The position numbers were made by a program, and so were the translations under genes. Below, one piece after another: positions 1 to 64,000 of a stretch of DNA of 64,000 nt (position 1 is its first letter; each line of letters opens with the position of its first letter). The notes under the pieces were generated by a model. The model was given only the letters and a program-made list of their open reading frames with translations, was not told the origin of the DNA and ran no database searches. The stretch lies in contig NZ_DS544873.1 in the NCBI RefSeq assembly GCF_000154725.1, positions 3,819,339 through 3,883,338 of the forward strand, given 5' to 3'. The DNA is from Kordia algicida OT-1. Its GTDB lineage: Bacteria > Bacteroidota > Bacteroidia > Flavobacteriales > Flavobacteriaceae.

Positions 1-1720
1 CGTCAATCGTTGTTAATCCTTCTGAGTCTGTGCGTCTTGAGGCAATTTCGTGTTGTTGATAATTGTATAAAGTTACTTTTGCATTGCCCACAGGATTTGT
101 AGTTAGAATATCGCTTACCGCAAAATAATACGATTTGTTTTCGCCTCTTTTTACAATGACACCTAAATCGGAAGCCAATACATTTGCCGTTAAAAAACGA
201 TCTTGCAAGTAATAGGAATCTGTACAAGGATTTTCACGGTCATCCCAATTGTAGCGATAGTTTCTAAAGCTGTAAATTTTATTGTCCCAATAGGCTTCTT
301 CGTTTTCGTCTTCATCTTCACGATTTTGATAGTAATCACCACGCGCGCTTGCATCTTCCGCAGAAGCGGTATTTTCACAAGTATACAACGCATAATCTCT
401 TTTAAAGCCAATTTCTATTTGATAAATAGCGCCAGGTTCTGCCTGAAAAAGTTTTGATAAGTCAATTCCGTAGGTTTTCCATTGTCCGTCGTTTTCATTT
501 TCATTTTTCACCAAATCAATGGTTTCTTTAGCGATGCGTCTTCCTACTGTACGAATGCTGTAACGATCAATTTCATTGATTTGGTTTCCTTGTAAAAACT
601 GCAATACATTTTTTTGGTATATTTTGATGATGCGCACATCAACAGCCTTTAGGTTAATTGCCTGAAAGTTGTAGGTTAGATTTTTAGAATTTGGTAGAAT
701 AACACCTTTACTTATGGCGCGTAGTTGCGGTTTTTGTTGTTCAAATGAAACGCGTCTTGAATAGTCTTTTTTTAGTTTGAAACTTTCTTGATTTTTGATA
801 CCAGGAAATACTTCCAACATGGCTGTTCCTGTGATTCTATTTTTTGGATATACATTTAAGATGTTTCCATCAATAGCATAGGTAATATTTGGCTGTCCTG
901 TTACGGTTACCAAACCTTCAAAGTTTTGGTTTTTTAATAATGGATCGGAGAAGTTGATGCTTATTTTTTGTTCAGCACCTTGTGAAACCGTAACACCAAT
1001 AATAGAGAAGTTATTTTGCCCTGGAATGGTATAGTTTCTAGTACCTTTTGCTGTAGAATTGATAGGTTTTCCTGTCCATGATATTTTTATTTGTGTATTG
1101 TCTTCTGGTCTGTTGATGCTGTCAATCATAAATACATAAGTTTTACTGTTGAGCAATGGCGTATCCCATGTAATGTTTAGTTTTTTTCCGTTTTGTTTAG
1201 CGCTTAGTAATTCTTCTAGTTTTTCTGTAGGAATTATATCTGCGGAACGCAATGTACCGTTTAAGTATTGCCATTCTTTGGAGTACGATTGCAAGTTATT
1301 GGTTGTAATAGTAAAGTTTGGCGCCACTGTTTTAAAGGCGAATGTGTAGGTGCTAAATTCACTAGGAACATTTTCATAGATATCTTCCAACTTTACAGTT
1401 ACCGTATATTCTGTGTCGGGTTTTAGTGGCGTTTCAGGTGTAAAGCGCAAGGTTTTATTATTTTGAACCGACAGTTTTCCTGCTATTTTTGGATGAATTT
1501 CTATGAGCTCGGCAGAAACTTCTTTTTCGTCGTCACCCCAATTTGGCACTTCTTTTTGAAGTCCGATGATAATGGGTTCGCTCACGGAAACTGTTCCAGC
1601 AGTTGTTTGATAGATGTAGTCTTTGAATTCGAAAATATTATCGGTTTCAGGACTTGTTTTTTTACACGAAAAGAAACTGAGAAATACTCCCAAAAAGATG
1701 AAAATTGTAGTGTTGCGCAT
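1..1720 (-). CDS. alpha-2-macroglobulin family lipoprotein, N-terminal part (runs off window)
   Basis: The reading frame is open from ATG at 1720 to the window edge, about 573 residues of a protein that in Bacteroidota is usually well over 1500. It starts with a lipoprotein signal (hydrophobic run, then FFSCKK, Cys near residue 19), so it is probably anchored in the outer or inner membrane. Next come beta-rich MG/Ig-like stretches: a region with FKDYI then EPIIIGLQKEV, a module with LKPDTEYTVTV, and one with LNVYPKNRITG. Bacterial alpha-2-macroglobulins of this layout are thought to trap proteases in the periplasm; the bait and thioester or C-terminal domains would lie outside the window. The family call rests on the N-terminal pattern only. 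The gap to the asparaginase gene upstream is 106 nt and both genes are on the minus strand. Confidence 0.75.
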   Translation of the reverse strand, partial: MRNTTIFIFLGVFLSFFSCKKTSPETDNIFEFKDYIYQTTAGTVSVSEPIIIGLQKEVPNWGDDEKEVSAELIEIHPKIAGKLSVQNNKTLRFTPETPLKPDTEYTVTVKLEDIYENVPSEFSTYTFAFKTVAPNFTITTNNLQSYSKEWQYLNGTLRSADIIPTEKLEELLSAKQNGKKLNITWDTPLLNSKTYVFMIDSINRPEDNTQIKISWTGKPINSTAKGTRNYTIPGQNNFSIIGVTVSQGAEQKISINFSDPLLKNQNFEGLVTVTGQPNITYAIDGNILNVYPKNRITGTAMLEVFPGIKNQESFKLKKDYSRRVSFEQQKPQLRAISKGVILPNSKNLTYNFQAINLKAVDVRIIKIYQKNVLQFLQGNQINEIDRYSIRTVGRRIAKETIDLVKNENENDGQWKTYGIDLSKLFQAEPGAIYQIEIGFKRDYALYTCENTASAEDASARGDYYQNREDEDENEEAYWDNKIYSFRNYRYNWDDRENPCTDSYYLQDRFLTANVLASDLGVIVKRGENKSYYFAVSDILTTNPVGNAKVTLYNYQQHEIASRRTDSEGLTTID

Positions 1721-1826
1721 GATTATTTTTTTTGTAAAGTAGGCAGACTTTTTCATAATTTTGGTGTTCTTTGAGTATTCGTCGTGATGTATTTAGAATT
1801 CGTAAAACTTTTTCAATTTTACGTTT

Positions 1827-2867
1827 TTAGTCTTTGTAAATTCCAACTGTGATTTTTCCCTTTTCGTCTACTGTTGCACGATACATTCCTGGTGTATTGA
1901 ATTCGGCAACTAAGTTTCCTTTAGCATCAATAGCAATAATTCCGCCATCGCCGCCCATATTTTTTAGTTTGTTTTGAATGACTTCTTTTGCGGCTTCTTG
2001 TAGCGACATGTTTTTGTATTCCATCAAGGCAGAAATATCGTATGCTACATTGGCTCTGATAAAATATTCGCCATGTCCCGTTCCTGAAACTGCACAGGTT
2101 TTATTATTTGCGTACGTTCCTGCACCAATAATGGGCGAGTCTCCAATACGATTCCATTTTTTATTGGTCATTCCGCCAGTAGAAGTTCCAGCAGCGAGGT
2201 TTCCGTTTTTATCTAAAGCCACACAACCAACGGTTCCGTATTTGTAATCTTTCATATACGGATCTAAATATGCTGTTTTGTCTTTGTCGCCTTGTTTTGC
2301 TTTTTGAAGCGAATTGAAACGTTTTTCTGTAAAGAAGTAACTTGTGTCAACGACTTCCAAGCCTTGTGCTGCGGCAAATTCTTCTGCGCCTTTTCTTGCA
2401 AGCAATACATGATCTGAGTTTTCCATCACTTTTCGTGCCGCAGAAATCGGGTTTTTTAAGTTGGTCACACCTGCAACAGCACCCGCATTTAATGTTTTTC
2501 CTTCCATGATAGAAGCATCAAGTTCGTTTTTGCCATTGTTTGCAAACACAGCTCCTTTTCCTGCGTTAAAAAGAGGTGAGTTTTCTAGAATGTGAATCGT
2601 CTGTTCGACAGCATCTAAACTAGAACCTCCATTTTGTAAAATTTCATATCCTTTTTTGGCAGCTTCTTCCAATTTTGCTTTGTATTCGGCTTCCATTTCT
2701 GGCGTCATGTTCTTTTTTAAAATAGTTCCTGCGCCGCCGTGAATGACCAATCCAATGCTATTTTTTGGAGTTTCATCTACTTTTTTAGGAGTTTTTTCTT
2801 CAGAAGTATTTGCACAACTATTTAGAATAAAAGCAAGTAGGAGCAAAATTAAAGCCGATTTTTTCAT
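1827..2867 (-). CDS. isoaspartyl peptidase / L-asparaginase (Ntn hydrolase), lipoprotein
   Basis: 346 residues. A lipoprotein signal ends at LNSCAN, followed by a Thr/Lys-rich linker and the asparaginase-2 fold starting at GLVIHGGAGT. The autocatalytic Thr is in YGTVGCVA (Thr about 212), followed by the substrate-binding segments STGGMTNK, RIGDSPIIGAG and GTGHGEYF. Family members cleave between Gly/His-rich sequence and this Thr to give alpha and beta subunits, and hydrolyse asparagine or beta-aspartyl dipeptides. The signal peptide places this copy in the periplasm or at the membrane, where it may recycle damaged isoaspartyl peptides or provide nitrogen. The length fits the family. It could share a transcript with the macroglobulin-like gene downstream. 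Substrate preference cannot be told from sequence. Confidence 0.9.
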   Translation of the reverse strand: MKKSALILLLLAFILNSCANTSEEKTPKKVDETPKNSIGLVIHGGAGTILKKNMTPEMEAEYKAKLEEAAKKGYEILQNGGSSLDAVEQTIHILENSPLFNAGKGAVFANNGKNELDASIMEGKTLNAGAVAGVTNLKNPISAARKVMENSDHVLLARKGAEEFAAAQGLEVVDTSYFFTEKRFNSLQKAKQGDKDKTAYLDPYMKDYKYGTVGCVALDKNGNLAAGTSTGGMTNKKWNRIGDSPIIGAGTYANNKTCAVSGTGHGEYFIRANVAYDISALMEYKNMSLQEAAKEVIQNKLKNMGGDGGIIAIDAKGNLVAEFNTPGMYRATVDEKGKITVGIYKD

Positions 2868-2963
2868 AAATATGGAAAAGATTGATTAGTGGCTTCAATT
2901 TACATAATTTCAAACGGAAAAGCATTTGTTTCTTAGATATTTATTCACAATATGCTTTATAAA

Positions 2964-3100
2964 AAAGAGGCTGTCTAAAAAGTACAGATTTCGTCAAACC
3001 GAACTTGATTCGGTTTCTCATAACGTTTGAAAATCAACATGATGAGATTCTGGGTCAAGTCCAGAATGACGTTTCAATATACTTTTTAGACAACCTCTTT
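2964..3100. repeat. MITE-like element with 21-bp terminal inverted repeats
   Basis: The ends 2964-2984 and 3080-3100 are inverted copies with one mismatch in 21 (core GGCTGTCTAAAAAGTA on the left). The 137-bp interior has no ORF but holds two smaller palindromes: CCGAA-cttga-TTCGG near 2999-3013, and ATTCTGG-gtcaagt-CCAGAAT at 3047-3067. Terminal inverted repeats around a short non-coding core are typical of miniature transposable elements moved by a transposase encoded elsewhere. No clear target-site duplication is visible. It sits between the asparaginase gene and the small peptide gene. Confidence 0.6.
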
Positions 3101-3129
3101 AATGGTAGGATTTTAAATTGAATTAGTTT

Positions 3130-3363
3130 TTAAGCATCACAAGGTGCATTTATAGATTGTTGACATCCTAAATCCCAAGATGGCTCACATTCACAAGCAG
3201 TATACAATTCGCTATACCAAGTACATTGATAAATGTCATAGGTAAATACACATTCTTTTATGTTTCTTGATAGTGGAATTGGAAAAGGTCCTTGTGCGCC
3301 TCCGTTTAGCTTTGATACAGATGCTTTTTTAAGCGATAATGATTTTAGTTTCTTTTTTTTCAT
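3130..3363 (-). CDS. GG-leader peptide, orphan RiPP/lanthipeptide-like precursor
   Basis: 77 residues. The Lys-rich start (MKKKKLKSLSLKKASVSKL) followed by NGG at 20-22 matches the leader of Bacteroidota GG-type natural-product precursors, which are cleaved after the double Gly by a C39-peptidase exporter. The predicted core (residues 23-77) holds six Cys (38, 47, 57, 59, 67, 75), several Tyr/Trp and few charges. No modification enzyme, C39 exporter or immunity gene is nearby, so it would depend on enzymes elsewhere or be secreted unmodified with disulfides. It is a single gene with its own leader region. The leader call is fairly firm, the product class is open. Confidence 0.65.
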   Translation of the reverse strand: MKKKKLKSLSLKKASVSKLNGGAQGPFPIPLSRNIKECVFTYDIYQCTWYSELYTACECEPSWDLGCQQSINAPCDA

Positions 3364-3528
3364 GATTATAGTTTTTGATTACGATTTGAAAAGTTAGGAA
3401 AATATAAAGTAGGTAAATTACGGTTTTACCTTACTTAACAATTGTGTGTCAGTGAGTTGTGAGGTTATTTGATAACAGACAAGGAATGATCTCTAAAAAA
3501 TCCGTAATTTTAAAATCTAAAATTCTAA

Positions 3529-4077
3529 ATGACAATGGCGATACAAAAACCGTTTAATCTCAATCAATGGATTGAAGAAAATAGAGATTTATTAAAACCT
3601 CCTGTAGCTAATAAAAATTTGTACAAAGAAGCAGGCGATTATATTGTGATGATTGTTGGTGGTCCAAACGCTAGAAAAGATTACCATTACAATGAAACCG
3701 AAGAATTGTTTTATCAGTTGGAAGGAAATATTGAAGTTCATGTCCAAGAAGATGGCGAGAAAAAAACCATGAAATTAGGTCCTGGCGATATGTATTTGCA
3801 TCCTGCTGGCGTGCCACATTCTCCTGTGCGTTTTGAAAATTCTATTGGCTTGGTGGTAGAGCGCAAACGAAAAGGAACAGATTTAATGGATGGTTTGCAA
3901 TGGTATTGTGATCATTGTAATCATAAACTGCATGAAGTACGATTTCCACTGAACGATGTAGAAAAAGATTTTCTAGGACATTTTAAAGATTTTTACGCTT
4001 CTAAAGAATTGCTTACTTGTGATAATTGCGGACACGTAATGCCAGTAGATGAACGATTTACCGCAGATGAAGCTTAA
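3529..4077 (+). CDS. nbaC: 3-hydroxyanthranilate 3,4-dioxygenase
   Basis: 182 residues; a second start two codons in (3535, MAIQKPF) is equally likely. The cupin core has the iron ligands in DYHYNETEELFYQ (His, Glu) and the later His in LHPAGVPHSP. The C-terminus has two Cys pairs, WYCDHCNH and TCDNCGH, the rubredoxin-like iron site of bacterial enzymes of this family. It opens 3-hydroxyanthranilate to 2-amino-3-carboxymuconate semialdehyde, which cyclises to quinolinate for NAD synthesis or is degraded. It is cytosolic. The next gene starts inside its last codons (4067), so the two are translationally coupled. A NAMPT-type gene for NAD salvage lies 4 kb away on the other strand. Confidence 0.93.
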   Translation: MTMAIQKPFNLNQWIEENRDLLKPPVANKNLYKEAGDYIVMIVGGPNARKDYHYNETEELFYQLEGNIEVHVQEDGEKKTMKLGPGDMYLHPAGVPHSPVRFENSIGLVVERKRKGTDLMDGLQWYCDHCNHKLHEVRFPLNDVEKDFLGHFKDFYASKELLTCDNCGHVMPVDERFTADEA

Positions 4078-4789
4078 GCTTGTTTGTATAGCGATCATTT
4101 TTGGAACTTTTGTATTTTCATGCGAATCGAAACTTTCTGCAGAAGCGATTGTAGAAAAATCTCTGAAAGAAGCTCATGGAGGAAAAGCGCAATGGGAAGC
4201 ACATAAAGTTTTGAGGTATGAAAAATCAACAACATTGTACGACAGTTCTGGAAAAATAACACTTGAAAAAAAGCAAACTTTTCACAATACATTGCAACCT
4301 GAGTTTACCTCAAAAGTAATTTGGAAAGAAAATGATGAAGAACATCGCATTGTTTTTGACGGTGAAGAAATATACGTATTTATTGATGGTTTTCAGGTAA
4401 CTGATGATGAAAAAGTCGCGAAAGCTCACAAAGAAATTATGGGCGCACACTATGTATTTTGGCAACCTTATAAATTAGCAACCGACGATGTTTCGTTATC
4501 ATCAGAAGGAAAAGTAAAACTAGATGATGGAAGTGAAGCGTATAAAATAAAAGCGGTGTATCCTGATAGCGAAACGATTTGGTGGTATTATTTTGATACA
4601 GAAACATTTCAACTCAAAGAAAATTTAGTCAAACACGGAAAAACCTACAGTCAAATAAAAAACTTACAGCACGAAGCGAAAACAGGATTGTTTTTAAACA
4701 AAGAACGAAAGAGTTATATGATTGATAGTACTAAAAATCAAAAATACCTTCGCGCACATTATCAGTACAACATTCTAGAATTGAAATGA
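4067..4789 (+). CDS. DUF6503-like lipoprotein
   Basis: 240 residues from the ATG at 4067. An upstream in-frame ATG at 4049 lies deeper in the previous gene and would put polar residues before the signal, so 4067 is preferred. The signal peptide MKLKLVCIAIIFGTFVFSC ends in a lipobox Cys, predicting a lipoprotein. The mature part opens with an AEAIVEKSLKEAHGG segment and has many Trp/Tyr, resembling the DUF6503 family and LolA/outer-membrane-lipid-carrier-like folds (family memory, not a search). It overlaps the dioxygenase gene by 11 nt and probably forms an operon with it and the dehydrogenase at 4877. Function unknown. Confidence 0.75.
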   Translation: MKLKLVCIAIIFGTFVFSCESKLSAEAIVEKSLKEAHGGKAQWEAHKVLRYEKSTTLYDSSGKITLEKKQTFHNTLQPEFTSKVIWKENDEEHRIVFDGEEIYVFIDGFQVTDDEKVAKAHKEIMGAHYVFWQPYKLATDDVSLSSEGKVKLDDGSEAYKIKAVYPDSETIWWYYFDTETFQLKENLVKHGKTYSQIKNLQHEAKTGLFLNKERKSYMIDSTKNQKYLRAHYQYNILELK

Positions 4790-4876
4790 TAAACAGATTA
4801 TTCACGAATGAAGATTGCTAGAATTATGCTATCTTCGCAAAAATTTAACAAAAGAACTAAAAAAAGTTATAAATAA

Positions 4877-6430
4877 ATGGGAGCAGTAACTACTGATTTT
4901 GGAATCAAAGAAGCTTTAGAAACACTTGGCTTAAAAGATATAAATGAAGGAACATCAACAGGTTCAAACAATTTCTCAAACGGAGAATTGATCGAATCCT
5001 ATTCTCCAGTAGATGGAAAATTGATTGGAAAAGTAAAATCGACTACAAAAGAAGATTATGAAAAAGTGATGGAAGCTGCCACTTCAGCTTTTAAAACTTG
5101 GAGAACGATGCCAGCGCCACAACGTGGAGAAGTAGTGCGTCAGTTTGGAGAAAAATTAAGAGAGAAAAAAGAAGCACTTGGAAAATTGGTTTCTTATGAA
5201 ATGGGGAAATCTTACCAAGAAGGTTTAGGAGAAGTTCAAGAAATGATTGATATCTGCGACTTTGCAGTTGGATTATCACGTCAGCTCCACGGACTTACGA
5301 TGCATTCAGAGCGTCCAGGACACAGAATGTATGAGCAATATCATCCACTTGGAGTTGTAGGAATTATTTCTGCATTCAATTTCCCAGTAGCGGTTTGGGC
5401 ATGGAATACAGCATTAGCTTGGATTTGTGGTGATGTATGTGTGTGGAAACCATCTGAAAAGACACCAATGTGTGGAGTTGCATGCCAAAATATTGCAGCT
5501 GAGGTTTTTGCTGAAAACGACTTGCCAGAAGGAATTTGCTGTTTGGTAAACGGAGATTATAAAGTAGGTGAGTACCTTTCTAAAGATACACGTATTCCTT
5601 TAGTTTCTGCAACAGGTTCAACGCGTATGGGTAAAATTGTTGCCAAAGAAGTAGCAGGACGTTTAGGAAAATCGTTATTAGAATTAGGCGGAAACAACGC
5701 AATTATTGTAACGCCTGATGCAGATATAAAAATGACCGTAATCGGAGCTGTTTTTGGAGCTGTTGGAACGGCTGGACAACGTTGTACATCAACTAGAAGA
5801 TTGATTATTCACGATTCAATTTATGACAAGGTAAAAGATGCAGTTGTTGCGGCGTACGGACAGTTGCGTATTGGAAATCCACTTGATGAAAACAATCATG
5901 TTGGACCATTAATTGACAAAGATGCGGTAAAAATGTATGAAGCGGCACTTGAAAAAGTTGTTGCTGAAGGCGGAAATATTGTTGTTGAAGGTGGTGTTTT
6001 GGAAGGAGAAGGTTATGAAAGTGGTTGTTACGTAAAACCAGCAATTGCAGAAGCAGAGAATTCTTTTGAAATTGTGCAGCATGAAACATTTGCTCCCGTT
6101 TTATACTTACTAAAATACAGCGGAAGTATTGAAAATGCTATTGAAGTTCAAAATAGTGTTGCACAAGGATTATCGTCTGCGGTAATGACGAATAATTTGC
6201 GTGAAGCAGAACGTTTCTTAAGTCACGCAGGATCTGATTGCGGAATTGCCAATGTAAACATTGGAACGTCTGGAGCAGAAATTGGTGGTGCTTTTGGTGG
6301 AGAAAAAGAAACTGGAGGCGGACGCGAATCAGGATCTGATGCTTGGAAAATTTACATGCGTAGACAAACAAATACAATTAATTACACTACAGAATTGCCA
6401 TTGGCGCAAGGAATTAAGTTTGATTTGTAA
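4877..6430 (+). CDS. amaB: ALDH7-type aldehyde dehydrogenase (L-aminoadipate-semialdehyde dehydrogenase)
   Basis: 517 residues, full ALDH length. It closely follows the antiquitin (ALDH7) pattern: GVVGIISAFNFPVAVWAWN, the NAD site with FTGST-like SATGSTRMGK, LLELGGNNAI with the catalytic Glu, and the nucleophile in GTAGQRCTSTRR (Cys about 305). The ending SGAEIGGAFGGEKETGGGRE and LPLAQGIKF is also subfamily-specific. ALDH7 enzymes oxidise alpha-aminoadipate semialdehyde/piperidine-6-carboxylate in lysine breakdown and detoxify other aldehydes. It lies 87 nt after the lipoprotein gene and is followed by a strong terminator. The dioxygenase neighbour hints at 2-aminomuconate semialdehyde as another possible substrate, but the motifs favour ALDH7. 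Confidence 0.88.
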   Translation: MGAVTTDFGIKEALETLGLKDINEGTSTGSNNFSNGELIESYSPVDGKLIGKVKSTTKEDYEKVMEAATSAFKTWRTMPAPQRGEVVRQFGEKLREKKEALGKLVSYEMGKSYQEGLGEVQEMIDICDFAVGLSRQLHGLTMHSERPGHRMYEQYHPLGVVGIISAFNFPVAVWAWNTALAWICGDVCVWKPSEKTPMCGVACQNIAAEVFAENDLPEGICCLVNGDYKVGEYLSKDTRIPLVSATGSTRMGKIVAKEVAGRLGKSLLELGGNNAIIVTPDADIKMTVIGAVFGAVGTAGQRCTSTRRLIIHDSIYDKVKDAVVAAYGQLRIGNPLDENNHVGPLIDKDAVKMYEAALEKVVAEGGNIVVEGGVLEGEGYESGCYVKPAIAEAENSFEIVQHETFAPVLYLLKYSGSIENAIEVQNSVAQGLSSAVMTNNLREAERFLSHAGSDCGIANVNIGTSGAEIGGAFGGEKETGGGRESGSDAWKIYMRRQTNTINYTTELPLAQGIKFDL

Positions 6431-6452
6431 AAAAGATTAATACAAAACTCAA

Positions 6453-6484
6453 AAAACTCGCTTCTTTTGGAGCGAGTTTTTTTA
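6453..6484 (+). terminator. Rho-independent terminator after the ALDH7 gene
   Basis: A perfect 10-bp stem, AAAACTCGCT (6453-6462) with AGCGAGTTTT (6471-6480), an 8-nt loop and a run of seven T (6477-6483), 22 nt after the stop codon. Confidence 0.88.
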
Positions 6485-6863
6485 TGGTTTTTATTGAAAG
6501 ATTGAAGTATTTAAAAATTCTGTTTCCTTTCGAATTTCTGAACGTCAATTCGAGTGGATTTGCATAGCAAATTTGTATTTCGACTGCGCTCAACAGAGCT
6601 ATCGAGAAGTACTTTAAAAACATTAAATCCTTTCGGATATCAAAGTGGCTTTCGATACAAAATTCTTTCATTTCGACTCAGCTCAATGTGCAGAATTTCA
6701 TTCGATCTGACGCTTTGTAATTTGAAGTAGAGTAGTTTAAAAAAAATCAAAAAAAAGAATTCAAAGAGATTCCTATTTACAAAGTAACAATTCTAAAAGC
6801 AAAGCGCTCTAAAAGGCTAAGCCGATCTCAAAGCGAAGCGGTCAAACAGCAAAGCGATCTAAC
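6485..6863. other. non-coding repeat-rich gap
   Basis: No credible ORF. It holds a dispersed repeat at 6577-6616 (TTTCGACTGCGCTCAA... ATCGAGAAGTACTTT), a second variant near 6669-6715 (TTTCGACTCAGCTCAATGTG, then GATCTGACGC), and at 6800-6863 a degenerate tandem of about 17-bp units of the AAAGCGAAGCGGTCTAA type that abuts the stop codon of the desaturase gene. Confidence 0.6.
6577..6616. repeat. dispersed intergenic repeat (TTTCGACT/CGAGAAGTA family), copy 1
   Basis: A TTTCGACTGCGCTCAA block is followed by GCTATCGAGAAGTACTTT. A close copy is at 28861-28901; shorter relatives occur at 11617-11640, 30703-30724 and 33020-33047. All are intergenic. Confidence 0.6.
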
Positions 6864-6866
6864 CTA
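6800..6866 (-). repeat. 3'-end-associated GCTTCGCT repeat cluster after desaturase gene
   Basis: Read in the transcribed direction, the stop TAG is followed at once by GTTAGATCGCTTTGCTG, then TTGACCGCTTCGCTTTGAG, GATCGGCTTAGCC and TAGAGCGCTTTGC. These are four degenerate units of one motif. The same motif follows the stop codons of genes ending at 12131, 20846, 21218, 34868 and 35488, and forms the last codons of the gene ending at 10295. Confidence 0.6.
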
Positions 6867-7862
6867 AAGCATTCCATTCGCTTCAACCCATTTAAATTTT
6901 GTCATATCTTCCGGAATCGCTACACGATCGGCAATACGTGCCATACGATCTGGTAATTTCATTACATAATCACGCGCTTTTTCCGCTTTAGCAGTCAAAT
7001 CATTTAACTTATCAATTTCCCAATATGAAATCAACTTTCGCATAATGTCAATATAATCGTGCGTTGTGTACACGCCTAAACGTTGTGCCGCATTTGAAAA
7101 ATTTTCAAAAGCAGTTCCAATCGCTTCTCCTGATTCGCGAACAAACTGTGCTGGCATCACGATTTTTTTACGCATCATATCTTCAAAAGCCAACATCATT
7201 TCACTTGGATCGTACTTTAAAATTGTTTTTACAAATTCGCGGTAAGCCAAATGATGACGCATTTCATCACCCGCAATAATATTACACATTTTGCTAAGTA
7301 ATTTATTGCCTTGTTTCTTTGCCAACAATCCAACACGCTTATGCGAAACGTTGGTTGCCAATTCTTGAAAGCTTGTGTATACAAAGTTTCTGTAAGGATC
7401 GTTTGCCGTTCCAATATCAAATCCGTCGTTGATAAGATGTTGCGTCGTTATTTCTATTTCGCGCATGTTTACGCGACCTGATAAGTATAAATATTTGTTT
7501 AAAACATCTCCGTGACGATTTTCTTCACCTGTCCAATGACGAATCCATTTCGACCAGCCATTTCCACCATTTTCTGCATGTTGATTGATTCCTTCTACAT
7601 CCATTAACCACGATTCGTATGTTGGTAATGCTTCTTCCGTAATGGTATCTCCAACCAAAACAACCCAAAAGTCATATCCTAATTCTTTGGCTTCTTCACG
7701 AATTTGATGTACTTCATCAAAGAAATTTTCTCCTTGTGAATCTGGCAAAAAATCTGTGGGTTGCCATATTTTCTCTGGCGGAATTAAGTATTTTTCCATG
7801 AAACTATCGATTTCTTTTTCAATAGTTTGCATGACTTCTAAACGTATATTTTTTAAAGACAT
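6864..7862 (-). CDS. acyl-ACP desaturase (ferritin-like diiron)
   Basis: 332 residues, the length of soluble stearoyl-ACP desaturases. The two diiron motifs are clear: EENRHG (about 113-118) and DEMRHH (about 199-204), with further Glu ligands in the preceding helices. The protein is all helical with no membrane segment. It inserts a cis double bond into ACP-bound saturated acyl chains in the cytosol, using ferredoxin and O2, and so sets membrane fluidity. The gene starts 33 nt after the stop of the NAMPT-type gene and very likely shares its promoter. Position specificity cannot be read from sequence. Confidence 0.9.
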   Translation of the reverse strand: MSLKNIRLEVMQTIEKEIDSFMEKYLIPPEKIWQPTDFLPDSQGENFFDEVHQIREEAKELGYDFWVVLVGDTITEEALPTYESWLMDVEGINQHAENGGNGWSKWIRHWTGEENRHGDVLNKYLYLSGRVNMREIEITTQHLINDGFDIGTANDPYRNFVYTSFQELATNVSHKRVGLLAKKQGNKLLSKMCNIIAGDEMRHHLAYREFVKTILKYDPSEMMLAFEDMMRKKIVMPAQFVRESGEAIGTAFENFSNAAQRLGVYTTHDYIDIMRKLISYWEIDKLNDLTAKAEKARDYVMKLPDRMARIADRVAIPEDMTKFKWVEANGML

Positions 7863-7895
7863 TGATGGTTGTTTAATAATGTTGCAAAAGTACCA

Positions 7896-9389
7896 TTAAA
7901 TATCTACAATAGCCTCAGTTTTTAAAGAATTAACATCTTTCAGCGATTTTGAAAGTATTGTCCGAATGTCTTGTAATGATTGTTCTTTCAATAGTTTTCC
8001 ATTCTTAAAAATCGTACTTAGCAAACCTTGTTTTTCTTCTTCAACAGTACATTCGTCTTTTAAAGTAATTTGACCATTTTCCATAAAAAGTTGCATCAAT
8101 CCTTTTGCAGATTTTTTAGTACCATCATCCGTAATTGGATCTTTAAAAATAGCGCGTCCTTTACCATGTACTTCTACATACGTAGCTTTCATTGCAAAAC
8201 CAAACGTATCTCGTGTGTTGTATTGATAGGTAAAACTTCCAATTCCCAACACGACATTTGTAGAAGCAAATCCTTTTTCTTTTAAGCGTTCACAAATTTG
8301 AGTTGCCCTTTCAATCGTGATGCTATCGCCGTAAATAGCACCAATTTTAGGGTTCAAAACTTTATATCCTTGTGCGTTTAGGCTTCCGCCGAATTCGTCC
8401 CACAACAATTCAATGACACCTTTTGCAATGGTTTCGTCTTCGTGCTCGCAACCGCAAATAATGTCTACAGGATTTCCAGAATCGGGACGAATCACGAGTT
8501 TTCCATCACGTTCTAAAATTTCATCTTTGAGTTGTGGCAAATAGTTGGTAAGTACTTTCCATAAATCCCACGTATCAGAAACTATGGAGAGAATTCCCGT
8601 AGGATAGGTTTTTAGCAAACGTCTAAACGTTTCTATTTCGTCATCTTTGCTTCCTGCACACATGACACTGTGTTCGGTAGCATTTACGCTTCCAATAACC
8701 AATTCTTTTGTAACATCGGTGTTGTAATATTTTTCAAGATTGATGGCAACGGGCAACGTGTCACTTCCTGTAAAAGACAATGCATGTCCCATGCCGCTCA
8801 AGAAAGCTGATTCGATTCCCGACATGCCACGCATGGAAAAATCGTGTCCTTGCCAGTTGATAAAGTCTAGATTTTCCTTGTCCGTTTCTTGCGCATATTT
8901 CGTTAAAATAGTTTTGTATTGTTTTGCAATGGTAGCAGAAGTACACGGTTGCCAAATGATATTTGAAAGTAGTGTTTCCAAGTAATTGGTAATCCAGAAA
9001 AACTCTGGAAGTGTATTTACAATCGTAAACATTGGCACACGAATAGGAACGGAAGTTCCTTCTGGCAAAGCTTTAATTTCAATAGGTAAGTAACCCAAAT
9101 CGTGTAAATCTTCGATGTGAGAAACATTGTAATTGATTCCTAAATAATGATCGACGTATTTTTTATATTCAGCAACAACTTGTGCTTTTGGTTGGTTGAA
9201 GAATTCGGTATTAAATTGTTTGATAAGGTATTCTTTGATGAAGTATTGCAAGCCGAAAAAGACGACTTCGTTCGTACCTTCAATTCTACTTTTTCGAGGT
9301 GTCCAATTCGAGTACACTTTAGTCGTTCCTTGCGGATATTGTTCTTTGTGTCCGAGTTTGTAACCATCTGTCAGCAATAATGGATTCAT
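7896..9389 (-). CDS. nadV: nicotinamide phosphoribosyltransferase (NAMPT-type)
   Basis: 497 residues, the length of NAMPT rather than short NaPRTases. It starts with LLTDGYKLGHKEQYP and contains YSNWTPRKSR, FFGLQYF, the HDFSMRGMSG segment, SFTGSDTLP, SDTWDLWK, and RPDSGNPVD for the PRPP site. The Asp in the GSD motif matches the residue linked to preference for the amide in NAMPT (family knowledge). It makes NMN from nicotinamide and PRPP for NAD salvage in the cytosol. It is the first gene of a two-gene unit with the desaturase. Its promoter carries a 12-bp A/T homopolymer as spacer, which may make expression unstable. Confidence 0.88.
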   Translation of the reverse strand: MNPLLLTDGYKLGHKEQYPQGTTKVYSNWTPRKSRIEGTNEVVFFGLQYFIKEYLIKQFNTEFFNQPKAQVVAEYKKYVDHYLGINYNVSHIEDLHDLGYLPIEIKALPEGTSVPIRVPMFTIVNTLPEFFWITNYLETLLSNIIWQPCTSATIAKQYKTILTKYAQETDKENLDFINWQGHDFSMRGMSGIESAFLSGMGHALSFTGSDTLPVAINLEKYYNTDVTKELVIGSVNATEHSVMCAGSKDDEIETFRRLLKTYPTGILSIVSDTWDLWKVLTNYLPQLKDEILERDGKLVIRPDSGNPVDIICGCEHEDETIAKGVIELLWDEFGGSLNAQGYKVLNPKIGAIYGDSITIERATQICERLKEKGFASTNVVLGIGSFTYQYNTRDTFGFAMKATYVEVHGKGRAIFKDPITDDGTKKSAKGLMQLFMENGQITLKDECTVEEEKQGLLSTIFKNGKLLKEQSLQDIRTILSKSLKDVNSLKTEAIVDI

Positions 9390-9418
9390 AAGAAATATTA
9401 TTTTGCGTTAAATATACG

Positions 9419-9451
9419 CAAATATAATTTTTTTTTTTTGAAACTGGCAAA
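9419..9451 (-). promoter_or_regulatory. Bacteroidota-type promoter of nadV with 12-bp poly-A spacer
   Basis: On the minus strand TTTG (9448-9451) is followed after 21 nt by TATATTTG (9419-9426), matching the TTTG...TAnnTTTG consensus. The spacer contains twelve consecutive A (T run 9428-9439 on the plus strand). The start codon is 30 nt downstream of the -7 box. Confidence 0.65.
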
Positions 9452-9590
9452 TAAATTGTGATTTTATTCGGTGAAAAGATAGGGATTTGAACTTGAGGTT
9501 GAAACTGAAACTGAATTTGAAGTCGAACTTTTTCCCGACAGCAAAGCCATCAAAAATAACTATCTTGCCATTTCACAAAAAAGTAAATAT

Positions 9591-10112
9591 ATGAGTTATA
9601 TAATGGTTGATATAGAATCTGATGGACCCATTCCGGGAGACTATTCTATGATATGTTTTGGAGCTGTTTTGGTGGATGAGAAACTCGATAGGACTTTTTA
9701 TGGAGCATTAAAGCCAATTTCCGAACGGTTTGATCCGACTGCGTTGTCTATTTCAGGGTTTTCACGTGAAGAAACGCTTGAATTTGACGATCCGAAAACT
9801 GTAATGAACGATTTTAAAGTGTGGATTGAAGAAAACTCAAAAGGAAAACCTGTTTTTATCAGTGATAATAATGGTTTTGATTGGATGTTTATTTGCTGGT
9901 ACTTTCATCATTTTATTGGCGAAAATCCGTTTGGTTATTCTTCACGAAGACTTGCTGATTTATATTGCGGAATGGAGAAAGATACCTTCGCCAAGTGGAA
10001 ACATTTGCGTAAAACTGTGCATACACACAATCCTGTTGATGACGCTATGGGAAATGCAGAAGTATTGCTGATGATGAAAAATGAAATGGATTTAAAGATT
10101 AGCTTGAAGTAG
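9591..10112 (+). CDS. DEDDh 3'-5' exonuclease
   Basis: 173 residues, a single RNase T/DnaQ-like domain. Motif ExoI is MVDIESDGP (Asp7, Glu9), ExoII includes ISDNNGFDW, and ExoIII is HNPVDDAMGNAE with the general-base His and last Asp. The length fits stand-alone 3'-5' exoribonucleases rather than the polymerase III epsilon subunit. It probably trims RNA or single-stranded DNA 3' ends in the cytosol. The gene stands alone and converges with the glycosyltransferase gene at 10295. Substrate unknown. Confidence 0.8.
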   Translation: MSYIMVDIESDGPIPGDYSMICFGAVLVDEKLDRTFYGALKPISERFDPTALSISGFSREETLEFDDPKTVMNDFKVWIEENSKGKPVFISDNNGFDWMFICWYFHHFIGENPFGYSSRRLADLYCGMEKDTFAKWKHLRKTVHTHNPVDDAMGNAEVLLMMKNEMDLKISLK

Positions 10113-10294
10113 GTTTTTAATTTGAAGATTTGAAAATATATCAATGTGATAATTGACTTCGAAATTCGTGTATTCATGGTGAAAAATAGCAAAAGTAAAT
10201 ACACAACAGCAAGTAACAATTTAACATCTCGTGAGCTACGCTCGGTATCTACGATAATGCTCGATGTGAGATTTAGAATATGAACATCAAGAAT

Positions 10295-11503
10295 CTAAGA
10301 ACGAAGCGACTTTAAAACGCCCACATTTTTTCTAGCGATAATCGCATCAAATTGTTCCAAATACATATCTGTAATACGTTCCATAGGAAAGGCAGTAGCA
10401 GCTTTGTAATTCGTTTTTCCAAGTGAAACTCTGTACGCGTCGTTGGTTACAATGGCTTCAATGGCGTTTGCTAAACTATCTACACTTGTTGGTTCAAAGA
10501 ATTCGCCTTGGTAACCTTCATCTTTCACTAACAAAGCCAAGTCGCCCAAATCTGGCATCACAACTGCTTTTCCGTAACTTCCAGCTTGATGCAATACGCC
10601 CGAACTTCCCGTAGTAGCTGTGTACGGAAAAACCACAACTGCACTTTCGTTGAATAATGGTGCGACATCAGTTTCTTCCACATATCCTGTGAATGTCAAT
10701 TGCGGAACATGTTTGTATTGTTCCTGTACGTTTGCCAAATATCCTGGCACATTTGGATTGTCGGTTCCTGCGATGACAATTTCTAAATTGAGTCCTGAAG
10801 ACTTTCTAACTTTTTCAACGGCTTCAATCATCTTTTCTACTTTTTTGTAAGTTCCAAATTTACCAAACGTCATCACTTTTAATGGTCCATCAGGCAAATC
10901 GAAAGATGGCGTTGAAGCAATTTCAAACGTTCCATGCGGAATCATTGTTACGTTATCAGTTAAATATTTTGCTTCCAATACATCAACATATTTTTGCATC
11001 GTTACGGCAACTGTATCAGCTTTCAATAATAATTTTGTCAAGCTTGTACCAATAAAATTATAGGCTTTTTGTAAGAGTTTATTTGACGTAAAACCAGCAC
11101 TTCCTAAATCGACTTCTTCCAAGATATTATGTAATAAAACGATGTTTGGAATGTTTTTGAGTGAGCAAATCCACGGAAGCATCAATCCTAAGGCAGCAGC
11201 CACTTTTTTGTCACCAAATTTCATAAACTGCAAGTTGAATAAAACCGCATCAGGTTGCGTTTGATTGATTGCTTTGGTTACTGAAAAGATGTTTTTGTAG
11301 CTATTAAATTTCCAGCATTCTTTCACTGTGATATTACAACCAGCTTCCGAAAAATTCAAATCTTTTGCTTCTGGTGTTTCATCGGTTAATAAAATAAGTT
11401 CTGTAATGTTTTCCTTTTGGCGAAAGCTTTTTACTAAGTGATACGCGTATTCGTTTAAGGTTACTTTACTTGGTGGAAATGCAGTTACGATTGCTAGTTT
11501 CAT
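10295..11503 (-). CDS. glycosyltransferase, GT-B fold (GT4-like)
   Basis: 402 residues. The N-terminus (MKLAIVTAFPPSKVTLNEYA) is the nucleotide-free Rossmann half. The C-terminal half has VMTFGKFGTYKKVEKMIEAV, the sugar-nucleotide site with GSSGVLHQAGSYGKAVVMPDLGD, and FFEPTSVDSLANAI. This is the usual layout of retaining GT4 enzymes of polysaccharide synthesis. It acts in the cytosol at the inner membrane; donor and acceptor are unknown. A 9-12-9 direct repeat at 11563-11592 lies upstream of the start, like those in front of the STAS/flippase pair and the T9SS gene, so I infer coordinated regulation. The last codons (KSLRS) are built from the GCTTCG-type 3'-end repeat. Confidence 0.8.
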   Translation of the reverse strand: MKLAIVTAFPPSKVTLNEYAYHLVKSFRQKENITELILLTDETPEAKDLNFSEAGCNITVKECWKFNSYKNIFSVTKAINQTQPDAVLFNLQFMKFGDKKVAAALGLMLPWICSLKNIPNIVLLHNILEEVDLGSAGFTSNKLLQKAYNFIGTSLTKLLLKADTVAVTMQKYVDVLEAKYLTDNVTMIPHGTFEIASTPSFDLPDGPLKVMTFGKFGTYKKVEKMIEAVEKVRKSSGLNLEIVIAGTDNPNVPGYLANVQEQYKHVPQLTFTGYVEETDVAPLFNESAVVVFPYTATTGSSGVLHQAGSYGKAVVMPDLGDLALLVKDEGYQGEFFEPTSVDSLANAIEAIVTNDAYRVSLGKTNYKAATAFPMERITDMYLEQFDAIIARKNVGVLKSLRS

Positions 11504-11527
11504 GATGTATTCATTTTAATTACAGGA

Positions 11528-11592
11528 CAAATTTGCGCTTTAAACATGTGAAAAATAGGCGAGTTGTGCTGAAATGCGATTATGTTGCGACG
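11528..11592 (-). promoter_or_regulatory. candidate LytTR-type operator and -7 box (site D)
   Basis: Direct repeats GTTGTGCTG (11563-11571) and GTTGCGACG (11584-11592) are separated by 12 nt, AAATGCGATTAT. A -7-like box, CAAATTTG on the minus strand (11528-11535), lies 27 nt downstream toward the gene starting at 11503. The repeats are weaker than at the other sites, but AAATGC in the spacer is shared with site B. Confidence 0.45.
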
Positions 11593-12130
11593 AACGGAAA
11601 GAGTGTTTAGATTTCATTTCGACTCCGCTCAATGTGAAGTGTTTTTTTGATGGAATCAAGACTTTTAGAACCAAGATTCAGGACTTGTTCGAATAGTATT
11701 TTTGTGTATATAAGAATCTATTTCCGTTCAAAGTAGATCTCGATATAATTTTCTGTCGAAAATTACTTGATCTGACGGTTTTTGGAGAATAATAAATGAG
11801 ATAATATTAATTTTTAGTGGTGAAATAGCTATAAAGGAGAAAACCTATTTTTGATATTGAGTTAGATATTTGCATAATATAAATTAAAAATAAGATAATG
11901 TGTTTGAAGTTCTAGAAGAAAGAGAGAGGTTAAAATTTGGTGATTTAAAGGTAGGAGATAACTTTTTAATTATAGGTTCTAATATTGAGTATAAAGTATA
12001 CTACAAGAGTAAAATAAGCTTCTGCATTGACTAGAATGAAAAACTAAAAACCACATAAGAGTAAGCAAAATCTAAAAGCGAATCGGTCTAAAAAAAAGCG
12101 CTAACACTGAGCGGAGTCGAAGTGAAGCGA
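11593..12130. other. long non-coding gap with degenerate repeats
   Basis: This 538-nt stretch lies between the glycosyltransferase and flippase genes. It holds a TTTCGACTCCGCTCAATGTG repeat (11617-11640), fragments related to the 6485-6863 gap (ATCTGACGG near 11771), one small possible ORF (11900-12034), and at 12064-12130 the GCTTCGCT-type 3'-end repeat of the flippase gene. I see no RNA gene. Confidence 0.5.
11900..12034 (+). CDS. possible 44-residue ORF or gene remnant
   Basis: A GTG start gives VFEVLEERERLKFGDL, then KVGDNFLIIGSNIEYKV, ending CID. The run KVGDNF..IGS..YKV resembles short beta-rich fragments seen in flavobacterial proteins, and the codon use looks coding. There is no clear start signal: the overlapping ATG at 11898 is in another frame that stops at once. 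It may be a real micro-protein or the tail of a decayed gene. I do not recognise a family. Confidence 0.25.
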   Translation: MFEVLEERERLKFGDLKVGDNFLIIGSNIEYKVYYKSKISFCID

Positions 12131-12133
12131 TCA
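12064..12133 (-). repeat. 3'-end-associated repeat after flippase gene
   Basis: Transcribed order after the TGA: TCGCTTCACTTCGACTCCGC, AGCGCTTTTTTTTAGACCG, ATTCGCTTTTAGATTTTGC. Mixed with a relative of the TTTCGACT family. Confidence 0.5.
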
Positions 12134-13369
12134 AACTTTATTCTGAAAGAAGAAAAATCCCAACTGTACCATCAACAATAAAACCATCGCAAAGATTTGC
12201 ACATGTACAACTTGTGCTAAACTTTCATGGAAGAAAATAATCAATACAATTTGAAGCATTCCGCAGCAGCCAGAAAGTACTACAGGAACATATTTGTCTA
12301 AGGATAAATAGTAATATGCGAAGATGTTTGAAATGGCAAAAATTCCTGTCGCCAACGCATATTTCCACAATAATGGTGTGATTTCTAAATAGCTTTCGCC
12401 GAATAAAATCTGGATGATTTGCTCAGGAAATATGGCACAACCAAAAATGATTGTAGTAGCGATGCCGCCAATATACAACACATATCTTAGCAAAACAGGA
12501 ACTGTATCTTTTCCTTCTTTTTGGAGCTTTACAACGGTTGGTAATAACAACATGACAAACATCCAAGCAACGAAATATACGACACGACCAATCAACGCTA
12601 AAGAAGCATACAAACCTGCATCATATGATTCAAAATAATGCTTTACGAGTAAAATATCACTGTTGTTTATGATAATCTGAGTTAGTTCGTAAAAAGCGGT
12701 GATGATGAAAAAGTTACGCACCAATTTGCGTTGTGTTTTGTTGAGAACGTTCACACTTTTTAATGAAATGTTTTTTACATCAAAAGGAATCAATCCGCAG
12801 AAAAAAGAAGCTAAAATTCCTAATGAAATAATCAGCGTTGTATCAATTTGTAGAATATATAATAATGCCAAAGTAATGAGCAATCGACTCAACATTTCTG
12901 TCTGATACGTTACCGAAAGCGACACCAATTTTTGTGTTCCTTGAAAAATGCCTCGATTGACACTCATCATAAAATAAAATGGAATTCCGATACCAAAAAT
13001 AACAAACATCGTAGAAGATGAAGTTTTAAAAAAGGCTTGCAATGCTTCTGAAAAAAATATAATCAAACCACCAAAAATAATTCCTGTGAAGACTGATTTT
13101 TTATACATATTTGTTGCAAATCCTTTAAAAATAGACGCATCAAATATGACAGAGAATTTTGCTGTTACCAACTGAAATGTCATTGCTACAAACGATAAAA
13201 CCAATAAAAAAGTAACCAAAACTGCTGCATCTGCAAATTTTTCAGGCCCTAAAAAACGTCCTAAAAGTAAGTTGTATACATAATTTCCGCCGTTGACTAA
13301 CAAGCTACTCAGCATAAAAATATGTGCTGTAGTCAGGTTACTTTTTATTTTTTTTGTGATTGCGATCAT
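12131..13369 (-). CDS. polysaccharide flippase (Wzx/MATE-like)
   Basis: 412 residues from the ATG at 13369 (MIAITKKIKSNL). A longer frame opens at 13432, but its extra 21 residues come from an intergenic repeat, so the later start is preferred. There are about 12 hydrophobic segments, with the usual GNYVYNLLLGRFLGPEKF near the first helix pair and FYFMMSVNRGIFQGTQK in the middle. It belongs to the oligosaccharide flippase group of the MOP superfamily and should move lipid-linked sugar units across the inner membrane. The STAS gene just upstream and the glycosyltransferase gene downstream point to an exopolysaccharide unit. Confidence 0.82.
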   Translation of the reverse strand: MIAITKKIKSNLTTAHIFMLSSLLVNGGNYVYNLLLGRFLGPEKFADAAVLVTFLLVLSFVAMTFQLVTAKFSVIFDASIFKGFATNMYKKSVFTGIIFGGLIIFFSEALQAFFKTSSSTMFVIFGIGIPFYFMMSVNRGIFQGTQKLVSLSVTYQTEMLSRLLITLALLYILQIDTTLIISLGILASFFCGLIPFDVKNISLKSVNVLNKTQRKLVRNFFIITAFYELTQIIINNSDILLVKHYFESYDAGLYASLALIGRVVYFVAWMFVMLLLPTVVKLQKEGKDTVPVLLRYVLYIGGIATTIIFGCAIFPEQIIQILFGESYLEITPLLWKYALATGIFAISNIFAYYYLSLDKYVPVVLSGCCGMLQIVLIIFFHESLAQVVHVQIFAMVLLLMVQLGFFFFQNKV

Positions 13370-13439
13370 ACTATTGTTTAATTTTAAAAAGGTAATTAGA
13401 AGGTATCTCAATTCTAACATCTCACTACTCAATACTACT

Positions 13440-13718
13440 TTATGCTACTTGCGAGCAATTGAAATCTTGATAAATATCTTTGCAACCATTTCCGATGACA
13501 GAAAACATTTTATGTTGTCTGAGTGCAATTGCCGTTAAGGTTTTAATTCCTTCCAAACCATCATGATCGATTTGAGTGACACCATCAATATTTAAAACTA
13601 CATTTTGATGTTGTTCAATGATGTATTCGAAGTGGATGATAAACGATCTTGTTGTTGAAGAATTTAACTTTCCATTCATTAAAAAAGTTCCGTTTTGTTC
13701 TGTGATTTGTAAAGCCAT
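13440..13718 (-). CDS. STAS-domain protein
   Basis: 92 residues, one STAS fold: strand ITEQNGTFLMNGKL, then VVLNIDGVTQIDHDGLEGIKTL, then FSVIGNGC. The usual phosphorylatable Ser in the DxSG loop is replaced here by IDHDG, so regulation by an anti-sigma-type kinase is doubtful. In polysaccharide units, stand-alone STAS proteins can tune a transporter or synthase. It lies directly upstream of the flippase gene on the same strand and is probably the first gene of that unit. An operator-like repeat (13783-13812) precedes it. Confidence 0.7.
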   Translation of the reverse strand: MALQITEQNGTFLMNGKLNSSTTRSFIIHFEYIIEQHQNVVLNIDGVTQIDHDGLEGIKTLTAIALRQHKMFSVIGNGCKDIYQDFNCSQVA

Positions 13719-13748
13719 TTTCTTGGGTTTTTGCGATTAATATTGACA

Positions 13749-13812
13749 CAAATATCTCTGAAATACTGTGAAAATAGTCGTGTTGTCGGTGAGATTCAAT
13801 TTACTTACGATG
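13749..13812 (-). promoter_or_regulatory. candidate LytTR-type operator and -7 box (site C)
   Basis: Repeats TTGTCGGTG (13783-13791) and CTTACGATG (13804-13812) are separated by 12 nt. A -7-like box, GATATTTG on the minus strand (13749-13756), lies 26 nt from the first repeat. The gene start is at 13718. The first repeat and the bases after it (TTGTCGGTGAGAT) closely match site A (TTGTCGGCGCGAT). It also lies upstream of the divergent gene at 13861 and could serve both. Confidence 0.55.
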
Positions 13813-13860
13813 AATGATCGGTAGCTTATGCTTACCTTACAATTGTCTAAAATCAAGATC

Positions 13861-15945
13861 ATGAACACAAAATATATCTTACTTTTTTCGTTCCTATTTA
13901 TAAGTACTTTTGGCTTCGCTCAAAACATGAAAGAAGGCTTTTCATATTTGGAAAATGGAAAGTATCAACAAGCAGAAACATTCTTCAAAACCGTTTTGCA
14001 AGAATATCCAACGAATAAAACAGCGCGCTTGTGTTACGGTCGTGCGGTTGGACTCAATGGCAATGCTGCGGAAGCGAAAAAAATATTCAACAACTTACTA
14101 AAGGACTTTCCGAATGATTTTGAAGTGAAGTTGAATTACGGCGAATCCTTATTATGGAATCAAGAGTTCGATCTCGCGAAAGCGTACTACCAAAAATTAG
14201 TTGTGGAAGACGCTAAAAGTTTTCCAGCATTATTAGGTTTTGCAAATACGTTGTCGAACTTAAAAGAATACGACAGTGCATTACTATATGTAAACAAAGC
14301 GTTGGAAGTTTTGCCAGGAAATCTGAACGCAATGACGTCAAAGAAGTACATCTATTTAGGAAATGCTTACCAAAAACAGCAAGCACAACAGTATTTGGAA
14401 GCTGAAAAAATATTGAAAGAATGTGTGTCGCTTTTCGCGAATGATACAAACGCGTTGTTGAATTTGGCGAATTTGTATTTGATTATGGACGAATTGGACA
14501 AGGCAAAAATAACGTATGACACCTTGCTTGAAAGCTCAAAAAATGTATCGGATAAAATAACGGTTTTAAATGGTTGGGCATTGATTGAACATTTGAAAGG
14601 AAAAGAAAAATTGGCGCTAAAAACGAGTCAATTGGCGTATGATAGTTTGGCAGAAAATGTAGAAGCAACTGTAATTCAGCAAACGAGAGAACGTTATATT
14701 CAGGCGTTGATTTGGAACAAAAAGTATGCAAAGGCAGCAAAGTTGATTGATGAAATCATTAAAGAACAACCTAATGAAAACTGGGTTTTGGCTTTGCGTG
14801 CAACACTAAATGTGTACAAAAGTAACTTTAAACAGAGTTTGGCAGATTACGATCAAATTTTAGTCAACGATTCTACTTCGTTTGATGGAAATTTAGGAAA
14901 AGCTAATGTTTTAAAAGCGTTAGGTCGTTATGATGATGCCATCGCTGCTGCAGAAAAGACACTGACATTTTACAACAATCAGAAAGATGCGACCAACTTT
15001 ATTAAAGAATTGAAAATGAAGTTTACGCCTTTTTATGATGGAAAAGTCTCGTATACATTTGACAATGGCGATAACGAAGCCTTTTCGGTGCAAAATACGA
15101 TTGAATTTCCGTTTTCGACACGTTTGAAACTACTCGGAAATTACACCTACCGAACGACAAATAATACGGTGACGAACAACAAAGCAACGTCGCATGCGGC
15201 TTCGGCAGGTTTGTCGTATCAAGTATTTCCAAACATGACGTTTAAAGGAACGTTGGGAATCACATCAGCCAACGCAGAAACCAACGATTTTACACAATTA
15301 TTAGCAGATTTCTCTTTAAATATCAAACCATTTAAACTACAAACCCTTGATATTGGTTACAAGCGCGAAATACAGAGTTTTAATGCTGATTTACTAGATC
15401 GTGAAATTGTACAAAACAATTTATATGCAAATTATAATGTAAGCACGAATTTTAATCTTGGTTGGTTTACGCAGTACTATTATACGATGCAAAATGATAA
15501 CAATTCGAGACATTTAGTATTTACGTCGTTATACTATAATATTTTGAGCAAACCTTCTTTAAAAGTTGGATTAAACTATCAGTACATTACCTTTGAAAAA
15601 CAAGTGCCGAGTATATATTTCAGTCCGAAAAAATTCAACGCAGGCGAAATCTTCTTAAACTTGATCAAAGATGAAAACATCACCAAAGCTGACGAATGGT
15701 TTTACGAACTTACAGCTGCGACAGGTTTGCAATATATTGAAGATCAGGAACGCCAAAGTACCTATCGTTTTCAGGGGAAATTAGGTTATAAATTCTCTGA
15801 TCGTTGCATGGCAAATGTCTTTGGCACACGTAGTAATATTGCTTCAGCAACTGCGGCTGGATTTACGTTTACGGAAGTTGGGATTAGGGTTAAGTGGGTT
15901 TTTGGGGAAGCTAAAACTCAATTAAATCAAGTTCTTCAATTCTAA
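13861..15945 (+). CDS. TPR plus outer-membrane beta-barrel protein (YaiO/polysaccharide-export type)
   Basis: 694 residues from ATG 13861, where a signal peptide begins (MNTKYILLFSFLF...GFAQ). A longer frame opens at 13828 but adds polar residues before the signal. Residues about 20-370 are TPR-like repeats (YLENGKYQQAETFFKTVLQ, YDSALLYVNKALEVLPG, YDDAIAAAEKTL). From about 380 on, alternating beta-strands form a barrel (VSYTFDNGD, LKLLGNYTYR, LNYQYITF, VGIRVKWVF). The layout is that of PgaA/BcsC/YaiO-type exporters that guide polymer across the outer membrane. A barrel normally ends with an aromatic residue such as in RVKWVF; here 13 extra residues follow, encoded on the overlap with the next convergent gene. 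Confidence 0.75.
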   Translation: MNTKYILLFSFLFISTFGFAQNMKEGFSYLENGKYQQAETFFKTVLQEYPTNKTARLCYGRAVGLNGNAAEAKKIFNNLLKDFPNDFEVKLNYGESLLWNQEFDLAKAYYQKLVVEDAKSFPALLGFANTLSNLKEYDSALLYVNKALEVLPGNLNAMTSKKYIYLGNAYQKQQAQQYLEAEKILKECVSLFANDTNALLNLANLYLIMDELDKAKITYDTLLESSKNVSDKITVLNGWALIEHLKGKEKLALKTSQLAYDSLAENVEATVIQQTRERYIQALIWNKKYAKAAKLIDEIIKEQPNENWVLALRATLNVYKSNFKQSLADYDQILVNDSTSFDGNLGKANVLKALGRYDDAIAAAEKTLTFYNNQKDATNFIKELKMKFTPFYDGKVSYTFDNGDNEAFSVQNTIEFPFSTRLKLLGNYTYRTTNNTVTNNKATSHAASAGLSYQVFPNMTFKGTLGITSANAETNDFTQLLADFSLNIKPFKLQTLDIGYKREIQSFNADLLDREIVQNNLYANYNVSTNFNLGWFTQYYYTMQNDNNSRHLVFTSLYYNILSKPSLKVGLNYQYITFEKQVPSIYFSPKKFNAGEIFLNLIKDENITKADEWFYELTAATGLQYIEDQERQSTYRFQGKLGYKFSDRCMANVFGTRSNIASATAAGFTFTEVGIRVKWVFGEAKTQLNQVLQF

Positions 15946-17308
15946 TAGCCATAGCTTCTACTGAAACATTGAATAATTTAGAAATAGAAATAAAAGATTG
16001 ATTGCTGTAAAATTCAGCATTAGCTAACTTCCTGGCCAATCCTCTAGAGTTTTTACACTCTTTTCTTAATTCACTAGGGTTTCCTCCAGTTAAGAAAAAA
16101 GCTGAGTCTTCATTGATTTGAAATTTATCAGTCAAAAACAGTTCTTTAAAAGTTTGTTTAACAAGTTTTTCTGGCATTAAGAAGAAGGTTGCAAATTTAT
16201 CAGCTTGTCTTTCTTTATAATCCCTATTTTTATAAGAAGTGAATCCATCAATCGGTTTATCTCTATGCATTACTTTTTGTGTATGTAAAATAGCATGACC
16301 TAATTCATGAGCAGCAGTGAAGTTTTGCGTATTTTTTGGAAACTCATCAGAAATCATGACAATCTTTTCCTCTTGGTTAATAATTCCTGCAATATTATTT
16401 TCACTTCCTATTTCGGCAACATCATGAAATTCATAACCAAATATTTTTTTCAAAACTGTACCAGGGATTAGTACTTTTGTAGGCTGTTGAGGCACTTTAA
16501 CTTTCCAAATTTTATAACGATTTTTCCAAATTAGCCTTTGAAGTTCAACAGAGCTTTCTTCTATGTCTTTATCAGAAAGATTTTTTTTAGATTTGTATTT
16601 TTTAAGAAATTGGTCTACTTCTTTATAAAGTATTTTTTTATCATTAACTTCCTTCTCTAATATACTTATTTTTGAATCAGTTATATTACTAAAATTCCTA
16701 TATTTATTTTTTAAACTTTCTACTTTAAGCATCGTATCTTCAATCCATTCGTACTCATCACTTCTGAAAGATAGTAAGTTAAGTTGAATGATTGATAGGC
16801 AACCTGCAATTGCAGAAACCGAGCCACTCAAAGCCACTTGAGAATCTCCCCTAGCAGATCTAAAAGCGTGATCAAAAACAAAATTAGCAATTTCAGTTAA
16901 TTCAACACATAATCTAGATATTTCTATAGGAATATCAATAGCTACTTTTAATTCTTTTAATGCTAGTCTAGATAATTTATTATGTTTAATTGGATCTTTT
17001 TCTAGATCACGTTGTTCCCTTAACTTTATGGTTTTATCAAATTGTATAGAATCTTCTTGAAATAATTTAGTTAGCTCAGGAAAAATACGATTTTGAATAT
17101 CTGATTCCATCTCTAATAATTTTGGAAGATTTTTGGAGTATCTTTTTCTCCGTTTTTTCTCATTCGTTAGATTAATTACTGTTACTAGAAGTTTAGCAGA
17201 AATCATACCTTGAAATGCAGCGTCACTTCCTGATCCTGGTTTGTGATTTCCAGCACCAAATTTTTCCAAAAGCTCTTCCGTTGTAATATCAAGTAACTTT
17301 ATTCCCAT
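15911..17308 (-). CDS. cyclodeaminase-like domain fused to ImmA/IrrE metallopeptidase
   Basis: 465 residues. Residues about 8-200 match the FTCD_C/FchA cyclodeaminase-cyclohydrolase fold: ELLEKFGAGNHKPGSGSDAAF, where PGSGS stands for the family's PGGGS loop, followed by long helices. Residues about 200-265 are coiled-coil-like. The C-terminal part is an ImmA/IrrE (M78) peptidase with AAHELGHAILH (His334, Glu335, His338) and the third ligand in KERQADKFATFFLMP (Glu366). ImmA/IrrE enzymes cleave HTH repressors or act in toxin and stress systems. The first domain may sense or alter a folate-like ligand. The gene is AT-richer than its neighbours, lacks an HTH partner, and overlaps the barrel gene by 35 nt, which suggests acquisition. 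Function unknown. Confidence 0.75.
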   Translation of the reverse strand: MGIKLLDITTEELLEKFGAGNHKPGSGSDAAFQGMISAKLLVTVINLTNEKKRRKRYSKNLPKLLEMESDIQNRIFPELTKLFQEDSIQFDKTIKLREQRDLEKDPIKHNKLSRLALKELKVAIDIPIEISRLCVELTEIANFVFDHAFRSARGDSQVALSGSVSAIAGCLSIIQLNLLSFRSDEYEWIEDTMLKVESLKNKYRNFSNITDSKISILEKEVNDKKILYKEVDQFLKKYKSKKNLSDKDIEESSVELQRLIWKNRYKIWKVKVPQQPTKVLIPGTVLKKIFGYEFHDVAEIGSENNIAGIINQEEKIVMISDEFPKNTQNFTAAHELGHAILHTQKVMHRDKPIDGFTSYKNRDYKERQADKFATFFLMPEKLVKQTFKELFLTDKFQINEDSAFFLTGGNPSELRKECKNSRGLARKLANAEFYSNQSFISISKLFNVSVEAMAIRIEELDLIEF

Positions 17309-17524
17309 AAATAATCTTTTAACTAATATAAATTAAAACATTAAAAATGATAAAGTTATAAGTTGTTTTGAGCTTTTTAATCGATAAAATGTCAACAATT
17401 CTTACAAACATTAGTTTTTAGATTCATAAAAAATCTTTATTAACACCAAAAAAAACAAAAAGAACTCAATCCTTTTGCCTTTTCTTCATCAACCAAAATA
17501 AAATTACTATGAATAACCTAATCT

Positions 17525-19978
17525 TTATTTCACAACCAGTTTTAGGGTTTTGTAGGTTTGGGATTTGCTTTCTATTTTACAGAAATACAATCCAGGACGC
17601 AAGTTATTTAGGTTTAGGGGGATTTTGTTCTGACCATGTTCAGTTTTAACCTTTTGTATATAAACTACTTTACCTACTTGGTCATAAACAGCTAACTGTG
17701 CGTCCTCAGATTGCTTTGCAGTAAATAAGATTTTTGTATTTGTTGTCACTGGATTGGGAATCGCCATGAGCTTATTTGTTTCAATTTCTGCTTCAAATTG
17801 TGCAACATTTAATGTATTTTCCATTCCAAATTGTGCATTATGTACTTCAATATTGAATGGAACATAACTGTGATAATCTCCTTGTATAGAAAATAGAATG
17901 GTTTTTACGTCTGAAATGATTGCTGAGTTTCCACTTCCATCTACAAATTCGTCAAATGAAATGCTATATGCTGTTTCTGTTGTGTTTGCAGGAATGATTT
18001 TACGGAAACGGTTGTTCCAATCTGTCAAACCTTCTTGTAATAAAATAACTTCTACAGGTTGAGAATTTGTGATGCTAAATTGAAACACTTCATACTCACT
18101 TACATCTAAGGTTTGATCGCCAGGTAATACATGCCTAAACAAGTTGATTGTACCTTTTACTTCTCCAAAAACACTCGGTTGTCGTTCAATTTCATGTGTG
18201 TTTTCCAAATCATTTACAACCGTATTTTCTATGTCAAAATTAGTGACGATCACGTTTTCTTCTTCATAATCAATTCCCCAAGGACCATCAGCCAAATAAA
18301 GTGCGTCTTGTTGTGCTGACACAGTTGTGCTTAGCGACAAACCAACATCAAACAATTGTCCTGTTGCTATCGTCACATTATCTGTCCAAAAACCTGTTAA
18401 AGCTATATTTTGCGACATCATTGTACGTTCAGAGACTTCCGTGGCTGCCATACTTGCTTCAAAAAACACAGAATTCACGCTTACTTTGTTAATAATATTT
18501 AAGTGAATATTTCCATTTGCATAATATCCAGAACTTACAAATACAGGCGGTACAACATCATCTACAATTTGACTGTTTAATGGTTTTTCTAGCGTAAGCG
18601 TATCAATAATATGATTTCCTATTGTAAATACTTGTGATAAGGAACTTCCCCAAATTTGAAAGTTATAATAATCGCCTGTTGGATATTGCGCAATGTTCCA
18701 AAAACTATACAATTCGTTGGCAGTTTCACCTAGTTTCACAGAAAAACTCAATGTATATTCTATTTCACCAGAAGCTCTTTTTATTTTTGAACTGATTAAT
18801 TGATGACCTCGAACCATTACCGTACGCACATCTTCAAGTGAAGAACTATTTAGTCGATCGCAAATAACTTTAGAGTGGTCATATATTGAACCTTCTGTAG
18901 CTGTTGCTAATACAGCAGAAACACGCGTGTTTTCTTGATACATATCAAGCGCAAAAATCTCTGAAGCATTTGTGATATCTACTAAATCTGTCGGACTTGA
19001 CAAGTATGCCGTTTCTGTACCGTACATTCCTGTATCTGGTAAATACATATCTAAACTTGTTCCGTCTTCTGGATTTAACGAAGCATATGTTTGCTTGTTA
19101 TAAAAAGTTTGTAGTTGTTTTTTATTTTGAGCATTTCCTGTTTGTGTTCTTCGAAGGTTACGTTTAGCAATCAAACTGGCTAAATTTCCATTACTTTCCA
19201 ATCCGCCATCATTGGCAGAAGTTACATCTGTAGCACTTTCTACATCTGCATAATTGGTAGTTTTTAGTGCTGTATACGGATTCGCCGTTACATAAAAGAT
19301 TGCATCATTAAAATCATTATCACACGAACCATAATCACGTCGAATGTCTTCAAAACCTAAAATAATACGTTCGTTCTCAGGATCATTTAATAATACATTA
19401 TGATACCGTAGATTTTCATCTGCTTCAGGATTATAGTCCGTATTTGAATATAACTTCCACAAACCATGTCCAACTGTACTTGTGTTTGAATTCCAAGCAT
19501 TTGCCAATAAAACCCAGCCAACGCCTGTGCCAGCTTCAAAAGTTCCTATTTTAACTTTGTCACCAACTTGCAATCCGCCGCCACTTCCTAGTGCAGAAGC
19601 GTTTGGAAAAATAATAGTAATATCTTCTGGCTGTGGTGCTGTTGGTGAAGGATTGTTTAGATCGTATGTGTAAAAACCTAAAACATTTCTGTAGCCAGCT
19701 CCTTCAGCGACAAATGTGACCCAAACATCAGCTGTTTCATTAATGATAAGATCTGTATCGTATCCTGAAGAAATATAATGCGGATTGTAATCAGGTACTG
19801 GATATGATTCTGGTAGCGAATTGCTTATCATTTCTAATGTTTCAACAGAGACGTTGTCTCCTGGCGATTCTAAATAGAGAGGCGTTCCATTGGAAGTATA
19901 ACTCCCTAAATATTGATAGTTCTGTGCATTAACCAAAACGGCTGTAAGTATGCTGAATAATAGTAGTAGTTTCTTCAT
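17525..19978 (-). CDS. secreted DUF4114 protein with T9SS type A sorting domain
   Basis: 817 residues. Signal peptide MKKLLLLFSILTAVLVNAQ. A DUF4114-like module around 165-235 has the acidic signature LGFEDIRRDYGSCDNDFND, a likely calcium site. A long beta-rich middle follows, and the last 80 residues are a Por/T9SS sorting domain (AIPNPVTTNTKILF, AVYDQVGKVVY, LRPGLYFCKI). It should be exported by Sec, then carried by T9SS to the cell surface or released. The role may be adhesion or matrix binding. The promoter is well formed: TAGATTTG at 19999-20006 on the minus strand, with operator-like repeats upstream (site A). Confidence 0.85.
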   Translation of the reverse strand: MKKLLLLFSILTAVLVNAQNYQYLGSYTSNGTPLYLESPGDNVSVETLEMISNSLPESYPVPDYNPHYISSGYDTDLIINETADVWVTFVAEGAGYRNVLGFYTYDLNNPSPTAPQPEDITIIFPNASALGSGGGLQVGDKVKIGTFEAGTGVGWVLLANAWNSNTSTVGHGLWKLYSNTDYNPEADENLRYHNVLLNDPENERIILGFEDIRRDYGSCDNDFNDAIFYVTANPYTALKTTNYADVESATDVTSANDGGLESNGNLASLIAKRNLRRTQTGNAQNKKQLQTFYNKQTYASLNPEDGTSLDMYLPDTGMYGTETAYLSSPTDLVDITNASEIFALDMYQENTRVSAVLATATEGSIYDHSKVICDRLNSSSLEDVRTVMVRGHQLISSKIKRASGEIEYTLSFSVKLGETANELYSFWNIAQYPTGDYYNFQIWGSSLSQVFTIGNHIIDTLTLEKPLNSQIVDDVVPPVFVSSGYYANGNIHLNIINKVSVNSVFFEASMAATEVSERTMMSQNIALTGFWTDNVTIATGQLFDVGLSLSTTVSAQQDALYLADGPWGIDYEEENVIVTNFDIENTVVNDLENTHEIERQPSVFGEVKGTINLFRHVLPGDQTLDVSEYEVFQFSITNSQPVEVILLQEGLTDWNNRFRKIIPANTTETAYSISFDEFVDGSGNSAIISDVKTILFSIQGDYHSYVPFNIEVHNAQFGMENTLNVAQFEAEIETNKLMAIPNPVTTNTKILFTAKQSEDAQLAVYDQVGKVVYIQKVKTEHGQNKIPLNLNNLRPGLYFCKIESKSQTYKTLKLVVK

Positions 19979-19998
19979 GATCTTTGTTATTTATGACA

Positions 19999-20083
19999 CA
20001 AATCTAACGACTGAAAAAACGGAAAAGTTCACTTGTCGGCGCGATCATTGTAAGTGTAGACGAAATGCAATTTTCTGTTGATT
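19999..20083 (-). promoter_or_regulatory. candidate LytTR-type operator with perfect -7 box (site A)
   Basis: TAGATTTG (minus strand, 19999-20006) matches TAnnTTTG. With 26 nt between, direct repeats follow: TTGTCGGCG (20033-20041), 12 nt, GTGTAGACG (20054-20062), 12 nt, then a weaker third copy CTGTTGATT (20075-20083). The 19-bp block 20052-20070 recurs exactly at 27512-27530 in front of the receiver/H-NOX operon. Confidence 0.65.
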
Positions 20084-20153
20084 AATCATTTTAACGAAAC
20101 CGCATCCAGCTAAAAAGTAAGATGTTAATTTTGAAACTTTATATTTGTTACGG

Positions 20154-20846
20154 ATGAAAAATAAAAGCACAAATTCAAATTCTGCGGAAGCGAAAAAAAT
20201 AAAGAAACCTTGGCCAACAAAAGCCGCGATGCATCAAATTTATGAGCAGAAACTTTGGGGCGATAATGGTACAGATTTTTATTCTGGAGAAGGTTCTCAT
20301 AAACCAGAAATAGTGAATCCGTATGTGGAAGTTGTTCGTTCTTTTTTGACATCTTTTGAGATGCCATTGGTGGTGTGCGATTTGGGTTGTGGCGATTTTA
20401 ATATTGGAAAAGAATTTGTAGAATATACCAAAAAGTACATTGCAATTGATATTGTGGAAACATTAATCATTCGCAATAAAGAAAAGTTTTCAGTAGCAAA
20501 TTTAGAGTTTTACTGTTTGGATATTGCTAAAGATAATTTGCCTGCGGGCGATTGCGCTTTGCTGCGTCAAGTGTTGCAACATTTATCAAATGCAGAAGTA
20601 CAGCAAATTTTAGAAAAATTACGAGCTTTCAAATATGTAATTTTAACAGAACATCTTCCCGAAGGAACTTTTATTCCGAATAAAGACATTATTTCGGGAC
20701 AAGGAATTCGCTTGAAGAAACAAAGTGGAATTGATATAGAAGCTTCACCTTTTCACTTTAAAGTAAAAGAAGCAACGGAATTATTGTCAATTCGTTTGCA
20801 AGATGGAAAAGGAATGATTGTTACGACGCTTTATATGACTTTTTAG
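20154..20846 (+). CDS. class I SAM-dependent methyltransferase
   Basis: 230 residues from ATG 20154; a TTG at 20145 would add three residues and is less likely. Motif I is VVCDLGCGDFNIGKEF (about 74-89), followed by an acidic strand end (IAIDIVE) and the later LLRQVLQHLSNAEV, as in Methyltransf_11/25 type enzymes. The N-terminus carries a WPTKAAMHQIYEQKLWGDNG segment typical of small-molecule methyltransferases. Substrate unknown. It is divergent from the T9SS gene. The stop codon lies in a GCTTCGCC-type 3'-end repeat (TTTTTAGATTTGCTTCGCC). Confidence 0.75.
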   Translation: MKNKSTNSNSAEAKKIKKPWPTKAAMHQIYEQKLWGDNGTDFYSGEGSHKPEIVNPYVEVVRSFLTSFEMPLVVCDLGCGDFNIGKEFVEYTKKYIAIDIVETLIIRNKEKFSVANLEFYCLDIAKDNLPAGDCALLRQVLQHLSNAEVQQILEKLRAFKYVILTEHLPEGTFIPNKDIISGQGIRLKKQSGIDIEASPFHFKVKEATELLSIRLQDGKGMIVTTLYMTF

Positions 20847-21217
20847 ATTTGCTTCGCCTAATTCAGGGTTATTTGTGCTTACGTAAGAATGACGAGTTGT
20901 GAGTTATAAGTAGTGAGTATTGAGATGTTAGTATTGAGAAATTTTACATAGATCATTTTTGAGTTTTAAATGATGATTTTCGGTTTACTTAACTTTGATA
21001 ATCAGTAGTAGTAAATAACAATCTAATAGCAAAGTTTCCCAAGTCGAACTTTATAGTTGTTAAAAGCAATAAGTTTATTCATAAAAGAACATTCTTCTTT
21101 ATGTATCACAACTTAAAATCGAAACAACCTTGAATCATTGAATTTTTAAATCGTTGAATTGTAATGAGCGAAGCGAATATAACAGCGTCAGCGGTCTAAA
21201 AGCGTAGCAAGTCTAAA
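20847..21217. other. non-coding gap with dispersed repeats
   Basis: No ORF. It contains the 3'-end repeat of the methyltransferase gene (20841-20859), a low-complexity GAGTTGTGAG/TAGTGAGTATTGAG stretch (20892-20940) related to 13415-13440, a roughly 110-bp repeat (21063-21176) found inverted at 35101-35211, and the 3'-end repeat of the LytTR gene (21168-21217). Confidence 0.55.
21063..21176 (-). repeat. dispersed ~110-bp repeat, copy a
   Basis: The reverse complement of 21085-21151 matches 35121-35187 with 3 mismatches in 67 nt. Similarity continues more weakly on both sides (TATGAATAAAC on one end, CGCTTCGCTCA on the other). A third, partial copy is at 34913-34963. Confidence 0.75.
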
Positions 21218-21220
21218 TCA
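21168..21220 (-). repeat. 3'-end-associated repeat after LytTR gene
   Basis: Transcribed order after TGA: TTTAGACTTGCTACGC, TTTTAGACCGCTGACGCTG, then ATTCGCTTCGCTCATTAC. The outer part merges with dispersed repeat copy a. Confidence 0.55.
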
Positions 21221-21925
21221 CAGTAAATCCAAACGCTTCATCAATTCTGGTCGCTTGGAACGACTTACGGGAATCACATCTTTCTTAATAAGCACGCTAT
21301 TGTCTTCAATATCAATGATTTTCTTCAAATTGATAATATACGAACGGTGAATTTTCAGGAATAATGAATCTGGTAGTTTTTCTTCAATTTTCTTTAAAGT
21401 TGAATGAACTGTGTAGTTTTTATCTTCCGTTTTAATATGAATATAATCGCCTTTCGCTTCCACCAAATAAATGCTTGGAATGTCAATTTTAATCAAACGA
21501 CGATCAATGTTGATGTAAAAATCGTTTTCCAATTTTGTTTCTACTTTCGCTTCTTCCGTTTTGGTTGCTAAAAGTTGGTGTTTTTTTGCTTTTTCAACTG
21601 CCATTTTAAAACGATCAGCATCTATAGGTTTTAGTAAATAATCTACAATACATTCGTACTGAAATGCTTCAATTGCAAATTTTGGATCGGAAGTCGTCAA
21701 TACAATGCTTGGCGGATTTTTCAATGTTTTTACAAAGTCAAACCCAGTAAAATCAGGCATATGAATGTCTAAAAAGATCAAATCGACTTCGTTTTCGTTC
21801 AAATATTTAATGGCTTGCATTGCATTTGGAAATTCTTCTACAACATGCAAAGAATCAATCTCATCACACAATGTTTTTATGATTGTTCTTGCTAGTTTTT
21901 CATCATCAATAATAATACAATTCAT
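21218..21925 (-). CDS. LytTR-family response regulator
   Basis: 235 residues. The receiver domain (1-120) has MNCIIIDDEK, the phospho-Asp in IFLDIHMPDF (Asp53), a Thr in LTTSDP and Lys in YLLKPI. The LytTR DNA-binding domain (about 135-235) has IPSIYLVEAKGDYIHIKT and FLKIHRSYIINLKKI. It is the last gene of a seven-gene operon, 4 nt after the Hpt gene, so it is the natural end of the phosphorelay. LytTR proteins bind pairs of 9-bp direct repeats 21 bp apart; such repeats occur at four promoters in this window, including that of this operon. It may also act on distant genes. Confidence 0.92.
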   Translation of the reverse strand: MNCIIIDDEKLARTIIKTLCDEIDSLHVVEEFPNAMQAIKYLNENEVDLIFLDIHMPDFTGFDFVKTLKNPPSIVLTTSDPKFAIEAFQYECIVDYLLKPIDADRFKMAVEKAKKHQLLATKTEEAKVETKLENDFYINIDRRLIKIDIPSIYLVEAKGDYIHIKTEDKNYTVHSTLKKIEEKLPDSLFLKIHRSYIINLKKIIDIEDNSVLIKKDVIPVSRSKRPELMKRLDLL

Positions 21926-21929
21926 ACCT

Positions 21930-22247
21930 TTAAATAGTTTTTATATACGCCGTGATTGTGTTTAAAATTTGTTCAAAATCTTCTTCACCTTTCCTACTTT
22001 TTTCACGTAAATTATGCTCAAAAGCATTTGCGAGTTCATAACTTTTTTCAAGCCCTAAAATACTAATTTTGTGCTTTAGTTTGTGTACATTTTCTTCTAT
22101 TTTTTTGTAATCTTTGGCAGCTAAACTTTCATAATACTCCTTTTTTTCTTCAGGAAATTCAGATTTTATAACGTCAATAAGTGTTTTTTTTATGTTTTCG
22201 TCGCCACGAGCTAATTGGTCTACGTAGGTTAAATTTGGTTGCTCCAT
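21930..22247 (-). CDS. Hpt-domain phosphotransfer protein
   Basis: 105 residues, all helical. The phosphorylatable His is in NVHKLKHKISILGL (His55), followed by the family's small-residue helix ELANAFEHNLRE. Stand-alone Hpt proteins pass phosphate from a kinase or receiver to a response regulator in the cytosol. It lies between the second kinase gene (3-nt gap) and the LytTR gene (4-nt gap), which fits a relay kinase to Hpt to LytTR. The kinases here lack fused receivers, so the separate receiver at 27018 may sit between them. Confidence 0.85.
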   Translation of the reverse strand: MEQPNLTYVDQLARGDENIKKTLIDVIKSEFPEEKKEYYESLAAKDYKKIEENVHKLKHKISILGLEKSYELANAFEHNLREKSRKGEEDFEQILNTITAYIKTI

Positions 22248-22250
22248 ACT

Positions 22251-23312
22251 TTATTTTTTTAGGGTAAAATAAAAGGTTGTTCCTAAATTTGGTGTCGATT
22301 GTATCCAAATGTCACCTTTATAAAGTTCGATAATTTTTTTGACAATTGAAAGCCCAATTCCTGTTGACTTGTAATCATTTTGCAACTTTTGAAAAGCCAC
22401 AAATATTTTATCGAAGTATTTTGCTTCAATTCCTTTGCCGTTATCTTTTACGTAAAACTCATAAAAATCACCTTTGTCCGTGTAGCCAATGATAATTTCT
22501 CCTTTGGGTTTGTCATTAAATTTGATGGCATTTCGGAGTAAATTTCGAAATAATTCTTCCAAACGGAAATGATCGCCGGTAACTTTAGGTAATTTTTCTG
22601 GAATCGTAACGGTAACATGTTCAGGAATTTCCATTAAGCTCAATACTTTTTGAAGGACTTCATCTGTAGCTACTATGTAGAAATCTTTTTCAGCACGACC
22701 AATAGACGAATATTTTAGAATTCCTTTGACCAAGGTATCCATTTTTTCGACATTGCTACGAATAAGTTTGATGGTTTCTTTACCATTTTCACCCAATAAT
22801 TCTTCATAATCATCTTTTAGCCAAGTCGTCAGTGCATCAATGCTTTGTAGTGGCGATTTTAAGTCGTGCGATACCAAATGTGTATAATCATTAAGCTCTT
22901 GATTCTGACGTTCTAAACTTGTCAACAATTTATCACGTTGTTTATTTATGGCTAAAATTTCTTTGGTTTGATTGTCGATTAAATCTACCAAACGCAGCGA
23001 ATCTAAATCTAAGTTTTCTTGATTTTCGCCATCGTTTAAGTTGTATGAATTGAGCGTATCAATAACATTTTTTAGCTTTTTGATGATTTCTTTTTGCGAG
23101 TCCGATTCTTTACGAAGTTGCTCATTAGCTTCAAAAAGTTCTTCCGAACTGATTTTTGTAGCGCGTTGTAACATGGCAAATTGTTCGTTAGAATTGTCAT
23201 ACGAACGATTTACCGCATCTAGAAAACGCTCCATTTCAGGATGATTTTGCAATTCAGGAGAGAGATATTTTCGTAATTGTCTTTTTAAAAGAGGATTCAT
23301 CTTTTTATTCAC
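22251..23312 (-). CDS. sensor histidine kinase (soluble, coiled-coil N-terminus)
   Basis: 353 residues without membrane segments. The N-terminal 135 residues are largely coiled-coil (EELFEANEQLRKESDSQKE). HisKA has the phospho-His in THLVSHDLKSP (about 148). The ATPase part has NLLRNAIKFND, VKDNGKGIE and STGIGLSIVKK. No PAS or other sensor domain is seen, so it probably takes its signal from the FIST protein, whose gene overlaps by 8 nt. This matches the pairing of FIST/NosP proteins with a kinase in other bacteria (established knowledge; here inferred from context). Confidence 0.9.
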   Translation of the reverse strand: MNKKMNPLLKRQLRKYLSPELQNHPEMERFLDAVNRSYDNSNEQFAMLQRATKISSEELFEANEQLRKESDSQKEIIKKLKNVIDTLNSYNLNDGENQENLDLDSLRLVDLIDNQTKEILAINKQRDKLLTSLERQNQELNDYTHLVSHDLKSPLQSIDALTTWLKDDYEELLGENGKETIKLIRSNVEKMDTLVKGILKYSSIGRAEKDFYIVATDEVLQKVLSLMEIPEHVTVTIPEKLPKVTGDHFRLEELFRNLLRNAIKFNDKPKGEIIIGYTDKGDFYEFYVKDNGKGIEAKYFDKIFVAFQKLQNDYKSTGIGLSIVKKIIELYKGDIWIQSTPNLGTTFYFTLKK

Positions 23313-24444
23313 TTATCAGTGTAATTGTCATTGTTTGGTTGTGTAATTGACAGTTTTTTTCGCCGCCAAAAGGAGCAATTTCTCCATAGGAATACAATCC
23401 GCAAATTGTAGTTGTGTTTCCAACAACTTCAAGTACTTCTTCAATTTCTTCTTCTACACGTTGATCTAGTACCAATTTTCGTCCTATACAACTTACTAAA
23501 ATTGCTAATTCGGCTTCAGTTTCTCGTAATTCTAGTGCTTGCGTTGCTGCTTGTTCGGAAGCATCTACAATAGTGTCAACATTTGTCATCATCAATTGCA
23601 CACGTGAATTTTCAAGAATATCTCCAGCCAAAATCATGGAATTTTTTTCTTCGTCAATATTTAAAATTGTTCGTACAATAGATTGTTTTTCGTTGGTCGA
23701 TTTTACTTTTAGCGGATATAACAACGCTGCCGCAGGCAATTCTTTTGATTTTTCGCCCAAATACTTTTTGTATAAATCTAGCGCAGGCTGATTGTCCAAT
23801 TCGTACAATACATTTGCATCTGATTTTGTCACAATACGTTCTGGTCCAAAAGGTGTCCAACCACCGTTAATAGCAAAGCTGATATCAAGCGTTTCTCCAT
23901 ACAAACCAATGGCAACAATTTCACCCGATTTTGGCAGTTCGTTATACGAAGCAACTGTTTTTTCAAAGCGAGCTGCATCGCCACATAATGCGCCCGTAAT
24001 CAATACGTTTTCTTCCGTTGCCGAGTTCATTCCTAATGTTAATTGACTTCCGTTGATAAAACTTCCTTCAGACACAATAAATATGTGTTTTAATCCTTTA
24101 GGATCAAACTGTTCAATGAGGTTTTTTCCTGTTGTATAACTGTTAATCTCAGCATCATTTTCTAGTACATTTGCTGTTTTAATTACAAACGTACTTTTTT
24201 CAAATTCGACAGCAGTAATTGTAACACTTTCATCATCGACATATTGCGATGTAATATCGCCAGAAGTAGAACCAAATACAAATTCGCCATCAGGGAAAAT
24301 AGCTTTTACTTCTTCAAGGATGGTTTCACTTTCTAGCATATATCTATTTCCAAAAACCAAAACTAACGGTTTTTGAAGCGTGTTATTTTCGCCCAAGTAA
24401 GTCCAATCAGAATTTATTGTTTTTTTGAGTTGTACGGTTTTCAT
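23305..24444 (-). CDS. FIST-domain sensor protein (NosP-like candidate)
   Basis: 379 residues with a FIST_N domain (LVLVFGNRYML, FGSTSGDITSQ, VITGALCGDAARF) and FIST_C domain (LYPLKVKS, ILVSCIGRKLVLDQRVEEEIEEV, ICGLYSYGEIAPFGG). FIST proteins are intracellular sensory modules; one branch, NosP, binds heme and nitric oxide and controls a partner kinase encoded beside it. Whether this one binds heme cannot be told by eye. The gene directly abuts the PAS kinase gene (0 nt) and overlaps the second kinase by 8 nt, and an H-NOX gene is in the same operon. It may instead sense amino acids or other small ligands. Confidence 0.88.
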   Translation of the reverse strand: MKTVQLKKTINSDWTYLGENNTLQKPLVLVFGNRYMLESETILEEVKAIFPDGEFVFGSTSGDITSQYVDDESVTITAVEFEKSTFVIKTANVLENDAEINSYTTGKNLIEQFDPKGLKHIFIVSEGSFINGSQLTLGMNSATEENVLITGALCGDAARFEKTVASYNELPKSGEIVAIGLYGETLDISFAINGGWTPFGPERIVTKSDANVLYELDNQPALDLYKKYLGEKSKELPAAALLYPLKVKSTNEKQSIVRTILNIDEEKNSMILAGDILENSRVQLMMTNVDTIVDASEQAATQALELRETEAELAILVSCIGRKLVLDQRVEEEIEEVLEVVGNTTTICGLYSYGEIAPFGGEKNCQLHNQTMTITLISE

Positions 24445-26427
24445 TTACTGCTTTTTTATGGTAAAAAAGAAGGTCGTTCCTTCTCCAAGTTCGCTTTCGA
24501 GCCAAATATTTCCTTCGTATAAATCGACAATTTTTTTCACAATAGACAAACCAATTCCGGTTGATTCTTTGCTTTTGTTTAAGGAATGAAAGATTTTGAA
24601 AATTCGGTCGTGAAATTTTTTATCAATACCGATTCCATTATCTCGTACAGAAAATTGATAGAAAGAAGGTTCTTCCACAACATCAATTTCTACAATTCCG
24701 TTGTCTTTGTCACAAAATTTAATGGCGTTACTCATTAAATTTTGAAAGAGTTGTTGAAACTTGGTAGGATCGCCTTTTACAACAGGCAGTTTTTTTAATA
24801 TGTTAATTGAAATATGCTCAGGAACAAATAATAAACGATGCAAATCTTCCATTGTTGTATTGAGATCTACTTCTTTTGAAGCTGCTGTTTCCGAACCTGC
24901 GCTTGAGTATTCTAAAATGTTAGAAATTAAGTTTTCCATAATTTCTAAAGTATCTTCAATAAGTTTTAAATTTTGCAATGTAGGATCGTCAAACTTGCCT
25001 TCATTGTCCATTTTTATCCAAGAAACTAGCGCGTTGATACTGCGTAAGGGCGATTTTAAATCGTGTGAAACAATATGAGCATATTCGTATAATTCGTTGT
25101 TGCTCTTTTCGAGCTTTTCTAAGATTTTTTCTTTCTGTTTTTCAAGATTTTTAAGTTCGGTAATGTCTAAATGAATTCCGATAGAACCGATCACTTCTCC
25201 ATCTAAATTATAGTTTGGAGCACCACTTATCAACCAATTTTTGGGTGTTCCTTGTTTGTCTTTAACGTTAATTTCGTATGAGTTGGATGTACCGTTGAGA
25301 CGTTTTTTATTTTCTCGCTCAATGATATTTTCATCTTCTGCAATAGGAAATAACTTTCCACCAATTTGCCCAATCAATTCATCTTCATCATATCCAGACA
25401 TTTCGCAAAAACTCTGATTTACCATCAAAATTTTATCGTCGTTATCAACTTCTACCAAACCAAGATTCATGTTGGCAATAATGCTGCTGTATTTTTCTTT
25501 TTGCGCTTCTAAACTTTTGCTGTATTTTCTATTGAGCGAAATATCTCGGTATGTCCACAAATGACCTTTGTAGGTGCCTCCTTTTAAAATAGGAATAAAA
25601 TCTAGTTCTAAAATAGTACCGTCAGCCATTGTCAATTCTGTACCAATTACTTGCTTTTTTTCGTGTAAAATGCGATTGATCGTATTAATAAAAAGTTTTG
25701 GGTCTTTAAATAATATTTTGCTTTCTTCTGCGGCGTTAGAACAATCTTGCCCTTTTAGTAATTCGGGAGAAACGGGAATTTTAAAAATCTCACAAAACTT
25801 TGCGTTTGTCAACACAATATTGCGGTTTTCATCTTCCAATAAAACGGCGCTGTCTAAGTTGAGAATTAAGGTTGAAAGCCTGTTTTCAGATTCAATCAAT
25901 TTATCATCAAACTTTTTCTGATCGGTGATGTCACGAATAATTCCTTGTGCAGCAATAGGTTTTTCGTTGGCATCAAAAATTAAACTTGCATTAATTTGAA
26001 CCCAACGAACACCTTTGTTTTTTGTGTAAACACGTGCTGTATAGTTTGAAAAGCGTCCTTTTTCAATCAATTCACTAAACGATTCAAACGCATATGCTAC
26101 ATCTTCTTTGTATATTAAACTTGTTACATTTAGTGTTTCTTCTAAAATATTATAACCAAAAAGCTCGCAAGCAGCATCGTTCATTTTAAGCACATTTCCG
26201 CCTAAATCCATCACCAAGTACGCATCTATAATATTCTCAAAAACACCTGCTAATTGTGATGTTTTTTCACTAACAGATGCTTCAAGTTTAGAGTTGGTTA
26301 CCTTTAATTCTTCCGACAATATGTATAATTCTCTCGATTTGTCTTCTAGAATTTTCTCGGCGGCTCGTCTTGCTTCTTTTTCACGCTTTAATGCGCGTTG
26401 TAATATGTCAATTTGTTCCTGACTCAT
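24445..26427 (-). CDS. PAS-domain sensor histidine kinase
   Basis: 660 residues, no membrane segment. The N-terminal coiled coil (ALKREKEARRAAEKILEDK) resembles that of cytosolic kinases linked to H-NOX or FIST partners. Three PAS domains follow, with PAC-like ends (AAQGIIRDITD, GHLWTYRDIS, GSIGIHLDITE). HisKA has HIVSHDLKSPLRS (about 455), and the ATPase part has NLMSNAIKFCD, VRDNGIGID and STGIGLSIVKK. The start codon overlaps the H-NOX stop (TAATG), and its stop abuts the FIST gene, so expression of sensor and kinase is coupled. No fused receiver domain is present. Confidence 0.92.
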   Translation of the reverse strand: MSQEQIDILQRALKREKEARRAAEKILEDKSRELYILSEELKVTNSKLEASVSEKTSQLAGVFENIIDAYLVMDLGGNVLKMNDAACELFGYNILEETLNVTSLIYKEDVAYAFESFSELIEKGRFSNYTARVYTKNKGVRWVQINASLIFDANEKPIAAQGIIRDITDQKKFDDKLIESENRLSTLILNLDSAVLLEDENRNIVLTNAKFCEIFKIPVSPELLKGQDCSNAAEESKILFKDPKLFINTINRILHEKKQVIGTELTMADGTILELDFIPILKGGTYKGHLWTYRDISLNRKYSKSLEAQKEKYSSIIANMNLGLVEVDNDDKILMVNQSFCEMSGYDEDELIGQIGGKLFPIAEDENIIERENKKRLNGTSNSYEINVKDKQGTPKNWLISGAPNYNLDGEVIGSIGIHLDITELKNLEKQKEKILEKLEKSNNELYEYAHIVSHDLKSPLRSINALVSWIKMDNEGKFDDPTLQNLKLIEDTLEIMENLISNILEYSSAGSETAASKEVDLNTTMEDLHRLLFVPEHISINILKKLPVVKGDPTKFQQLFQNLMSNAIKFCDKDNGIVEIDVVEEPSFYQFSVRDNGIGIDKKFHDRIFKIFHSLNKSKESTGIGLSIVKKIVDLYEGNIWLESELGEGTTFFFTIKKQ

Positions 26428-26966
26428 TAATTTTTGTTAATGATAAATTTTACTTCCGTTCCGTCTTCTTTTATTTTTTCTAGAATGATTTCTGCTGAAC
26501 TATTGAAGTGTTCAAAGGTTTTATTCATCAATCCTAAACCAAAATGATGCATGGCACGGCTCGATTTGTATATCATGGTAAGTGAATTTGCTGTTTTTTC
26601 TTCAACGACAAACGTTGGCAACTCGGCATCAGGATATATTTTTCGAACTTCTACATGAATGTGATTTTCAATAGAAGCGAGCATTTCAATAGGATCTTTG
26701 TAAGTTGCGAGCAATCCGGGATAGCTATCTTCAATAACACTGAAAAAATGTTCGGCGTAGGTGAGAAGTAAGTCGTCAATAGAAACGTCTGTATTTGCAC
26801 TCAAATTTTGCAATAGTTGAAGCATCTCTGAAAAGCGATAGGTTCCAATAGATGTGTACACACCTTCAGATTCTAATTCAGATTGTGTAATGATTTTATC
26901 TACCATTTCCAATCCAAATTTGTCTTCGACTAAATCTAAAAATTCTGTAAATATAATTCCTTTCAT
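26427..26966 (-). CDS. H-NOX (heme NO-binding) protein
   Basis: 179 residues from the ATG at 26966 (MKGIIFTEFL), the usual H-NOX start; a TTG at 26972 would add two residues. The proximal heme ligand is His102 in IENHIHVEV, and the propionate-binding YxSxR motif is YKSSR (Tyr133, Ser135, Arg137); Pro117 is near the expected heme-bending site. All key residues are present, so it should bind heme and sense NO (or O2) in the cytosol. The start of the PAS kinase overlaps its stop by one base, the usual H-NOX/kinase arrangement. It is the second gene of the operon, 51 nt after the receiver gene. Confidence 0.9.
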   Translation of the reverse strand: MKGIIFTEFLDLVEDKFGLEMVDKIITQSELESEGVYTSIGTYRFSEMLQLLQNLSANTDVSIDDLLLTYAEHFFSVIEDSYPGLLATYKDPIEMLASIENHIHVEVRKIYPDAELPTFVVEEKTANSLTMIYKSSRAMHHFGLGLMNKTFEHFNSSAEIILEKIKEDGTEVKFIINKN

Positions 26967-27017
26967 AAGCAAAGTAAGGTTAAGTTTTTCTTTTTGTGTT
27001 TGGGATGCAAAAAAAGG

Positions 27018-27431
27018 TTAAGCACTTTTTAATTCGTTAATAGACCAATACGAGAGCGCAATTTCTATCTTAGAAACGTAATCTTCGTATTTTAAAGGTT
27101 TTAAAATGTAGCCAGAAATTCCAATGCGATAACATTCCAAAATATCTTTCCGATTGTCGGAAGTTGTTAAAATGATGGTAGGAATATGTCGCAAATCGGC
27201 ATCTTTTTTTAAGATAGACAAAAACTCAATACCATTTATTTTTGGCATATTTAAGTCTAATAAGATGATATCGGGTAAGTTTTCTTTCGTTTCTAATATC
27301 GCCAACGCTTCTTCTGCATTCTTCGCTTCTGTAATTTCATGTTTGGCTTCTAACAAAGAAACAGTACGATTCATCTTCATGATTTCGATCATGTTGTCTT
27401 CGATTAGTAATACTTTTAATGAATTTTTCAT
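27018..27431 (-). CDS. single-domain response regulator (CheY-like)
   Basis: 137 residues, one receiver domain of the Rcp1-like type: LIEDNMIEIMKM (acidic pair), phospho-Asp in ILLDLNMPKINGIEF (Asp59), LTTSDN and the Lys in YILKPL. No output domain. As first gene of the operon it likely shuttles phosphate between the kinases and the Hpt protein, or acts as a phosphate sink or by protein contact. Its promoter carries the clearest direct repeat of the window (site B), so the operon may be under control of its own LytTR regulator. Confidence 0.9.
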   Translation of the reverse strand: MKNSLKVLLIEDNMIEIMKMNRTVSLLEAKHEITEAKNAEEALAILETKENLPDIILLDLNMPKINGIEFLSILKKDADLRHIPTIILTTSDNRKDILECYRIGISGYILKPLKYEDYVSKIEIALSYWSINELKSA

Positions 27432-27479
27432 TTTTTCTTATGTAAGCAATTATACATACAATTTTACATCATAAAAAAC

Positions 27480-27543
27480 CAATAAAAGTTGAATACAGTT
27501 TAACGAAGAAGAAGTGTAGACGAAATGCAAAAAAGTGTAGATG
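27480..27543 (-). promoter_or_regulatory. candidate LytTR-type operator (site B)
   Basis: Nearly perfect direct repeats GTGTAGACG (27514-27522) and GTGTAGATG (27535-27543), 12-nt spacer, 21-bp period. A weak -7-like box on the minus strand (TTTTATTG, 27480-27487) lies 26 nt from the repeats, the same distance as at sites A and C. The operon starts at 27431. Confidence 0.65.
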
Positions 27544-27593
27544 AAGTTTTTTCCGAAAGGTTGTTTTTAGGAAAATCATCAAGTAAAGTCAAC

Positions 27594-27625
27594 AAAAAAA
27601 CCTTCACTTTTTACAGCAAAGGTTT
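27594..27625 (-). terminator. Rho-independent terminator after AhpD-like gene
   Basis: On the minus strand AAACCTT, an 18-nt loop region, then AAGGTTT running into seven T (27594-27600 as A on plus). It lies 28 nt after the stop of the AhpD-like gene. Confidence 0.6.
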
Positions 27626-27652
27626 CTTGTTAATAGATTTATTTTAAAGGAT

Positions 27653-28243
27653 TTACACGTGTTTTCCTTTTTCCCAACCGTGTTTTCCTAAATATTGATT
27701 TCCGCTTTCTACAGCGCCTTCTTCAATAGAAGTCCCCATGCTGTCATTCCATCGATTTAAATATCCGAACAATGAAATCACACCCAACATTTCTACAATT
27801 TCGCCTTCATTCCAATGTTTGTATAATTCAGCTTTAATGTCTTCATTTACCGCATTTGGAATGATAGAAGCTGCTAGTGAAAAATCTAACGCAGCACGTT
27901 CTGCATCCGAAAACGCAGGATGTGTTTTGTATTCCCAAATATTATCTAACTGTTCTTGCTCAGCTCCGTAACGTTCTGCGGCTCTAATGGCATGCGCTTG
28001 GCAGTAACGACAACCTGTAGCATTACTACTTACCCAAGCAATCATTCGTTTCAAAGCCGAAGTAACACGACCTTCATTTGCCATTACTGCTTTATTTAAG
28101 TTGATAAATGCTTTTGAAATGGCTGGTCTGCGTTGCATAGTCAATACCGAATTTGGGCAAAACCCAAGTGTTTCATTAAAAAATTCGGCTAATTCTTTGG
28201 TTTCCAAATCGTGATCTGGACTTAGTGGTGTTACTAATGGCAT
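27653..28243 (-). CDS. AhpD-like / carboxymuconolactone decarboxylase family peroxidase-related protein
   Basis: 196 residues, all helical. The redox motif is TGCRYCQAH (Cys78, Cys81, His84), as in AhpD-type alkylhydroperoxidases. The C-terminal half (SDAERAALDFSLAAS) is a second helical repeat of the peroxidase-related subfamily. Such proteins use the Cys pair to reduce peroxides or pass electrons to a peroxiredoxin in the cytosol. The gene is divergent from an OsmC-type gene, another thiol peroxidase family, so the two may serve a shared stress response. The H-NOX operon lies just downstream on the same strand. Confidence 0.82.
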   Translation of the reverse strand: MPLVTPLSPDHDLETKELAEFFNETLGFCPNSVLTMQRRPAISKAFINLNKAVMANEGRVTSALKRMIAWVSSNATGCRYCQAHAIRAAERYGAEQEQLDNIWEYKTHPAFSDAERAALDFSLAASIIPNAVNEDIKAELYKHWNEGEIVEMLGVISLFGYLNRWNDSMGTSIEEGAVESGNQYLGKHGWEKGKHV

Positions 28244-28309
28244 AATCGTATATTTTTAAATTAATTACTTGTATTTTTGAACCAACAAGAAACGAAAAAA
28301 ACTTCAGAT

Positions 28310-28732
28310 ATGGCACATAAAATAACAACACAGTGGAAAGGAAACATGTTATTTGAATCCGACAATCCAACAGGACAAACGCTTTTAATAGACACTTCTC
28401 CAGAAAATGGTGGAAACAACGAAGGATTAGCTCCAAAAGCAATGATGTTATCGTCGTTGGCAGGGTGTTCAGGTTTAGATGTAGTTTCTATCCTAAACAA
28501 AATGAAAGTTTCGGTGGAAGATTTTAAAATGGAAGTCACAGGCGAATTGACAGAAGAACATCCAAAATATTACCATACCGTTACGGTAGATTATCATTTT
28601 TATGGACAAGATTTAGATGAAAAAAAGATTCAACGCGCGGTAAATTTATCGGTAGAAACCTATTGTGGTGTTATGGAAATGTTCCGTCGTTTTGCAAAAG
28701 TGGAAACCAATACGTATTTTCACAGTTCTTAA
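28310..28732 (+). CDS. OsmC-family protein
   Basis: 140 residues from the ATG at 28310 (MAHKITTQWKGNM); a TTG at 28277 would add 11 polar residues and is less likely. The peroxidatic Cys is in LSSLAGCSGLDV (Cys53), the second in VETYCGVMEMF (Cys119), both at the usual OsmC places. OsmC proteins reduce organic hydroperoxides as cytosolic dimers. TATTTTTG at 28272-28279 is a plausible -7 box, leaving a 30-nt leader. Divergent from the AhpD-like gene. Confidence 0.85.
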   Translation: MAHKITTQWKGNMLFESDNPTGQTLLIDTSPENGGNNEGLAPKAMMLSSLAGCSGLDVVSILNKMKVSVEDFKMEVTGELTEEHPKYYHTVTVDYHFYGQDLDEKKIQRAVNLSVETYCGVMEMFRRFAKVETNTYFHSS

Positions 28733-28860
28733 TTCCGTAGTATAATTTTCCTCAGTTTTAGATTCAAACCATTACTTCGAGTCATTCAGGTATTTTGTGA
28801 ATCAGATATTTCTAGAAAAATGAAAAAGTCACTTCAAGTGATTTTTTGAAGAAAAATAGT

Positions 28861-28901
28861 ATTTCGACTACGCTCAATAGCGCTATCGAGAAGTATTTTG
28901 A
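28861..28901. repeat. dispersed intergenic repeat (TTTCGACT/CGAGAAGTA family), copy 2
   Basis: TTTCGACTACGCTCAATAGC followed by GCTATCGAGAAGTATTTT, very close to 6577-6616. Lies between the OsmC and recJ genes. Confidence 0.6.
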
Positions 28902-28985
28902 AACCAAAACAACAACAGAATAATAAACCACGAATAAAATTAGATTTTGAAACCAAACAAAAAGTAAAAATCTAAACAAAAAACC

Positions 28986-30674
28986 ATGCGCTGGACACTA
29001 AAACCAAAACCAGAAACCGCTAAAATTCAACATTTACAAGAAGTGTTGCAAGTTGATGAAATTGTCGCAACACTTTTATTACAACGCGGCATTGAAACCT
29101 TTGAAGAAGCTAAAAACTTTTTTCGCCCTTCTATCGAGCAAATTCACGACCCTTTTTTAATGAAAGATATGGATGTCGCTGTCGCGCGAATTGACAAAGC
29201 GATTGAAAATGGTGAAAATATCATGGTCTATGGCGATTATGATGTGGATGGAACAACTTCGGTTGCGCTGGTTTCTTCGTATTTAAAAACCATATATCCG
29301 CAAATTGCAACTTATATTCCAGATCGCTATGAAGAAGGTTATGGATTGTCTTTTCAGGGAATTGACTATGCTTCCGACAACGACATTTCGTTAATTATTA
29401 CGCTCGATTGTGGCATTAAAGCCATTGATAAAGTAGCGTATGCAACCGAAAAAGGAATTGATATTGTCATCTGCGATCATCACCGACCAGGAAACGAACT
29501 GCCAAAAGCTGTCGCAGTTTTAGATCCGAAACGAGACGATTGTGCTTATCCGTACGATGAGTTATGCGGTTGTGGCGTTGGTTTCAAGTTAATTCAAGCA
29601 CTAGCTTCCAAAAGAGGAAAAACGGTTACTGATTTATTTCCATATTTAGATTTGGTAGCCACTGCAATTGCCGCAGATATTGTTCCGTTAACAGGCGAAA
29701 ATAGAACACTTGCATACTTCGGAATGAAAGTGATTAACAAGTCGCCGAGAGCAGGTATCAAAGCGATCATTAGTCAACTAAAAAAGAAAGAATTTACCAT
29801 TACAGATGTCGTTTTTGTGGTCGCACCGCGAATCAATGCCGCAGGAAGAATCAGTCAAGGGTTACATGCGGTAGAATTGCTTACGGAGAATAATCTAGAA
29901 GTTGCCAAACAATATGCAGCGTCCATTGAAAAATATAATTCTGAACGACGCACACTCGATCAGGAGATTACAAAAGAAGCTTTTCAACAAATAGAAAAAT
30001 TAGAAGAACAAGAACGTTTTACAACCGTAGTTTACGACGAAAATTGGCACAAAGGTGTCATTGGAATTGTCGCCTCCCGATTGATCGAAACCTATTATCG
30101 TCCGACGTTGGTTTTTACAAAAAGTGGTGACAAATTAGCCGCTTCCGCGCGATCTGTAAAAGGCTTTGATGTCTACAATGCTTTGGAACAATGCAAAGAA
30201 CACATTACGCAATTTGGCGGACACAAATACGCCGCAGGATTGACCTTAAAAGAAGAAAACTATCAAGCGTTTAAAGATGCTTTTGAAGAAGTCGTAAAAA
30301 ATACAATTGATAAAAATCTGCTCACGCCCGAAATTTTAATTGATAAAGAAATTACACTCAAAGAAATCACGCCAAAATTCTATCGAATTCTCAAACAATT
30401 TGCGCCATTTGGTCCACAAAACATGAGTCCGATCTTTATGAGTACACAACTAAAAGATACAGGTTTTGCCAAATGTGTTGGCGCTGAAAAAGATCATTTA
30501 AAGCTATGCGCTGTACAGCGAAAATCACCACGAATCAACGGAATCGGTTTCAACTTAGGCGATAAACTTTCTAAAGTACAAGATAAAAAAACATTTGACG
30601 CGGTATATTCTATTGATGAAAATACTTGGGAAGGAAAAACGACGTTACAATTGCGATTACGAGATATACGATGA
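28986..30674 (+). CDS. recJ: single-stranded-DNA-specific exonuclease RecJ
   Basis: 562 residues. DHH domain: MVYGDYDVDGTTSVAL, ITLDCGIK, and the signature VICDHHRPG, which bind two Mn/Mg ions. DHHA1 domain: ARSVKGFDVYNALEQ and FGGHKYAAGLTL. A C-terminal OB-like part ends the protein. RecJ degrades single-stranded DNA 5'-3' in recombination and mismatch or base repair. Length and motif order are normal. The gene has no clear operon partner; an intergenic gap with repeats separates it from GH97. Confidence 0.95.
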   Translation: MRWTLKPKPETAKIQHLQEVLQVDEIVATLLLQRGIETFEEAKNFFRPSIEQIHDPFLMKDMDVAVARIDKAIENGENIMVYGDYDVDGTTSVALVSSYLKTIYPQIATYIPDRYEEGYGLSFQGIDYASDNDISLIITLDCGIKAIDKVAYATEKGIDIVICDHHRPGNELPKAVAVLDPKRDDCAYPYDELCGCGVGFKLIQALASKRGKTVTDLFPYLDLVATAIAADIVPLTGENRTLAYFGMKVINKSPRAGIKAIISQLKKKEFTITDVVFVVAPRINAAGRISQGLHAVELLTENNLEVAKQYAASIEKYNSERRTLDQEITKEAFQQIEKLEEQERFTTVVYDENWHKGVIGIVASRLIETYYRPTLVFTKSGDKLAASARSVKGFDVYNALEQCKEHITQFGGHKYAAGLTLKEENYQAFKDAFEEVVKNTIDKNLLTPEILIDKEITLKEITPKFYRILKQFAPFGPQNMSPIFMSTQLKDTGFAKCVGAEKDHLKLCAVQRKSPRINGIGFNLGDKLSKVQDKKTFDAVYSIDENTWEGKTTLQLRLRDIR

Positions 30675-30928
30675 TTTGAAAATTTACTTTTGGGAAAATG
30701 TCAGTTCGAGCGCAGTCGAGAACACTGTGATACTTCTAATTAAAATTTCGTCAAGTTAAACTCACTTTGTCATTCCGCACTTGATGCGGAATCCACTTTG
30801 AAGACATCCTGATTCCTGAATCCAAAAATCCTGACTCTCAGAAAAACAACTTATCAACACGAAAACGGTTGCGCACTTTTTTTTAAACTAAAAACTGTAC
30901 TTTTAAAAAGAAATCAATTGCAATCATT
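30675..30928. other. intergenic gap with REP-like palindrome
   Basis: Contains GAGCGCAGTCGAGAAC (relative of the TTTCGACT family) and at 30772-30792 the palindrome ATTCCGCA-cttga-TGCGGAAT inside a TCATTCC context. No ORF. Confidence 0.5.
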
Positions 30929-33004
30929 ATGAAAACCGTTTTTAAAATATGTTTCTTAGTAGGAATTTGTTGTTTTATTTCTTGTACTGAAGAAGTAAAA
31001 AGTGTCGCGATTTCTTCGCCAAACGACAATTTGAATGTTTCTTTTTTCTTGTCAGATAACGGAACAGCACATTACAAAGTTGTACACAAATCAACTGTAG
31101 TGATTGATACTTCTAGTTTAGGTTTTGAATTGAAAGATGTTGCTTCATTAGACCGAAATTTTAAAATCGTAAAAACCACGACGAATTCAGTTGATGAAAC
31201 TTGGAAAATGCCTTGGGGCGAACAAGAATCTGTACGAAATCATTACAACGAACTTGCCATTAAATTACAAGAGAAAGATGCGCTACAGCGAAAACTAAAT
31301 ATTGTTTTTAAAGTATATAATGATGGAATTGGCTTTCGCTACGAATTCCCTGAACAAGAAAACTTAAAAGAAGTTATTATCACGGATGAAAACACACAAT
31401 TTCAACTCACAGGCGATCACAAAACTTGGTGGATTCCAGGTGATTGGGATATTTATGAGCATTTATACACAACTTCAAATGTGTCTGAAATTGATGCACT
31501 AAGTAAAGCAAATCACGCGAATTTGGCACAAACCTACATTCCAGAAAATGCTGTGAATACACCCGTAACCATGCGAACAAAAGATGGTTTGCATCTCAGT
31601 TTCCACGAAGCTGCCTTGATTGATTATTCAGGAATGACACTCAAAGTTGATACCAAAAAATTATCATTTCAGAGTGAATTGGTTGGCTCAGAAAGAACCA
31701 ATTACAAAGTAAAACGAACGACACCATTTACAACGCCGTGGCGAACGATTCAAATTGCAGAAAAAGCTACCGAATTGATTGATTCAAAACTAATTGTCAA
31801 TCTCAATGAACCTTCAAAAATAGATAACGTTTCATGGTTTACACCAATGAAATACACAGGAATTTGGTGGGAAATGCACTTAGGAAAATCCTCATGGGAC
31901 AAAGCCGCAGGAAAACATGGAGCCACAACGGAAAACGCCAAAGCATTCATTGATTTTTCAGCAAAAAATAATATCAAAGGTGTTTTAGTAGAAGGTTGGA
32001 ATACAGGTTGGGAACATTGGATTGGTTTTGAAGATCGCGAAGGTGTTTTTGATTTTGTCACTCCTTACGACGATTACAATTTGCAAGAAGTTGTGCGCTA
32101 TGCCAACGAAAAAGGAGTAGAAATTATCATGCATCACGAAACTTCGGCGGCAATTGGAACGTACGATAAACAAATGGACAAAGCCTATCAATTGATGAAA
32201 GATTTAGATATTCACTCCGTAAAATCAGGTTATGTGGGGAAAATTATTCCGAAAGGCGAATATCATCACGGACAATGGATGGTAAATCATTACAACAATG
32301 CGGCGATCAAAGCAGCAGATTATGAAGTTGCCGTAAATGCGCACGAACCAACCAAAGCAACAGGTTTGCGCAGAACGTATCCAAATATTATTTCCCGAGA
32401 AGGTTTACGCGGACAAGAATTTAACGCGTGGGCATCCGATGGTGGAAATCCTGCAGAACATTTGCCAATTGTAGCATTTACTCGAATGTTGGCGGGTCCG
32501 ATAGATTATACACCTGGAATTTTTAACATCAAACTTTCTCCTTACAAGGAAAAGAATCAAGTAAATACGACCATTTCTCAGCAATTGGCATTGTATGTAG
32601 TCATTTACAGTCCGATTCAAATGGCAGCAGATTTAATAGAACATTACGAAGGAAATCCTGCGTTGCAATTCATCCGAGATGTTGGTGTCGATTGGAAACA
32701 AACCAAAGTCCTTAATGGAGAAGTTGGCGATTTTGTTACGATTGCACGTGAAGAACGTGACACAGGAAACTGGTTTTTAGGAAGTATTACGGATGAAAAT
32801 GCTCGTGATTTGGAAGTCTCTCTAGATTTTTTATCGCCAAATACAACGTATACTGCAACGATTTATAAAGATGGAAAAGAGGCACATTGGAACGACAATC
32901 CGACAGCAATTGAAATAGAAACCATGGAAGTAACAGCTGAAACAAAACTCAATTTGCAATTGGCTGCTGGTGGCGGAACTGCGATTAGCTTTATGAAAAA
33001 GTAA
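30929..33004 (+). CDS. glycoside hydrolase family 97 lipoprotein (alpha-glucosidase/galactosidase type)
   Basis: 691 residues. Lipoprotein signal MKTVFKICFLVGICCFISC. GH97 layout: N-terminal beta-supersandwich (LGFELKDV, VYNDGIGFRYEFP, TWWIPGDWD), central barrel from about 285 (KYTGIWWEMHLG, LVEGWNTGWEHW, IMHHETSAA), active-site region NAHEPTKATGLRRTYPN and SREGLRGQEFNAW, then a C-terminal beta domain. The Glu residues in NAHEP and GQEF match the pattern of the inverting, calcium-dependent SusB-like branch (family memory). It cleaves alpha-linked glucosides in the periplasm or outer membrane. No SusC/D partners are in view, so it is not in a standard utilisation locus. Confidence 0.9.
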   Translation: MKTVFKICFLVGICCFISCTEEVKSVAISSPNDNLNVSFFLSDNGTAHYKVVHKSTVVIDTSSLGFELKDVASLDRNFKIVKTTTNSVDETWKMPWGEQESVRNHYNELAIKLQEKDALQRKLNIVFKVYNDGIGFRYEFPEQENLKEVIITDENTQFQLTGDHKTWWIPGDWDIYEHLYTTSNVSEIDALSKANHANLAQTYIPENAVNTPVTMRTKDGLHLSFHEAALIDYSGMTLKVDTKKLSFQSELVGSERTNYKVKRTTPFTTPWRTIQIAEKATELIDSKLIVNLNEPSKIDNVSWFTPMKYTGIWWEMHLGKSSWDKAAGKHGATTENAKAFIDFSAKNNIKGVLVEGWNTGWEHWIGFEDREGVFDFVTPYDDYNLQEVVRYANEKGVEIIMHHETSAAIGTYDKQMDKAYQLMKDLDIHSVKSGYVGKIIPKGEYHHGQWMVNHYNNAAIKAADYEVAVNAHEPTKATGLRRTYPNIISREGLRGQEFNAWASDGGNPAEHLPIVAFTRMLAGPIDYTPGIFNIKLSPYKEKNQVNTTISQQLALYVVIYSPIQMAADLIEHYEGNPALQFIRDVGVDWKQTKVLNGEVGDFVTIAREERDTGNWFLGSITDENARDLEVSLDFLSPNTTYTATIYKDGKEAHWNDNPTAIEIETMEVTAETKLNLQLAAGGGTAISFMKK

Positions 33005-33178
33005 TTTAGTTTACGGAGTGTCACTTCGAGCGCAGTCGAGAAGTCATCAATATAAAACTTTTAAATCACTTCTATTTATGGTTTGTAATCTCAATTTCAG
33101 AAATATCTAACTTAGAAAGTTTATCTCCTGTAGATTAATTCCATTTTATAGCGTATTTTTGAAGGGAAATTTCAAGAC

Positions 33179-34450
33179 GTGCAAAAACAAGATCCTTACG
33201 CAGCTTTACGATTTAAAGAATTCAACATCTTCTTATTGGTTCGATTCTTTTTGGTGTTTGGTTGGTCTATGCAATTCATTGTGATTGAATGGGAAGTATA
33301 TTCTATCACTAAAGATCCTTGGTCGCTAGGCTTAATTGGTTTGATGGAAGTCATTCCCGCAGTTTCGATGGCATTATTTGCAGGACATATTGTAGATCAA
33401 CGTGAAAAACGAAATTTATTGGCAATCTGTATCGCCTTTTTTTCTTTGATTAGTTTTGGATTATTCTTGTTGACATCACCCGAAATTACAGCCAATTGGT
33501 CACAAAAATCCGTTTTATATAGTATTTACGGATTGGTCTTTTTTGGTGGTTTTTTACGTTCATTTTTCGGTCCAACGATTTTTTCGCTAGTTGCGCTAAT
33601 TGTTCCTAAAAAAATATATCCAAATGCCGCAACTTGGAGTAGTTCTACATGGCAAACGGCAACTATTTTAGGACCAGCTTTCGCTGGATTTACCATCAAT
33701 TGGATTGGTGTTCATTGGTCGTTATGTGTCATTTTTGCGTTAGTTCTTTTGTCATTTTTGATTCTATTTTTCATTCCAAAAAAGCCAATATTAAATCCTA
33801 AAATAGGTGAAAATGTCTGGAAAAGTTTGGGTGAAGGCATCAAATTTGTCGCAAGTGAAAAAGCAGTTTTAGGTGCGTTAACCTTAGATATGATTGCAGT
33901 TTTATTTGGTGGAGCAGTCGCGTTATTACCAGTATTTGCACAAGATATCTTAGAAGTAGGATCGCAAGGATTTGGAATGTTAAGAGCTGCGCCTGCCGTT
34001 GGAGCAGTATTGACAATGTTGGTTACAGCATACATTCCTATAAGTAAAAATGCTGGACTCAAATTATTAGGAGCAATTTTTGGATTTGGTGTGTGTATCA
34101 TCATTTTTGGACTCTCAACGATGTTTTGGATTTCACTAATCGCGTTATTTTTTAGTGGTGTTTTTGATGGAGTTTCTATGGTAATTCGCCAAACGATTTT
34201 ACAACTCAAAACACCTGATGAAATGCGTGGACGTGTAGCTTCGGTAAATTCGATGTTTGTTGGTTCATCCAACGAATTGGGCGCGTTTGAAAGTGGATTA
34301 ACTGCAAAATTAATGGGAACTGTTACCGCAGTTGTTTTTGGTGGAACGATGACGTTAATTACGGTGATAACTACAGGATTGATTTCGCCAACGTTCCGAA
34401 ACTTAGATTTAACCGAAGATGTAAAAGCACACGAAGCTTTAGAATCTTAA
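33179..34450 (+). CDS. MFS transporter (EntS-like exporter)
   Basis: 423 residues with about 11-12 membrane segments. GTG start at 33179; there is no in-frame ATG upstream, and KFxEFNIFLLVRF is the usual beginning of this group. The cytoplasmic loop 2-3 motif is AGHIVDQREKRN, and loop 8-9 has RQTILQLKTPDEMRGRVASVNSMF, both typical of the MFS_3/EntS exporter group that pumps siderophores or macrolide-like compounds. Substrate unknown. TATTTTTG at 33154-33161 may be the -7 box. Confidence 0.85.
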   Translation: MQKQDPYAALRFKEFNIFLLVRFFLVFGWSMQFIVIEWEVYSITKDPWSLGLIGLMEVIPAVSMALFAGHIVDQREKRNLLAICIAFFSLISFGLFLLTSPEITANWSQKSVLYSIYGLVFFGGFLRSFFGPTIFSLVALIVPKKIYPNAATWSSSTWQTATILGPAFAGFTINWIGVHWSLCVIFALVLLSFLILFFIPKKPILNPKIGENVWKSLGEGIKFVASEKAVLGALTLDMIAVLFGGAVALLPVFAQDILEVGSQGFGMLRAAPAVGAVLTMLVTAYIPISKNAGLKLLGAIFGFGVCIIIFGLSTMFWISLIALFFSGVFDGVSMVIRQTILQLKTPDEMRGRVASVNSMFVGSSNELGAFESGLTAKLMGTVTAVVFGGTMTLITVITTGLISPTFRNLDLTEDVKAHEALES

Positions 34451-34511
34451 CACAAATTTATTTAGACTAATTATAAATAATTGTATATTTGGTTTCTCAA
34501 ATTGAAAAACC

Positions 34512-34868
34512 ATGAGCGACATACATCGTATTTATCATAATGACATCGGAATTGCTTTTCAGTGGAAACAAGATTTGGCTAAAAATAAGCACGATCGGTT
34601 TCAGGTAATTTTTAGAGATACCGGATTTTATTTGACGCTTTCGCAGCTAAAAAATTTTGCAAAACTCATTGAGCAAGCTGCAAATCGTGGTTATTGTAAA
34701 GATTGTAAGGCGAAAAATAATTGTCGTTCTATTCTGCTGAAAACGCCAGCTGCTAATGTAGATTTGGCTGTTTCAGAGAAAGAGTTAGAAACGATTTCTG
34801 ATTTGATTGAAGGAACATTGTTTCAAATACATCTTCGCACGTATTTGAACGATCTTTGTCGGAATTAG
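34512..34868 (+). CDS. conserved hypothetical protein (DUF6686-like)
   Basis: 118 residues, soluble, no signal. MSDIHRIYHNDIGIAFQWK, then FRDTGFYLTLSQLKNF, and a Cys cluster YCKDCKAKNNC (three Cys) that could bind a metal. Length and start remind me of the Bacteroidota DUF6686 family, but I cannot confirm that here. Function unknown. Its stop codon is followed directly by the GCTTTGCT/GCTTCGCT 3'-end repeat. Confidence 0.65.
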   Translation: MSDIHRIYHNDIGIAFQWKQDLAKNKHDRFQVIFRDTGFYLTLSQLKNFAKLIEQAANRGYCKDCKAKNNCRSILLKTPAANVDLAVSEKELETISDLIEGTLFQIHLRTYLNDLCRN

Positions 34869-34912
34869 ATTTTTTTAGATTTCAGACTTGGCTTTGCTTT
34901 TTAGATGTAAGG

Positions 34913-34963
34913 TTCGCTTCGCTCAATTCAAGGATTTAAAGATTCAATGATTTAAGGTTGTTT
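34913..34963 (+). repeat. dispersed repeat, partial copy c
   Basis: Positions 34934-34963 match 35121-35150 with 2 mismatches in 30 nt; the preceding TTCGCTTCGCTCAATT is also shared. Confidence 0.65.
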
Positions 34964-35100
34964 CTGATAACATTATTGATTTAATGTAAAATGTTAAGTT
35001 TTGAATGTTAAATGCGTTTCTAAGATAAATTTGAGTGTTGTTTGAAACTAATTGATACATTTTCAAATTTTCAAATTGCTACATTAATAGCGTTTTAGGT

Positions 35101-35211
35101 TCGCTTCGCTCAATTGAATGATTTAAAAATTCAATGATTCAAGGTTGTTTCAATTTTAGGTTGTGATACATAAAGAAGCATGTTCTTATATGAATAAACT
35201 GATTGATTTTA
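35101..35211 (+). repeat. dispersed ~110-bp repeat, copy b
   Basis: Inverted relative to copy a at 21063-21176; 35121-35187 differs from it at 3 of 67 positions. The flanking part CCGCTGACGCTGTTA (35204-35218) also occurs next to copy a in inverted form. Confidence 0.75.
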
Positions 35212-35456
35212 GACCGCTGACGCTGTTAGATATTAGACACACTTCGCTTTTAGACTTAATTTCTGTAAACAGAAATTTCTTAGATTTTCACTCAACCTAT
35301 CGTCATGCTGAACTTCGGAATGACAAAACCTATGGTTTTCAAAGTACTTCTCGATACATTTTCTTTGAAAAAATACTCGAAGTGACGGTTGTTTAATGTA
35401 TCAATTTGAGAATGTACCAATCAATACAACAAAAGCTAACTATCTAATGATCTAAA

Positions 35457-35490
35457 AAAGCAAAGCTGAAATCTAAAGCGAAGCAGTCTA
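35457..35490 (-). repeat. 3'-end-associated repeat after lpxH
   Basis: The TAG stop is part of the unit: TTAGACTGCTTCGCTTTAG, then ATTTCAGCTTTGCTTTTTTAG in transcribed order. Confidence 0.55.
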
Positions 35491-36252
35491 AGAATCTGCG
35501 TCATATTTCTTCAAAGAAAGCGTTTTTCCATCAAATTCACCGTATGTATAATACTGAATCCAATCGCCTAGATTTACATATTTACTTTTTTCGTTGAGGT
35601 CAATTTCTAACGGTAGATGACGATGTCCGAATACAAAATAATCGTAGTGTTTGGTTTCCAATTTTCGTTTAGAATATTGTACCAGCCATTCGTTGTCTTC
35701 TCCTAAAAACGTAGCATCATCATCACCAGAAATGAGTTTATTTTTTACCGAAAGATATTGCGCAATTCGGACACCAATATCAGGATGCAACCAACGAAAA
35801 CACCATTTGAAAAACGGATTGGTAAATACTTTTTTCATGCGTTTGTAGCCTTTGTCTCCAGGACCTAAACCATCTCCGTGACCAATAAAAAATGTTGTAT
35901 TATTAAAAGTAAATTCTTTTGGTTTGTGATATACAGGAATGTTGAGTTCTTTCTCAAAATAACCATTCATCCATAAATCATGATTTCCGACGAAGAAGAA
36001 AATTTGAATGCCTTTGTCGCGAAGTTCTGCTAGCTTTCCAAGCGTTCGTACAAATCCTTTTGGTACTACGGTTTTATATTCAAACCAAAAATCGAACAAA
36101 TCACCCAACAAAAAGATAGCGGCTGCATCGTGCTCAATTTCATTCAGCCAAGCCACAAATTTTTTCTCTCTAGGAAAACTCGCTTCTGCCGTAGGCGCGC
36201 CTAAGTGATTGTCTGAGGAGAAGTATATTTTTTTTCCTTCGGGAATGTTCAT
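35488..36252 (-). CDS. lpxH: UDP-2,3-diacylglucosamine diphosphatase
   Basis: 254 residues, calcineurin-like phosphoesterase. Metal motifs in order: FSSDNHLG, LLGDLFDFWFEY, VGNHDLWMNGY, GHGDGLGPGDKGYK and FGHRHLPLEI. These are the LpxH-type arrangement. The enzyme removes UMP from UDP-2,3-diacylglucosamine to give lipid X in lipid A synthesis, at the cytosolic face of the inner membrane. It lies 102 nt after queD on the same strand, probably in the same transcript, with a small palindrome between them. Confidence 0.9.
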   Translation of the reverse strand: MNIPEGKKIYFSSDNHLGAPTAEASFPREKKFVAWLNEIEHDAAAIFLLGDLFDFWFEYKTVVPKGFVRTLGKLAELRDKGIQIFFFVGNHDLWMNGYFEKELNIPVYHKPKEFTFNNTTFFIGHGDGLGPGDKGYKRMKKVFTNPFFKWCFRWLHPDIGVRIAQYLSVKNKLISGDDDATFLGEDNEWLVQYSKRKLETKHYDYFVFGHRHLPLEIDLNEKSKYVNLGDWIQYYTYGEFDGKTLSLKKYDADS

Positions 36253-36275
36253 GGTGTAAATATAGCAATTCTTTC

Positions 36276-36295
36276 ATTCCTGCCTTCGCAGGAAT
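36276..36295. repeat. REP-like palindrome between queD and lpxH
   Basis: ATTCCTGC-cttc-GCAGGAAT, perfect 8-bp arms, in the same TCATTCC context as the palindromes at 30772-30792 and 3047-3067. Confidence 0.5.
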
Positions 36296-36354
36296 CTTCT
36301 TCTTAGTAGCAAATCGTTTTAATAAAAAAGTGCTGAATCAAATTCAGTATAAAG

Positions 36355-36810
36355 TTATGCTTCATTATCACTTGCAAACCATTCTGCACATGACGAATCG
36401 GTTTCTTGTAAGCGCAACGAGAACAATTTGATCGTTTTAGGAAGTCTTTTTTTGATCTTTTCAGCAAAATCAATCACCATATTTTCACTTGTTGGCTGAT
36501 AATCAGCTAAGATTACATTGTGTCCTTCTTCGCGCATGTTCATCGCCAAGTTAATGTGTGGCGTATTTTTATTGAAAACAATCGCATGATCGAATACATC
36601 AACAACTTCTTCTTTTACGATTTTTTTCAGATCGCTAAAGTCAATCACCATTCCCCATTTTACATTCGTATTGTCTGTAATTGGCGTTCCAATCACGGTT
36701 ACAGAAAGTTTATAACTGTGTCCGTGTACGTTTTTACATTTCCCGTCATAACCATATAATGCATGACCAGTTTCAAAATTAAATTGCTTTGTAATGCGAA
36801 TTTTGCTCAT
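36355..36810 (-). CDS. queD: 6-carboxy-5,6,7,8-tetrahydropterin synthase
   Basis: 151 residues from ATG 36810 (MSKIRITKQFNF); two ATGs four and two codons upstream are also possible. Zinc and catalytic residues: FETGHALYGYDGKCKNVHGHSY (His, Cys, HxH), WGMVIDFSDLKKIV, FDHAIVFN and the late LQETDSS Glu. It turns dihydroneopterin triphosphate into 6-carboxytetrahydropterin, the second step to queuosine/preQ0. No other queuosine gene is next to it. Confidence 0.9.
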   Translation of the reverse strand: MSKIRITKQFNFETGHALYGYDGKCKNVHGHSYKLSVTVIGTPITDNTNVKWGMVIDFSDLKKIVKEEVVDVFDHAIVFNKNTPHINLAMNMREEGHNVILADYQPTSENMVIDFAEKIKKRLPKTIKLFSLRLQETDSSCAEWFASDNEA

Positions 36811-36954
36811 TTTCATTTTCAATTAATGCGCAAAGATAGTTTTTTTTACCTTTTGTCTTTCCTGTAAAGAGAAGCAATCTATTTTTATCTCAGCATAAAG
36901 TTTTTAAAGTTGCACTTTTTTCCAAACAAAACCAGCTTTCAAAAATCAAAATAA

Positions 36955-36962
36955 TACATTTG
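36955..36962 (+). promoter_or_regulatory. possible -7 box of the polysaccharide locus
   Basis: TACATTTG matches TAnnTTTG and lies 34 nt before the start at 36997. No TTG is present at the usual distance upstream, so the call is tentative. Confidence 0.3.
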
Positions 36963-36996
36963 CACCATATTTTAAGAAGATTGACAGTTTCCTGAT

Positions 36997-38937
36997 ATGA
37001 ATATAAAAACCATTCTATCAAAACCGCTTCCCGTGGTTTGGTATCGATTTGTACAGCTTGTAAAGTTGAAAATGTATGTAAAGACGAAATTTTGGCAAAA
37101 GATTGTACCAAAAATTCATCAAGAAGTTAGCAAATCAAAAGAAACTTGGAAGGCAAAGAGTTTATTATTTGCTACAGATTTTAAAGCATCTGAGATTCAT
37201 CAAGCATTACAACAGCAGACTATTTTAGATGCCGAACATATTATGAATGGAAACATTTCCGTTTTTGATGTGGAATATAGGTTTACACAACCCATTTCAT
37301 GGCATACCGATTGGCGAGCCGATTATGAATGGAAAAACAAATACTTTAAAAGCTATTCTTTTTATGAAAAAAACAAAGCCAAAGAGTTTGATGTAAAGTT
37401 TCCGTGGGAATTGTCGCGTTTGAGTTTTCTGATTCCTGTAGCACGCGCGTATCAACTGGAAGAAAAAGCAACGCAATTGGCTTATATTCAGTCGATTTTA
37501 GCCGATTGGAAAGTGAAAAATCCGATAGGTTTTTCTGTGAATTGGTATCCGATGGAAGTTTCCGTGCGAACGATAAATTTGATTCAATTGCGAGAAATTT
37601 TATTAGAAGCTGCAAATACCGACGAAGTTGTTAATTTATTAAATAAAATTTTGTTGCTTCACGGAATTTTCTTGTGGCGAAATGTAGAGTATACCGATGT
37701 TCGCGGAAATCATTATTCGGCAAATTTAACGGCATTGTTGCTTTTAGGAAGCGTTTTTAAAGATTTCTACTCGGAAGCAAAAACGTGGTACAACTACGCT
37801 GTAAAACATACCGAAAAAGAGTTTCATTTACAGTTTATAAAAGATGGTGTGAATTTTGAAAAATCAATTCCGTATCACAGACTTGTGGTAGAATTTTACC
37901 TCATCTCGTTTCTCGTGATGCAACGCGCAGGATTGAAAATTAAGGAAAACACCTTGCAAATTTTAAAAAACACCTGCGAATTCACACGTGATGTCACAAA
38001 ACCCGATCAGTTAACGCCAATTATTGGTGACAACGATAGTGCTTCTGTGTTGCAAAACGATCAAGTTTCGTTGAACGATCATACCAATATGTTGCAATTG
38101 GCAAGTGTATTCTTCCAAGATAAACGCTTAAATATTAGTAAAGAAAAGTATCATTCTGTATATGAAATTTTTGGAACAGAAGCCGTTAAGAATTTGAGTT
38201 CGACTTCACAAGATACTTTTGCTTCGTATCATTATAAAGATGGCGGATTTATCACGGTAAAAGACGCGCAAAACTATTTTATTACCGATGTTGGCGAAGT
38301 AGGAATGAAAGGTCGCGGCGGACACGGACATAACGATTTGTTTAGTTTTGAGTTGATGTTTGACAAAGAAAATATCATTGTCGATCCAGGTTGTTACACC
38401 TATACAGGCGATTTAGCGTTGAAAACCAAAATGAAATCTACCGCATATCACAACGGATTACAGGTTGATGATGAAGAAATGGCACCAATGGTTGGAAATT
38501 GGGGAATTAGTGATGTTGCACAACCTTTTGAGGTTTCTTGTGAAGCTTCCGAAGAAAAAGTAGTTATTTCTGGAAAACATGCAGGTTACCAACGTTTGGA
38601 AGATGCGGTAACACACAAACGAAGGTTTGAAATTGATAAAAGTGGTTTCAAAATGAGCTGTATCGATGAAATTGACTGTGAATCAAGTCATAAAATCACG
38701 AGAAACTTACATTTTAACGAGAAAGCTGTCTTAGAAATTAAGGAGAATGTTATATTTATAAAGAATAACAAAGCCTCCTCAAAAATAACGGTTGACAATG
38801 CTACAACCGTTCGTATTGAAAATTACACGTTAAGTTACAATTACGGATCTAAAGTCACGGCTCAAAAAGTGGTTTTGGAAACTGAAATAACGGGGAAAAG
38901 TTCCCTGCAATTTATAATTGAAAAAGAAAATGATTAA
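36997..38937 (+). CDS. heparinase II/III-family protein (polysaccharide-locus type), copy 1
   Basis: 646 residues, no signal peptide. An N-terminal alpha-helical half (EYRFTQPISWHTDWRADYEWK, RGNHYSANLTALLLLG) is followed by the beta-sandwich heparinase II/III domain with GRGGHGHNDLFSFEL (about 438-452) and DPGCYTYTG. Lyases of this family cleave uronic-acid polymers in the periplasm, but members without a signal in capsule or O-antigen loci are common, and their role there is not settled. It is the first gene of the locus. The next gene starts 10 nt after its stop. The intact GHGHND suggests an active enzyme, unlike copy 2. Confidence 0.8.
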   Translation: MNIKTILSKPLPVVWYRFVQLVKLKMYVKTKFWQKIVPKIHQEVSKSKETWKAKSLLFATDFKASEIHQALQQQTILDAEHIMNGNISVFDVEYRFTQPISWHTDWRADYEWKNKYFKSYSFYEKNKAKEFDVKFPWELSRLSFLIPVARAYQLEEKATQLAYIQSILADWKVKNPIGFSVNWYPMEVSVRTINLIQLREILLEAANTDEVVNLLNKILLLHGIFLWRNVEYTDVRGNHYSANLTALLLLGSVFKDFYSEAKTWYNYAVKHTEKEFHLQFIKDGVNFEKSIPYHRLVVEFYLISFLVMQRAGLKIKENTLQILKNTCEFTRDVTKPDQLTPIIGDNDSASVLQNDQVSLNDHTNMLQLASVFFQDKRLNISKEKYHSVYEIFGTEAVKNLSSTSQDTFASYHYKDGGFITVKDAQNYFITDVGEVGMKGRGGHGHNDLFSFELMFDKENIIVDPGCYTYTGDLALKTKMKSTAYHNGLQVDDEEMAPMVGNWGISDVAQPFEVSCEASEEKVVISGKHAGYQRLEDAVTHKRRFEIDKSGFKMSCIDEIDCESSHKITRNLHFNEKAVLEIKENVIFIKNNKASSKITVDNATTVRIENYTLSYNYGSKVTAQKVVLETEITGKSSLQFIIEKEND

Positions 38938-38947
38938 AAATTTACAC

Positions 38948-39823
38948 ATGAAAAAACTAATTGCATTATGCTTTCTCTTTGCTTTTATAGTATCGTGTTC
39001 GTCAAATGATGATACTGTTGCGGAAGAAGAACAAAACACAGTATTACGACCTTCAAAAATTTCAAAAGGAGGTACTTATTGGTTATTTGAATACGATGAA
39101 GATCGTGTTGTTAAAATAGAGCAATATATTATAGACGAGCAATATATTGTGAGCAATGTTTTACTAAGAACCTATGAGTTTAATTTTGATAATATAAACA
39201 ATTTGACTTCCATTGATGTAATAGAAAATAGTTATGGTATTGAAAGAACACTAGATATAACTTTTGAAAATGGTTTAGTCATGGAGCATGGAACATCGCC
39301 TTGGTTCTCATCGATGCCGCTAAACATATCTTCTTACAGTTATAATTCATTAAATCAAATAATAGAAAATAACTATGAAGGAAAACAATCAGACGGTGAG
39401 GTAATTTGGACTGTTCTATATAATGAATATTATACTTATGATGTGAATAATAATCTCAGAAAATATGAAAGAGAAAATATATTAAATGATGGTAATTATA
39501 TTTTTAAATTCATTTATGATGATAAAAATCATCCGTTTAAAAATATAGATTCACGTAGTAGATTGTTATTAAAGCTACCTAACCATATATGGGACGATGG
39601 TTGGAGTATTTATAATGATTATGATATTATTTCAGAATTCGAATTTTTAGATACAGCTAAATCTTTTTACAACAACTGCATTCAAACTCTTGATGAAAGT
39701 AATTACGAAATATCTTCATGGACATTAATTTATAACGACCAAGATTATCCAATTGAAATCCAACCCAGTACTGGTTGGATTCCTGGAATAATTTATATAG
39801 AATACGAGGAATTTCCAGAATAA
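38948..39823 (+). CDS. lipoprotein of unknown function (YD-repeat-like)
   Basis: 291 residues from ATG 38948 (MKKLIALCFLFAFIVSC), where the lipobox gives a clear signal peptide; the longer frame from 38918 overlaps the heparinase gene and is unlikely. The mature part has repeated YxYxxxNxI/L elements (YSYNSLNQIIENN, YTYDVNNNLRKYE, FKFIYDDKNHP), like the short beta-repeats of YD/DUF4595-type lipoproteins. A strong terminator follows, so this gene may be a late insertion between the heparinase and flippase genes. The gene is AT-richer than its neighbours. Function unknown. Confidence 0.7.
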   Translation: MKKLIALCFLFAFIVSCSSNDDTVAEEEQNTVLRPSKISKGGTYWLFEYDEDRVVKIEQYIIDEQYIVSNVLLRTYEFNFDNINNLTSIDVIENSYGIERTLDITFENGLVMEHGTSPWFSSMPLNISSYSYNSLNQIIENNYEGKQSDGEVIWTVLYNEYYTYDVNNNLRKYERENILNDGNYIFKFIYDDKNHPFKNIDSRSRLLLKLPNHIWDDGWSIYNDYDIISEFEFLDTAKSFYNNCIQTLDESNYEISSWTLIYNDQDYPIEIQPSTGWIPGIIYIEYEEFPE

Positions 39824-39851
39824 TTAGAGCAAATCTTCAAACTAAACAGAC

Positions 39852-39894
39852 AAACCACAATTATTAATCCACTTAATAATTGTGGTTTTGTTTT
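39852..39894 (+). terminator. strong Rho-independent terminator
   Basis: A perfect 16-bp stem (39852-39867 with 39873-39888; ends AAACCACA/TGTGGTTT), 5-nt loop, then TGTTTT. It separates the first two genes from the flippase gene, which would need its own promoter. Confidence 0.88.
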
Positions 39895-39943
39895 AATAAA
39901 TTAGTTTTGTAGTTGGAAAACACCTAATTAATCTCCGTCGGTA

Positions 39944-41449
39944 ATGAACAAACTCGGTAAAGACTTATTTTTTAGTACAGGATTTGCAGTCTTAAATGTA
40001 TTACTGAATTTTTGGCTCATCAAAGAAGCTGAGTATCTCTTGTCGGCATTAGCATTGAGTGTCTTTTTGGTAATGCGACGTGTCGTACCAACATTTACCA
40101 ATTTGAGTCAGTTAGGAACTTCGCAGGCATTGATTCGCTATGCGAGTATCAACAAAGACGACAAAGACAAAATAAAAACCTATTTCGCTATTTCGTTTAC
40201 TATTTGGGTTTGTAGTTGCATTGTGCTAACAATACTTTATTTCGCTTTTGGAGGAGAATTAGGAGAATTAATTTATAATGAAGTTGAAGGTGCAGAAAGT
40301 TTTGATCCTTATTTGCTACTTACCGTTTGGTATATTGCTATCATTCATTTGAGCTATTTGGTACAACCGTATTTTTTGGTACAGCGAAAAGTATTTTTCT
40401 ACAACGTAATAAACATGATGAATGCAAGTCTGATTCTTTTATTAGTAATCAGATATATTGCCATGACGACGAATGCTGGTGAAATTGAAAACTTAATAGT
40501 TGTAAAAATTGATCTAAGTGAATACTTAATCTATGCTTTAAGTTTGATGAGTATTATACAACTTTCGTTGATGCTCTACATCATTATTCAACAAAAAATA
40601 TACAATTATCCATCCATAGCAAAAATAAAAGCGTACGGAAAAGAATTCATTCAATATGGTTTGCCACGTTCTGCGATGACATTTTCAGACATGTTTTTAC
40701 TCACTGTAAGTGCATTTATGATTACAGGTTCAAGCGAAGATATTACGGCGTTTTTATTGGCATTAACGCTGGCGCGGATTGTACTCATTGTATTGCAACC
40801 TATTTCTAAACTTTCATCGGTTATTGTTGGAAATAATAATTCTGAAGAACGTCAAAAAACGGCAGTCAACTTAATGACAGGAACCATTATTTATTCCACC
40901 TTTTTGTTGGTAATTATTTTATATAATTGGTTGAATGTATTGATTGAATATTGGATTTCTGATCCCGATCGTATTGTAAATGTATTATACGCGTTTAAAA
41001 TTCTTGCATTTGGACTGATTCCGTATTCTATATTTCACGGACTCAAAGGAATTATTGAAATCAAATTTTTCAAACCATTCAATTTGTATAGTATTTTATT
41101 TGCCATTGCGTGTCACGTCATTCTATTTTATGCATTATGTGATAGTTACGGAAACTTATTTGCTTTATCATTTTCATTAATGATTGGTTTTGTGGTACTT
41201 GGATTAGCAACTTTGTATTGGTGTCGAAAAGATTTTAACAGTTATAAATATTACCGCATGGAAATATTAATCATCGTTGGAGTAGTACTTTTTGCGATGA
41301 ATTTTTATGTCAACTCCATGTATCCAAACATCATTGCATGTATTATTTGTGTCATAGCAAGTGCACTTATATACGCAGGAATTTTATTTTTTAGTAAAGT
41401 TAAATTCATTAGCGAAACAATCAATGTTTTATTAAAAAGAGGAAAATAA
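39944..41449 (+). CDS. polysaccharide flippase (Wzx-like)
   Basis: 501 residues with about 12-14 membrane helices. Typical start MNKLGKDLFFSTGFAVLNVLLNFWLI, then RRVVPTFTNLSQLGTSQALIRYAS, as in MOP-superfamily exporters. It should flip undecaprenyl-linked repeat units to the periplasm. It opens the main run of polysaccharide genes, followed by a glycosyltransferase after 15 nt. A second flippase lies at 12131, in a separate unit. Confidence 0.85.
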   Translation: MNKLGKDLFFSTGFAVLNVLLNFWLIKEAEYLLSALALSVFLVMRRVVPTFTNLSQLGTSQALIRYASINKDDKDKIKTYFAISFTIWVCSCIVLTILYFAFGGELGELIYNEVEGAESFDPYLLLTVWYIAIIHLSYLVQPYFLVQRKVFFYNVINMMNASLILLLVIRYIAMTTNAGEIENLIVVKIDLSEYLIYALSLMSIIQLSLMLYIIIQQKIYNYPSIAKIKAYGKEFIQYGLPRSAMTFSDMFLLTVSAFMITGSSEDITAFLLALTLARIVLIVLQPISKLSSVIVGNNNSEERQKTAVNLMTGTIIYSTFLLVIILYNWLNVLIEYWISDPDRIVNVLYAFKILAFGLIPYSIFHGLKGIIEIKFFKPFNLYSILFAIACHVILFYALCDSYGNLFALSFSLMIGFVVLGLATLYWCRKDFNSYKYYRMEILIIVGVVLFAMNFYVNSMYPNIIACIICVIASALIYAGILFFSKVKFISETINVLLKRGK

Positions 41450-41464
41450 CAGCGCGACAGCATC

Positions 41465-42583
41465 ATGAATATATTATTTTTTATATCGCATCAGCCAAAT
41501 CCACGATTTGTAAAGCAAATTAACTTTTTGGCAAAAAAGCACAAGGTAAGTTTGGTGTACTTTCACAGAACAACGCTAGCTACGTTAGATGATTCAATCG
41601 ATAAAAGTGTTATACGTCACAACTTAGGCGGCGTCCCAAATGCATCGCAACCTTTGAAGCGAATTTGGGTATACATCAAAGCCATCAAACAGATTAGAAA
41701 AGTCATCAAAGATTCAAAATTTGATGTCGCTTTGGTAAACAATATTGATGTCATCATTTTATATTTAATGGCGAGTTTTAAATTTGGAAAGAAAAACAAC
41801 AAGCCAAAATTAGCCATCGAAATTTCAGATTTACGCGAATTTGTCTTCAACGATAGTTTTGTGAGCAAACGCATGCGATCGCTAGAAAAATATCTCTACA
41901 AAAAGCATATTGACAAGCTCATTGTTACTTCTAAAAAGTATTATACATATCATTTTGAGAAATTTTTTAAGAAAGATGTATTCATTTTAGAAAATAAAAT
42001 GCTTTCGGTAGCACAAAAAAATGATCCAAATATTCAGAAAAAGCAAGGAGGAAAAACGATCATCGGTATTGTTGGTTTACTGTTGCGTAAAGATGAATAT
42101 GTGAAGTTATTTGAAACTTACAAAGATCATCCTGAAGTAGACATTCATATTCATGGAAAAGGACATTATCAGCATATTGTGGAAGAATACGCAGCAAAAT
42201 ATAAAAACATTACGTATTTCGGACCGTACAATACGTTTACAGATGCACAACGCATTTACAATTCTATTGATATTATCTATTTGGTATACGATATCGATCA
42301 GGTTTCACTGAACAACCGATTGGCATTGCCAAACAAATTATACGAGTGTATGTATTACAAAGTGCCGCTAATTTGTAGTAAAGAAACGTATCTTGAAGAA
42401 ATTGTAATGGAATTAGGTATTGGCGTTTCTGTAAACTACAAAGAAACAAATGCTTTGGAAGATGCAGTGCGCTATTTATCATTAAATTCTGACCGTTTAC
42501 AAAATAATTTTTCTTCATTACCTCAAAATATGTATTTTGGAGATCAAGACTATGAAGAATTAGAATCTTTCTTAATCAACTAA
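41465..42583 (+). CDS. glycosyltransferase (GT4-like)
   Basis: 372 residues, GT-B. N-terminal half MNILFFISHQPNPRFVKQI; C-terminal half GIVGLLLRKDEYVKLFETY, FGPYNTFTDAQRIYNSIDI and LPNKLYECMYYKVPLICS, the donor site of GT4-type enzymes. Cytosolic, acting on lipid-linked intermediates; sugar unknown. The stop is directly followed by the start of the next gene (0 nt). Confidence 0.82.
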   Translation: MNILFFISHQPNPRFVKQINFLAKKHKVSLVYFHRTTLATLDDSIDKSVIRHNLGGVPNASQPLKRIWVYIKAIKQIRKVIKDSKFDVALVNNIDVIILYLMASFKFGKKNNKPKLAIEISDLREFVFNDSFVSKRMRSLEKYLYKKHIDKLIVTSKKYYTYHFEKFFKKDVFILENKMLSVAQKNDPNIQKKQGGKTIIGIVGLLLRKDEYVKLFETYKDHPEVDIHIHGKGHYQHIVEEYAAKYKNITYFGPYNTFTDAQRIYNSIDIIYLVYDIDQVSLNNRLALPNKLYECMYYKVPLICSKETYLEEIVMELGIGVSVNYKETNALEDAVRYLSLNSDRLQNNFSSLPQNMYFGDQDYEELESFLIN

Positions 42584-43816
42584 ATGCAACTAAAAACGTA
42601 CGCAACCCAATTTCTTCAAAAAAACAATATTGATTTTGTTTTTATACTGCTTTTAGGTGTTGTCGCCACATTTACGCTCGATAAAATCAATCCGATATTT
42701 ATCTTTTCATTGATGATTGTACAAGGATTTGTACTCTTTCGACCTGATGAAAAAGTAAACTTTAAAACCAACACCTATTTTTGGTTGTTAATGGCTTTAT
42801 ATGGTTTGAATATTGTGGGAATGCTGTATACAGATAACTATTCTAAAGGATTTAACACCATTACACGACAAATCAGTTTTGTATTGTTTCCGTTGTTTTA
42901 CTCGGTATATCGTGTAAAAAACATCGGATTATTGCTCAAATTCTACGTCATTGCTGTATTTGGGTTTATTCTCGCTTTTGAATTGCATACACTCTATCGT
43001 TTCTTTTACAAAAGTGACATTTTTCCGCTCGATTTAGAATTGTTTTTCTCATACAGATACACAGGTGCAGAGTTAACCAAACTCTTTGAAATGCACAATG
43101 CATACTTTGGAATGTACATCATGTTTTCGCATGTTATCATTCTAGATTATTTGAGTCGTACTAAAAAATATTACGCCATTATTTTGTTATTGTTGCTCAT
43201 TGCTTTTCAATCGTTGTTTTTGTTGCAAATGGTCGCAAAAACGGCAATCATTCTCAATGCATTGCTTATTTTATGTTCGTTGGCATACATTCTTATCAAA
43301 AGAAAGCTATTTGCAATCTTAGCATTTTCAGTAGTATTATTAGTGGCTTCAGGATGGTTTGCAAGTCAACATTTAAACCTGTCAGTCAGTAGAATTACGG
43401 ATAGAATGATGGAATTACAAAAAGGAGACGGATCGCAAGAAGAAACTCGAGCACGTATGTGGAGTGCTGCCATTCCTGTCATCAAGGAAAATTACCTCAT
43501 CGGTACAGGAACCGGCGATGTTAAAAAAGCCTTGCATGCCGAATTTGGAAAACAAAACATCAGCATTCGTAGCAATGTGCACAATCAATATTTAGATTAT
43601 TTAATGCGATTCGGAATTATCGGTTTGGGACTATTTCTAGCCGTTTTTGCGTATTCGCTCATTCACGCAATCAAAACAAATAATTATATTTACTTTTGCT
43701 TCACCATCATCATAATGGTCTGTTGTTTTACAGAAAACATATTGAGCAGGCAATGGGGAATTACCTTCTTTGCAACTTTCAATTATTTGCTATACTATCA
43801 ATACCAAAAAAAATAA
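42584..43816 (+). CDS. O-antigen ligase/polymerase family protein
   Basis: 410 residues, about 11 membrane helices. A large periplasmic loop carries RARMWSAAIPVIKENYLIGTG and SNVHNQYLDYLMRFGIIGLG, the Wzy_C/WaaL signature (HNxYLDxL). It either joins O-polysaccharide to lipid A core or polymerises repeat units. It is the first of three consecutive Wzy/ligase-like genes, and its HNQYLD motif makes ligase the more likely job. It directly abuts both neighbours. Confidence 0.82.
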   Translation: MQLKTYATQFLQKNNIDFVFILLLGVVATFTLDKINPIFIFSLMIVQGFVLFRPDEKVNFKTNTYFWLLMALYGLNIVGMLYTDNYSKGFNTITRQISFVLFPLFYSVYRVKNIGLLLKFYVIAVFGFILAFELHTLYRFFYKSDIFPLDLELFFSYRYTGAELTKLFEMHNAYFGMYIMFSHVIILDYLSRTKKYYAIILLLLLIAFQSLFLLQMVAKTAIILNALLILCSLAYILIKRKLFAILAFSVVLLVASGWFASQHLNLSVSRITDRMMELQKGDGSQEETRARMWSAAIPVIKENYLIGTGTGDVKKALHAEFGKQNISIRSNVHNQYLDYLMRFGIIGLGLFLAVFAYSLIHAIKTNNYIYFCFTIIIMVCCFTENILSRQWGITFFATFNYLLYYQYQKK

Positions 43817-45172
43817 ATGGCGATTACATACGTACTCATATTTGTTTTGCTGTTTCATATCATTCTATTTAGAAAGATGATCTTTCGGTGGAATACAATA
43901 AGCATCTTTTTTATTGCTACATGCATCTTTTCGATTATTGGAATTTTAATGTTTCCTTTTATGCGAATGTACGCAGGTAGAACCTTTTGGACGTTTCAAT
44001 TAGAGCTTATTACGGATGCAGACGTTGTGAAAACACAATTGCTTGCCGTTGGCGGATTAATGCTAGTGCTATATTCCTATGTTTTTGGAATGTTATTAAT
44101 GTATAAACGTGTAGAATGTATCGATCATTTCAGAATAAAAACGCCCATAAAAAACAACCTGAGTAATGTAAACTTTTACTTTATGCTCATTGGTATATTT
44201 GGTTTTCTGTTCATTTACTTATTGATAAAACGAGATGTCTTACTCACGGGATTATTTGACGGACTCATTGGGCGACAACCTGTTGCATTGCTAGAATCAC
44301 GCCGTGGAATTACCTCCAATTATTTATACGTAGTCATTACGTATAACTTACTGCCATTTTTAACCATAGTAGCGTTATTCTTAATGATGAAAAAGAAAAC
44401 ATTGATGAGTAGATTGCTATTCATCGGATTGTTTTTAGTATCGTTTTTACTCATCTTGCTATTATTTCAAAAGCGTCCGTTAATTCTATTCTTATTATCG
44501 TTAACGGTAGCTGCATTTGTATTCAAAAAATACATTAATATCAAGGAAAAGCGCATTCGAACAAAAAAAGAAAAAAGAAAAGCACGTCGCCGAACTATCC
44601 TTGTTTTAGCTTCCTTATTCTCAATACTATTACTGCTATATTATTCGGCTACGACATACAGGTTTGACAATATTTTTGAAGGACTTTTTACACTGACAGA
44701 AATTGTACTAACACGTGTATTTGGTCGTTTGGCAATTCCTGCGTTTTGTTATGTACATTACTTTCCTGCGGTAGAAGATCATTATGCGCTGACCAACATC
44801 GGAATGTTTAGTAAAATATTTGGGTATGAATTATATCCTGACAGTAAAGTTCTTTTTAATCATTTTACTAGAAACAAAAAAGAAGGTTCATTAGCCATTA
44901 ATAGTATCATAGATTTTTATGGTGCATTTGGTTACTACGGATTCTTTACAGGAAACTTCATCTTAGGATTATTGCTAAGCGCTTTAGATGCATTTTTAAA
45001 CAGACTTGAAAAAAACAACATTAACATCATCTTTATCATTTTCTGTTTTGTATTTGCGTACTACTTATCACAAGCAAGTTTGGCAAGATCGCTACTTGGA
45101 TATGGTTTCTTCTTCTTCATGGTTGCATGGATGTTTTTGCAAAAAAACTTTAAAATAAAAATGCGTCCATGA
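43817..45172 (+). CDS. oligosaccharide repeat-unit polymerase (Wzy-like)
   Basis: 451 residues, about 12 membrane helices. Contains LLFQKRPLILFLLSLTVAAF followed by a basic stretch (KRIRTKKEKRKARRR), then a loop with EIVLTRVFGRLAIPAFCYVHYFP and SIIDFYGAFGYYGFFTGNFILG, as in O-antigen polymerases of the OAG_polymer/EpsG kind. It would join flipped repeat units in the periplasm. The stop overlaps the next start by 4 nt (ATGA). Confidence 0.72.
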   Translation: MAITYVLIFVLLFHIILFRKMIFRWNTISIFFIATCIFSIIGILMFPFMRMYAGRTFWTFQLELITDADVVKTQLLAVGGLMLVLYSYVFGMLLMYKRVECIDHFRIKTPIKNNLSNVNFYFMLIGIFGFLFIYLLIKRDVLLTGLFDGLIGRQPVALLESRRGITSNYLYVVITYNLLPFLTIVALFLMMKKKTLMSRLLFIGLFLVSFLLILLLFQKRPLILFLLSLTVAAFVFKKYINIKEKRIRTKKEKRKARRRTILVLASLFSILLLLYYSATTYRFDNIFEGLFTLTEIVLTRVFGRLAIPAFCYVHYFPAVEDHYALTNIGMFSKIFGYELYPDSKVLFNHFTRNKKEGSLAINSIIDFYGAFGYYGFFTGNFILGLLLSALDAFLNRLEKNNINIIFIIFCFVFAYYLSQASLARSLLGYGFFFFMVAWMFLQKNFKIKMRP

Positions 45173-46356
45173 ATTTTATTAAAAAAAACATAGATACAAT
45201 TGTAATTGTTTTTTTAATGGGATTTCTCATTAGTGACTTTGTGACGAGTCTTGTGTTCAAATTAGCTCCAAAATCATTTTACCGATACTCTGGCATGCTC
45301 AAATTACTGTTTGAAGCTATTATGGTGGGAATGATTATAGTACATTTCAAAAAACCATTCCGAACCTTTTGGTTTATTGTCGCATTTACCATATCATTCA
45401 TCATCAGTCAGTTTTTGCTACAAGAATCAGGATATGATTTTATGACACAACTATCTAGCGGAAACATCTATTTTTTTAACAGATACATGTATGTGCTCAT
45501 ATTCATACTCTTTGTAAAAACAGTACCGTTACAAAAAGAAACGTATGAAAAAATATACCGCTATTTTGAATATTTCCTATACATAAATACCATTGCGCTA
45601 CTTGTAGGATACATCTTTCATGTTGAAGTATTTCGTTCGTATGAATATACCACGCGATTTGGCGTATCAGGCTTTTTCTCAAAACCAGGAGAAGCTAGTT
45701 ATATGTATATGATAGCGATCATCGTTAACTATTACCTTTGGATTTCTAAAAATACCAAAACATATCTTTTCAAACTGCTATTCTTCATTGCATGTTCGTT
45801 GTGTTTAGGACAAAAGAAAATGATGCTATTCTTATTATTGCTCAGCATTATACACTTGGTACATTATAACCGATTCAAAAAAATATTCCGCATACTATTA
45901 CCTTTAGGATTTATAGTTTTTCTATTCTTTAAAGATGCTATCATACGAGCTTTGCTAAGCAGATCGCCATTTTGGACCATGATTTATGAAGAAAGCGGAT
46001 TGGTTTCTACAATCTTCTCGTATAGAGATCAATTACTCTTAAAAGCAATAGACTATATTGATGAAAATTGGTCATTTCTCAACTACATATTTGGCGGATT
46101 GGATTTCGATAAATACAAAGTAGAATTTGAATTCATTGATCTATACATTTTCTTAGGATTTGCAGGAATTGTATACTATCTCTACGTGGTTTCAAGCTAT
46201 CTAAATGGTGGAAACTTCTTAAAGCGAAACTTAATCATTATAGCCTTTATTACAAGTTTAATTTCAGGTGGATTAATTCTAAATGTCACCGCAGCTATAC
46301 TTCTTTATGTTGTAGCGAAATACATAATGTTGCCAAAAAATGGTGCACAAGTCTGA
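45169..46356 (+). CDS. polytopic membrane protein, polymerase-like
   Basis: 395 residues, about 10 membrane helices. It has a Wzy-like shape: short loops in the first half, GVSGFFSKPGEASYMYMIAII in the middle, LGQKKMMLFLLLLSI, then a larger loop SYRDQLLLKAIDYIDENWSFLNYIFGG before the last helices. O-antigen polymerases vary greatly, so the call rests on topology and position. It overlaps the previous gene by 4 nt. Function among the three neighbours is unclear. Confidence 0.6.
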   Translation: MNFIKKNIDTIVIVFLMGFLISDFVTSLVFKLAPKSFYRYSGMLKLLFEAIMVGMIIVHFKKPFRTFWFIVAFTISFIISQFLLQESGYDFMTQLSSGNIYFFNRYMYVLIFILFVKTVPLQKETYEKIYRYFEYFLYINTIALLVGYIFHVEVFRSYEYTTRFGVSGFFSKPGEASYMYMIAIIVNYYLWISKNTKTYLFKLLFFIACSLCLGQKKMMLFLLLLSIIHLVHYNRFKKIFRILLPLGFIVFLFFKDAIIRALLSRSPFWTMIYEESGLVSTIFSYRDQLLLKAIDYIDENWSFLNYIFGGLDFDKYKVEFEFIDLYIFLGFAGIVYYLYVVSSYLNGGNFLKRNLIIIAFITSLISGGLILNVTAAILLYVVAKYIMLPKNGAQV

Positions 46357-46429
46357 TAATTACTAAATTTGTTGGCTTTGTGTTGAATTAAAAGTAAGTT
46401 TGCACAAATTTTGTAAAATCAGAAAACAG

Positions 46430-48544
46430 ATGAAACAAATATTACAGTCTTTTAAAACTGGAGTCACCGAATTAGCAGAATTGCCATCTCCACGTGTCAA
46501 AGGTGGACAAGTACTTATTCAAACAACAAGAAGCCTTGTTTCACTTGGAACAGAACGTATGTTGGTTGAATTTGGAAAAGCTTCTTTAATCCAAAAAGCT
46601 AGACAACAACCAGACAAGGTAAAAATGGTGTTGGATAAAATAAAGACTGAAGGGTTGATGCCAACCATAGAAACGGTTTTCAACAAACTAGAACAACCAC
46701 TTCCATTAGGATATTGTAACGTAGGGAAAGTTGTTGCTGTTGGAAAAGGTGTGACCGATTTTAAAGTTGGCGATCGTGTAGCGTCAAACGGACAACATGC
46801 GGAGTTTGTTTCTGTACCACAAAACTTAGTCGCGCACATTCCAGATAATATCTCAGATGAAGAAGCGGCGTTTACTGTAATTGGTTCTATCGGATTGCAA
46901 GGAATTCGTTTGGTCAATCCAACGATGGGAGAAACAATCGTTGTCATTGGTTTAGGACTTATTGGACTTTTAACAGCAGAAATGCTTGTTGCCAACGGTT
47001 GTACGGTAATTGGATACGATTTAGACGATAAAAAAGTTGAAATCGCCAAAGAAAAAGGAATCATTGCGTTCAATCCGTTAAAAGGAAATGATCCTGTAAA
47101 ATTTGTATTAAATCAAACCAACAATATTGGAGCAGATGGTGTCGTAATTACAGCTTCTGCCAAAACCAACGATATCATTTCGCAAGCGGCGCAAATGAGT
47201 AGAAAACGTGGAAGAATCACGCTAGTTGGAGTCATCGGATTAAACATTTCTAGAGCAGAGTTCTACGAAAAAGAACTCACATTTCAAGTATCATGTTCCT
47301 ACGGACCAGGAAGATATGACGATGATTACGAATTCAAAGGAATCGATTATCCATTACCATTTGTACGTTGGACAGAAAAGCGAAATTTTGAAACGGTTTT
47401 ACAACTCATCTCTACAGGAAAACTAGAAGTACAAAGTCTAATCTCAGAAGTTGTTCCTTTAGAAGAATACGACAAAATATACGGAGACATCGGAAACTCA
47501 AAATCCATTGCTTCCATCATAAAATACAGTGAAGATACTAAGCCTGAAAATACCATTGTAGTCAACAAAAAAGACTTGCAACCAGCCAAAGGAATCATCG
47601 GATTGGTTGGCGCAGGAAACTTCACAAAAATGACCTTATTGCCAGCTTTGAAAGGTTCAGATGCGCAAATAAAACACATCGTATCTTCAGGTGGCGTTAA
47701 CGGAACTGCACTTGCACAAAAACACAACATTGCACAAAGTACTACAGATTATGATTTAGTATTAGATGACAAAGATGTAGACTTAGTAATGATAACAACG
47801 CGTCACAACTTGCACGCAAATATGGTAACCAAAGCTTTAGACAAAGGAAAACACGTCTTTGTAGAAAAACCATTGGCATTAAACCATGAAGAATTAGAAG
47901 CCATTGAAGCAAGTTACCAAAAAAGTAACGGAACATTAATGATTGGTTTCAATCGCCGTTTCTCTCCGCATACGCAAAAAATAAAATCGTTGGTTGGAGA
48001 CGCACCCATGAATGTCATTGCAACGATGAATGCTGGCGCAATTCCACCAGAAGTTTGGGTACACGATATGGAAGTTGGTGGTGGAAGAATCATCGGTGAA
48101 GCATGTCACTACTTAGATTTAATTGTATACCTTACAGGAAGCAAAATCAAATCGGTTTGTATGAATGCTTTAGGAGAAAATCCAGCAGAAAATACCGATA
48201 ATGCTTCTATCTTGGTAAAGCTCGAAAATGGCTCTACAGGAGTTGTCAATTACTTTGCAAACGGTTCAAAATCGTATGCAAAAGAACGTTTAGAAGTCTT
48301 CTCACAAGAGAAAACGCTTATCATGGATAACTTTATCAAAACTACAGGTTACGGCACCAAAGGCTTTTCAAAACTAAAAACAAAACTAGACAAAGGACAC
48401 AAAGCACAATTTGGTGCTATCGTCAACAAAATAAAAGAAGGTGACATTGCTTTAATTCCTTATGACGAATTAATCAACGTAACCAAAGCAAGTTTTGCAG
48501 CAATACAGAGTTTAAAAGAAGGGAAGTGGATTGATATCGAATAG
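46430..48544 (+). CDS. bi-domain oxidoreductase (zinc-type alcohol dehydrogenase plus Gfo/Idh/MocA)
   Basis: 704 residues from ATG 46430; a TTG at 46400 would add 10. Residues 1-370 are an MDR alcohol-dehydrogenase domain (LGYCNVGKVVAVGKGV, VIGLGLIGLLTAEML for NAD, DGVVITASAKTND). Residues about 388-704 are a Gfo/Idh/MocA oxidoreductase (GLVGAGNFTKMTLLPAL, VFVEKPLALN, GEACHYLDLIVYLTG). The EKP and H..D residues are typical of the active second domain. This fusion is common in Bacteroidota surface-polysaccharide loci, often beside a heparinase-like gene as here (41-nt gap). It likely makes or modifies a keto or deoxy sugar nucleotide. Confidence 0.85.
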   Translation: MKQILQSFKTGVTELAELPSPRVKGGQVLIQTTRSLVSLGTERMLVEFGKASLIQKARQQPDKVKMVLDKIKTEGLMPTIETVFNKLEQPLPLGYCNVGKVVAVGKGVTDFKVGDRVASNGQHAEFVSVPQNLVAHIPDNISDEEAAFTVIGSIGLQGIRLVNPTMGETIVVIGLGLIGLLTAEMLVANGCTVIGYDLDDKKVEIAKEKGIIAFNPLKGNDPVKFVLNQTNNIGADGVVITASAKTNDIISQAAQMSRKRGRITLVGVIGLNISRAEFYEKELTFQVSCSYGPGRYDDDYEFKGIDYPLPFVRWTEKRNFETVLQLISTGKLEVQSLISEVVPLEEYDKIYGDIGNSKSIASIIKYSEDTKPENTIVVNKKDLQPAKGIIGLVGAGNFTKMTLLPALKGSDAQIKHIVSSGGVNGTALAQKHNIAQSTTDYDLVLDDKDVDLVMITTRHNLHANMVTKALDKGKHVFVEKPLALNHEELEAIEASYQKSNGTLMIGFNRRFSPHTQKIKSLVGDAPMNVIATMNAGAIPPEVWVHDMEVGGGRIIGEACHYLDLIVYLTGSKIKSVCMNALGENPAENTDNASILVKLENGSTGVVNYFANGSKSYAKERLEVFSQEKTLIMDNFIKTTGYGTKGFSKLKTKLDKGHKAQFGAIVNKIKEGDIALIPYDELINVTKASFAAIQSLKEGKWIDIE

Positions 48545-48584
48545 ATAATCACACAATTTACGTTCAAAAATAAAAGTATAAATC

Positions 48585-50465
48585 ATGATTCAAAAAATAA
48601 AAAGGATAGCCAATCTTATCTCAAACATGGGTTTGCGCTATCTTTTTTTTAGAATCTTCTATACGATAAAAACAAAACTTGGTTGGCAAAAAAAAGCATT
48701 TCCAACACAACCAACATCTTCAAAATACACTAGCTTAGAAAACTGGAGAAACGACTTACCAGCATTTTTCTTTTACGGAAAAAACATTCCCAACTTACCT
48801 AAAGAAAAAGATGAAAACCTAGCCGAAACGCATCAAGAAATCCAAAAGGGAATCTTTACGTTTTTCAACAAAACAAAAATAAAACTCGGAACCGAATACA
48901 ATTGGATGGTAAATCCATCTACAGAATATCGCTACAACATTAAAAAACATTGGTCGGAAGTAAAAGATTTGTCCAAAGAAGCTGGCGATATCAAATATGT
49001 ATGGGAAAAAGCACGTTTTTCATTCCTATATGACATAATTCGGTATGACTATCATTTTGAAGATGACCAATCAGCATTTGTTTTCAGTGAAATAGAAGAC
49101 TTTATCACAAAAAACCCTATCAATCAAGGACCAAACTACAAATGCAGTCAGGAAATAAGTTTGCGTGTGATGAATTGGACATTCGCACTCTACTATTACA
49201 AAGATTCTGAACATTTAACAGAAGCATTATTTCAAAAAATAATGCACAATATCTATTGGCAAATTCACCACGTATATCACAACATTCACTTTTCGCGAAT
49301 TACCGTGCGTAACAACCATGCCATTACAGAAACCTTAATGTTATACCTTTCGGAGAAACTCTTTCCGTTCTTTCCAAACGTAGATGAATGGAGCAAAAAA
49401 GGGAAAAAATGGTTTGAACAGGAAATTGCCTATCAAATCTATGAAGATGGAACTTTCTTGCAATTCTCAATGAACTATCACAGAGTTGTCATTCAATTGC
49501 TAACTTGGGGAATTCAACTAGCAAAATTACACAATGAAGAATTTGATAACGTTGTTTACGATCGTGCTCAAAAATCACTTGATTTTCTAGATGTATGTTC
49601 AGATCCTGTCACTGGAAAACTACCAAACTACGGTTCCAATGATGGTGCATTATTCTTCAAACTTACCAATGACGATTACCGAGTATACACATCACAATTA
49701 GACGATTTACGCGCTGTATTACACGGTTACACACATCACAACTCAAAAAGTGCGCTTTGGTACGGAATTCAACCAACAATAAAGTCTCAACCAGCTTTGC
49801 CAGCAATAAATACCTTTGAAAAAAGTGGTTATTACATTTCGCAAGATGGAAACACAAAAACCTTTATTCGTTGTGGTGCGTACAAAGACAGACCTTTTCA
49901 GTCAGATAACCTACACTTAGATATTTGGGCAAACGGAATCAACTATTTACGAGACACAGGTTCCTACAAATACAACGCAGGATTGGACACTGTCAACTAT
50001 TTCAATGGTGCAGAAGGTCACAATACGGTAAGTATAGCCAAAGCCGATCAAATGCAAAAAGGAGGACGATTTATTTGGTATTACTGGATAAACAAAGCCA
50101 AAGCGAGTCTAAAAAAAGAAAATAACTCTTTTACTTTTGAAGGAACAATCAATGCTTTCAAACAACTCGGAAGCAACATACAACACACGCGAAACGTAAC
50201 AAAACCTGTAGGAGAAAATACGTGGCAAGTTACCGATCATATCAAAAACAAAGGAAACAGGAAAATCTACCAATATTGGCACTTACATCCCGATCATTTA
50301 GATGCCATTGAAATCATTACAAAAGATGAAGACGGCAACCAAATTGAACCGTTGACCGAAGAAAAATGGTTTTCTGGATATTATGGTGTAAAAGAAAAGG
50401 CAATAAGACTTACATTTGCAAGTGAAAAAAATGTGTTTAACACTACAATACGTATCAAACAATAG
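48585..50465 (+). CDS. heparinase II/III-family protein, copy 2
   Basis: 626 residues, no signal peptide. Helical N-terminal half with RVMNWTFALYYYKDSEHL and VRNNHAITETLMLYLSEKLFP, then the beta domain with FIRCGAYKDRPFQSDNLHLDIW and YLRDTGSYKYN. The usual GHGHxD motif is altered to QSDNLHLD, so catalysis may differ from copy 1. It sits between the bi-domain oxidoreductase gene and the GT4 gene (0-nt gap to the next start). In such loci the protein may act on, or take part in making, a uronate-containing glycan. Role not settled. Confidence 0.78.
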   Translation: MIQKIKRIANLISNMGLRYLFFRIFYTIKTKLGWQKKAFPTQPTSSKYTSLENWRNDLPAFFFYGKNIPNLPKEKDENLAETHQEIQKGIFTFFNKTKIKLGTEYNWMVNPSTEYRYNIKKHWSEVKDLSKEAGDIKYVWEKARFSFLYDIIRYDYHFEDDQSAFVFSEIEDFITKNPINQGPNYKCSQEISLRVMNWTFALYYYKDSEHLTEALFQKIMHNIYWQIHHVYHNIHFSRITVRNNHAITETLMLYLSEKLFPFFPNVDEWSKKGKKWFEQEIAYQIYEDGTFLQFSMNYHRVVIQLLTWGIQLAKLHNEEFDNVVYDRAQKSLDFLDVCSDPVTGKLPNYGSNDGALFFKLTNDDYRVYTSQLDDLRAVLHGYTHHNSKSALWYGIQPTIKSQPALPAINTFEKSGYYISQDGNTKTFIRCGAYKDRPFQSDNLHLDIWANGINYLRDTGSYKYNAGLDTVNYFNGAEGHNTVSIAKADQMQKGGRFIWYYWINKAKASLKKENNSFTFEGTINAFKQLGSNIQHTRNVTKPVGENTWQVTDHIKNKGNRKIYQYWHLHPDHLDAIEIITKDEDGNQIEPLTEEKWFSGYYGVKEKAIRLTFASEKNVFNTTIRIKQ

Positions 50466-51710
50466 ATGAGAATATTACTAATTCATCAGTATTTCTTAGA
50501 AAAAGGAGATGGCGGCGGATCGCGTTTTAACGAAATGACGCAAGTATGGGCAAATCAAGGACATGATATTACTGTGCTCGCAGGAATGGTGCATTATACC
50601 ACAGGAAAAAAAGCAGCTCGTTACAAAGGAAAATTTACCTACAAAGACGCACAATTCTACGACAAAGTAGATGTGTTGCGTTGTCACGTATCTGAAAGTT
50701 ACAATGTAAGTTTTATAGGAAGACTTTGGGCATATTTCTCATTTGTATTTTCAAGCATTTACGCAGGATTATTCAAAACAAAAGGAAAATACGATGTCAT
50801 TGTCGTAACATCGCCACCATTATTCGTAGGAATTACAGCGTATATCTTATCAAAACTAAAACGCGTCCCATTTGTCTTTGAAATTCGAGATTTGTGGCCA
50901 GAATCAGCGATAGATACAGGTGTTTTAAAAAGTGGAATCATCATCAAATTTGCATATTGGTTTGAAAAATTCATCTACAAAAGAGCAAAACTCATCAACG
51001 TACTGACGCCAGCGTTTAGAGACAAACTCATCAATGAAAAAAACATACCTGCAGAAAAAGTAATCTTCATTCCAAATGCAGCCGATTTTACCTTGGCGGA
51101 AAAAATTCAGGAAGACTTTGATGCAGCAGCTTTCAAAAAAGAATTAGGTTTAAGTGATAAATTTGTTATTACGTATGTTGGCGCACATGGCGTTGCCAAT
51201 CACTTAATTCAGTTGGTAGAAGCTGCAGAAAAATTAACAGACACCAACATTGTATTTCAACTCATTGGTGCAGGAATGCGCAAAGAAGCATTAATAGAAG
51301 AAGCCAAAAAGCGAAACTTAAACAATATAATTTTCAGAGATCCAGTATCCAAACAAGAAGTATTCAAATACATTCTTGCGTCTGATGTTGGCGCTTCGGT
51401 ACTAAAAAAAGTAGATACCTTTAAAACAATTTACTCCAACAAAACGTTTGATTACATGTCGTGCAAGCGTCCAATCCTATTGGCAATTGATGGAGTTTCA
51501 CGAGAATTGGTCAATGATGCACAATGTGGAGTATATGTAGAGCCAGAAAACATTGACGACATTGTACGAGGAGCAAAAGAACTCGCCAACAAAAGTGCTG
51601 AGGAAATCACGCAAATGGGCGAAGATGGTTATGCGTTTGCAAAAGCACATTTTGACAGAGACAAACTAGCAAAAGAATACACAAACAAAATTCAAGGAAT
51701 ACTCAACTAA
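50466..51710 (+). CDS. glycosyltransferase, GT4 (WbuB-like)
   Basis: 414 residues. MRILLIHQYFLEKGDGGGSRF and VTSPPLFVGITAYIL, then FVFEIRDLWPESAID, the signature of the WbuB/fucosaminyltransferase branch. The C-terminal donor site has YVGAHGVANHL, SNKTFDYMSCKRPILLAI. It usually transfers the second sugar to a lipid-linked N-acetylated first sugar. The stop overlaps the start of the PglC-like gene by one base. Confidence 0.87.
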   Translation: MRILLIHQYFLEKGDGGGSRFNEMTQVWANQGHDITVLAGMVHYTTGKKAARYKGKFTYKDAQFYDKVDVLRCHVSESYNVSFIGRLWAYFSFVFSSIYAGLFKTKGKYDVIVVTSPPLFVGITAYILSKLKRVPFVFEIRDLWPESAIDTGVLKSGIIIKFAYWFEKFIYKRAKLINVLTPAFRDKLINEKNIPAEKVIFIPNAADFTLAEKIQEDFDAAAFKKELGLSDKFVITYVGAHGVANHLIQLVEAAEKLTDTNIVFQLIGAGMRKEALIEEAKKRNLNNIIFRDPVSKQEVFKYILASDVGASVLKKVDTFKTIYSNKTFDYMSCKRPILLAIDGVSRELVNDAQCGVYVEPENIDDIVRGAKELANKSAEEITQMGEDGYAFAKAHFDRDKLAKEYTNKIQGILN

Positions 51711-52315
51711 TGTATCGTCATTTTCTAAAAAGAATCATTGATTTCATCCTAGCCTTCATAGGTTTCATCTTGCTGAGTCCTATATTTATCATTGTGCTTA
51801 TCATTCTGATGATAAACAATCAAGGAAAACCATTTTTCTTCCAAAAAAGACCTGGAAAAAACGAAAAAATATTCAAGGTAATCAAGTTCAAAACCATGAA
51901 CGACAAAAAAGGAGCAAACGGCGAATTGCTTCCTGATGCCGATCGGTTAACCAAAGCAGGAATCTTTGTTAGAAAAACATCGCTAGACGAAATTCCACAA
52001 TTACTAAATGTCTTAAAAGGTGACATGAGTTTAATTGGTCCAAGACCATTATTGCCAGAATACTTACCTTTATACAACGAAACACAAAAAAAGCGACACG
52101 ACGTAAAACCTGGAATCACAGGTTGGGCACAAGTCAACGGACGAAACGCCATCAGTTGGAAAAAGAAATTTGAATACGATGTGTGGTATGTAGAAAATCT
52201 AAGCTTCATACTCGATATAAAAATCATATTCAAAACCATTATAAAAGTAGTGCGATCAGAAGATATTAATACAGAAAATCAAGCAACTACGGTAAAATTT
52301 ACAGGAAATGAATAA
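51710..52315 (+). CDS. initiating phosphoglycosyltransferase (PglC-like)
   Basis: 201 residues, the small monotopic form: one re-entrant hydrophobic stretch (RIIDFILAFIGFILLSPIFI), KVIKFKTMND, the catalytic Asp-Glu pair in KTSLDEIPQLLNVLKGDMSL, and IGPRPLLPEY. It moves a phospho-sugar from UDP to undecaprenyl phosphate. Together with the next three genes it fits UDP-diNAcBac-type substrate. It overlaps the GT4 gene by one base and the acetyltransferase gene by 8. Confidence 0.88.
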   Translation: MYRHFLKRIIDFILAFIGFILLSPIFIIVLIILMINNQGKPFFFQKRPGKNEKIFKVIKFKTMNDKKGANGELLPDADRLTKAGIFVRKTSLDEIPQLLNVLKGDMSLIGPRPLLPEYLPLYNETQKKRHDVKPGITGWAQVNGRNAISWKKKFEYDVWYVENLSFILDIKIIFKTIIKVVRSEDINTENQATTVKFTGNE

Positions 52316-52919
52316 AATTTGTCTATTCGGCGCAAGCGGACATGGAAAAGTGGTCAAAGACGTTGCTACAAGTGCAAATATTGTAGTAGAAGCGTTTATT
52401 GATGACTATCCAAAAAGTGAAAATCTTCACGAAGTTCCTATTGTTATGTCTGAAAAAATGACGAATTACGAAGCAAACAAATTTGTGATTAGCATCGGAA
52501 ACAACAAAATCCGAAAAGTCATCAGCAAAAAAATCAAAAACGACTTTACAACGCTCATTCACAAATCGGCAATCATTTCACCAACGGCAACTATTGCAGA
52601 AGGAACGGTTATTATGAATGGAACCAACATCAATGCCGATGCTACTATTGGAAAACACGTCATTGTCAACACTGCTGCCATTATTGAGCACGATTGCCAA
52701 ATAGAAGACTTTGTGCACATTTCACCCAATGCAACCATTACAGGAAATGTACACATTGGAGAAGGTTCGCACATTGGCGCGGGCGCGATCATTATTCCAA
52801 ACATCACGATCGGAAAATGGGCAACCATTGGCGCAGGTGCTGTTATCATCAACGATGTGCCAGACTATGCAGTCGTGGTCGGAAATCCAGGAAAAATAAA
52901 AAAGTACAACAACGAATAA
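52308..52919 (+). CDS. sugar O/N-acetyltransferase (PglD/NeuD-like)
   Basis: 203 residues. N-terminal PglD domain (ICLFGASGHGKVVKDVA, EAFIDDYP) binds UDP-sugar. The C-terminal left-handed beta-helix has hexapeptide repeats (GTVIMNGTNINADATIGK, GEGSHIGAGAIIIPNITI, VVGNPGKIKKY) and the catalytic His in AAIIEHDCQIED. It acetylates the 4-amino group of UDP-4-amino sugars to UDP-diNAcBac or similar. Confidence 0.88.
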   Translation: MNKICLFGASGHGKVVKDVATSANIVVEAFIDDYPKSENLHEVPIVMSEKMTNYEANKFVISIGNNKIRKVISKKIKNDFTTLIHKSAIISPTATIAEGTVIMNGTNINADATIGKHVIVNTAAIIEHDCQIEDFVHISPNATITGNVHIGEGSHIGAGAIIIPNITIGKWATIGAGAVIINDVPDYAVVVGNPGKIKKYNNE

Positions 52920-52921
52920 CT

Positions 52922-54055
52922 ATGAATTCAAGAATTTGGCTTTCATCTCCGCACATGGGCGGAAACGAATTAAAATACATCCACGAAGCATTTGACACCA
53001 ATTGGATTGCGCCACTTGGACCAAATGTAACAGGATTTGAAAATGATTTAAAACAGTTTCTAAACACGCAAAAAGAAGTTGGAGCGTTGGCGTCGGGAAC
53101 TGCGGCAATTCATTTAGGGTTGATCTTAGCTGGCGTTACAGCAGGCGATGAGGTTATTTGTCAGAGTATGACTTTTTCCGCTTCCGCGAATCCGATTCTG
53201 TATCAAGGAGCAACTCCGGTATTTGTAGACAGCGAACTGGAAACATGGAACATGTGTCCAAATCATCTAGAAACTGCAATAAAAGATAGAATCGCTAATG
53301 GAAAAAAGCCAAAAGCAATCATTCCCGTACACTTATACGGAATGCCAGCCAAAATAGACGAAATTGTAGCAATTGCGAACAAATATGAAATTGCCATCAT
53401 AGAAGATGCCGCAGAATCCTTAGGTTCTACTTACAAAGGACAAAACTGTGGAACATTTGGTGCATATGCTGCATTATCATTCAATGGAAACAAAATCATC
53501 ACAACTTCTGGTGGCGGAGCAATTGTTTGTAACGATGAAGAAGCTAAAAAACAAGCAATTTTCTTAGCTACACAAGCCAGAGACGATGCACCACATTACC
53601 AACATTCGCACGTAGGTTACAATTACCGAATGAGTAATATTGTAGCCGGAATTGGGAGAGGTCAAATGGAAGTCTTAGACAAACACATCGGACTTCGTAG
53701 AGACATGCAAAAATTTTACAAAAATATCTTCAAAGATGTTGCGGGCGTAACCGTATTTGAAGAACCAAACGAAGATTATTTCTCGAACCATTGGTTAAGT
53801 TGTATCACCGTTGATGAAAAAATAGCAGGTTTTTCTCGCGAAGACTTGCGTTTAGCGTTGTGGGAAGACAATATTGAATCGCGACCACTCTGGAAACCAA
53901 TGCATTTGCAGCCAATCTTTGAAAAATACCCGTATTACGGAACAAATATTTGTGAAAACCTATTTAACACAGGACTTTGCTTGCCATCAGGTTCCAACCT
54001 AACCACACAAGAAAAAGAACGTATTACACAAGTTATAGCTGCTTTTCTAGCATAG
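52922..54055 (+). CDS. DegT/DnrJ/EryC1-type PLP aminotransferase (PglE-like)
   Basis: 377 residues from ATG 52922; a longer frame from 52694 lies on top of the acetyltransferase gene and is rejected. MNSRIWLSSPHMGGNELKYI, ALASGTAAIHLGL, CQSMTFSASANPI, VHLYGMPAKID, IIEDAAESLG and the PLP Lys in ALSFNGNKIITTSGGG. It converts UDP-4-keto-6-deoxy-GlcNAc to the 4-amino sugar with glutamate as donor. It is placed between PglD-like and PglF-like genes. Confidence 0.9.
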   Translation: MNSRIWLSSPHMGGNELKYIHEAFDTNWIAPLGPNVTGFENDLKQFLNTQKEVGALASGTAAIHLGLILAGVTAGDEVICQSMTFSASANPILYQGATPVFVDSELETWNMCPNHLETAIKDRIANGKKPKAIIPVHLYGMPAKIDEIVAIANKYEIAIIEDAAESLGSTYKGQNCGTFGAYAALSFNGNKIITTSGGGAIVCNDEEAKKQAIFLATQARDDAPHYQHSHVGYNYRMSNIVAGIGRGQMEVLDKHIGLRRDMQKFYKNIFKDVAGVTVFEEPNEDYFSNHWLSCITVDEKIAGFSREDLRLALWEDNIESRPLWKPMHLQPIFEKYPYYGTNICENLFNTGLCLPSGSNLTTQEKERITQVIAAFLA

Positions 54056-54113
54056 AAACAAATAAATTAAGTAATTTGTATCATTAAATAAAGAATCGGT
54101 TTTTTTTGAGAAG

Positions 54114-56150
54114 ATGAAGGTATTGAATCCAAAAAGCATAAAAGAGGCACTCAAGCAAGTCTTAAAATCAAGCAAAAAGCGCATTGATTTTAAAAACATA
54201 GGATACTTGCCTAGATGGCTTATCTTATGCTTTGACATGTTTATTTGTTGTGTTTCGTTATTGCTTACAAGCGCCATTGTAAACAATATCAACATCAGTG
54301 ATTTAGACGCGCATGCGTCTTCTTCATTCTTAGGACTTACGCCAAGAGATGCACTCATTCTAATTACCAACTTGCTATTCTTTATTTTCTTTAGAACGTA
54401 TGCAGGACTTATTCGGCACTCAACATTTATAGATGCGATTAAATTTTTCTTGGCTTCCTTAGCAACATTAATCACGCTATTAGTTGTCAACTATTCACAT
54501 CTTATCATCAATGATGAACCGTTGTTTTTAACGCCAAAACTGTTCATTTACTTTGTGATGTCGTTCTCGTTTCTATTGCTCTTTAGAGTATTAGTAAAAC
54601 AAGTATTTGAAGCCTATTTTGATTACGCCACCAAGGAAGATCAAGTTACTGTGATGATTTACGGAATAGATTCTAACGCGATTGCAATCTCAAACGCACT
54701 CAAAGTAGAACGTCCAATGCGTTATAAACTAATTGGTTTCATCGACAAAAAAGGAAAAAATCAAAGTAAAGAAATTTTAGGATTACCAATCATTCATCTT
54801 AAAAGAAAGCTTTCAGTCATCTTACGTGCGTACGGAGCAAATGCCATCATCTTAGCAGACAAATCCATCACGCAAGAAGAACGTATCAAAATTGTAGATG
54901 AATGTTTAGAACACAACATCAAAGTATTTAGAGCGCCAATTGTCTCCGATATGGAAGACAAAGAAAATGTCAACTTAGCGCAACAAATTCAAAACGTTCA
55001 AATTGAAGACTTACTCGAAAGAGAACCAATAGTATTAAACAACAAATTAATTGCAAAAGAACTGTACAACCGTAGAATTTTAGTCACAGGTGGTGCAGGT
55101 TCTATTGGTAGCGAAATTGCACGACAAGTTGCCAACTACAATCCGGAAAAGCTCATCATTGTTGACCAAGCGGAAACACCTTTGTATCAAATACAAATGG
55201 AAATCAAATCGAACTTTCCAGAGTTAAACTTTGAAGCTGTAATCGCAGATGTGCGCGACAAAGAAAAACTAGAAAACATCTTTGAACTTTACAAACCACA
55301 AGTAGTCTATCACGCGGCAGCCTACAAACACGTTCCGTTGATGGAAGACAATCCGTCGCAAGCTATTTTTGTAAATGTCATGGGGACTAAAAACGTAGCT
55401 GATACGGCATTAAAATATCAAACAGACAAATTCGTTTTAGTCTCTACAGACAAAGCTGTAAACCCAAGTAACGTAATGGGAGCTTCCAAAAGAATTGCAG
55501 AAATCTATGTGCAAACTTTGCAAGAAGCTTTTAAAAATGACAATCGTTATGTAACAAATTACGTAACAACGCGTTTTGGAAACGTATTAGGTTCCAACGG
55601 TTCGGTAGTGCCATTATTTAAGCGTCAAATTGCAGAAGGCGGACCATTAACGATTACGCATCCAGATATCATTCGCTATTTTATGACTATTCCAGAAGCT
55701 TGCCAGTTAGTACTGGAAGCAGGAGCCATGGGGAATGGTGGCGAAATTTACATCTTTGACATGGGAGAAGCTGTAAAAATCATCGATTTGGCGAAGAAAA
55801 TCATCAAACTTGCAGGTTTCGTTCCAAACAAGGACATTGATATCAAAATCATCGGATTGCGTCCAGGTGAAAAATTATACGAAGAATTGTTAAACGACAA
55901 ATCAACCACATTGCCAACGTACAATGAAAAAATCATGATTGCGCGTGCGGAAATGTATGATTATAAAGAGATTAATGACAATGTTGGCGAATTAATCAAT
56001 TCTGCATCACTTTTTGATAAAGTGGAAGTTGTAAAACGAATGAAAGCAATTGTTCCTGAATACAAGAGTATGAATTCTTCCTATGAGAAATTAGACAAAA
56101 AAGGAAAAGATACGAAAGTCAAAAAATTATCAGACAAAAAAGTATCCTAA
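54114..56150 (+). CDS. UDP-GlcNAc 4,6-dehydratase, membrane type (PglF/WbpM-like)
   Basis: 678 residues. Four N-terminal membrane helices (to about 160), a CoA-binding-like Rossmann domain (YGIDSNAIAISNALK, GFIDKKGKNQ), then the SDR domain from about 321: LVTGGAGSIGSEIARQ, AAYKHVPLMEDNP, STDKAVNPSNVMGASKR. The usual YxxxK Tyr is Met, the mark of this dehydratase group. It makes UDP-2-acetamido-2,6-dideoxy-hexos-4-ulose at the inner membrane, the first step to diNAcBac. The C-terminus is Lys-rich (KKGKDTKVKKLSDKKVS), longer than usual. Confidence 0.92.
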   Translation: MKVLNPKSIKEALKQVLKSSKKRIDFKNIGYLPRWLILCFDMFICCVSLLLTSAIVNNINISDLDAHASSSFLGLTPRDALILITNLLFFIFFRTYAGLIRHSTFIDAIKFFLASLATLITLLVVNYSHLIINDEPLFLTPKLFIYFVMSFSFLLLFRVLVKQVFEAYFDYATKEDQVTVMIYGIDSNAIAISNALKVERPMRYKLIGFIDKKGKNQSKEILGLPIIHLKRKLSVILRAYGANAIILADKSITQEERIKIVDECLEHNIKVFRAPIVSDMEDKENVNLAQQIQNVQIEDLLEREPIVLNNKLIAKELYNRRILVTGGAGSIGSEIARQVANYNPEKLIIVDQAETPLYQIQMEIKSNFPELNFEAVIADVRDKEKLENIFELYKPQVVYHAAAYKHVPLMEDNPSQAIFVNVMGTKNVADTALKYQTDKFVLVSTDKAVNPSNVMGASKRIAEIYVQTLQEAFKNDNRYVTNYVTTRFGNVLGSNGSVVPLFKRQIAEGGPLTITHPDIIRYFMTIPEACQLVLEAGAMGNGGEIYIFDMGEAVKIIDLAKKIIKLAGFVPNKDIDIKIIGLRPGEKLYEELLNDKSTTLPTYNEKIMIARAEMYDYKEINDNVGELINSASLFDKVEVVKRMKAIVPEYKSMNSSYEKLDKKGKDTKVKKLSDKKVS

Positions 56151-56242
56151 GGAACAGTTTACCTAATAAAAACATCAAATCACAGAGTTTTAATTTCACA
56201 CAAAAATAAAACTCCAAAGATTGCAACATAAAAGAGAAATAA

Positions 56243-57553
56243 ATGAAAATAACTGTTGTAGGAACAGGATATGTAGGATTAGTCACAGGAACGTGTCTAG
56301 CTGAAACAGGAAATGATGTACTTTGTGTCGATATCGACAAACATAAAGTGGAACGAATGCAGAACGGCGAAGTTCCTATTTATGAACCACATTTAGATAT
56401 ACTTTTTGAAAGAAACATAAACGCAGGTCGTTTAAAATTTACCACTTCGCTTGAAGAAGGACTCAATCACGGACAAATTATATTTTTAGCATTGCCAACA
56501 CCAGAAGATGAAGATGGTTCTGCCGATTTATCATACGTATTAGGCGTTGCTGAAAATATCGGGAAACTCATAACCGATTATAAAGTAATTGTTGATAAAA
56601 GCACGGTTCCTGTGGGAACTGCCGAAAAAGTTACTGCTGTTGTCGCTAAGTATGCAAAGGTAGATTTTGACGTAGTATCTAACCCAGAATTTTTACGTGA
56701 AGGTTTTGCAGTTGATGATTTTATGAAGCCAGAACGAATCGTTATTGGTTCAAGTTCTGAAAGAGCAACCAAACTCATGCAACGTTTATACAATCCATTT
56801 GTACGTTCGGGGAATCCGATTTTAATCATGGATGAAAAATCTGCGGAGCTTACCAAATACGCTTCCAACTCGTTTTTAGCGGCAAAAATTACGTTTATGA
56901 ACGAGATTGCCAACTTCTGTGAAAAAGTAGGTGCAGACGTTGATAAAGTGCGTATCGGAATGGGAACAGATTCACGTATTGGAAAGCGTTTCCTATTTCC
57001 AGGAATTGGTTACGGCGGATCATGTTTTCCAAAAGATGTAAAAGCATTGCACAAATCAGGAAAAGACAACAATTACAATTTTCAGATTTTAGATGCAGTA
57101 ATCAACGTTAATGACAAGCAGAAAACAGCGTTAATCCCAAAAGTACTCAATCACTTAGGAGACGATTTAACGGGAAAAACAATCTCAATTTGGGGATTGG
57201 CTTTTAAACCAGAAACCGATGATATTCGTGAAGCGCCATCGTTATATATCATTGACGAATTACTCGCCAAAGGAGCAAAACTAAAAGCGTTTGATCCAGA
57301 AGCGATGGACAATGTAAAAGCGAAATTAGGTGATAAAATTGAATACGCACAAAGTATGTATGAAGCCATTGAAAATACCGATGCGCTTATTATTTGTACA
57401 GAGTGGAGCATTTTTAGAACACCAAATTTTCAAAAACTAAGAGAACATTTAAAGCAACCGATCATTTTTGACGGAAGAAACCTATACGATGTCGCAGAAA
57501 TGGAAAAAGAAGGATTTACCTATTTTTCTATCGGACGAAAAGAAGTTTTATAA
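56243..57553 (+). CDS. ugd: UDP-glucose 6-dehydrogenase
   Basis: 436 residues. N-terminal NAD site MKITVVGTGYVGLVTGTCLA, VDKSTVPVGTAEK, SNPEFLREGFAVDDF, catalytic Cys in GIGYGGSCFPKD (Cys about 261) and C-terminal WGLAFKPETDDIREAPSL. Oxidises UDP-glucose to UDP-glucuronate in the cytosol. The next gene is a UDP-glucuronate decarboxylase, so most product may go to UDP-xylose, while some may be used as glucuronate. 92 nt after the PglF-like gene. Confidence 0.94.
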   Translation: MKITVVGTGYVGLVTGTCLAETGNDVLCVDIDKHKVERMQNGEVPIYEPHLDILFERNINAGRLKFTTSLEEGLNHGQIIFLALPTPEDEDGSADLSYVLGVAENIGKLITDYKVIVDKSTVPVGTAEKVTAVVAKYAKVDFDVVSNPEFLREGFAVDDFMKPERIVIGSSSERATKLMQRLYNPFVRSGNPILIMDEKSAELTKYASNSFLAAKITFMNEIANFCEKVGADVDKVRIGMGTDSRIGKRFLFPGIGYGGSCFPKDVKALHKSGKDNNYNFQILDAVINVNDKQKTALIPKVLNHLGDDLTGKTISIWGLAFKPETDDIREAPSLYIIDELLAKGAKLKAFDPEAMDNVKAKLGDKIEYAQSMYEAIENTDALIICTEWSIFRTPNFQKLREHLKQPIIFDGRNLYDVAEMEKEGFTYFSIGRKEVL

Positions 57554-57652
57554 TCCAAAATAACCAACTACGCCATTACCAATCTTGATGCAAATCAAGA
57601 TATTTATTGGCGAATTCCATCTGATGGATGAGAAACAATAAAAAATAAACAG

Positions 57653-58639
57653 ATGAAACGAATTCTAATTACGGGAGCTGCAGGATTTATAGGTTCACAC
57701 TTATGCGATCGCTTCATTAACGAAGGATATCACGTTATTGGAATGGACAATCTCATTACGGGAGACATTCGTAACATTGAACATTTATTCCACCTAAAAG
57801 AATTTCAGTTTTACCATCACGATGTGACAAAATTTGTACACGTTCCTGGAAAACTAGACTATATTTTACATTTTGCTTCGCCAGCAAGTCCGATTGATTA
57901 TTTAAAAATTCCGATTCAAACCTTAAAAGTTGGTTCACTCGGAACACATAATTTATTAGGATTGGCAAAAGAGAAAAAAGCACGAATTCTCATTGCGTCT
58001 ACTTCTGAGGTTTATGGTGATCCGTTAGTACATCCACAACACGAAGAATATTACGGAAACGTAAATACCATTGGTCCGCGAGGAGTTTATGATGAAGCCA
58101 AACGTTTTCAAGAATCTATTACGATGGCATATCACCGTTTTCACGGATTGGAAACGCGGATTGTGCGTATTTTTAATACATATGGACCACGAATGCGACT
58201 CAACGACGGACGCGTAATTCCAGCATTTATTGGGCAAGCGTTGCGCGGAGAAGATTTAACCGTTTTTGGTGACGGATTGCAAACGCGTTCCTTCTGTTAC
58301 ATTACCGATCAAGTGGAAGGAATTTTTAGATTATTAATGAGTGATTATGTAGAACCAATCAACATCGGAAATCCGCATGAAATCACCATTAGAGATTTTG
58401 CTGAGGAAATCATTAAATTGACAGGAACGTCTCAAAAAGTAATTTATAAAGAATTACCTGTGGACGATCCGCTACAGCGAAAACCAGACATTCGTAAAGC
58501 TAAAGAAATCCTAAATTGGGAACCAAAAGTAGATCGTAGCGAAGGCATGAAAAAAACCTACGAATACTTTAAATCACTACCAGAAAAAGAACTTTTCAAA
58601 AAAGAACACAAAGATTTTTCAACCTATACAAGAATGTAA
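57653..58639 (+). CDS. UDP-glucuronate decarboxylase (UDP-xylose synthase)
   Basis: 328 residues, extended [18 protein letters not shown] for [23 protein letters not shown], which is the UXS signature, STSEVYGDP, catalytic YDEAKR (Tyr146, Lys150), IFNTYGPRM and [11 protein letters not shown]. It turns UDP-glucuronate into UDP-xylose. It sits after ugd, giving the two-step route in order. The last 20 residues are basic and may be a short tail. Confidence 0.92.
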
Positions 58640-58642
58640 CGC

Positions 58643-60049
58643 ATGCATACTAGAGGAAGATATTCATGGCTCTTGAGACCATTTTTTGTGGTGTTCGATT
58701 TGTGCGTCATAAATATTCTTGTCTTTTTCTTTTTTAGCTTTAACGATCAAGATTTATACTTTTTTGAGAATAGTTTTTGGAATAACAAACATTTATTATT
58801 CATCATATACACGATCATTTTTTGGCCGTTATCCACCTTCTTTTTAAAATTTTACAACGTATATCGATTTACTTCGGTACCACACATTTTATCCTTACTT
58901 ATCAAGCAATTGTTAGCGTATACACTAATTATGTATGCGTTTATCGGAATTTTTAGAAGTATTGATGTACAGGCATTTGTGACTTTTAAATATTTGATGC
59001 TGAGCTTTGGAATCATCGGATTAGGGAAAATAATTGGGTATTATGGTTTAAAAAAATACCGCGCTGTGTTGGATGGAAACATTCGTCGTGTAATCATCAT
59101 CGGATTCAGTGCTGGCGCGCAAGAACTGGAACGTTTGTTTAAAAATAACAAAGAACTCGGTTACAAACTCTTGGGTATTTTTAGTGATAAAAACGGCGAC
59201 AATATCACGGGAACTATTGAAGAAAGCTTTGACTTTATAGAAGAAGAACAAGGTATTGACGAAATATATTGCGCTATTGATGAGCTTTCGGAAAAGCATG
59301 TGAACGACTATGTAAAGTATGCAAGTATAAACATGATTAACATCAAGTTTATACCAAATACCAAAAAATTAATCACCAAACGTCTCAAAACAGATTACTA
59401 CAACTATTTGCCTGTATTATCTATTCAAGAAGTTGCGTTGAATAATGGTTTAAACCGATTTATAAAACGTGCCTTTGATATCGCTTTTTCACTTGTTGTT
59501 ATCATTTTCTTTCTATCTTGGTTTATTCCGTTAATGGCAATATTGATTAAACTCGAATCAAAAGGACCTGTTTTTTATAAACACATTCGCAACGGAATCA
59601 ATTACAAAGAATTTACCTGTTACAAATTCCGTTCGTTAACACATAATAGCGATGTCGATTACGATCATGTGACTGAGCAAGATTCACGTGTGACGAAAAT
59701 TGGTCGTTTCATCAGAAAAACGAGTATTGACGAATTGCCACAATTTTTCAATGTGCTTATCGGTGACATGTCGGTAGTTGGACCACGACCACACATGATT
59801 CCGTACACAAAACAATACGCCAAAAAGATTGACAAGTACAACTTTGTATTCCGCCATAGCGTAAAACCAGGTATTTCTGGATTGGCACAAGTAAAAGGAT
59901 ATCGTGGCGAAATTAAAAATGACGAAGACATCATTAATAGAATCAAATACGACATATTTTACATTGAAAATTGGTCATTGTTTCTAGACATAAAGATTAT
60001 CTTTGAAACGGTTGTAAACATTGTCAAAGGAGAAAAAAAGGCATACTAA
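58643..60049 (+). CDS. polyprenyl glycosylphosphotransferase (WcaJ-like)
   Basis: 468 residues. Four N-terminal membrane helices, a CoA-binding-like domain (RRVIIIGFSAGAQELERLF), a fifth hydrophobic region at about 273-300 (FIKRAFDIAFSLVVIIFFL), and the C-terminal transferase domain with FTCYKFRSL, KTSIDELPQFFNVLIGDMSV, GPRPHMI and KPGISGLAQVKGYRG. It starts glycan assembly by moving a hexose-1-phosphate to undecaprenyl phosphate. A second, small initiating enzyme is at 51710, so the locus may feed two glycans. The start is 3 nt after the UXS stop. Confidence 0.9.
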   Translation: MHTRGRYSWLLRPFFVVFDLCVINILVFFFFSFNDQDLYFFENSFWNNKHLLFIIYTIIFWPLSTFFLKFYNVYRFTSVPHILSLLIKQLLAYTLIMYAFIGIFRSIDVQAFVTFKYLMLSFGIIGLGKIIGYYGLKKYRAVLDGNIRRVIIIGFSAGAQELERLFKNNKELGYKLLGIFSDKNGDNITGTIEESFDFIEEEQGIDEIYCAIDELSEKHVNDYVKYASINMINIKFIPNTKKLITKRLKTDYYNYLPVLSIQEVALNNGLNRFIKRAFDIAFSLVVIIFFLSWFIPLMAILIKLESKGPVFYKHIRNGINYKEFTCYKFRSLTHNSDVDYDHVTEQDSRVTKIGRFIRKTSIDELPQFFNVLIGDMSVVGPRPHMIPYTKQYAKKIDKYNFVFRHSVKPGISGLAQVKGYRGEIKNDEDIINRIKYDIFYIENWSLFLDIKIIFETVVNIVKGEKKAY

Positions 60050-60051
60050 TC

Positions 60052-60822
60052 ATGCAAAAACCGTTAGTTTCTGTCATTACGCCTACGTACAATTCTGAAG
60101 GATTCATCTCAGAAACCATTAACTCTGTACAAGCACAAAGTTATGCGAATTGGGAACTGATTTTGGTTGATGATGCTTCTTCCGATGAAACTGTTTCCAT
60201 TCTTAAAAAATACGCTTCTGCAGATGATAGAATCAAAGTGCATGTGCTAGAAACCAATTCAGGTGCAGCCATTGCACGAAATACTGCGATTAAAAAAGCT
60301 AACGGAACTTATATGGCGTTTTTAGATGCAGATGATTTATGGAAACCAGAAAAACTTAGCAAGCAAATCGCATTCATGCAAGAAAAAGACATTGTGGTCA
60401 GTTTTTCAAGCTATGAATTGATGGATGAAGAAGGAAGATCATTAGGAAAAATGATAAAAGCTTTGCCAAAAGTAAATTTCTCCAAAATGCTCAAGAGCAA
60501 TTATATTGGAAACCTCACGGGAATGTATAATGCAGACAAACTAGGCAAAGTATATATGCCAAACATTCGCAAACGCCAAGATTGGGCATTATGGCTTACG
60601 TTGATACAAAAAGTAGGTTTTGCCTACAGTTTATCAGCACCTTTGGCAACATATCGCGTACGCGAAGATTCAATTTCGTCCAATAAACTAAATTTATTAA
60701 AATACAATTATACTATTTACAGAAAGGCACTTAACTTTGGAGCTTTCAAATCGAGTTGGTATTTAATTCGATTTCTAATAGAACATTTCTTTATAAAACC
60801 ACAACAAACAACACAACTATGA
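60052..60822 (+). CDS. glycosyltransferase family 2
   Basis: 256 residues, GT-A. PLVSVITPTYNSEGFISETI, LILVDDASSDET, the DxD-type site in MAFLDADDLWKPEKL, and the acceptor-side RKRQDWALWLTLIQKVG. An inverting transferase adding one sugar to a lipid-linked chain in the cytosol. It is 2 nt after the WcaJ-like gene and its stop overlaps the purD start (ATGA). Sugar unknown. Confidence 0.88.
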   Translation: MQKPLVSVITPTYNSEGFISETINSVQAQSYANWELILVDDASSDETVSILKKYASADDRIKVHVLETNSGAAIARNTAIKKANGTYMAFLDADDLWKPEKLSKQIAFMQEKDIVVSFSSYELMDEEGRSLGKMIKALPKVNFSKMLKSNYIGNLTGMYNADKLGKVYMPNIRKRQDWALWLTLIQKVGFAYSLSAPLATYRVREDSISSNKLNLLKYNYTIYRKALNFGAFKSSWYLIRFLIEHFFIKPQQTTQL

Positions 60823-62090
60823 ACATTCTTGTTTTAGGATCAGGAGGTAGAGAACACACATTGACTTGGAAACTAGCGCAAAGTCCAAAATTAACAAAGC
60901 TTTTTGTAGCGCCAGGAAATGCAGGAACGGCGGCAATTGCTGAAAATGTAGCAATAAATGTGAACGATTTTGAAGCGATTGGGAAATTTTCAATCGAAAA
61001 CAATATAGACATTGTTGTAGTTGGTCCAGAAGATCCTTTGGTAAAAGGAATTCACGATTATTTTTTAAATGATGATGCATTAAAGGGAATTCACGTAATT
61101 GGTCCGCAAAAAGAAGCAGCAGAATTGGAAGGAAGCAAAGAATTTGCTAAAAAATTTATGATGCGTCACAACATTCCAACAGCGGCGTATGAAAGTTTTA
61201 CAAAAGATACCGTGGAAGCTGGTTGCCAATTTTTAACCACTTTAAAACCACCATACGTATTAAAAGCAGATGGTTTGGCGGCTGGAAAAGGCGTATTAAT
61301 CATTGATGATTTACAAGAAGCACAAAATTCGTTACGCGAAATGTTGGTAGATGCAAAATTTGGTGACGCAAGTACCAAAGTTGTCATTGAAGAATTTTTA
61401 GATGGAATTGAATTGAGTTGTTTTGTGCTAACGGATGGAAAAAACTATGTAACGCTTCCAACAGCGAAAGATTACAAACGTATTGGCGAAGGTGACACCG
61501 GATTAAATACAGGTGGAATGGGCGCAATATCGCCTGTGCCATTTGCAGATGTGGAATTTATGGAAAAAATTGAAACACGCATCATCAAGCCAACGGTGGA
61601 AGGTTTTCAAAAAGACAACTTGCCGTATAAAGGTTTTGTCTTTATCGGACTGATTAAAGTTGGAAACGATCCGTTTGTCATAGAATATAATGTACGCATG
61701 GGCGATCCGGAAACGGAAGTTGTCATTCCACGATTGGAAAACGATTTGGTGGAATTGTTTGAAGCAGTAGGAAAACAAACGTTGAATGAAGTAGCGTTAA
61801 CTATTAAGGATGAAGCAGCAACAACGATAATGGTGGTTTCTGGCGGATATCCTGAAGCCTATGAAAAAGGAAAAGAAATTACAGGAATAGAAACTATTAA
61901 AGATTCCATTGTATTTCACGCAGGAACAAAACTAGATGGAGAAAAAGTAGTGACCAATGGCGGACGCGTTATTGCGATTACTTCGCATGCTGCAACTTAC
62001 AAAGAAGCCATAAAAAAATCTTATCAAAACATAGAAAAGTTATATTTTGATAAGATGTATTATAGAAAAGATATTGGCTTTGACTTATAA
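60819..62090 (+). CDS. purD: phosphoribosylamine-glycine ligase
   Basis: 423 residues from ATG 60819 (MNILVLGSGGREHTL), which overlaps the glycosyltransferase stop by 4 nt; an earlier ATG at 60756 lies inside that gene and is rejected. GARS N-domain, ATP-grasp domain (VLKADGLAAGKGVLI, GTDTGLNTGGMGA-like segment, EYNVRMGDPETEVV) and C-domain (MVVSGGYPEAYEKGKEI). It makes glycinamide ribonucleotide in purine synthesis. It is the last gene of the polysaccharide run and convergent with the small gene at 62085 (6-nt overlap). Confidence 0.95.
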   Translation: MNILVLGSGGREHTLTWKLAQSPKLTKLFVAPGNAGTAAIAENVAINVNDFEAIGKFSIENNIDIVVVGPEDPLVKGIHDYFLNDDALKGIHVIGPQKEAAELEGSKEFAKKFMMRHNIPTAAYESFTKDTVEAGCQFLTTLKPPYVLKADGLAAGKGVLIIDDLQEAQNSLREMLVDAKFGDASTKVVIEEFLDGIELSCFVLTDGKNYVTLPTAKDYKRIGEGDTGLNTGGMGAISPVPFADVEFMEKIETRIIKPTVEGFQKDNLPYKGFVFIGLIKVGNDPFVIEYNVRMGDPETEVVIPRLENDLVELFEAVGKQTLNEVALTIKDEAATTIMVVSGGYPEAYEKGKEITGIETIKDSIVFHAGTKLDGEKVVTNGGRVIAITSHAATYKEAIKKSYQNIEKLYFDKMYYRKDIGFDL

Positions 62091-62312
62091 ATAAGAGTGA
62101 GCCGTAACGTCTTTGCTTTCTTCGTTATTGTCGTTGAATTTTTTTAACTGCATTACCCAGTAAACCATGGCAACGGCTCCAATAATCATAAAAAGCCAGT
62201 TAACTGTATTTGCTACTGTCCAGTTTTCTAATTCTAATTCACGCATTGCATTAAAAGGAGCAAATAATACTTCTTCAAACAAGTAAGCGATTCCTTCAAA
62301 AAGATCTTTCAT
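62085..62312 (-). CDS. small membrane protein (DUF6341-like)
   Basis: 75 residues. MKDLFEGIAYLFEEVLFAP, then one membrane helix (NWLFMIIGAVAMVYWVMQL) and a polar tail ending in TAHSYL. I recall this pattern as a conserved flavobacterial family (DUF6341) found next to purD/upp-type genes, but cannot check. Divergent from the gene at 62358. CAAAAATA at 62338-62345 is a possible -7 box (TATTTTTG on the minus strand). Function unknown. Confidence 0.7.
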   Translation of the reverse strand: MKDLFEGIAYLFEEVLFAPFNAMRELELENWTVANTVNWLFMIIGAVAMVYWVMQLKKFNDNNEESKDVTAHSYL

Positions 62313-62357
62313 CGATAAATCATTTATATTTACACTACAAAAATATAAAAACCTAAA

Positions 62358-63281
62358 ATGATAACAAGCGTTTTTGGCAAATCAAAACCAATAAATTTTA
62401 TTTTATGCATAGGAATTCTTCTTATGTATTTTGTAATATACTTATTTTCAAGTAATAAGAGCATTGGTTTAGAAATGTTAACTGTTGAGGTTCCTGTAGT
62501 ACTTTTATTGTTGTTTTCGCTATTTATGGTAGATTTTATCGTAAAAAAGAACGAACTCACACAGCAGAATGATTTTGCACTATTTGCTTTTACCTTACTC
62601 ATTGGTGTTTTTCCCAACATATTTGCGCATATAAAAGTGGTAAGTATTTTAGTGTTGGCATTGTTGGCATTTAGAAGAATCATCAGTTTAGCGTCTTTAA
62701 AAAGTATCAAACAGAAATTATTTGATGCATCTTTATATATCACTTTGGCAATCTTGTTGGATTCGTGGATGGTTGTTTACTTTGGTGTAATTTACTTGAC
62801 AATTCTTGTATATGTATCGAGTGATTACAGAAATTGGCTTGTTCCTTTAATTAGTTTTTTTGGAATAATTGGCTTGTTTCTCGTATACTTATATATAAAT
62901 GACAAAAGCATTCTTACAAATCAGCTATTTCAGTTTGATATAAAAATTAACTATTTGGAGACAGATTTTAGAAGAATTCTGCTACATTCGCTATTTACCT
63001 TGCTTTTTGGTTTAAATTTTGTAATATTTTTATTAAAAATCAAAACGTATTCTTCTCAAAAAAAGATTTCTTTTTTATTAACTAAAATGCTGTTTTTTAC
63101 AGGGGCTGCGTACGTTTTATTCGCTAAAAATAACACCTACAATACCGAAGTTTTATTGCTCTTTCCAGCAGGTTTTTTTGTGGCAAATCTTCTAGAAAAT
63201 ATTGAAAATAAAAGGATAAGCGATATTCTACTCTTTTTACTAATGATTGTTAGTTTCTTATTCAATTTTTATTCAAAATAA
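62358..63281 (+). CDS. polytopic membrane protein (DUF6427-like)
   Basis: 307 residues, about 8 membrane helices. MITSVFGKSKPINFILCIGI, then RKNELTQQNDFALFAFTLLIG and KYLETDFRRILLHSLFTLLFG-like segments. The start and length fit the flavobacterial DUF6427 family, often next to the small DUF6341-type protein (from memory). Divergent from it by 45 nt, so both may share a regulatory region. Function unknown. Confidence 0.7.
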   Translation: MITSVFGKSKPINFILCIGILLMYFVIYLFSSNKSIGLEMLTVEVPVVLLLLFSLFMVDFIVKKNELTQQNDFALFAFTLLIGVFPNIFAHIKVVSILVLALLAFRRIISLASLKSIKQKLFDASLYITLAILLDSWMVVYFGVIYLTILVYVSSDYRNWLVPLISFFGIIGLFLVYLYINDKSILTNQLFQFDIKINYLETDFRRILLHSLFTLLFGLNFVIFLLKIKTYSSQKKISFLLTKMLFFTGAAYVLFAKNNTYNTEVLLLFPAGFFVANLLENIENKRISDILLFLLMIVSFLFNFYSK

Positions 63282-63520
63282 GCCTACAAACCGTAATCGA
63301 AGGAAGGTTTTGACTTACATTTTTGTAATACTAAAGCTACATAACGTGCTTTTTCTCGATTTTAATGACGTTTTATCTAAAAGAAAACCCGTTGTCTGTT
63401 TATTACAAGAATTAAAAATATTTTTGTGTTCGAGAATTAAGCCGCTCACCCCAAACTTATTATTAATTTTTTCTATTTGTGTATTAAGCCACATATAATA
63501 GTTAACTAAACAGCAAATCA
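63282..63520. other. intergenic region before the last gene
   Basis: 239 nt. No convincing promoter or RNA. ORFs here (for example 63247-63498, overlapping the end of the preceding gene) have no protein-like features. Confidence 0.4.
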
Positions 63521-64000
63521 ATGAAGACTAAAATTACTCTTTTGGTCCTAACAGCCTTATTAGGACTGACGAACGTTTTCGCAAATTCAATGCCTTCAAG
63601 CGAAAATGTTGTTGAGAATGAAATTATGACTACCAATGATAACTCGATTATCATTTCGGCAGGAAAAAGAATTTACACGCTCAACATGAACACGTACCAA
63701 GCTACGTTGTTGGCAACATCACCTTATGTAAACGAAATTAACTCTATCGCTAGTGACGCCACTACGGGATGGATTTTTTACGTTTCAAACCACATCTCTA
63801 GTTACAACTGGACGATTTATGGTTACAATGTGTATACAAATACACACAAAAACTTTGGATCAGTTAGACATTTCTTTACAAGTACTGGTCACGCGTATTC
63901 TTCTAGAGGTCTAGCTTCTGGTGGAGCAACATTTTACAATGGGAAATTATATTTCGCAATGGAATACCCAACGTATTGTTACTACTACAGAGGAACTAGC
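63521..64000 (+). CDS. secreted protein of unknown function, N-terminal part (runs off window)
   Basis: 160 residues are visible, open to the window end. Signal peptide MKTKITLLVLTALLGLTNVFA. The mature part has repeats rich in Tyr, Asn and Thr (AGKRIYTLNMNTYQATLLA, FYVSNHISSYNWTIYGYNVY, GGATFYNGKLYFAMEYPTY), with a beta-propeller-like rhythm of strands such as ATFYNGKLYF. This resembles secreted flavobacterial propeller proteins with a T9SS tail, but the C-terminus is not seen. Start codon ATG 63521 is the first Met of the signal. Confidence 0.65.
   Translation, partial: MKTKITLLVLTALLGLTNVFANSMPSSENVVENEIMTTNDNSIIISAGKRIYTLNMNTYQATLLATSPYVNEINSIASDATTGWIFYVSNHISSYNWTIYGYNVYTNTHKNFGSVRHFFTSTGHAYSSRGLASGGATFYNGKLYFAMEYPTYCYYYRGTS

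Follow-up and report, generated by a model that had tools for sequence, protein, structure and literature searches.

LytTR-type regulators bind direct repeats upstream of their target promoters. The operators of RcoM, a haem-containing CO sensor with a LytTR domain, and of CoxC, an MHYT CO sensor with a LytTR domain, consist of three direct repeats with 12-13 bp between them, and CoxC acts as a repressor on repeats that overlap the -35 box (PMC11347149). Both are one-component proteins with the repeat unit TTCNNGCA (CoxC TTNNNGCN). The two-repeat operators of PlnC/PlnD comprise 9-bp repeats with a 12-bp spacer directly upstream of the promoter (PMC2714321), an arrangement that appears to hold for AgrA as well, in Firmicutes promoters responding to a peptide signal. 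In Proteobacteria, NosP (a FIST protein, NosP-NosK-NosR pathway) and H-NOX proteins are encoded with or act on histidine kinases and response regulators that control biofilm formation (PMC12570481), and in Vibrio fischeri the NO-responsive HnoX controls the kinase HahK, which acts on the syp polysaccharide locus through the response regulators SypG and SypE (PMC12369376), which are probably not of the LytTR type. In the papers that our searches returned, the described outputs of such NO pathways run through c-di-GMP, quorum sensing or, in V. fischeri, the two regulators of the polysaccharide locus, all of them in Proteobacteria.

The window analysed here, a stretch of 64,000 nucleotides of Kordia algicida OT-1 (NZ_DS544873.1, positions 3,819,339 to 3,883,338), contains an operon on the minus strand in which both types of putative NO sensor are combined with a LytTR response regulator. 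The operon starts with a stand-alone receiver (REC, 27018..27431; PF00072), followed by an H-NOX protein (26427..26972; PF07700, E 5e-39), a PAS histidine kinase (24445..26427), a FIST protein resembling NosP (23305..24444; PF08495 and PF10442), a second histidine kinase (22251..23312), an Hpt phosphotransfer protein (21930..22247; PF01627) and the REC-LytTR response regulator (21218..21925; PF00072 and PF04397). The presumed phospho-acceptor residues are conserved among the aligned homologues, with D59 of REC in 79 of 79, H55 of Hpt in 78 of 78 and D53 of the LytTR receiver in 79 of 79, while the histidine residues of the kinases were read by eye only. A candidate proximal histidine and the YxSxR motif presumably typical of H-NOX were detected in 80 of 80 homologues. 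The operon reads as a split His-Asp-His-Asp relay fed by H-NOX and the FIST/NosP protein, although the order of phosphotransfer and the response to NO are inferred.

The earlier note had described four pairs of 9-bp repeats in this region as a candidate LytTR regulon, and the presence of these repeats was confirmed. The repeats at 11563/11584, 13783/13804, 20033/20054/20075 and 27514/27535 are present, spaced 21 bp apart and all located on the minus strand together with their downstream genes. The 19-bp block identical at two sites is AAGTGTAGACGAAATGCAA at sites 3 and 4. However, each array was found to contain three units rather than two, the last unit lying 37-38 nt upstream of a -7 box, and the -7 box which the note had assigned to site 4 is one unit too close.

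Site 4, the operon promoter, comprises unit 1 at 27535..27545 (TTCATCTACAC), unit 2 at 27514..27524 (TTCGTCTACAC) and a degenerate unit 3 at 27493..27503 (TTAAACTGTAT), whose -7 box TAAAATTG at 27459..27466 follows 37 nt after the start of unit 3. In six other Kordia loci the box position proposed in the note scores a mean of 3.0 of 6 consensus positions against 5.0 for the new position, and in the window itself 4 against 5. Site 3 (20033..20085, with units at 20075-20085, 20054-20064 and 20033-20043) is followed by the -7 box TAGATTTG at 19999..20006, which by eye matches 6 of 6 consensus positions, and precedes a gene encoding a T9SS-secreted DUF4114 protein (17525..19978; PF13448 and PF18962). 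Site 2 (13783..13835, with units at 13825-13835, 13804-13814 and 13783-13793; -7 box GATATTTG at 13749..13756) precedes a gene for a STAS-like protein (13440..13718), which is probably co-transcribed with the adjacent polysaccharide flippase gene (12131..13432; PF13440 and PF01943), as inferred from their adjacency. The STAS assignment is weak in this genome (E 0.0028, below the cut-off) and gave no hit in one homologous locus (L231), but is clear in another (L247, 5e-9). Site 1 (11563..11615, with units at 11605-11615, 11584-11594 and 11563-11573) lies 38 nt from the -7 box CAAATTTG at 11528..11535 and precedes a glycosyltransferase gene (10295..11503; PF13692 and PF00534). All features are on the minus strand.

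To assess whether these arrays could have arisen by chance, a 39-column matrix was trained on 69 promoters of genera other than Kordia and applied to the window. Of 127,924 positions it placed the four sites first, with scores of 30.2 for site 4, 18.4 for site 3 in its upstream frame, 11.5 for site 3, 8.8 for site 1, 8.3 for site 4 shifted by one unit and 3.1 for site 2, the next position scoring -5.5. In contrast, a strict consensus search of the whole genome (5.03 Mb) hardly exceeded its control. Its only hit without mismatch was site 4 and site 3 was one of two hits with 2 mismatches, but with up to 3 mismatches there were 15 hits against 11 for the reversed control, sites 1 and 2 not being among them, so that this pattern is not suitable for a regulon search.

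The training promoters derive from 80 of 216 loci, which were found through H-NOX. Among 79 REC promoters of relatives within the Flavobacteriaceae, 72 have a repeat pair at 21 bp, which is also the commonest spacing (95 pairs, the next being 23 at 42 bp); 75 of the 79 upstream regions entered the training set, four being dropped because of more than 5 mismatches, and 69 are not from Kordia. The third unit is conserved in register in the relatives (columns 48-56, C 84% at column 53). Over the 69 promoters the match to the Bacteroidota sigma-A -7 consensus TAnnTTTG (PMC9723704) peaks at 37 nt from unit 3 with a mean of 4.26 of 6 positions, compared with 2.94 at the next offset and a maximum of 2.39 after shuffling.

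Apart from the REC promoters, the matrix gave hits above 10 in the 80 loci at 70 positions outside and 4 inside ORFs of 150 aa or more, 73 of 74 on the operon strand, against means of 0.07 and 0.5 for 30 column-shuffled matrices. These hits lie before DUF4114-T9SS, STAS/flippase and other genes, although the gene labels rely on tblastn overlap and many of the T9SS genes are only 30-40% identical to that of the window. A scan with displaced half-matrices also gave 21 bp as the highest spacing (89 hits outside ORFs), but the other 25 spacings retained 3 to 41 hits, with 17, 22 and 42 bp the highest among them; one good half together with AT-rich sequence can pass and 42 bp corresponds to two periods. 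Within Kordia, conservation footprints were obtained for all four sites, and the array was located upstream of REC in 9 of 9 other genomes in which this region was read, while the tenth (G300) lacks the operon in the stretch read.

The occurrence of the motif was furthermore compared with that of the genes of the operon by means of a profile (R1) built from 74 of 158 sites. In a set of 299 genomes 75 of 82 motif genomes carry the LytTR gene (Fisher p 2.9e-34), and in 345 genomes of the phylum 17 of 17 motif genomes have LytTR whereas 0 of 321 genomes without it has the motif. These samples overlap in part, and the cut-offs also admit paralogues. Three of the training sites derive from Kordia loci and some of the scanned genomes probably represent the same species as training loci, so that the scans are not fully independent. 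The association with H-NOX is nearly as strong (71 of 82, p 1.2e-30), and the assignment to LytTR therefore rests on the genomes in which the two are apart. Of 77 best hits with known place (5 of the 82 had none listed) 58 lie within 12 kb of both genes, 7 of LytTR only, 4 of H-NOX only and 8 of neither. The presence of the motif beside LytTR in genomes where H-NOX is absent or located elsewhere disfavours H-NOX as the gene which the motif tracks.

Seven of the 82 motif genomes have no LytTR at the cut-off. Among the six examined, one (G180) is a cut-off miss, one (G049) has the array, REC and an H-NOX with a stop but no LytTR in the stretch, and four (G003, G025, G040 and G071) show no such operon at the hit read, G071 having a second hit 4 kb from its H-NOX. 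Conversely, R1 found nothing in 36 LytTR genomes of the family, of which 20 were inspected. Nineteen have REC, and all 19 have a same-strand site 36-90 nt before it (scores 9.8-51.2), while the twentieth (G123) has no stand-alone REC or H-NOX in the stretch and only a weak site (5.1) before STAS. Nineteen other LytTR loci of the Kordia genome under study score -1.6 or lower against 18.4. A partial Mantel test of co-divergence over 77 loci gave a raw r of 0.51 between the site and the LytTR DNA-binding domain, 0.72 with the LytTR receiver, 0.61 with REC and 0.38 with H-NOX, but a partial r of -0.02 (p 0.58) once other operon proteins were controlled for, and thus neither supports nor refutes LytTR as the binder.

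Taken together, the matrix ranking, conservation, promoter geometry and phyletic association support the proposal of the earlier note that the LytTR protein encoded at 21218-21925 controls its own operon, the glycosyltransferase, the STAS/flippase pair and the T9SS protein, and we consider it likely that the four sites are its operators. Each operator would consist of three direct repeats (consensus about TTCRTCKACAC, the outer ones degenerate) with a 21-bp period, so that the units face one side of the helix, and the last unit begins 37-38 nt upstream of the -7 box, next to a promoter with no evident -33 element; that is the usual place of an activator. In this scenario H-NOX and the FIST/NosP haem protein would act on two soluble histidine kinases, phosphate would be passed from kinase to stand-alone REC, Hpt and the LytTR receiver, and phosphorylated LytTR would bind the arrays and activate its targets. 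Direct binding, activation and an output in matrix or surface polysaccharide are inferred. Sites 1 and 2 are weak matches that rest on conservation and geometry.

Compared with RcoM and CoxC the array shares the three evenly spaced units, but the presumed binder is a response regulator at the end of a relay, with a different repeat unit, a Bacteroidota -7 geometry and surface and polysaccharide targets. The PlnC/PlnD and probably the AgrA operators share the 21-bp period with two units only. With respect to the NosP and H-NOX pathways, both sensors are encoded here in one operon and the last step is a LytTR DNA-binding regulator, which would provide the Flavobacteriaceae with a concrete DNA-level output for H-NOX and NosP. 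As the operator is defined to the base with fixed geometry, a regulon can be read from sequence in about a hundred genomes, NO control of surface polysaccharide becomes directly testable, and a promoter-distance rule (unit 3 at 37 nt from -7) is added for this phylum.

It seems unlikely, though it is not excluded, that the arrays are bound by another regulator and that the LytTR of the operon is merely a neighbour or one of several users. The genome has 27 LytTR matches, among them a paralogue of 68% identity (G000:C1:2923198, G000 being the genome under study), and all 11 Kordia genomes carry a LytTR of 65-68% identity. G300's copy has a weak site upstream of its REC (10.1), and weak profile hits (E 0.02-0.41) lie about 4 kb upstream of the paralogue, on its strand, in 6 of 11 Kordia genomes (G000, G299, G300, G302, G305 and G307). 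Moreover, one genome (G179) keeps the operon array although only a 61-residue match to LytTR and no match to Hpt remain. On the other hand, motif presence follows the operon LytTR across both genome sets, even if this is not a clean separation from paralogues, and the paralogue region of the genome under study has no good matrix match (best -1.9).

Repression by LytTR, relieved by the signal, as may be suggested by analogy to CoxC, seems similarly improbable. Since the -7 box occupies -12 to -5 in Flavobacterium (PMC9723704), the last unit would span about -49 to -39, upstream of the -33 position, and our reading of the alignments revealed no evident -33 element. That the sites are chance repeats or a general promoter feature of this AT-rich genome is very unlikely despite the result of the strict consensus search, since shuffled and reversed matrices gave almost no hits above 10, the matrix from other genera recovered the same four sites and the sites are conserved between species.

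A fifth likely target, a fusion of REC and glycosyltransferase 2 (locus L195), was identified outside the window and is conserved in other species. As a tentative hypothesis, the REC, histidine kinase, Hpt and REC-LytTR genes may form an old Bacteroidota core cassette with its own triple-repeat operator and a portable surface/polysaccharide regulon, into which H-NOX and NosP were plugged as exchangeable NO sensors. The fusion, which carries the same array, might then allow the relay to act on polysaccharide synthesis both by transcription and directly by phosphorylation of the enzyme.

In the profile scan of the own genome with R1, in which 150 of 5,976 first-look candidates were scored, 46 hits were obtained at E<=10, and only sites 4 and 3 reached E<0.01. 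Of the remaining 44 hits six were read, including L195 and a site before a secreted-protein gene (L173, G000:C1:5000595) that has a full -7 consensus at 37 nt but a matrix score of -0.3, and the other four were taken for chance by eye. In the scan of the genus 18 hits had E<1e-3, of which 17 are located in the operon cluster and one (G305:C1:113496) lies elsewhere.

All four repeat pairs described in the earlier note are present in the window, spaced 21 bp apart and all located on the minus strand like the genes behind them. The domain searches agreed with the gene labels, namely a receiver (REC), H-NOX, PAS kinase, FIST, a kinase, Hpt and REC-LytTR in one operon, followed by a DUF4114 protein with a T9SS tail, a flippase and a glycosyltransferase (GT). 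The STAS label is weak in the window (E 0.0028, below the cut-off) but clear in one homologue (locus L247). Since the genome (5.03 Mb) has 27 LytTR matches, naming the binder of the repeats requires more than proximity.

A search with the H-NOX protein provided 80 loci (the best 80 of 216) which, according to their titles, belong to the Flavobacteriaceae. In the loci inspected the order REC, H-NOX, kinase, in many also FIST and a second kinase, Hpt, LytTR is kept, often followed by a DUF4114-type T9SS protein, a TPR protein on the other strand, STAS, flippase and GT. LytTR was found in 79 of 80 loci. The DNA upstream of REC shows a direct repeat, CCATTCGTCGACACTTAA in its commonest form, which is repeated 21 bp further on. 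A pair at 21 bp within 4 mismatches was detected in 72 of 79 cases, and 21 bp is by far the commonest spacing (95 pairs; the next is 42 bp with 23). The conserved columns continue 21 bp further as about TTnAACGAA, a third, degenerate unit.

In order to test the sites of the window independently, a 39-column matrix derived from 69 REC promoters of other genera was run over both strands. The best hits were the operon promoter site (s4; 30.2), the site in front of the T9SS/DUF4114 gene (s3) in its upstream frame (18.4), s3 (11.5), the site in front of the glycosyltransferase (s1; 8.8), s4 shifted by one unit (8.3) and the site in front of the STAS/flippase pair (s2; 3.1), while the next of 127,924 positions scores -5.5. 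Thus, the four sites picked by eye in the earlier note are the best-scoring sites of 64 kb for a matrix that had not seen them.

The matrix was furthermore applied to the other loci. More than 600 bp away from REC starts it finds, above a score of 10, 70 sites outside and 4 inside ORFs of 150 aa or more, although only 18% of the DNA is outside, and 73 of these 74 sites are on the operon strand. Thirty column-shuffled matrices give means of 0.07 and 0.5. At threshold 0 the counts are 103 and 12 against shuffled means of 1.6 and 11.4, so that hits inside ORFs at that level are background. At threshold 3 there are 187 hits, located before REC (80), a T9SS protein (51), flippase or STAS (12), or an isolated FIST gene (1), or unlabelled (43); 5 of the 107 non-REC hits lie inside ORFs of more than 150 aa. 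By our reading of the sequences, the unlabelled include nucleotide-sugar dehydrogenases (loci L124, L154), a chain-length-type membrane protein (L111), CAP-domain lipoproteins (L148, L155) and a small protein of about 95 aa encoded before REC. In Tenacibaculum skagerrakense a FIST gene about 4 kb upstream of the REC-H-NOX operon carries its own array (L146:5176-6463). Tandem DUF4114 T9SS paralogues, each with its own array, were detected in loci L234, L235 and L239, and in L129 two identical sites (L129:10398 and L129:10991) lie 593 bp apart.

Measured from the start of unit 3, the TAnnTTTG box peaks at exactly 37 nt, with a mean of 4.26 of 6 over 69 REC promoters compared to 2.94 for the next offset and a maximum of 2.39 in 50 shuffles. 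In 42 T9SS sites the peaks are at 58 (3.67) and 37 (3.29) from the second matched unit, that is, in register by one period. In the window the distances are 38, 37, 37 and 37 nt. With the -7 box at -12 to -5 as in Flavobacterium (PMC9723704), unit 3 covers about -49 to -39. For s4 this places the box at 27459-27466, and not where the earlier note had put it. The sites s1, s2 and s3 are conserved as three-unit blocks in alignments of 7, 8 and 12 Kordia promoters, respectively (including those of the own genome; the 12 include tandem paralogues of one genome).

In 299 genomes of the family the motif (profile model R1, E<=1e-4) is present in 82 and a LytTR relative (E<=1e-75) in 111, with both occurring in 75 (Fisher p 2.9e-34). 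However, the overlap with H-NOX (105 genomes) is 71 (p 1.2e-30), so the two must be told apart by exceptions. The motif is found in 7 of 14 genomes with LytTR but no H-NOX, against 3 of 8 with H-NOX but no LytTR at the cut-off (one of these, genome G180, does have LytTR) and 4 of 180 with neither. In the genomes G005, G062, G115, G129 and G277, which are without H-NOX, the sites sit beside the LytTR gene, and in G172 they sit beside LytTR while H-NOX is on another contig. In 345 genomes of the phylum, a sample that shares some genomes with the first, the 17 motif genomes are all among the 24 with LytTR (E<=1e-65) and none of 321 others has the motif; one of them, G457, is of another family of the class. 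The family scan undercounts, since among 20 inspected of the 36 LytTR genomes that it called negative, all 19 with REC have a same-strand array 36-90 nt before it. Within the own genome, 19 other LytTR loci (of 26; about 1.5 kb each side) score -1.6 or lower against 18.4 for this one.

Not all results point to the LytTR protein of the operon. The divergence of site and DNA-binding domain is not coupled beyond what the other operon proteins share. In a Kordia relative with the H-NOX operon (L225, G179:C6:232000-251900) the array before REC is still present although only a 61-residue match to LytTR and no match to Hpt remain, which may be recent decay. Seven motif genomes lack LytTR at the cut-off; among the six examined, G180 has it below the cut-off, G049 shows the array, REC and an H-NOX with a stop but no LytTR in the stretch, and G003, G025, G040 and G071 show no such operon at the hit read. 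Moreover, in the own genome only s4 and s3 reach E<0.01 with R1. All 11 Kordia genomes have a second LytTR of 65-68% identity, and weak R1 hits (E 0.02 to 0.41) lie about 4 kb upstream of this paralogue in 6 of them, so the paralogue may use a related operator; in locus L224 a YjbR-type gene lies near that hit. In the four loci that we read (L224, L227, L229, L243) the paralogue sits in a REC, kinase, Hpt, LytTR operon without H-NOX or FIST. That, and the H-NOX-free operons, suggest that the core relay is older and the NO sensors were added, although this order is inferred.

The phospho-acceptors of REC, Hpt and LytTR are conserved in 79 of 79, 78 of 78 and 79 of 79 cases, respectively, and the candidate proximal His and YxSxR motif of H-NOX in 80 of 80. 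NO is presumed to enter through H-NOX and NosP acting on two kinases, with phosphate passing via REC and Hpt to LytTR, the phosphorylated form of which presumably activates. However, the sign of the NO effect cannot be told, as in NosP systems it varies by species (PMC12570481). None of the open-access papers surveyed, judged by titles and abstract starts, describes this regulon, and a term search of the Kordia genome paper revealed no occurrence of LytTR (PMC7477175). Triple LytTR operators are known for RcoM and CoxC (PMC11347149), so the triple array alone is not new.

A fifth likely target lies outside the window. In three other Kordia genomes (loci L232, L233, L236) an array core identical to that of the own genome, TTTTTAATTGGACTAAAGGAAATTGCATTTCGTCTAAAGATAG, is found. 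In L232 the gene behind it (L232:5993-7290) encodes a receiver fused to a family-2 glycosyltransferase. The own genome has the orthologue at G000:C1:3592583-3593743 (89% identity) with the same upstream block (L256/L195, G000:C1, about 3592410-3593743). A weak array with a full TAGCTTTG box at 37 nt was furthermore detected before a secreted-protein gene of the own genome (L173, G000:C1:5000595), which may represent a further target. In another Kordia genome a profile hit at E 2.9e-4 lies outside the operon cluster (G305:C1:113496-113535).

Between the TPR and T9SS genes of the window, positions 15911-17308 on the minus strand encode a protein joining a formiminotransferase-cyclodeaminase C-terminal domain and an M78 (ImmA/IrrE) peptidase domain. 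On the plus strand (36997-60822) the domain scan of ten proteins from 33179 on also revealed a polysaccharide-type cluster with two heparinase II/III-like proteins, sugar transferases, an epimerase-type enzyme and glycosyltransferases.
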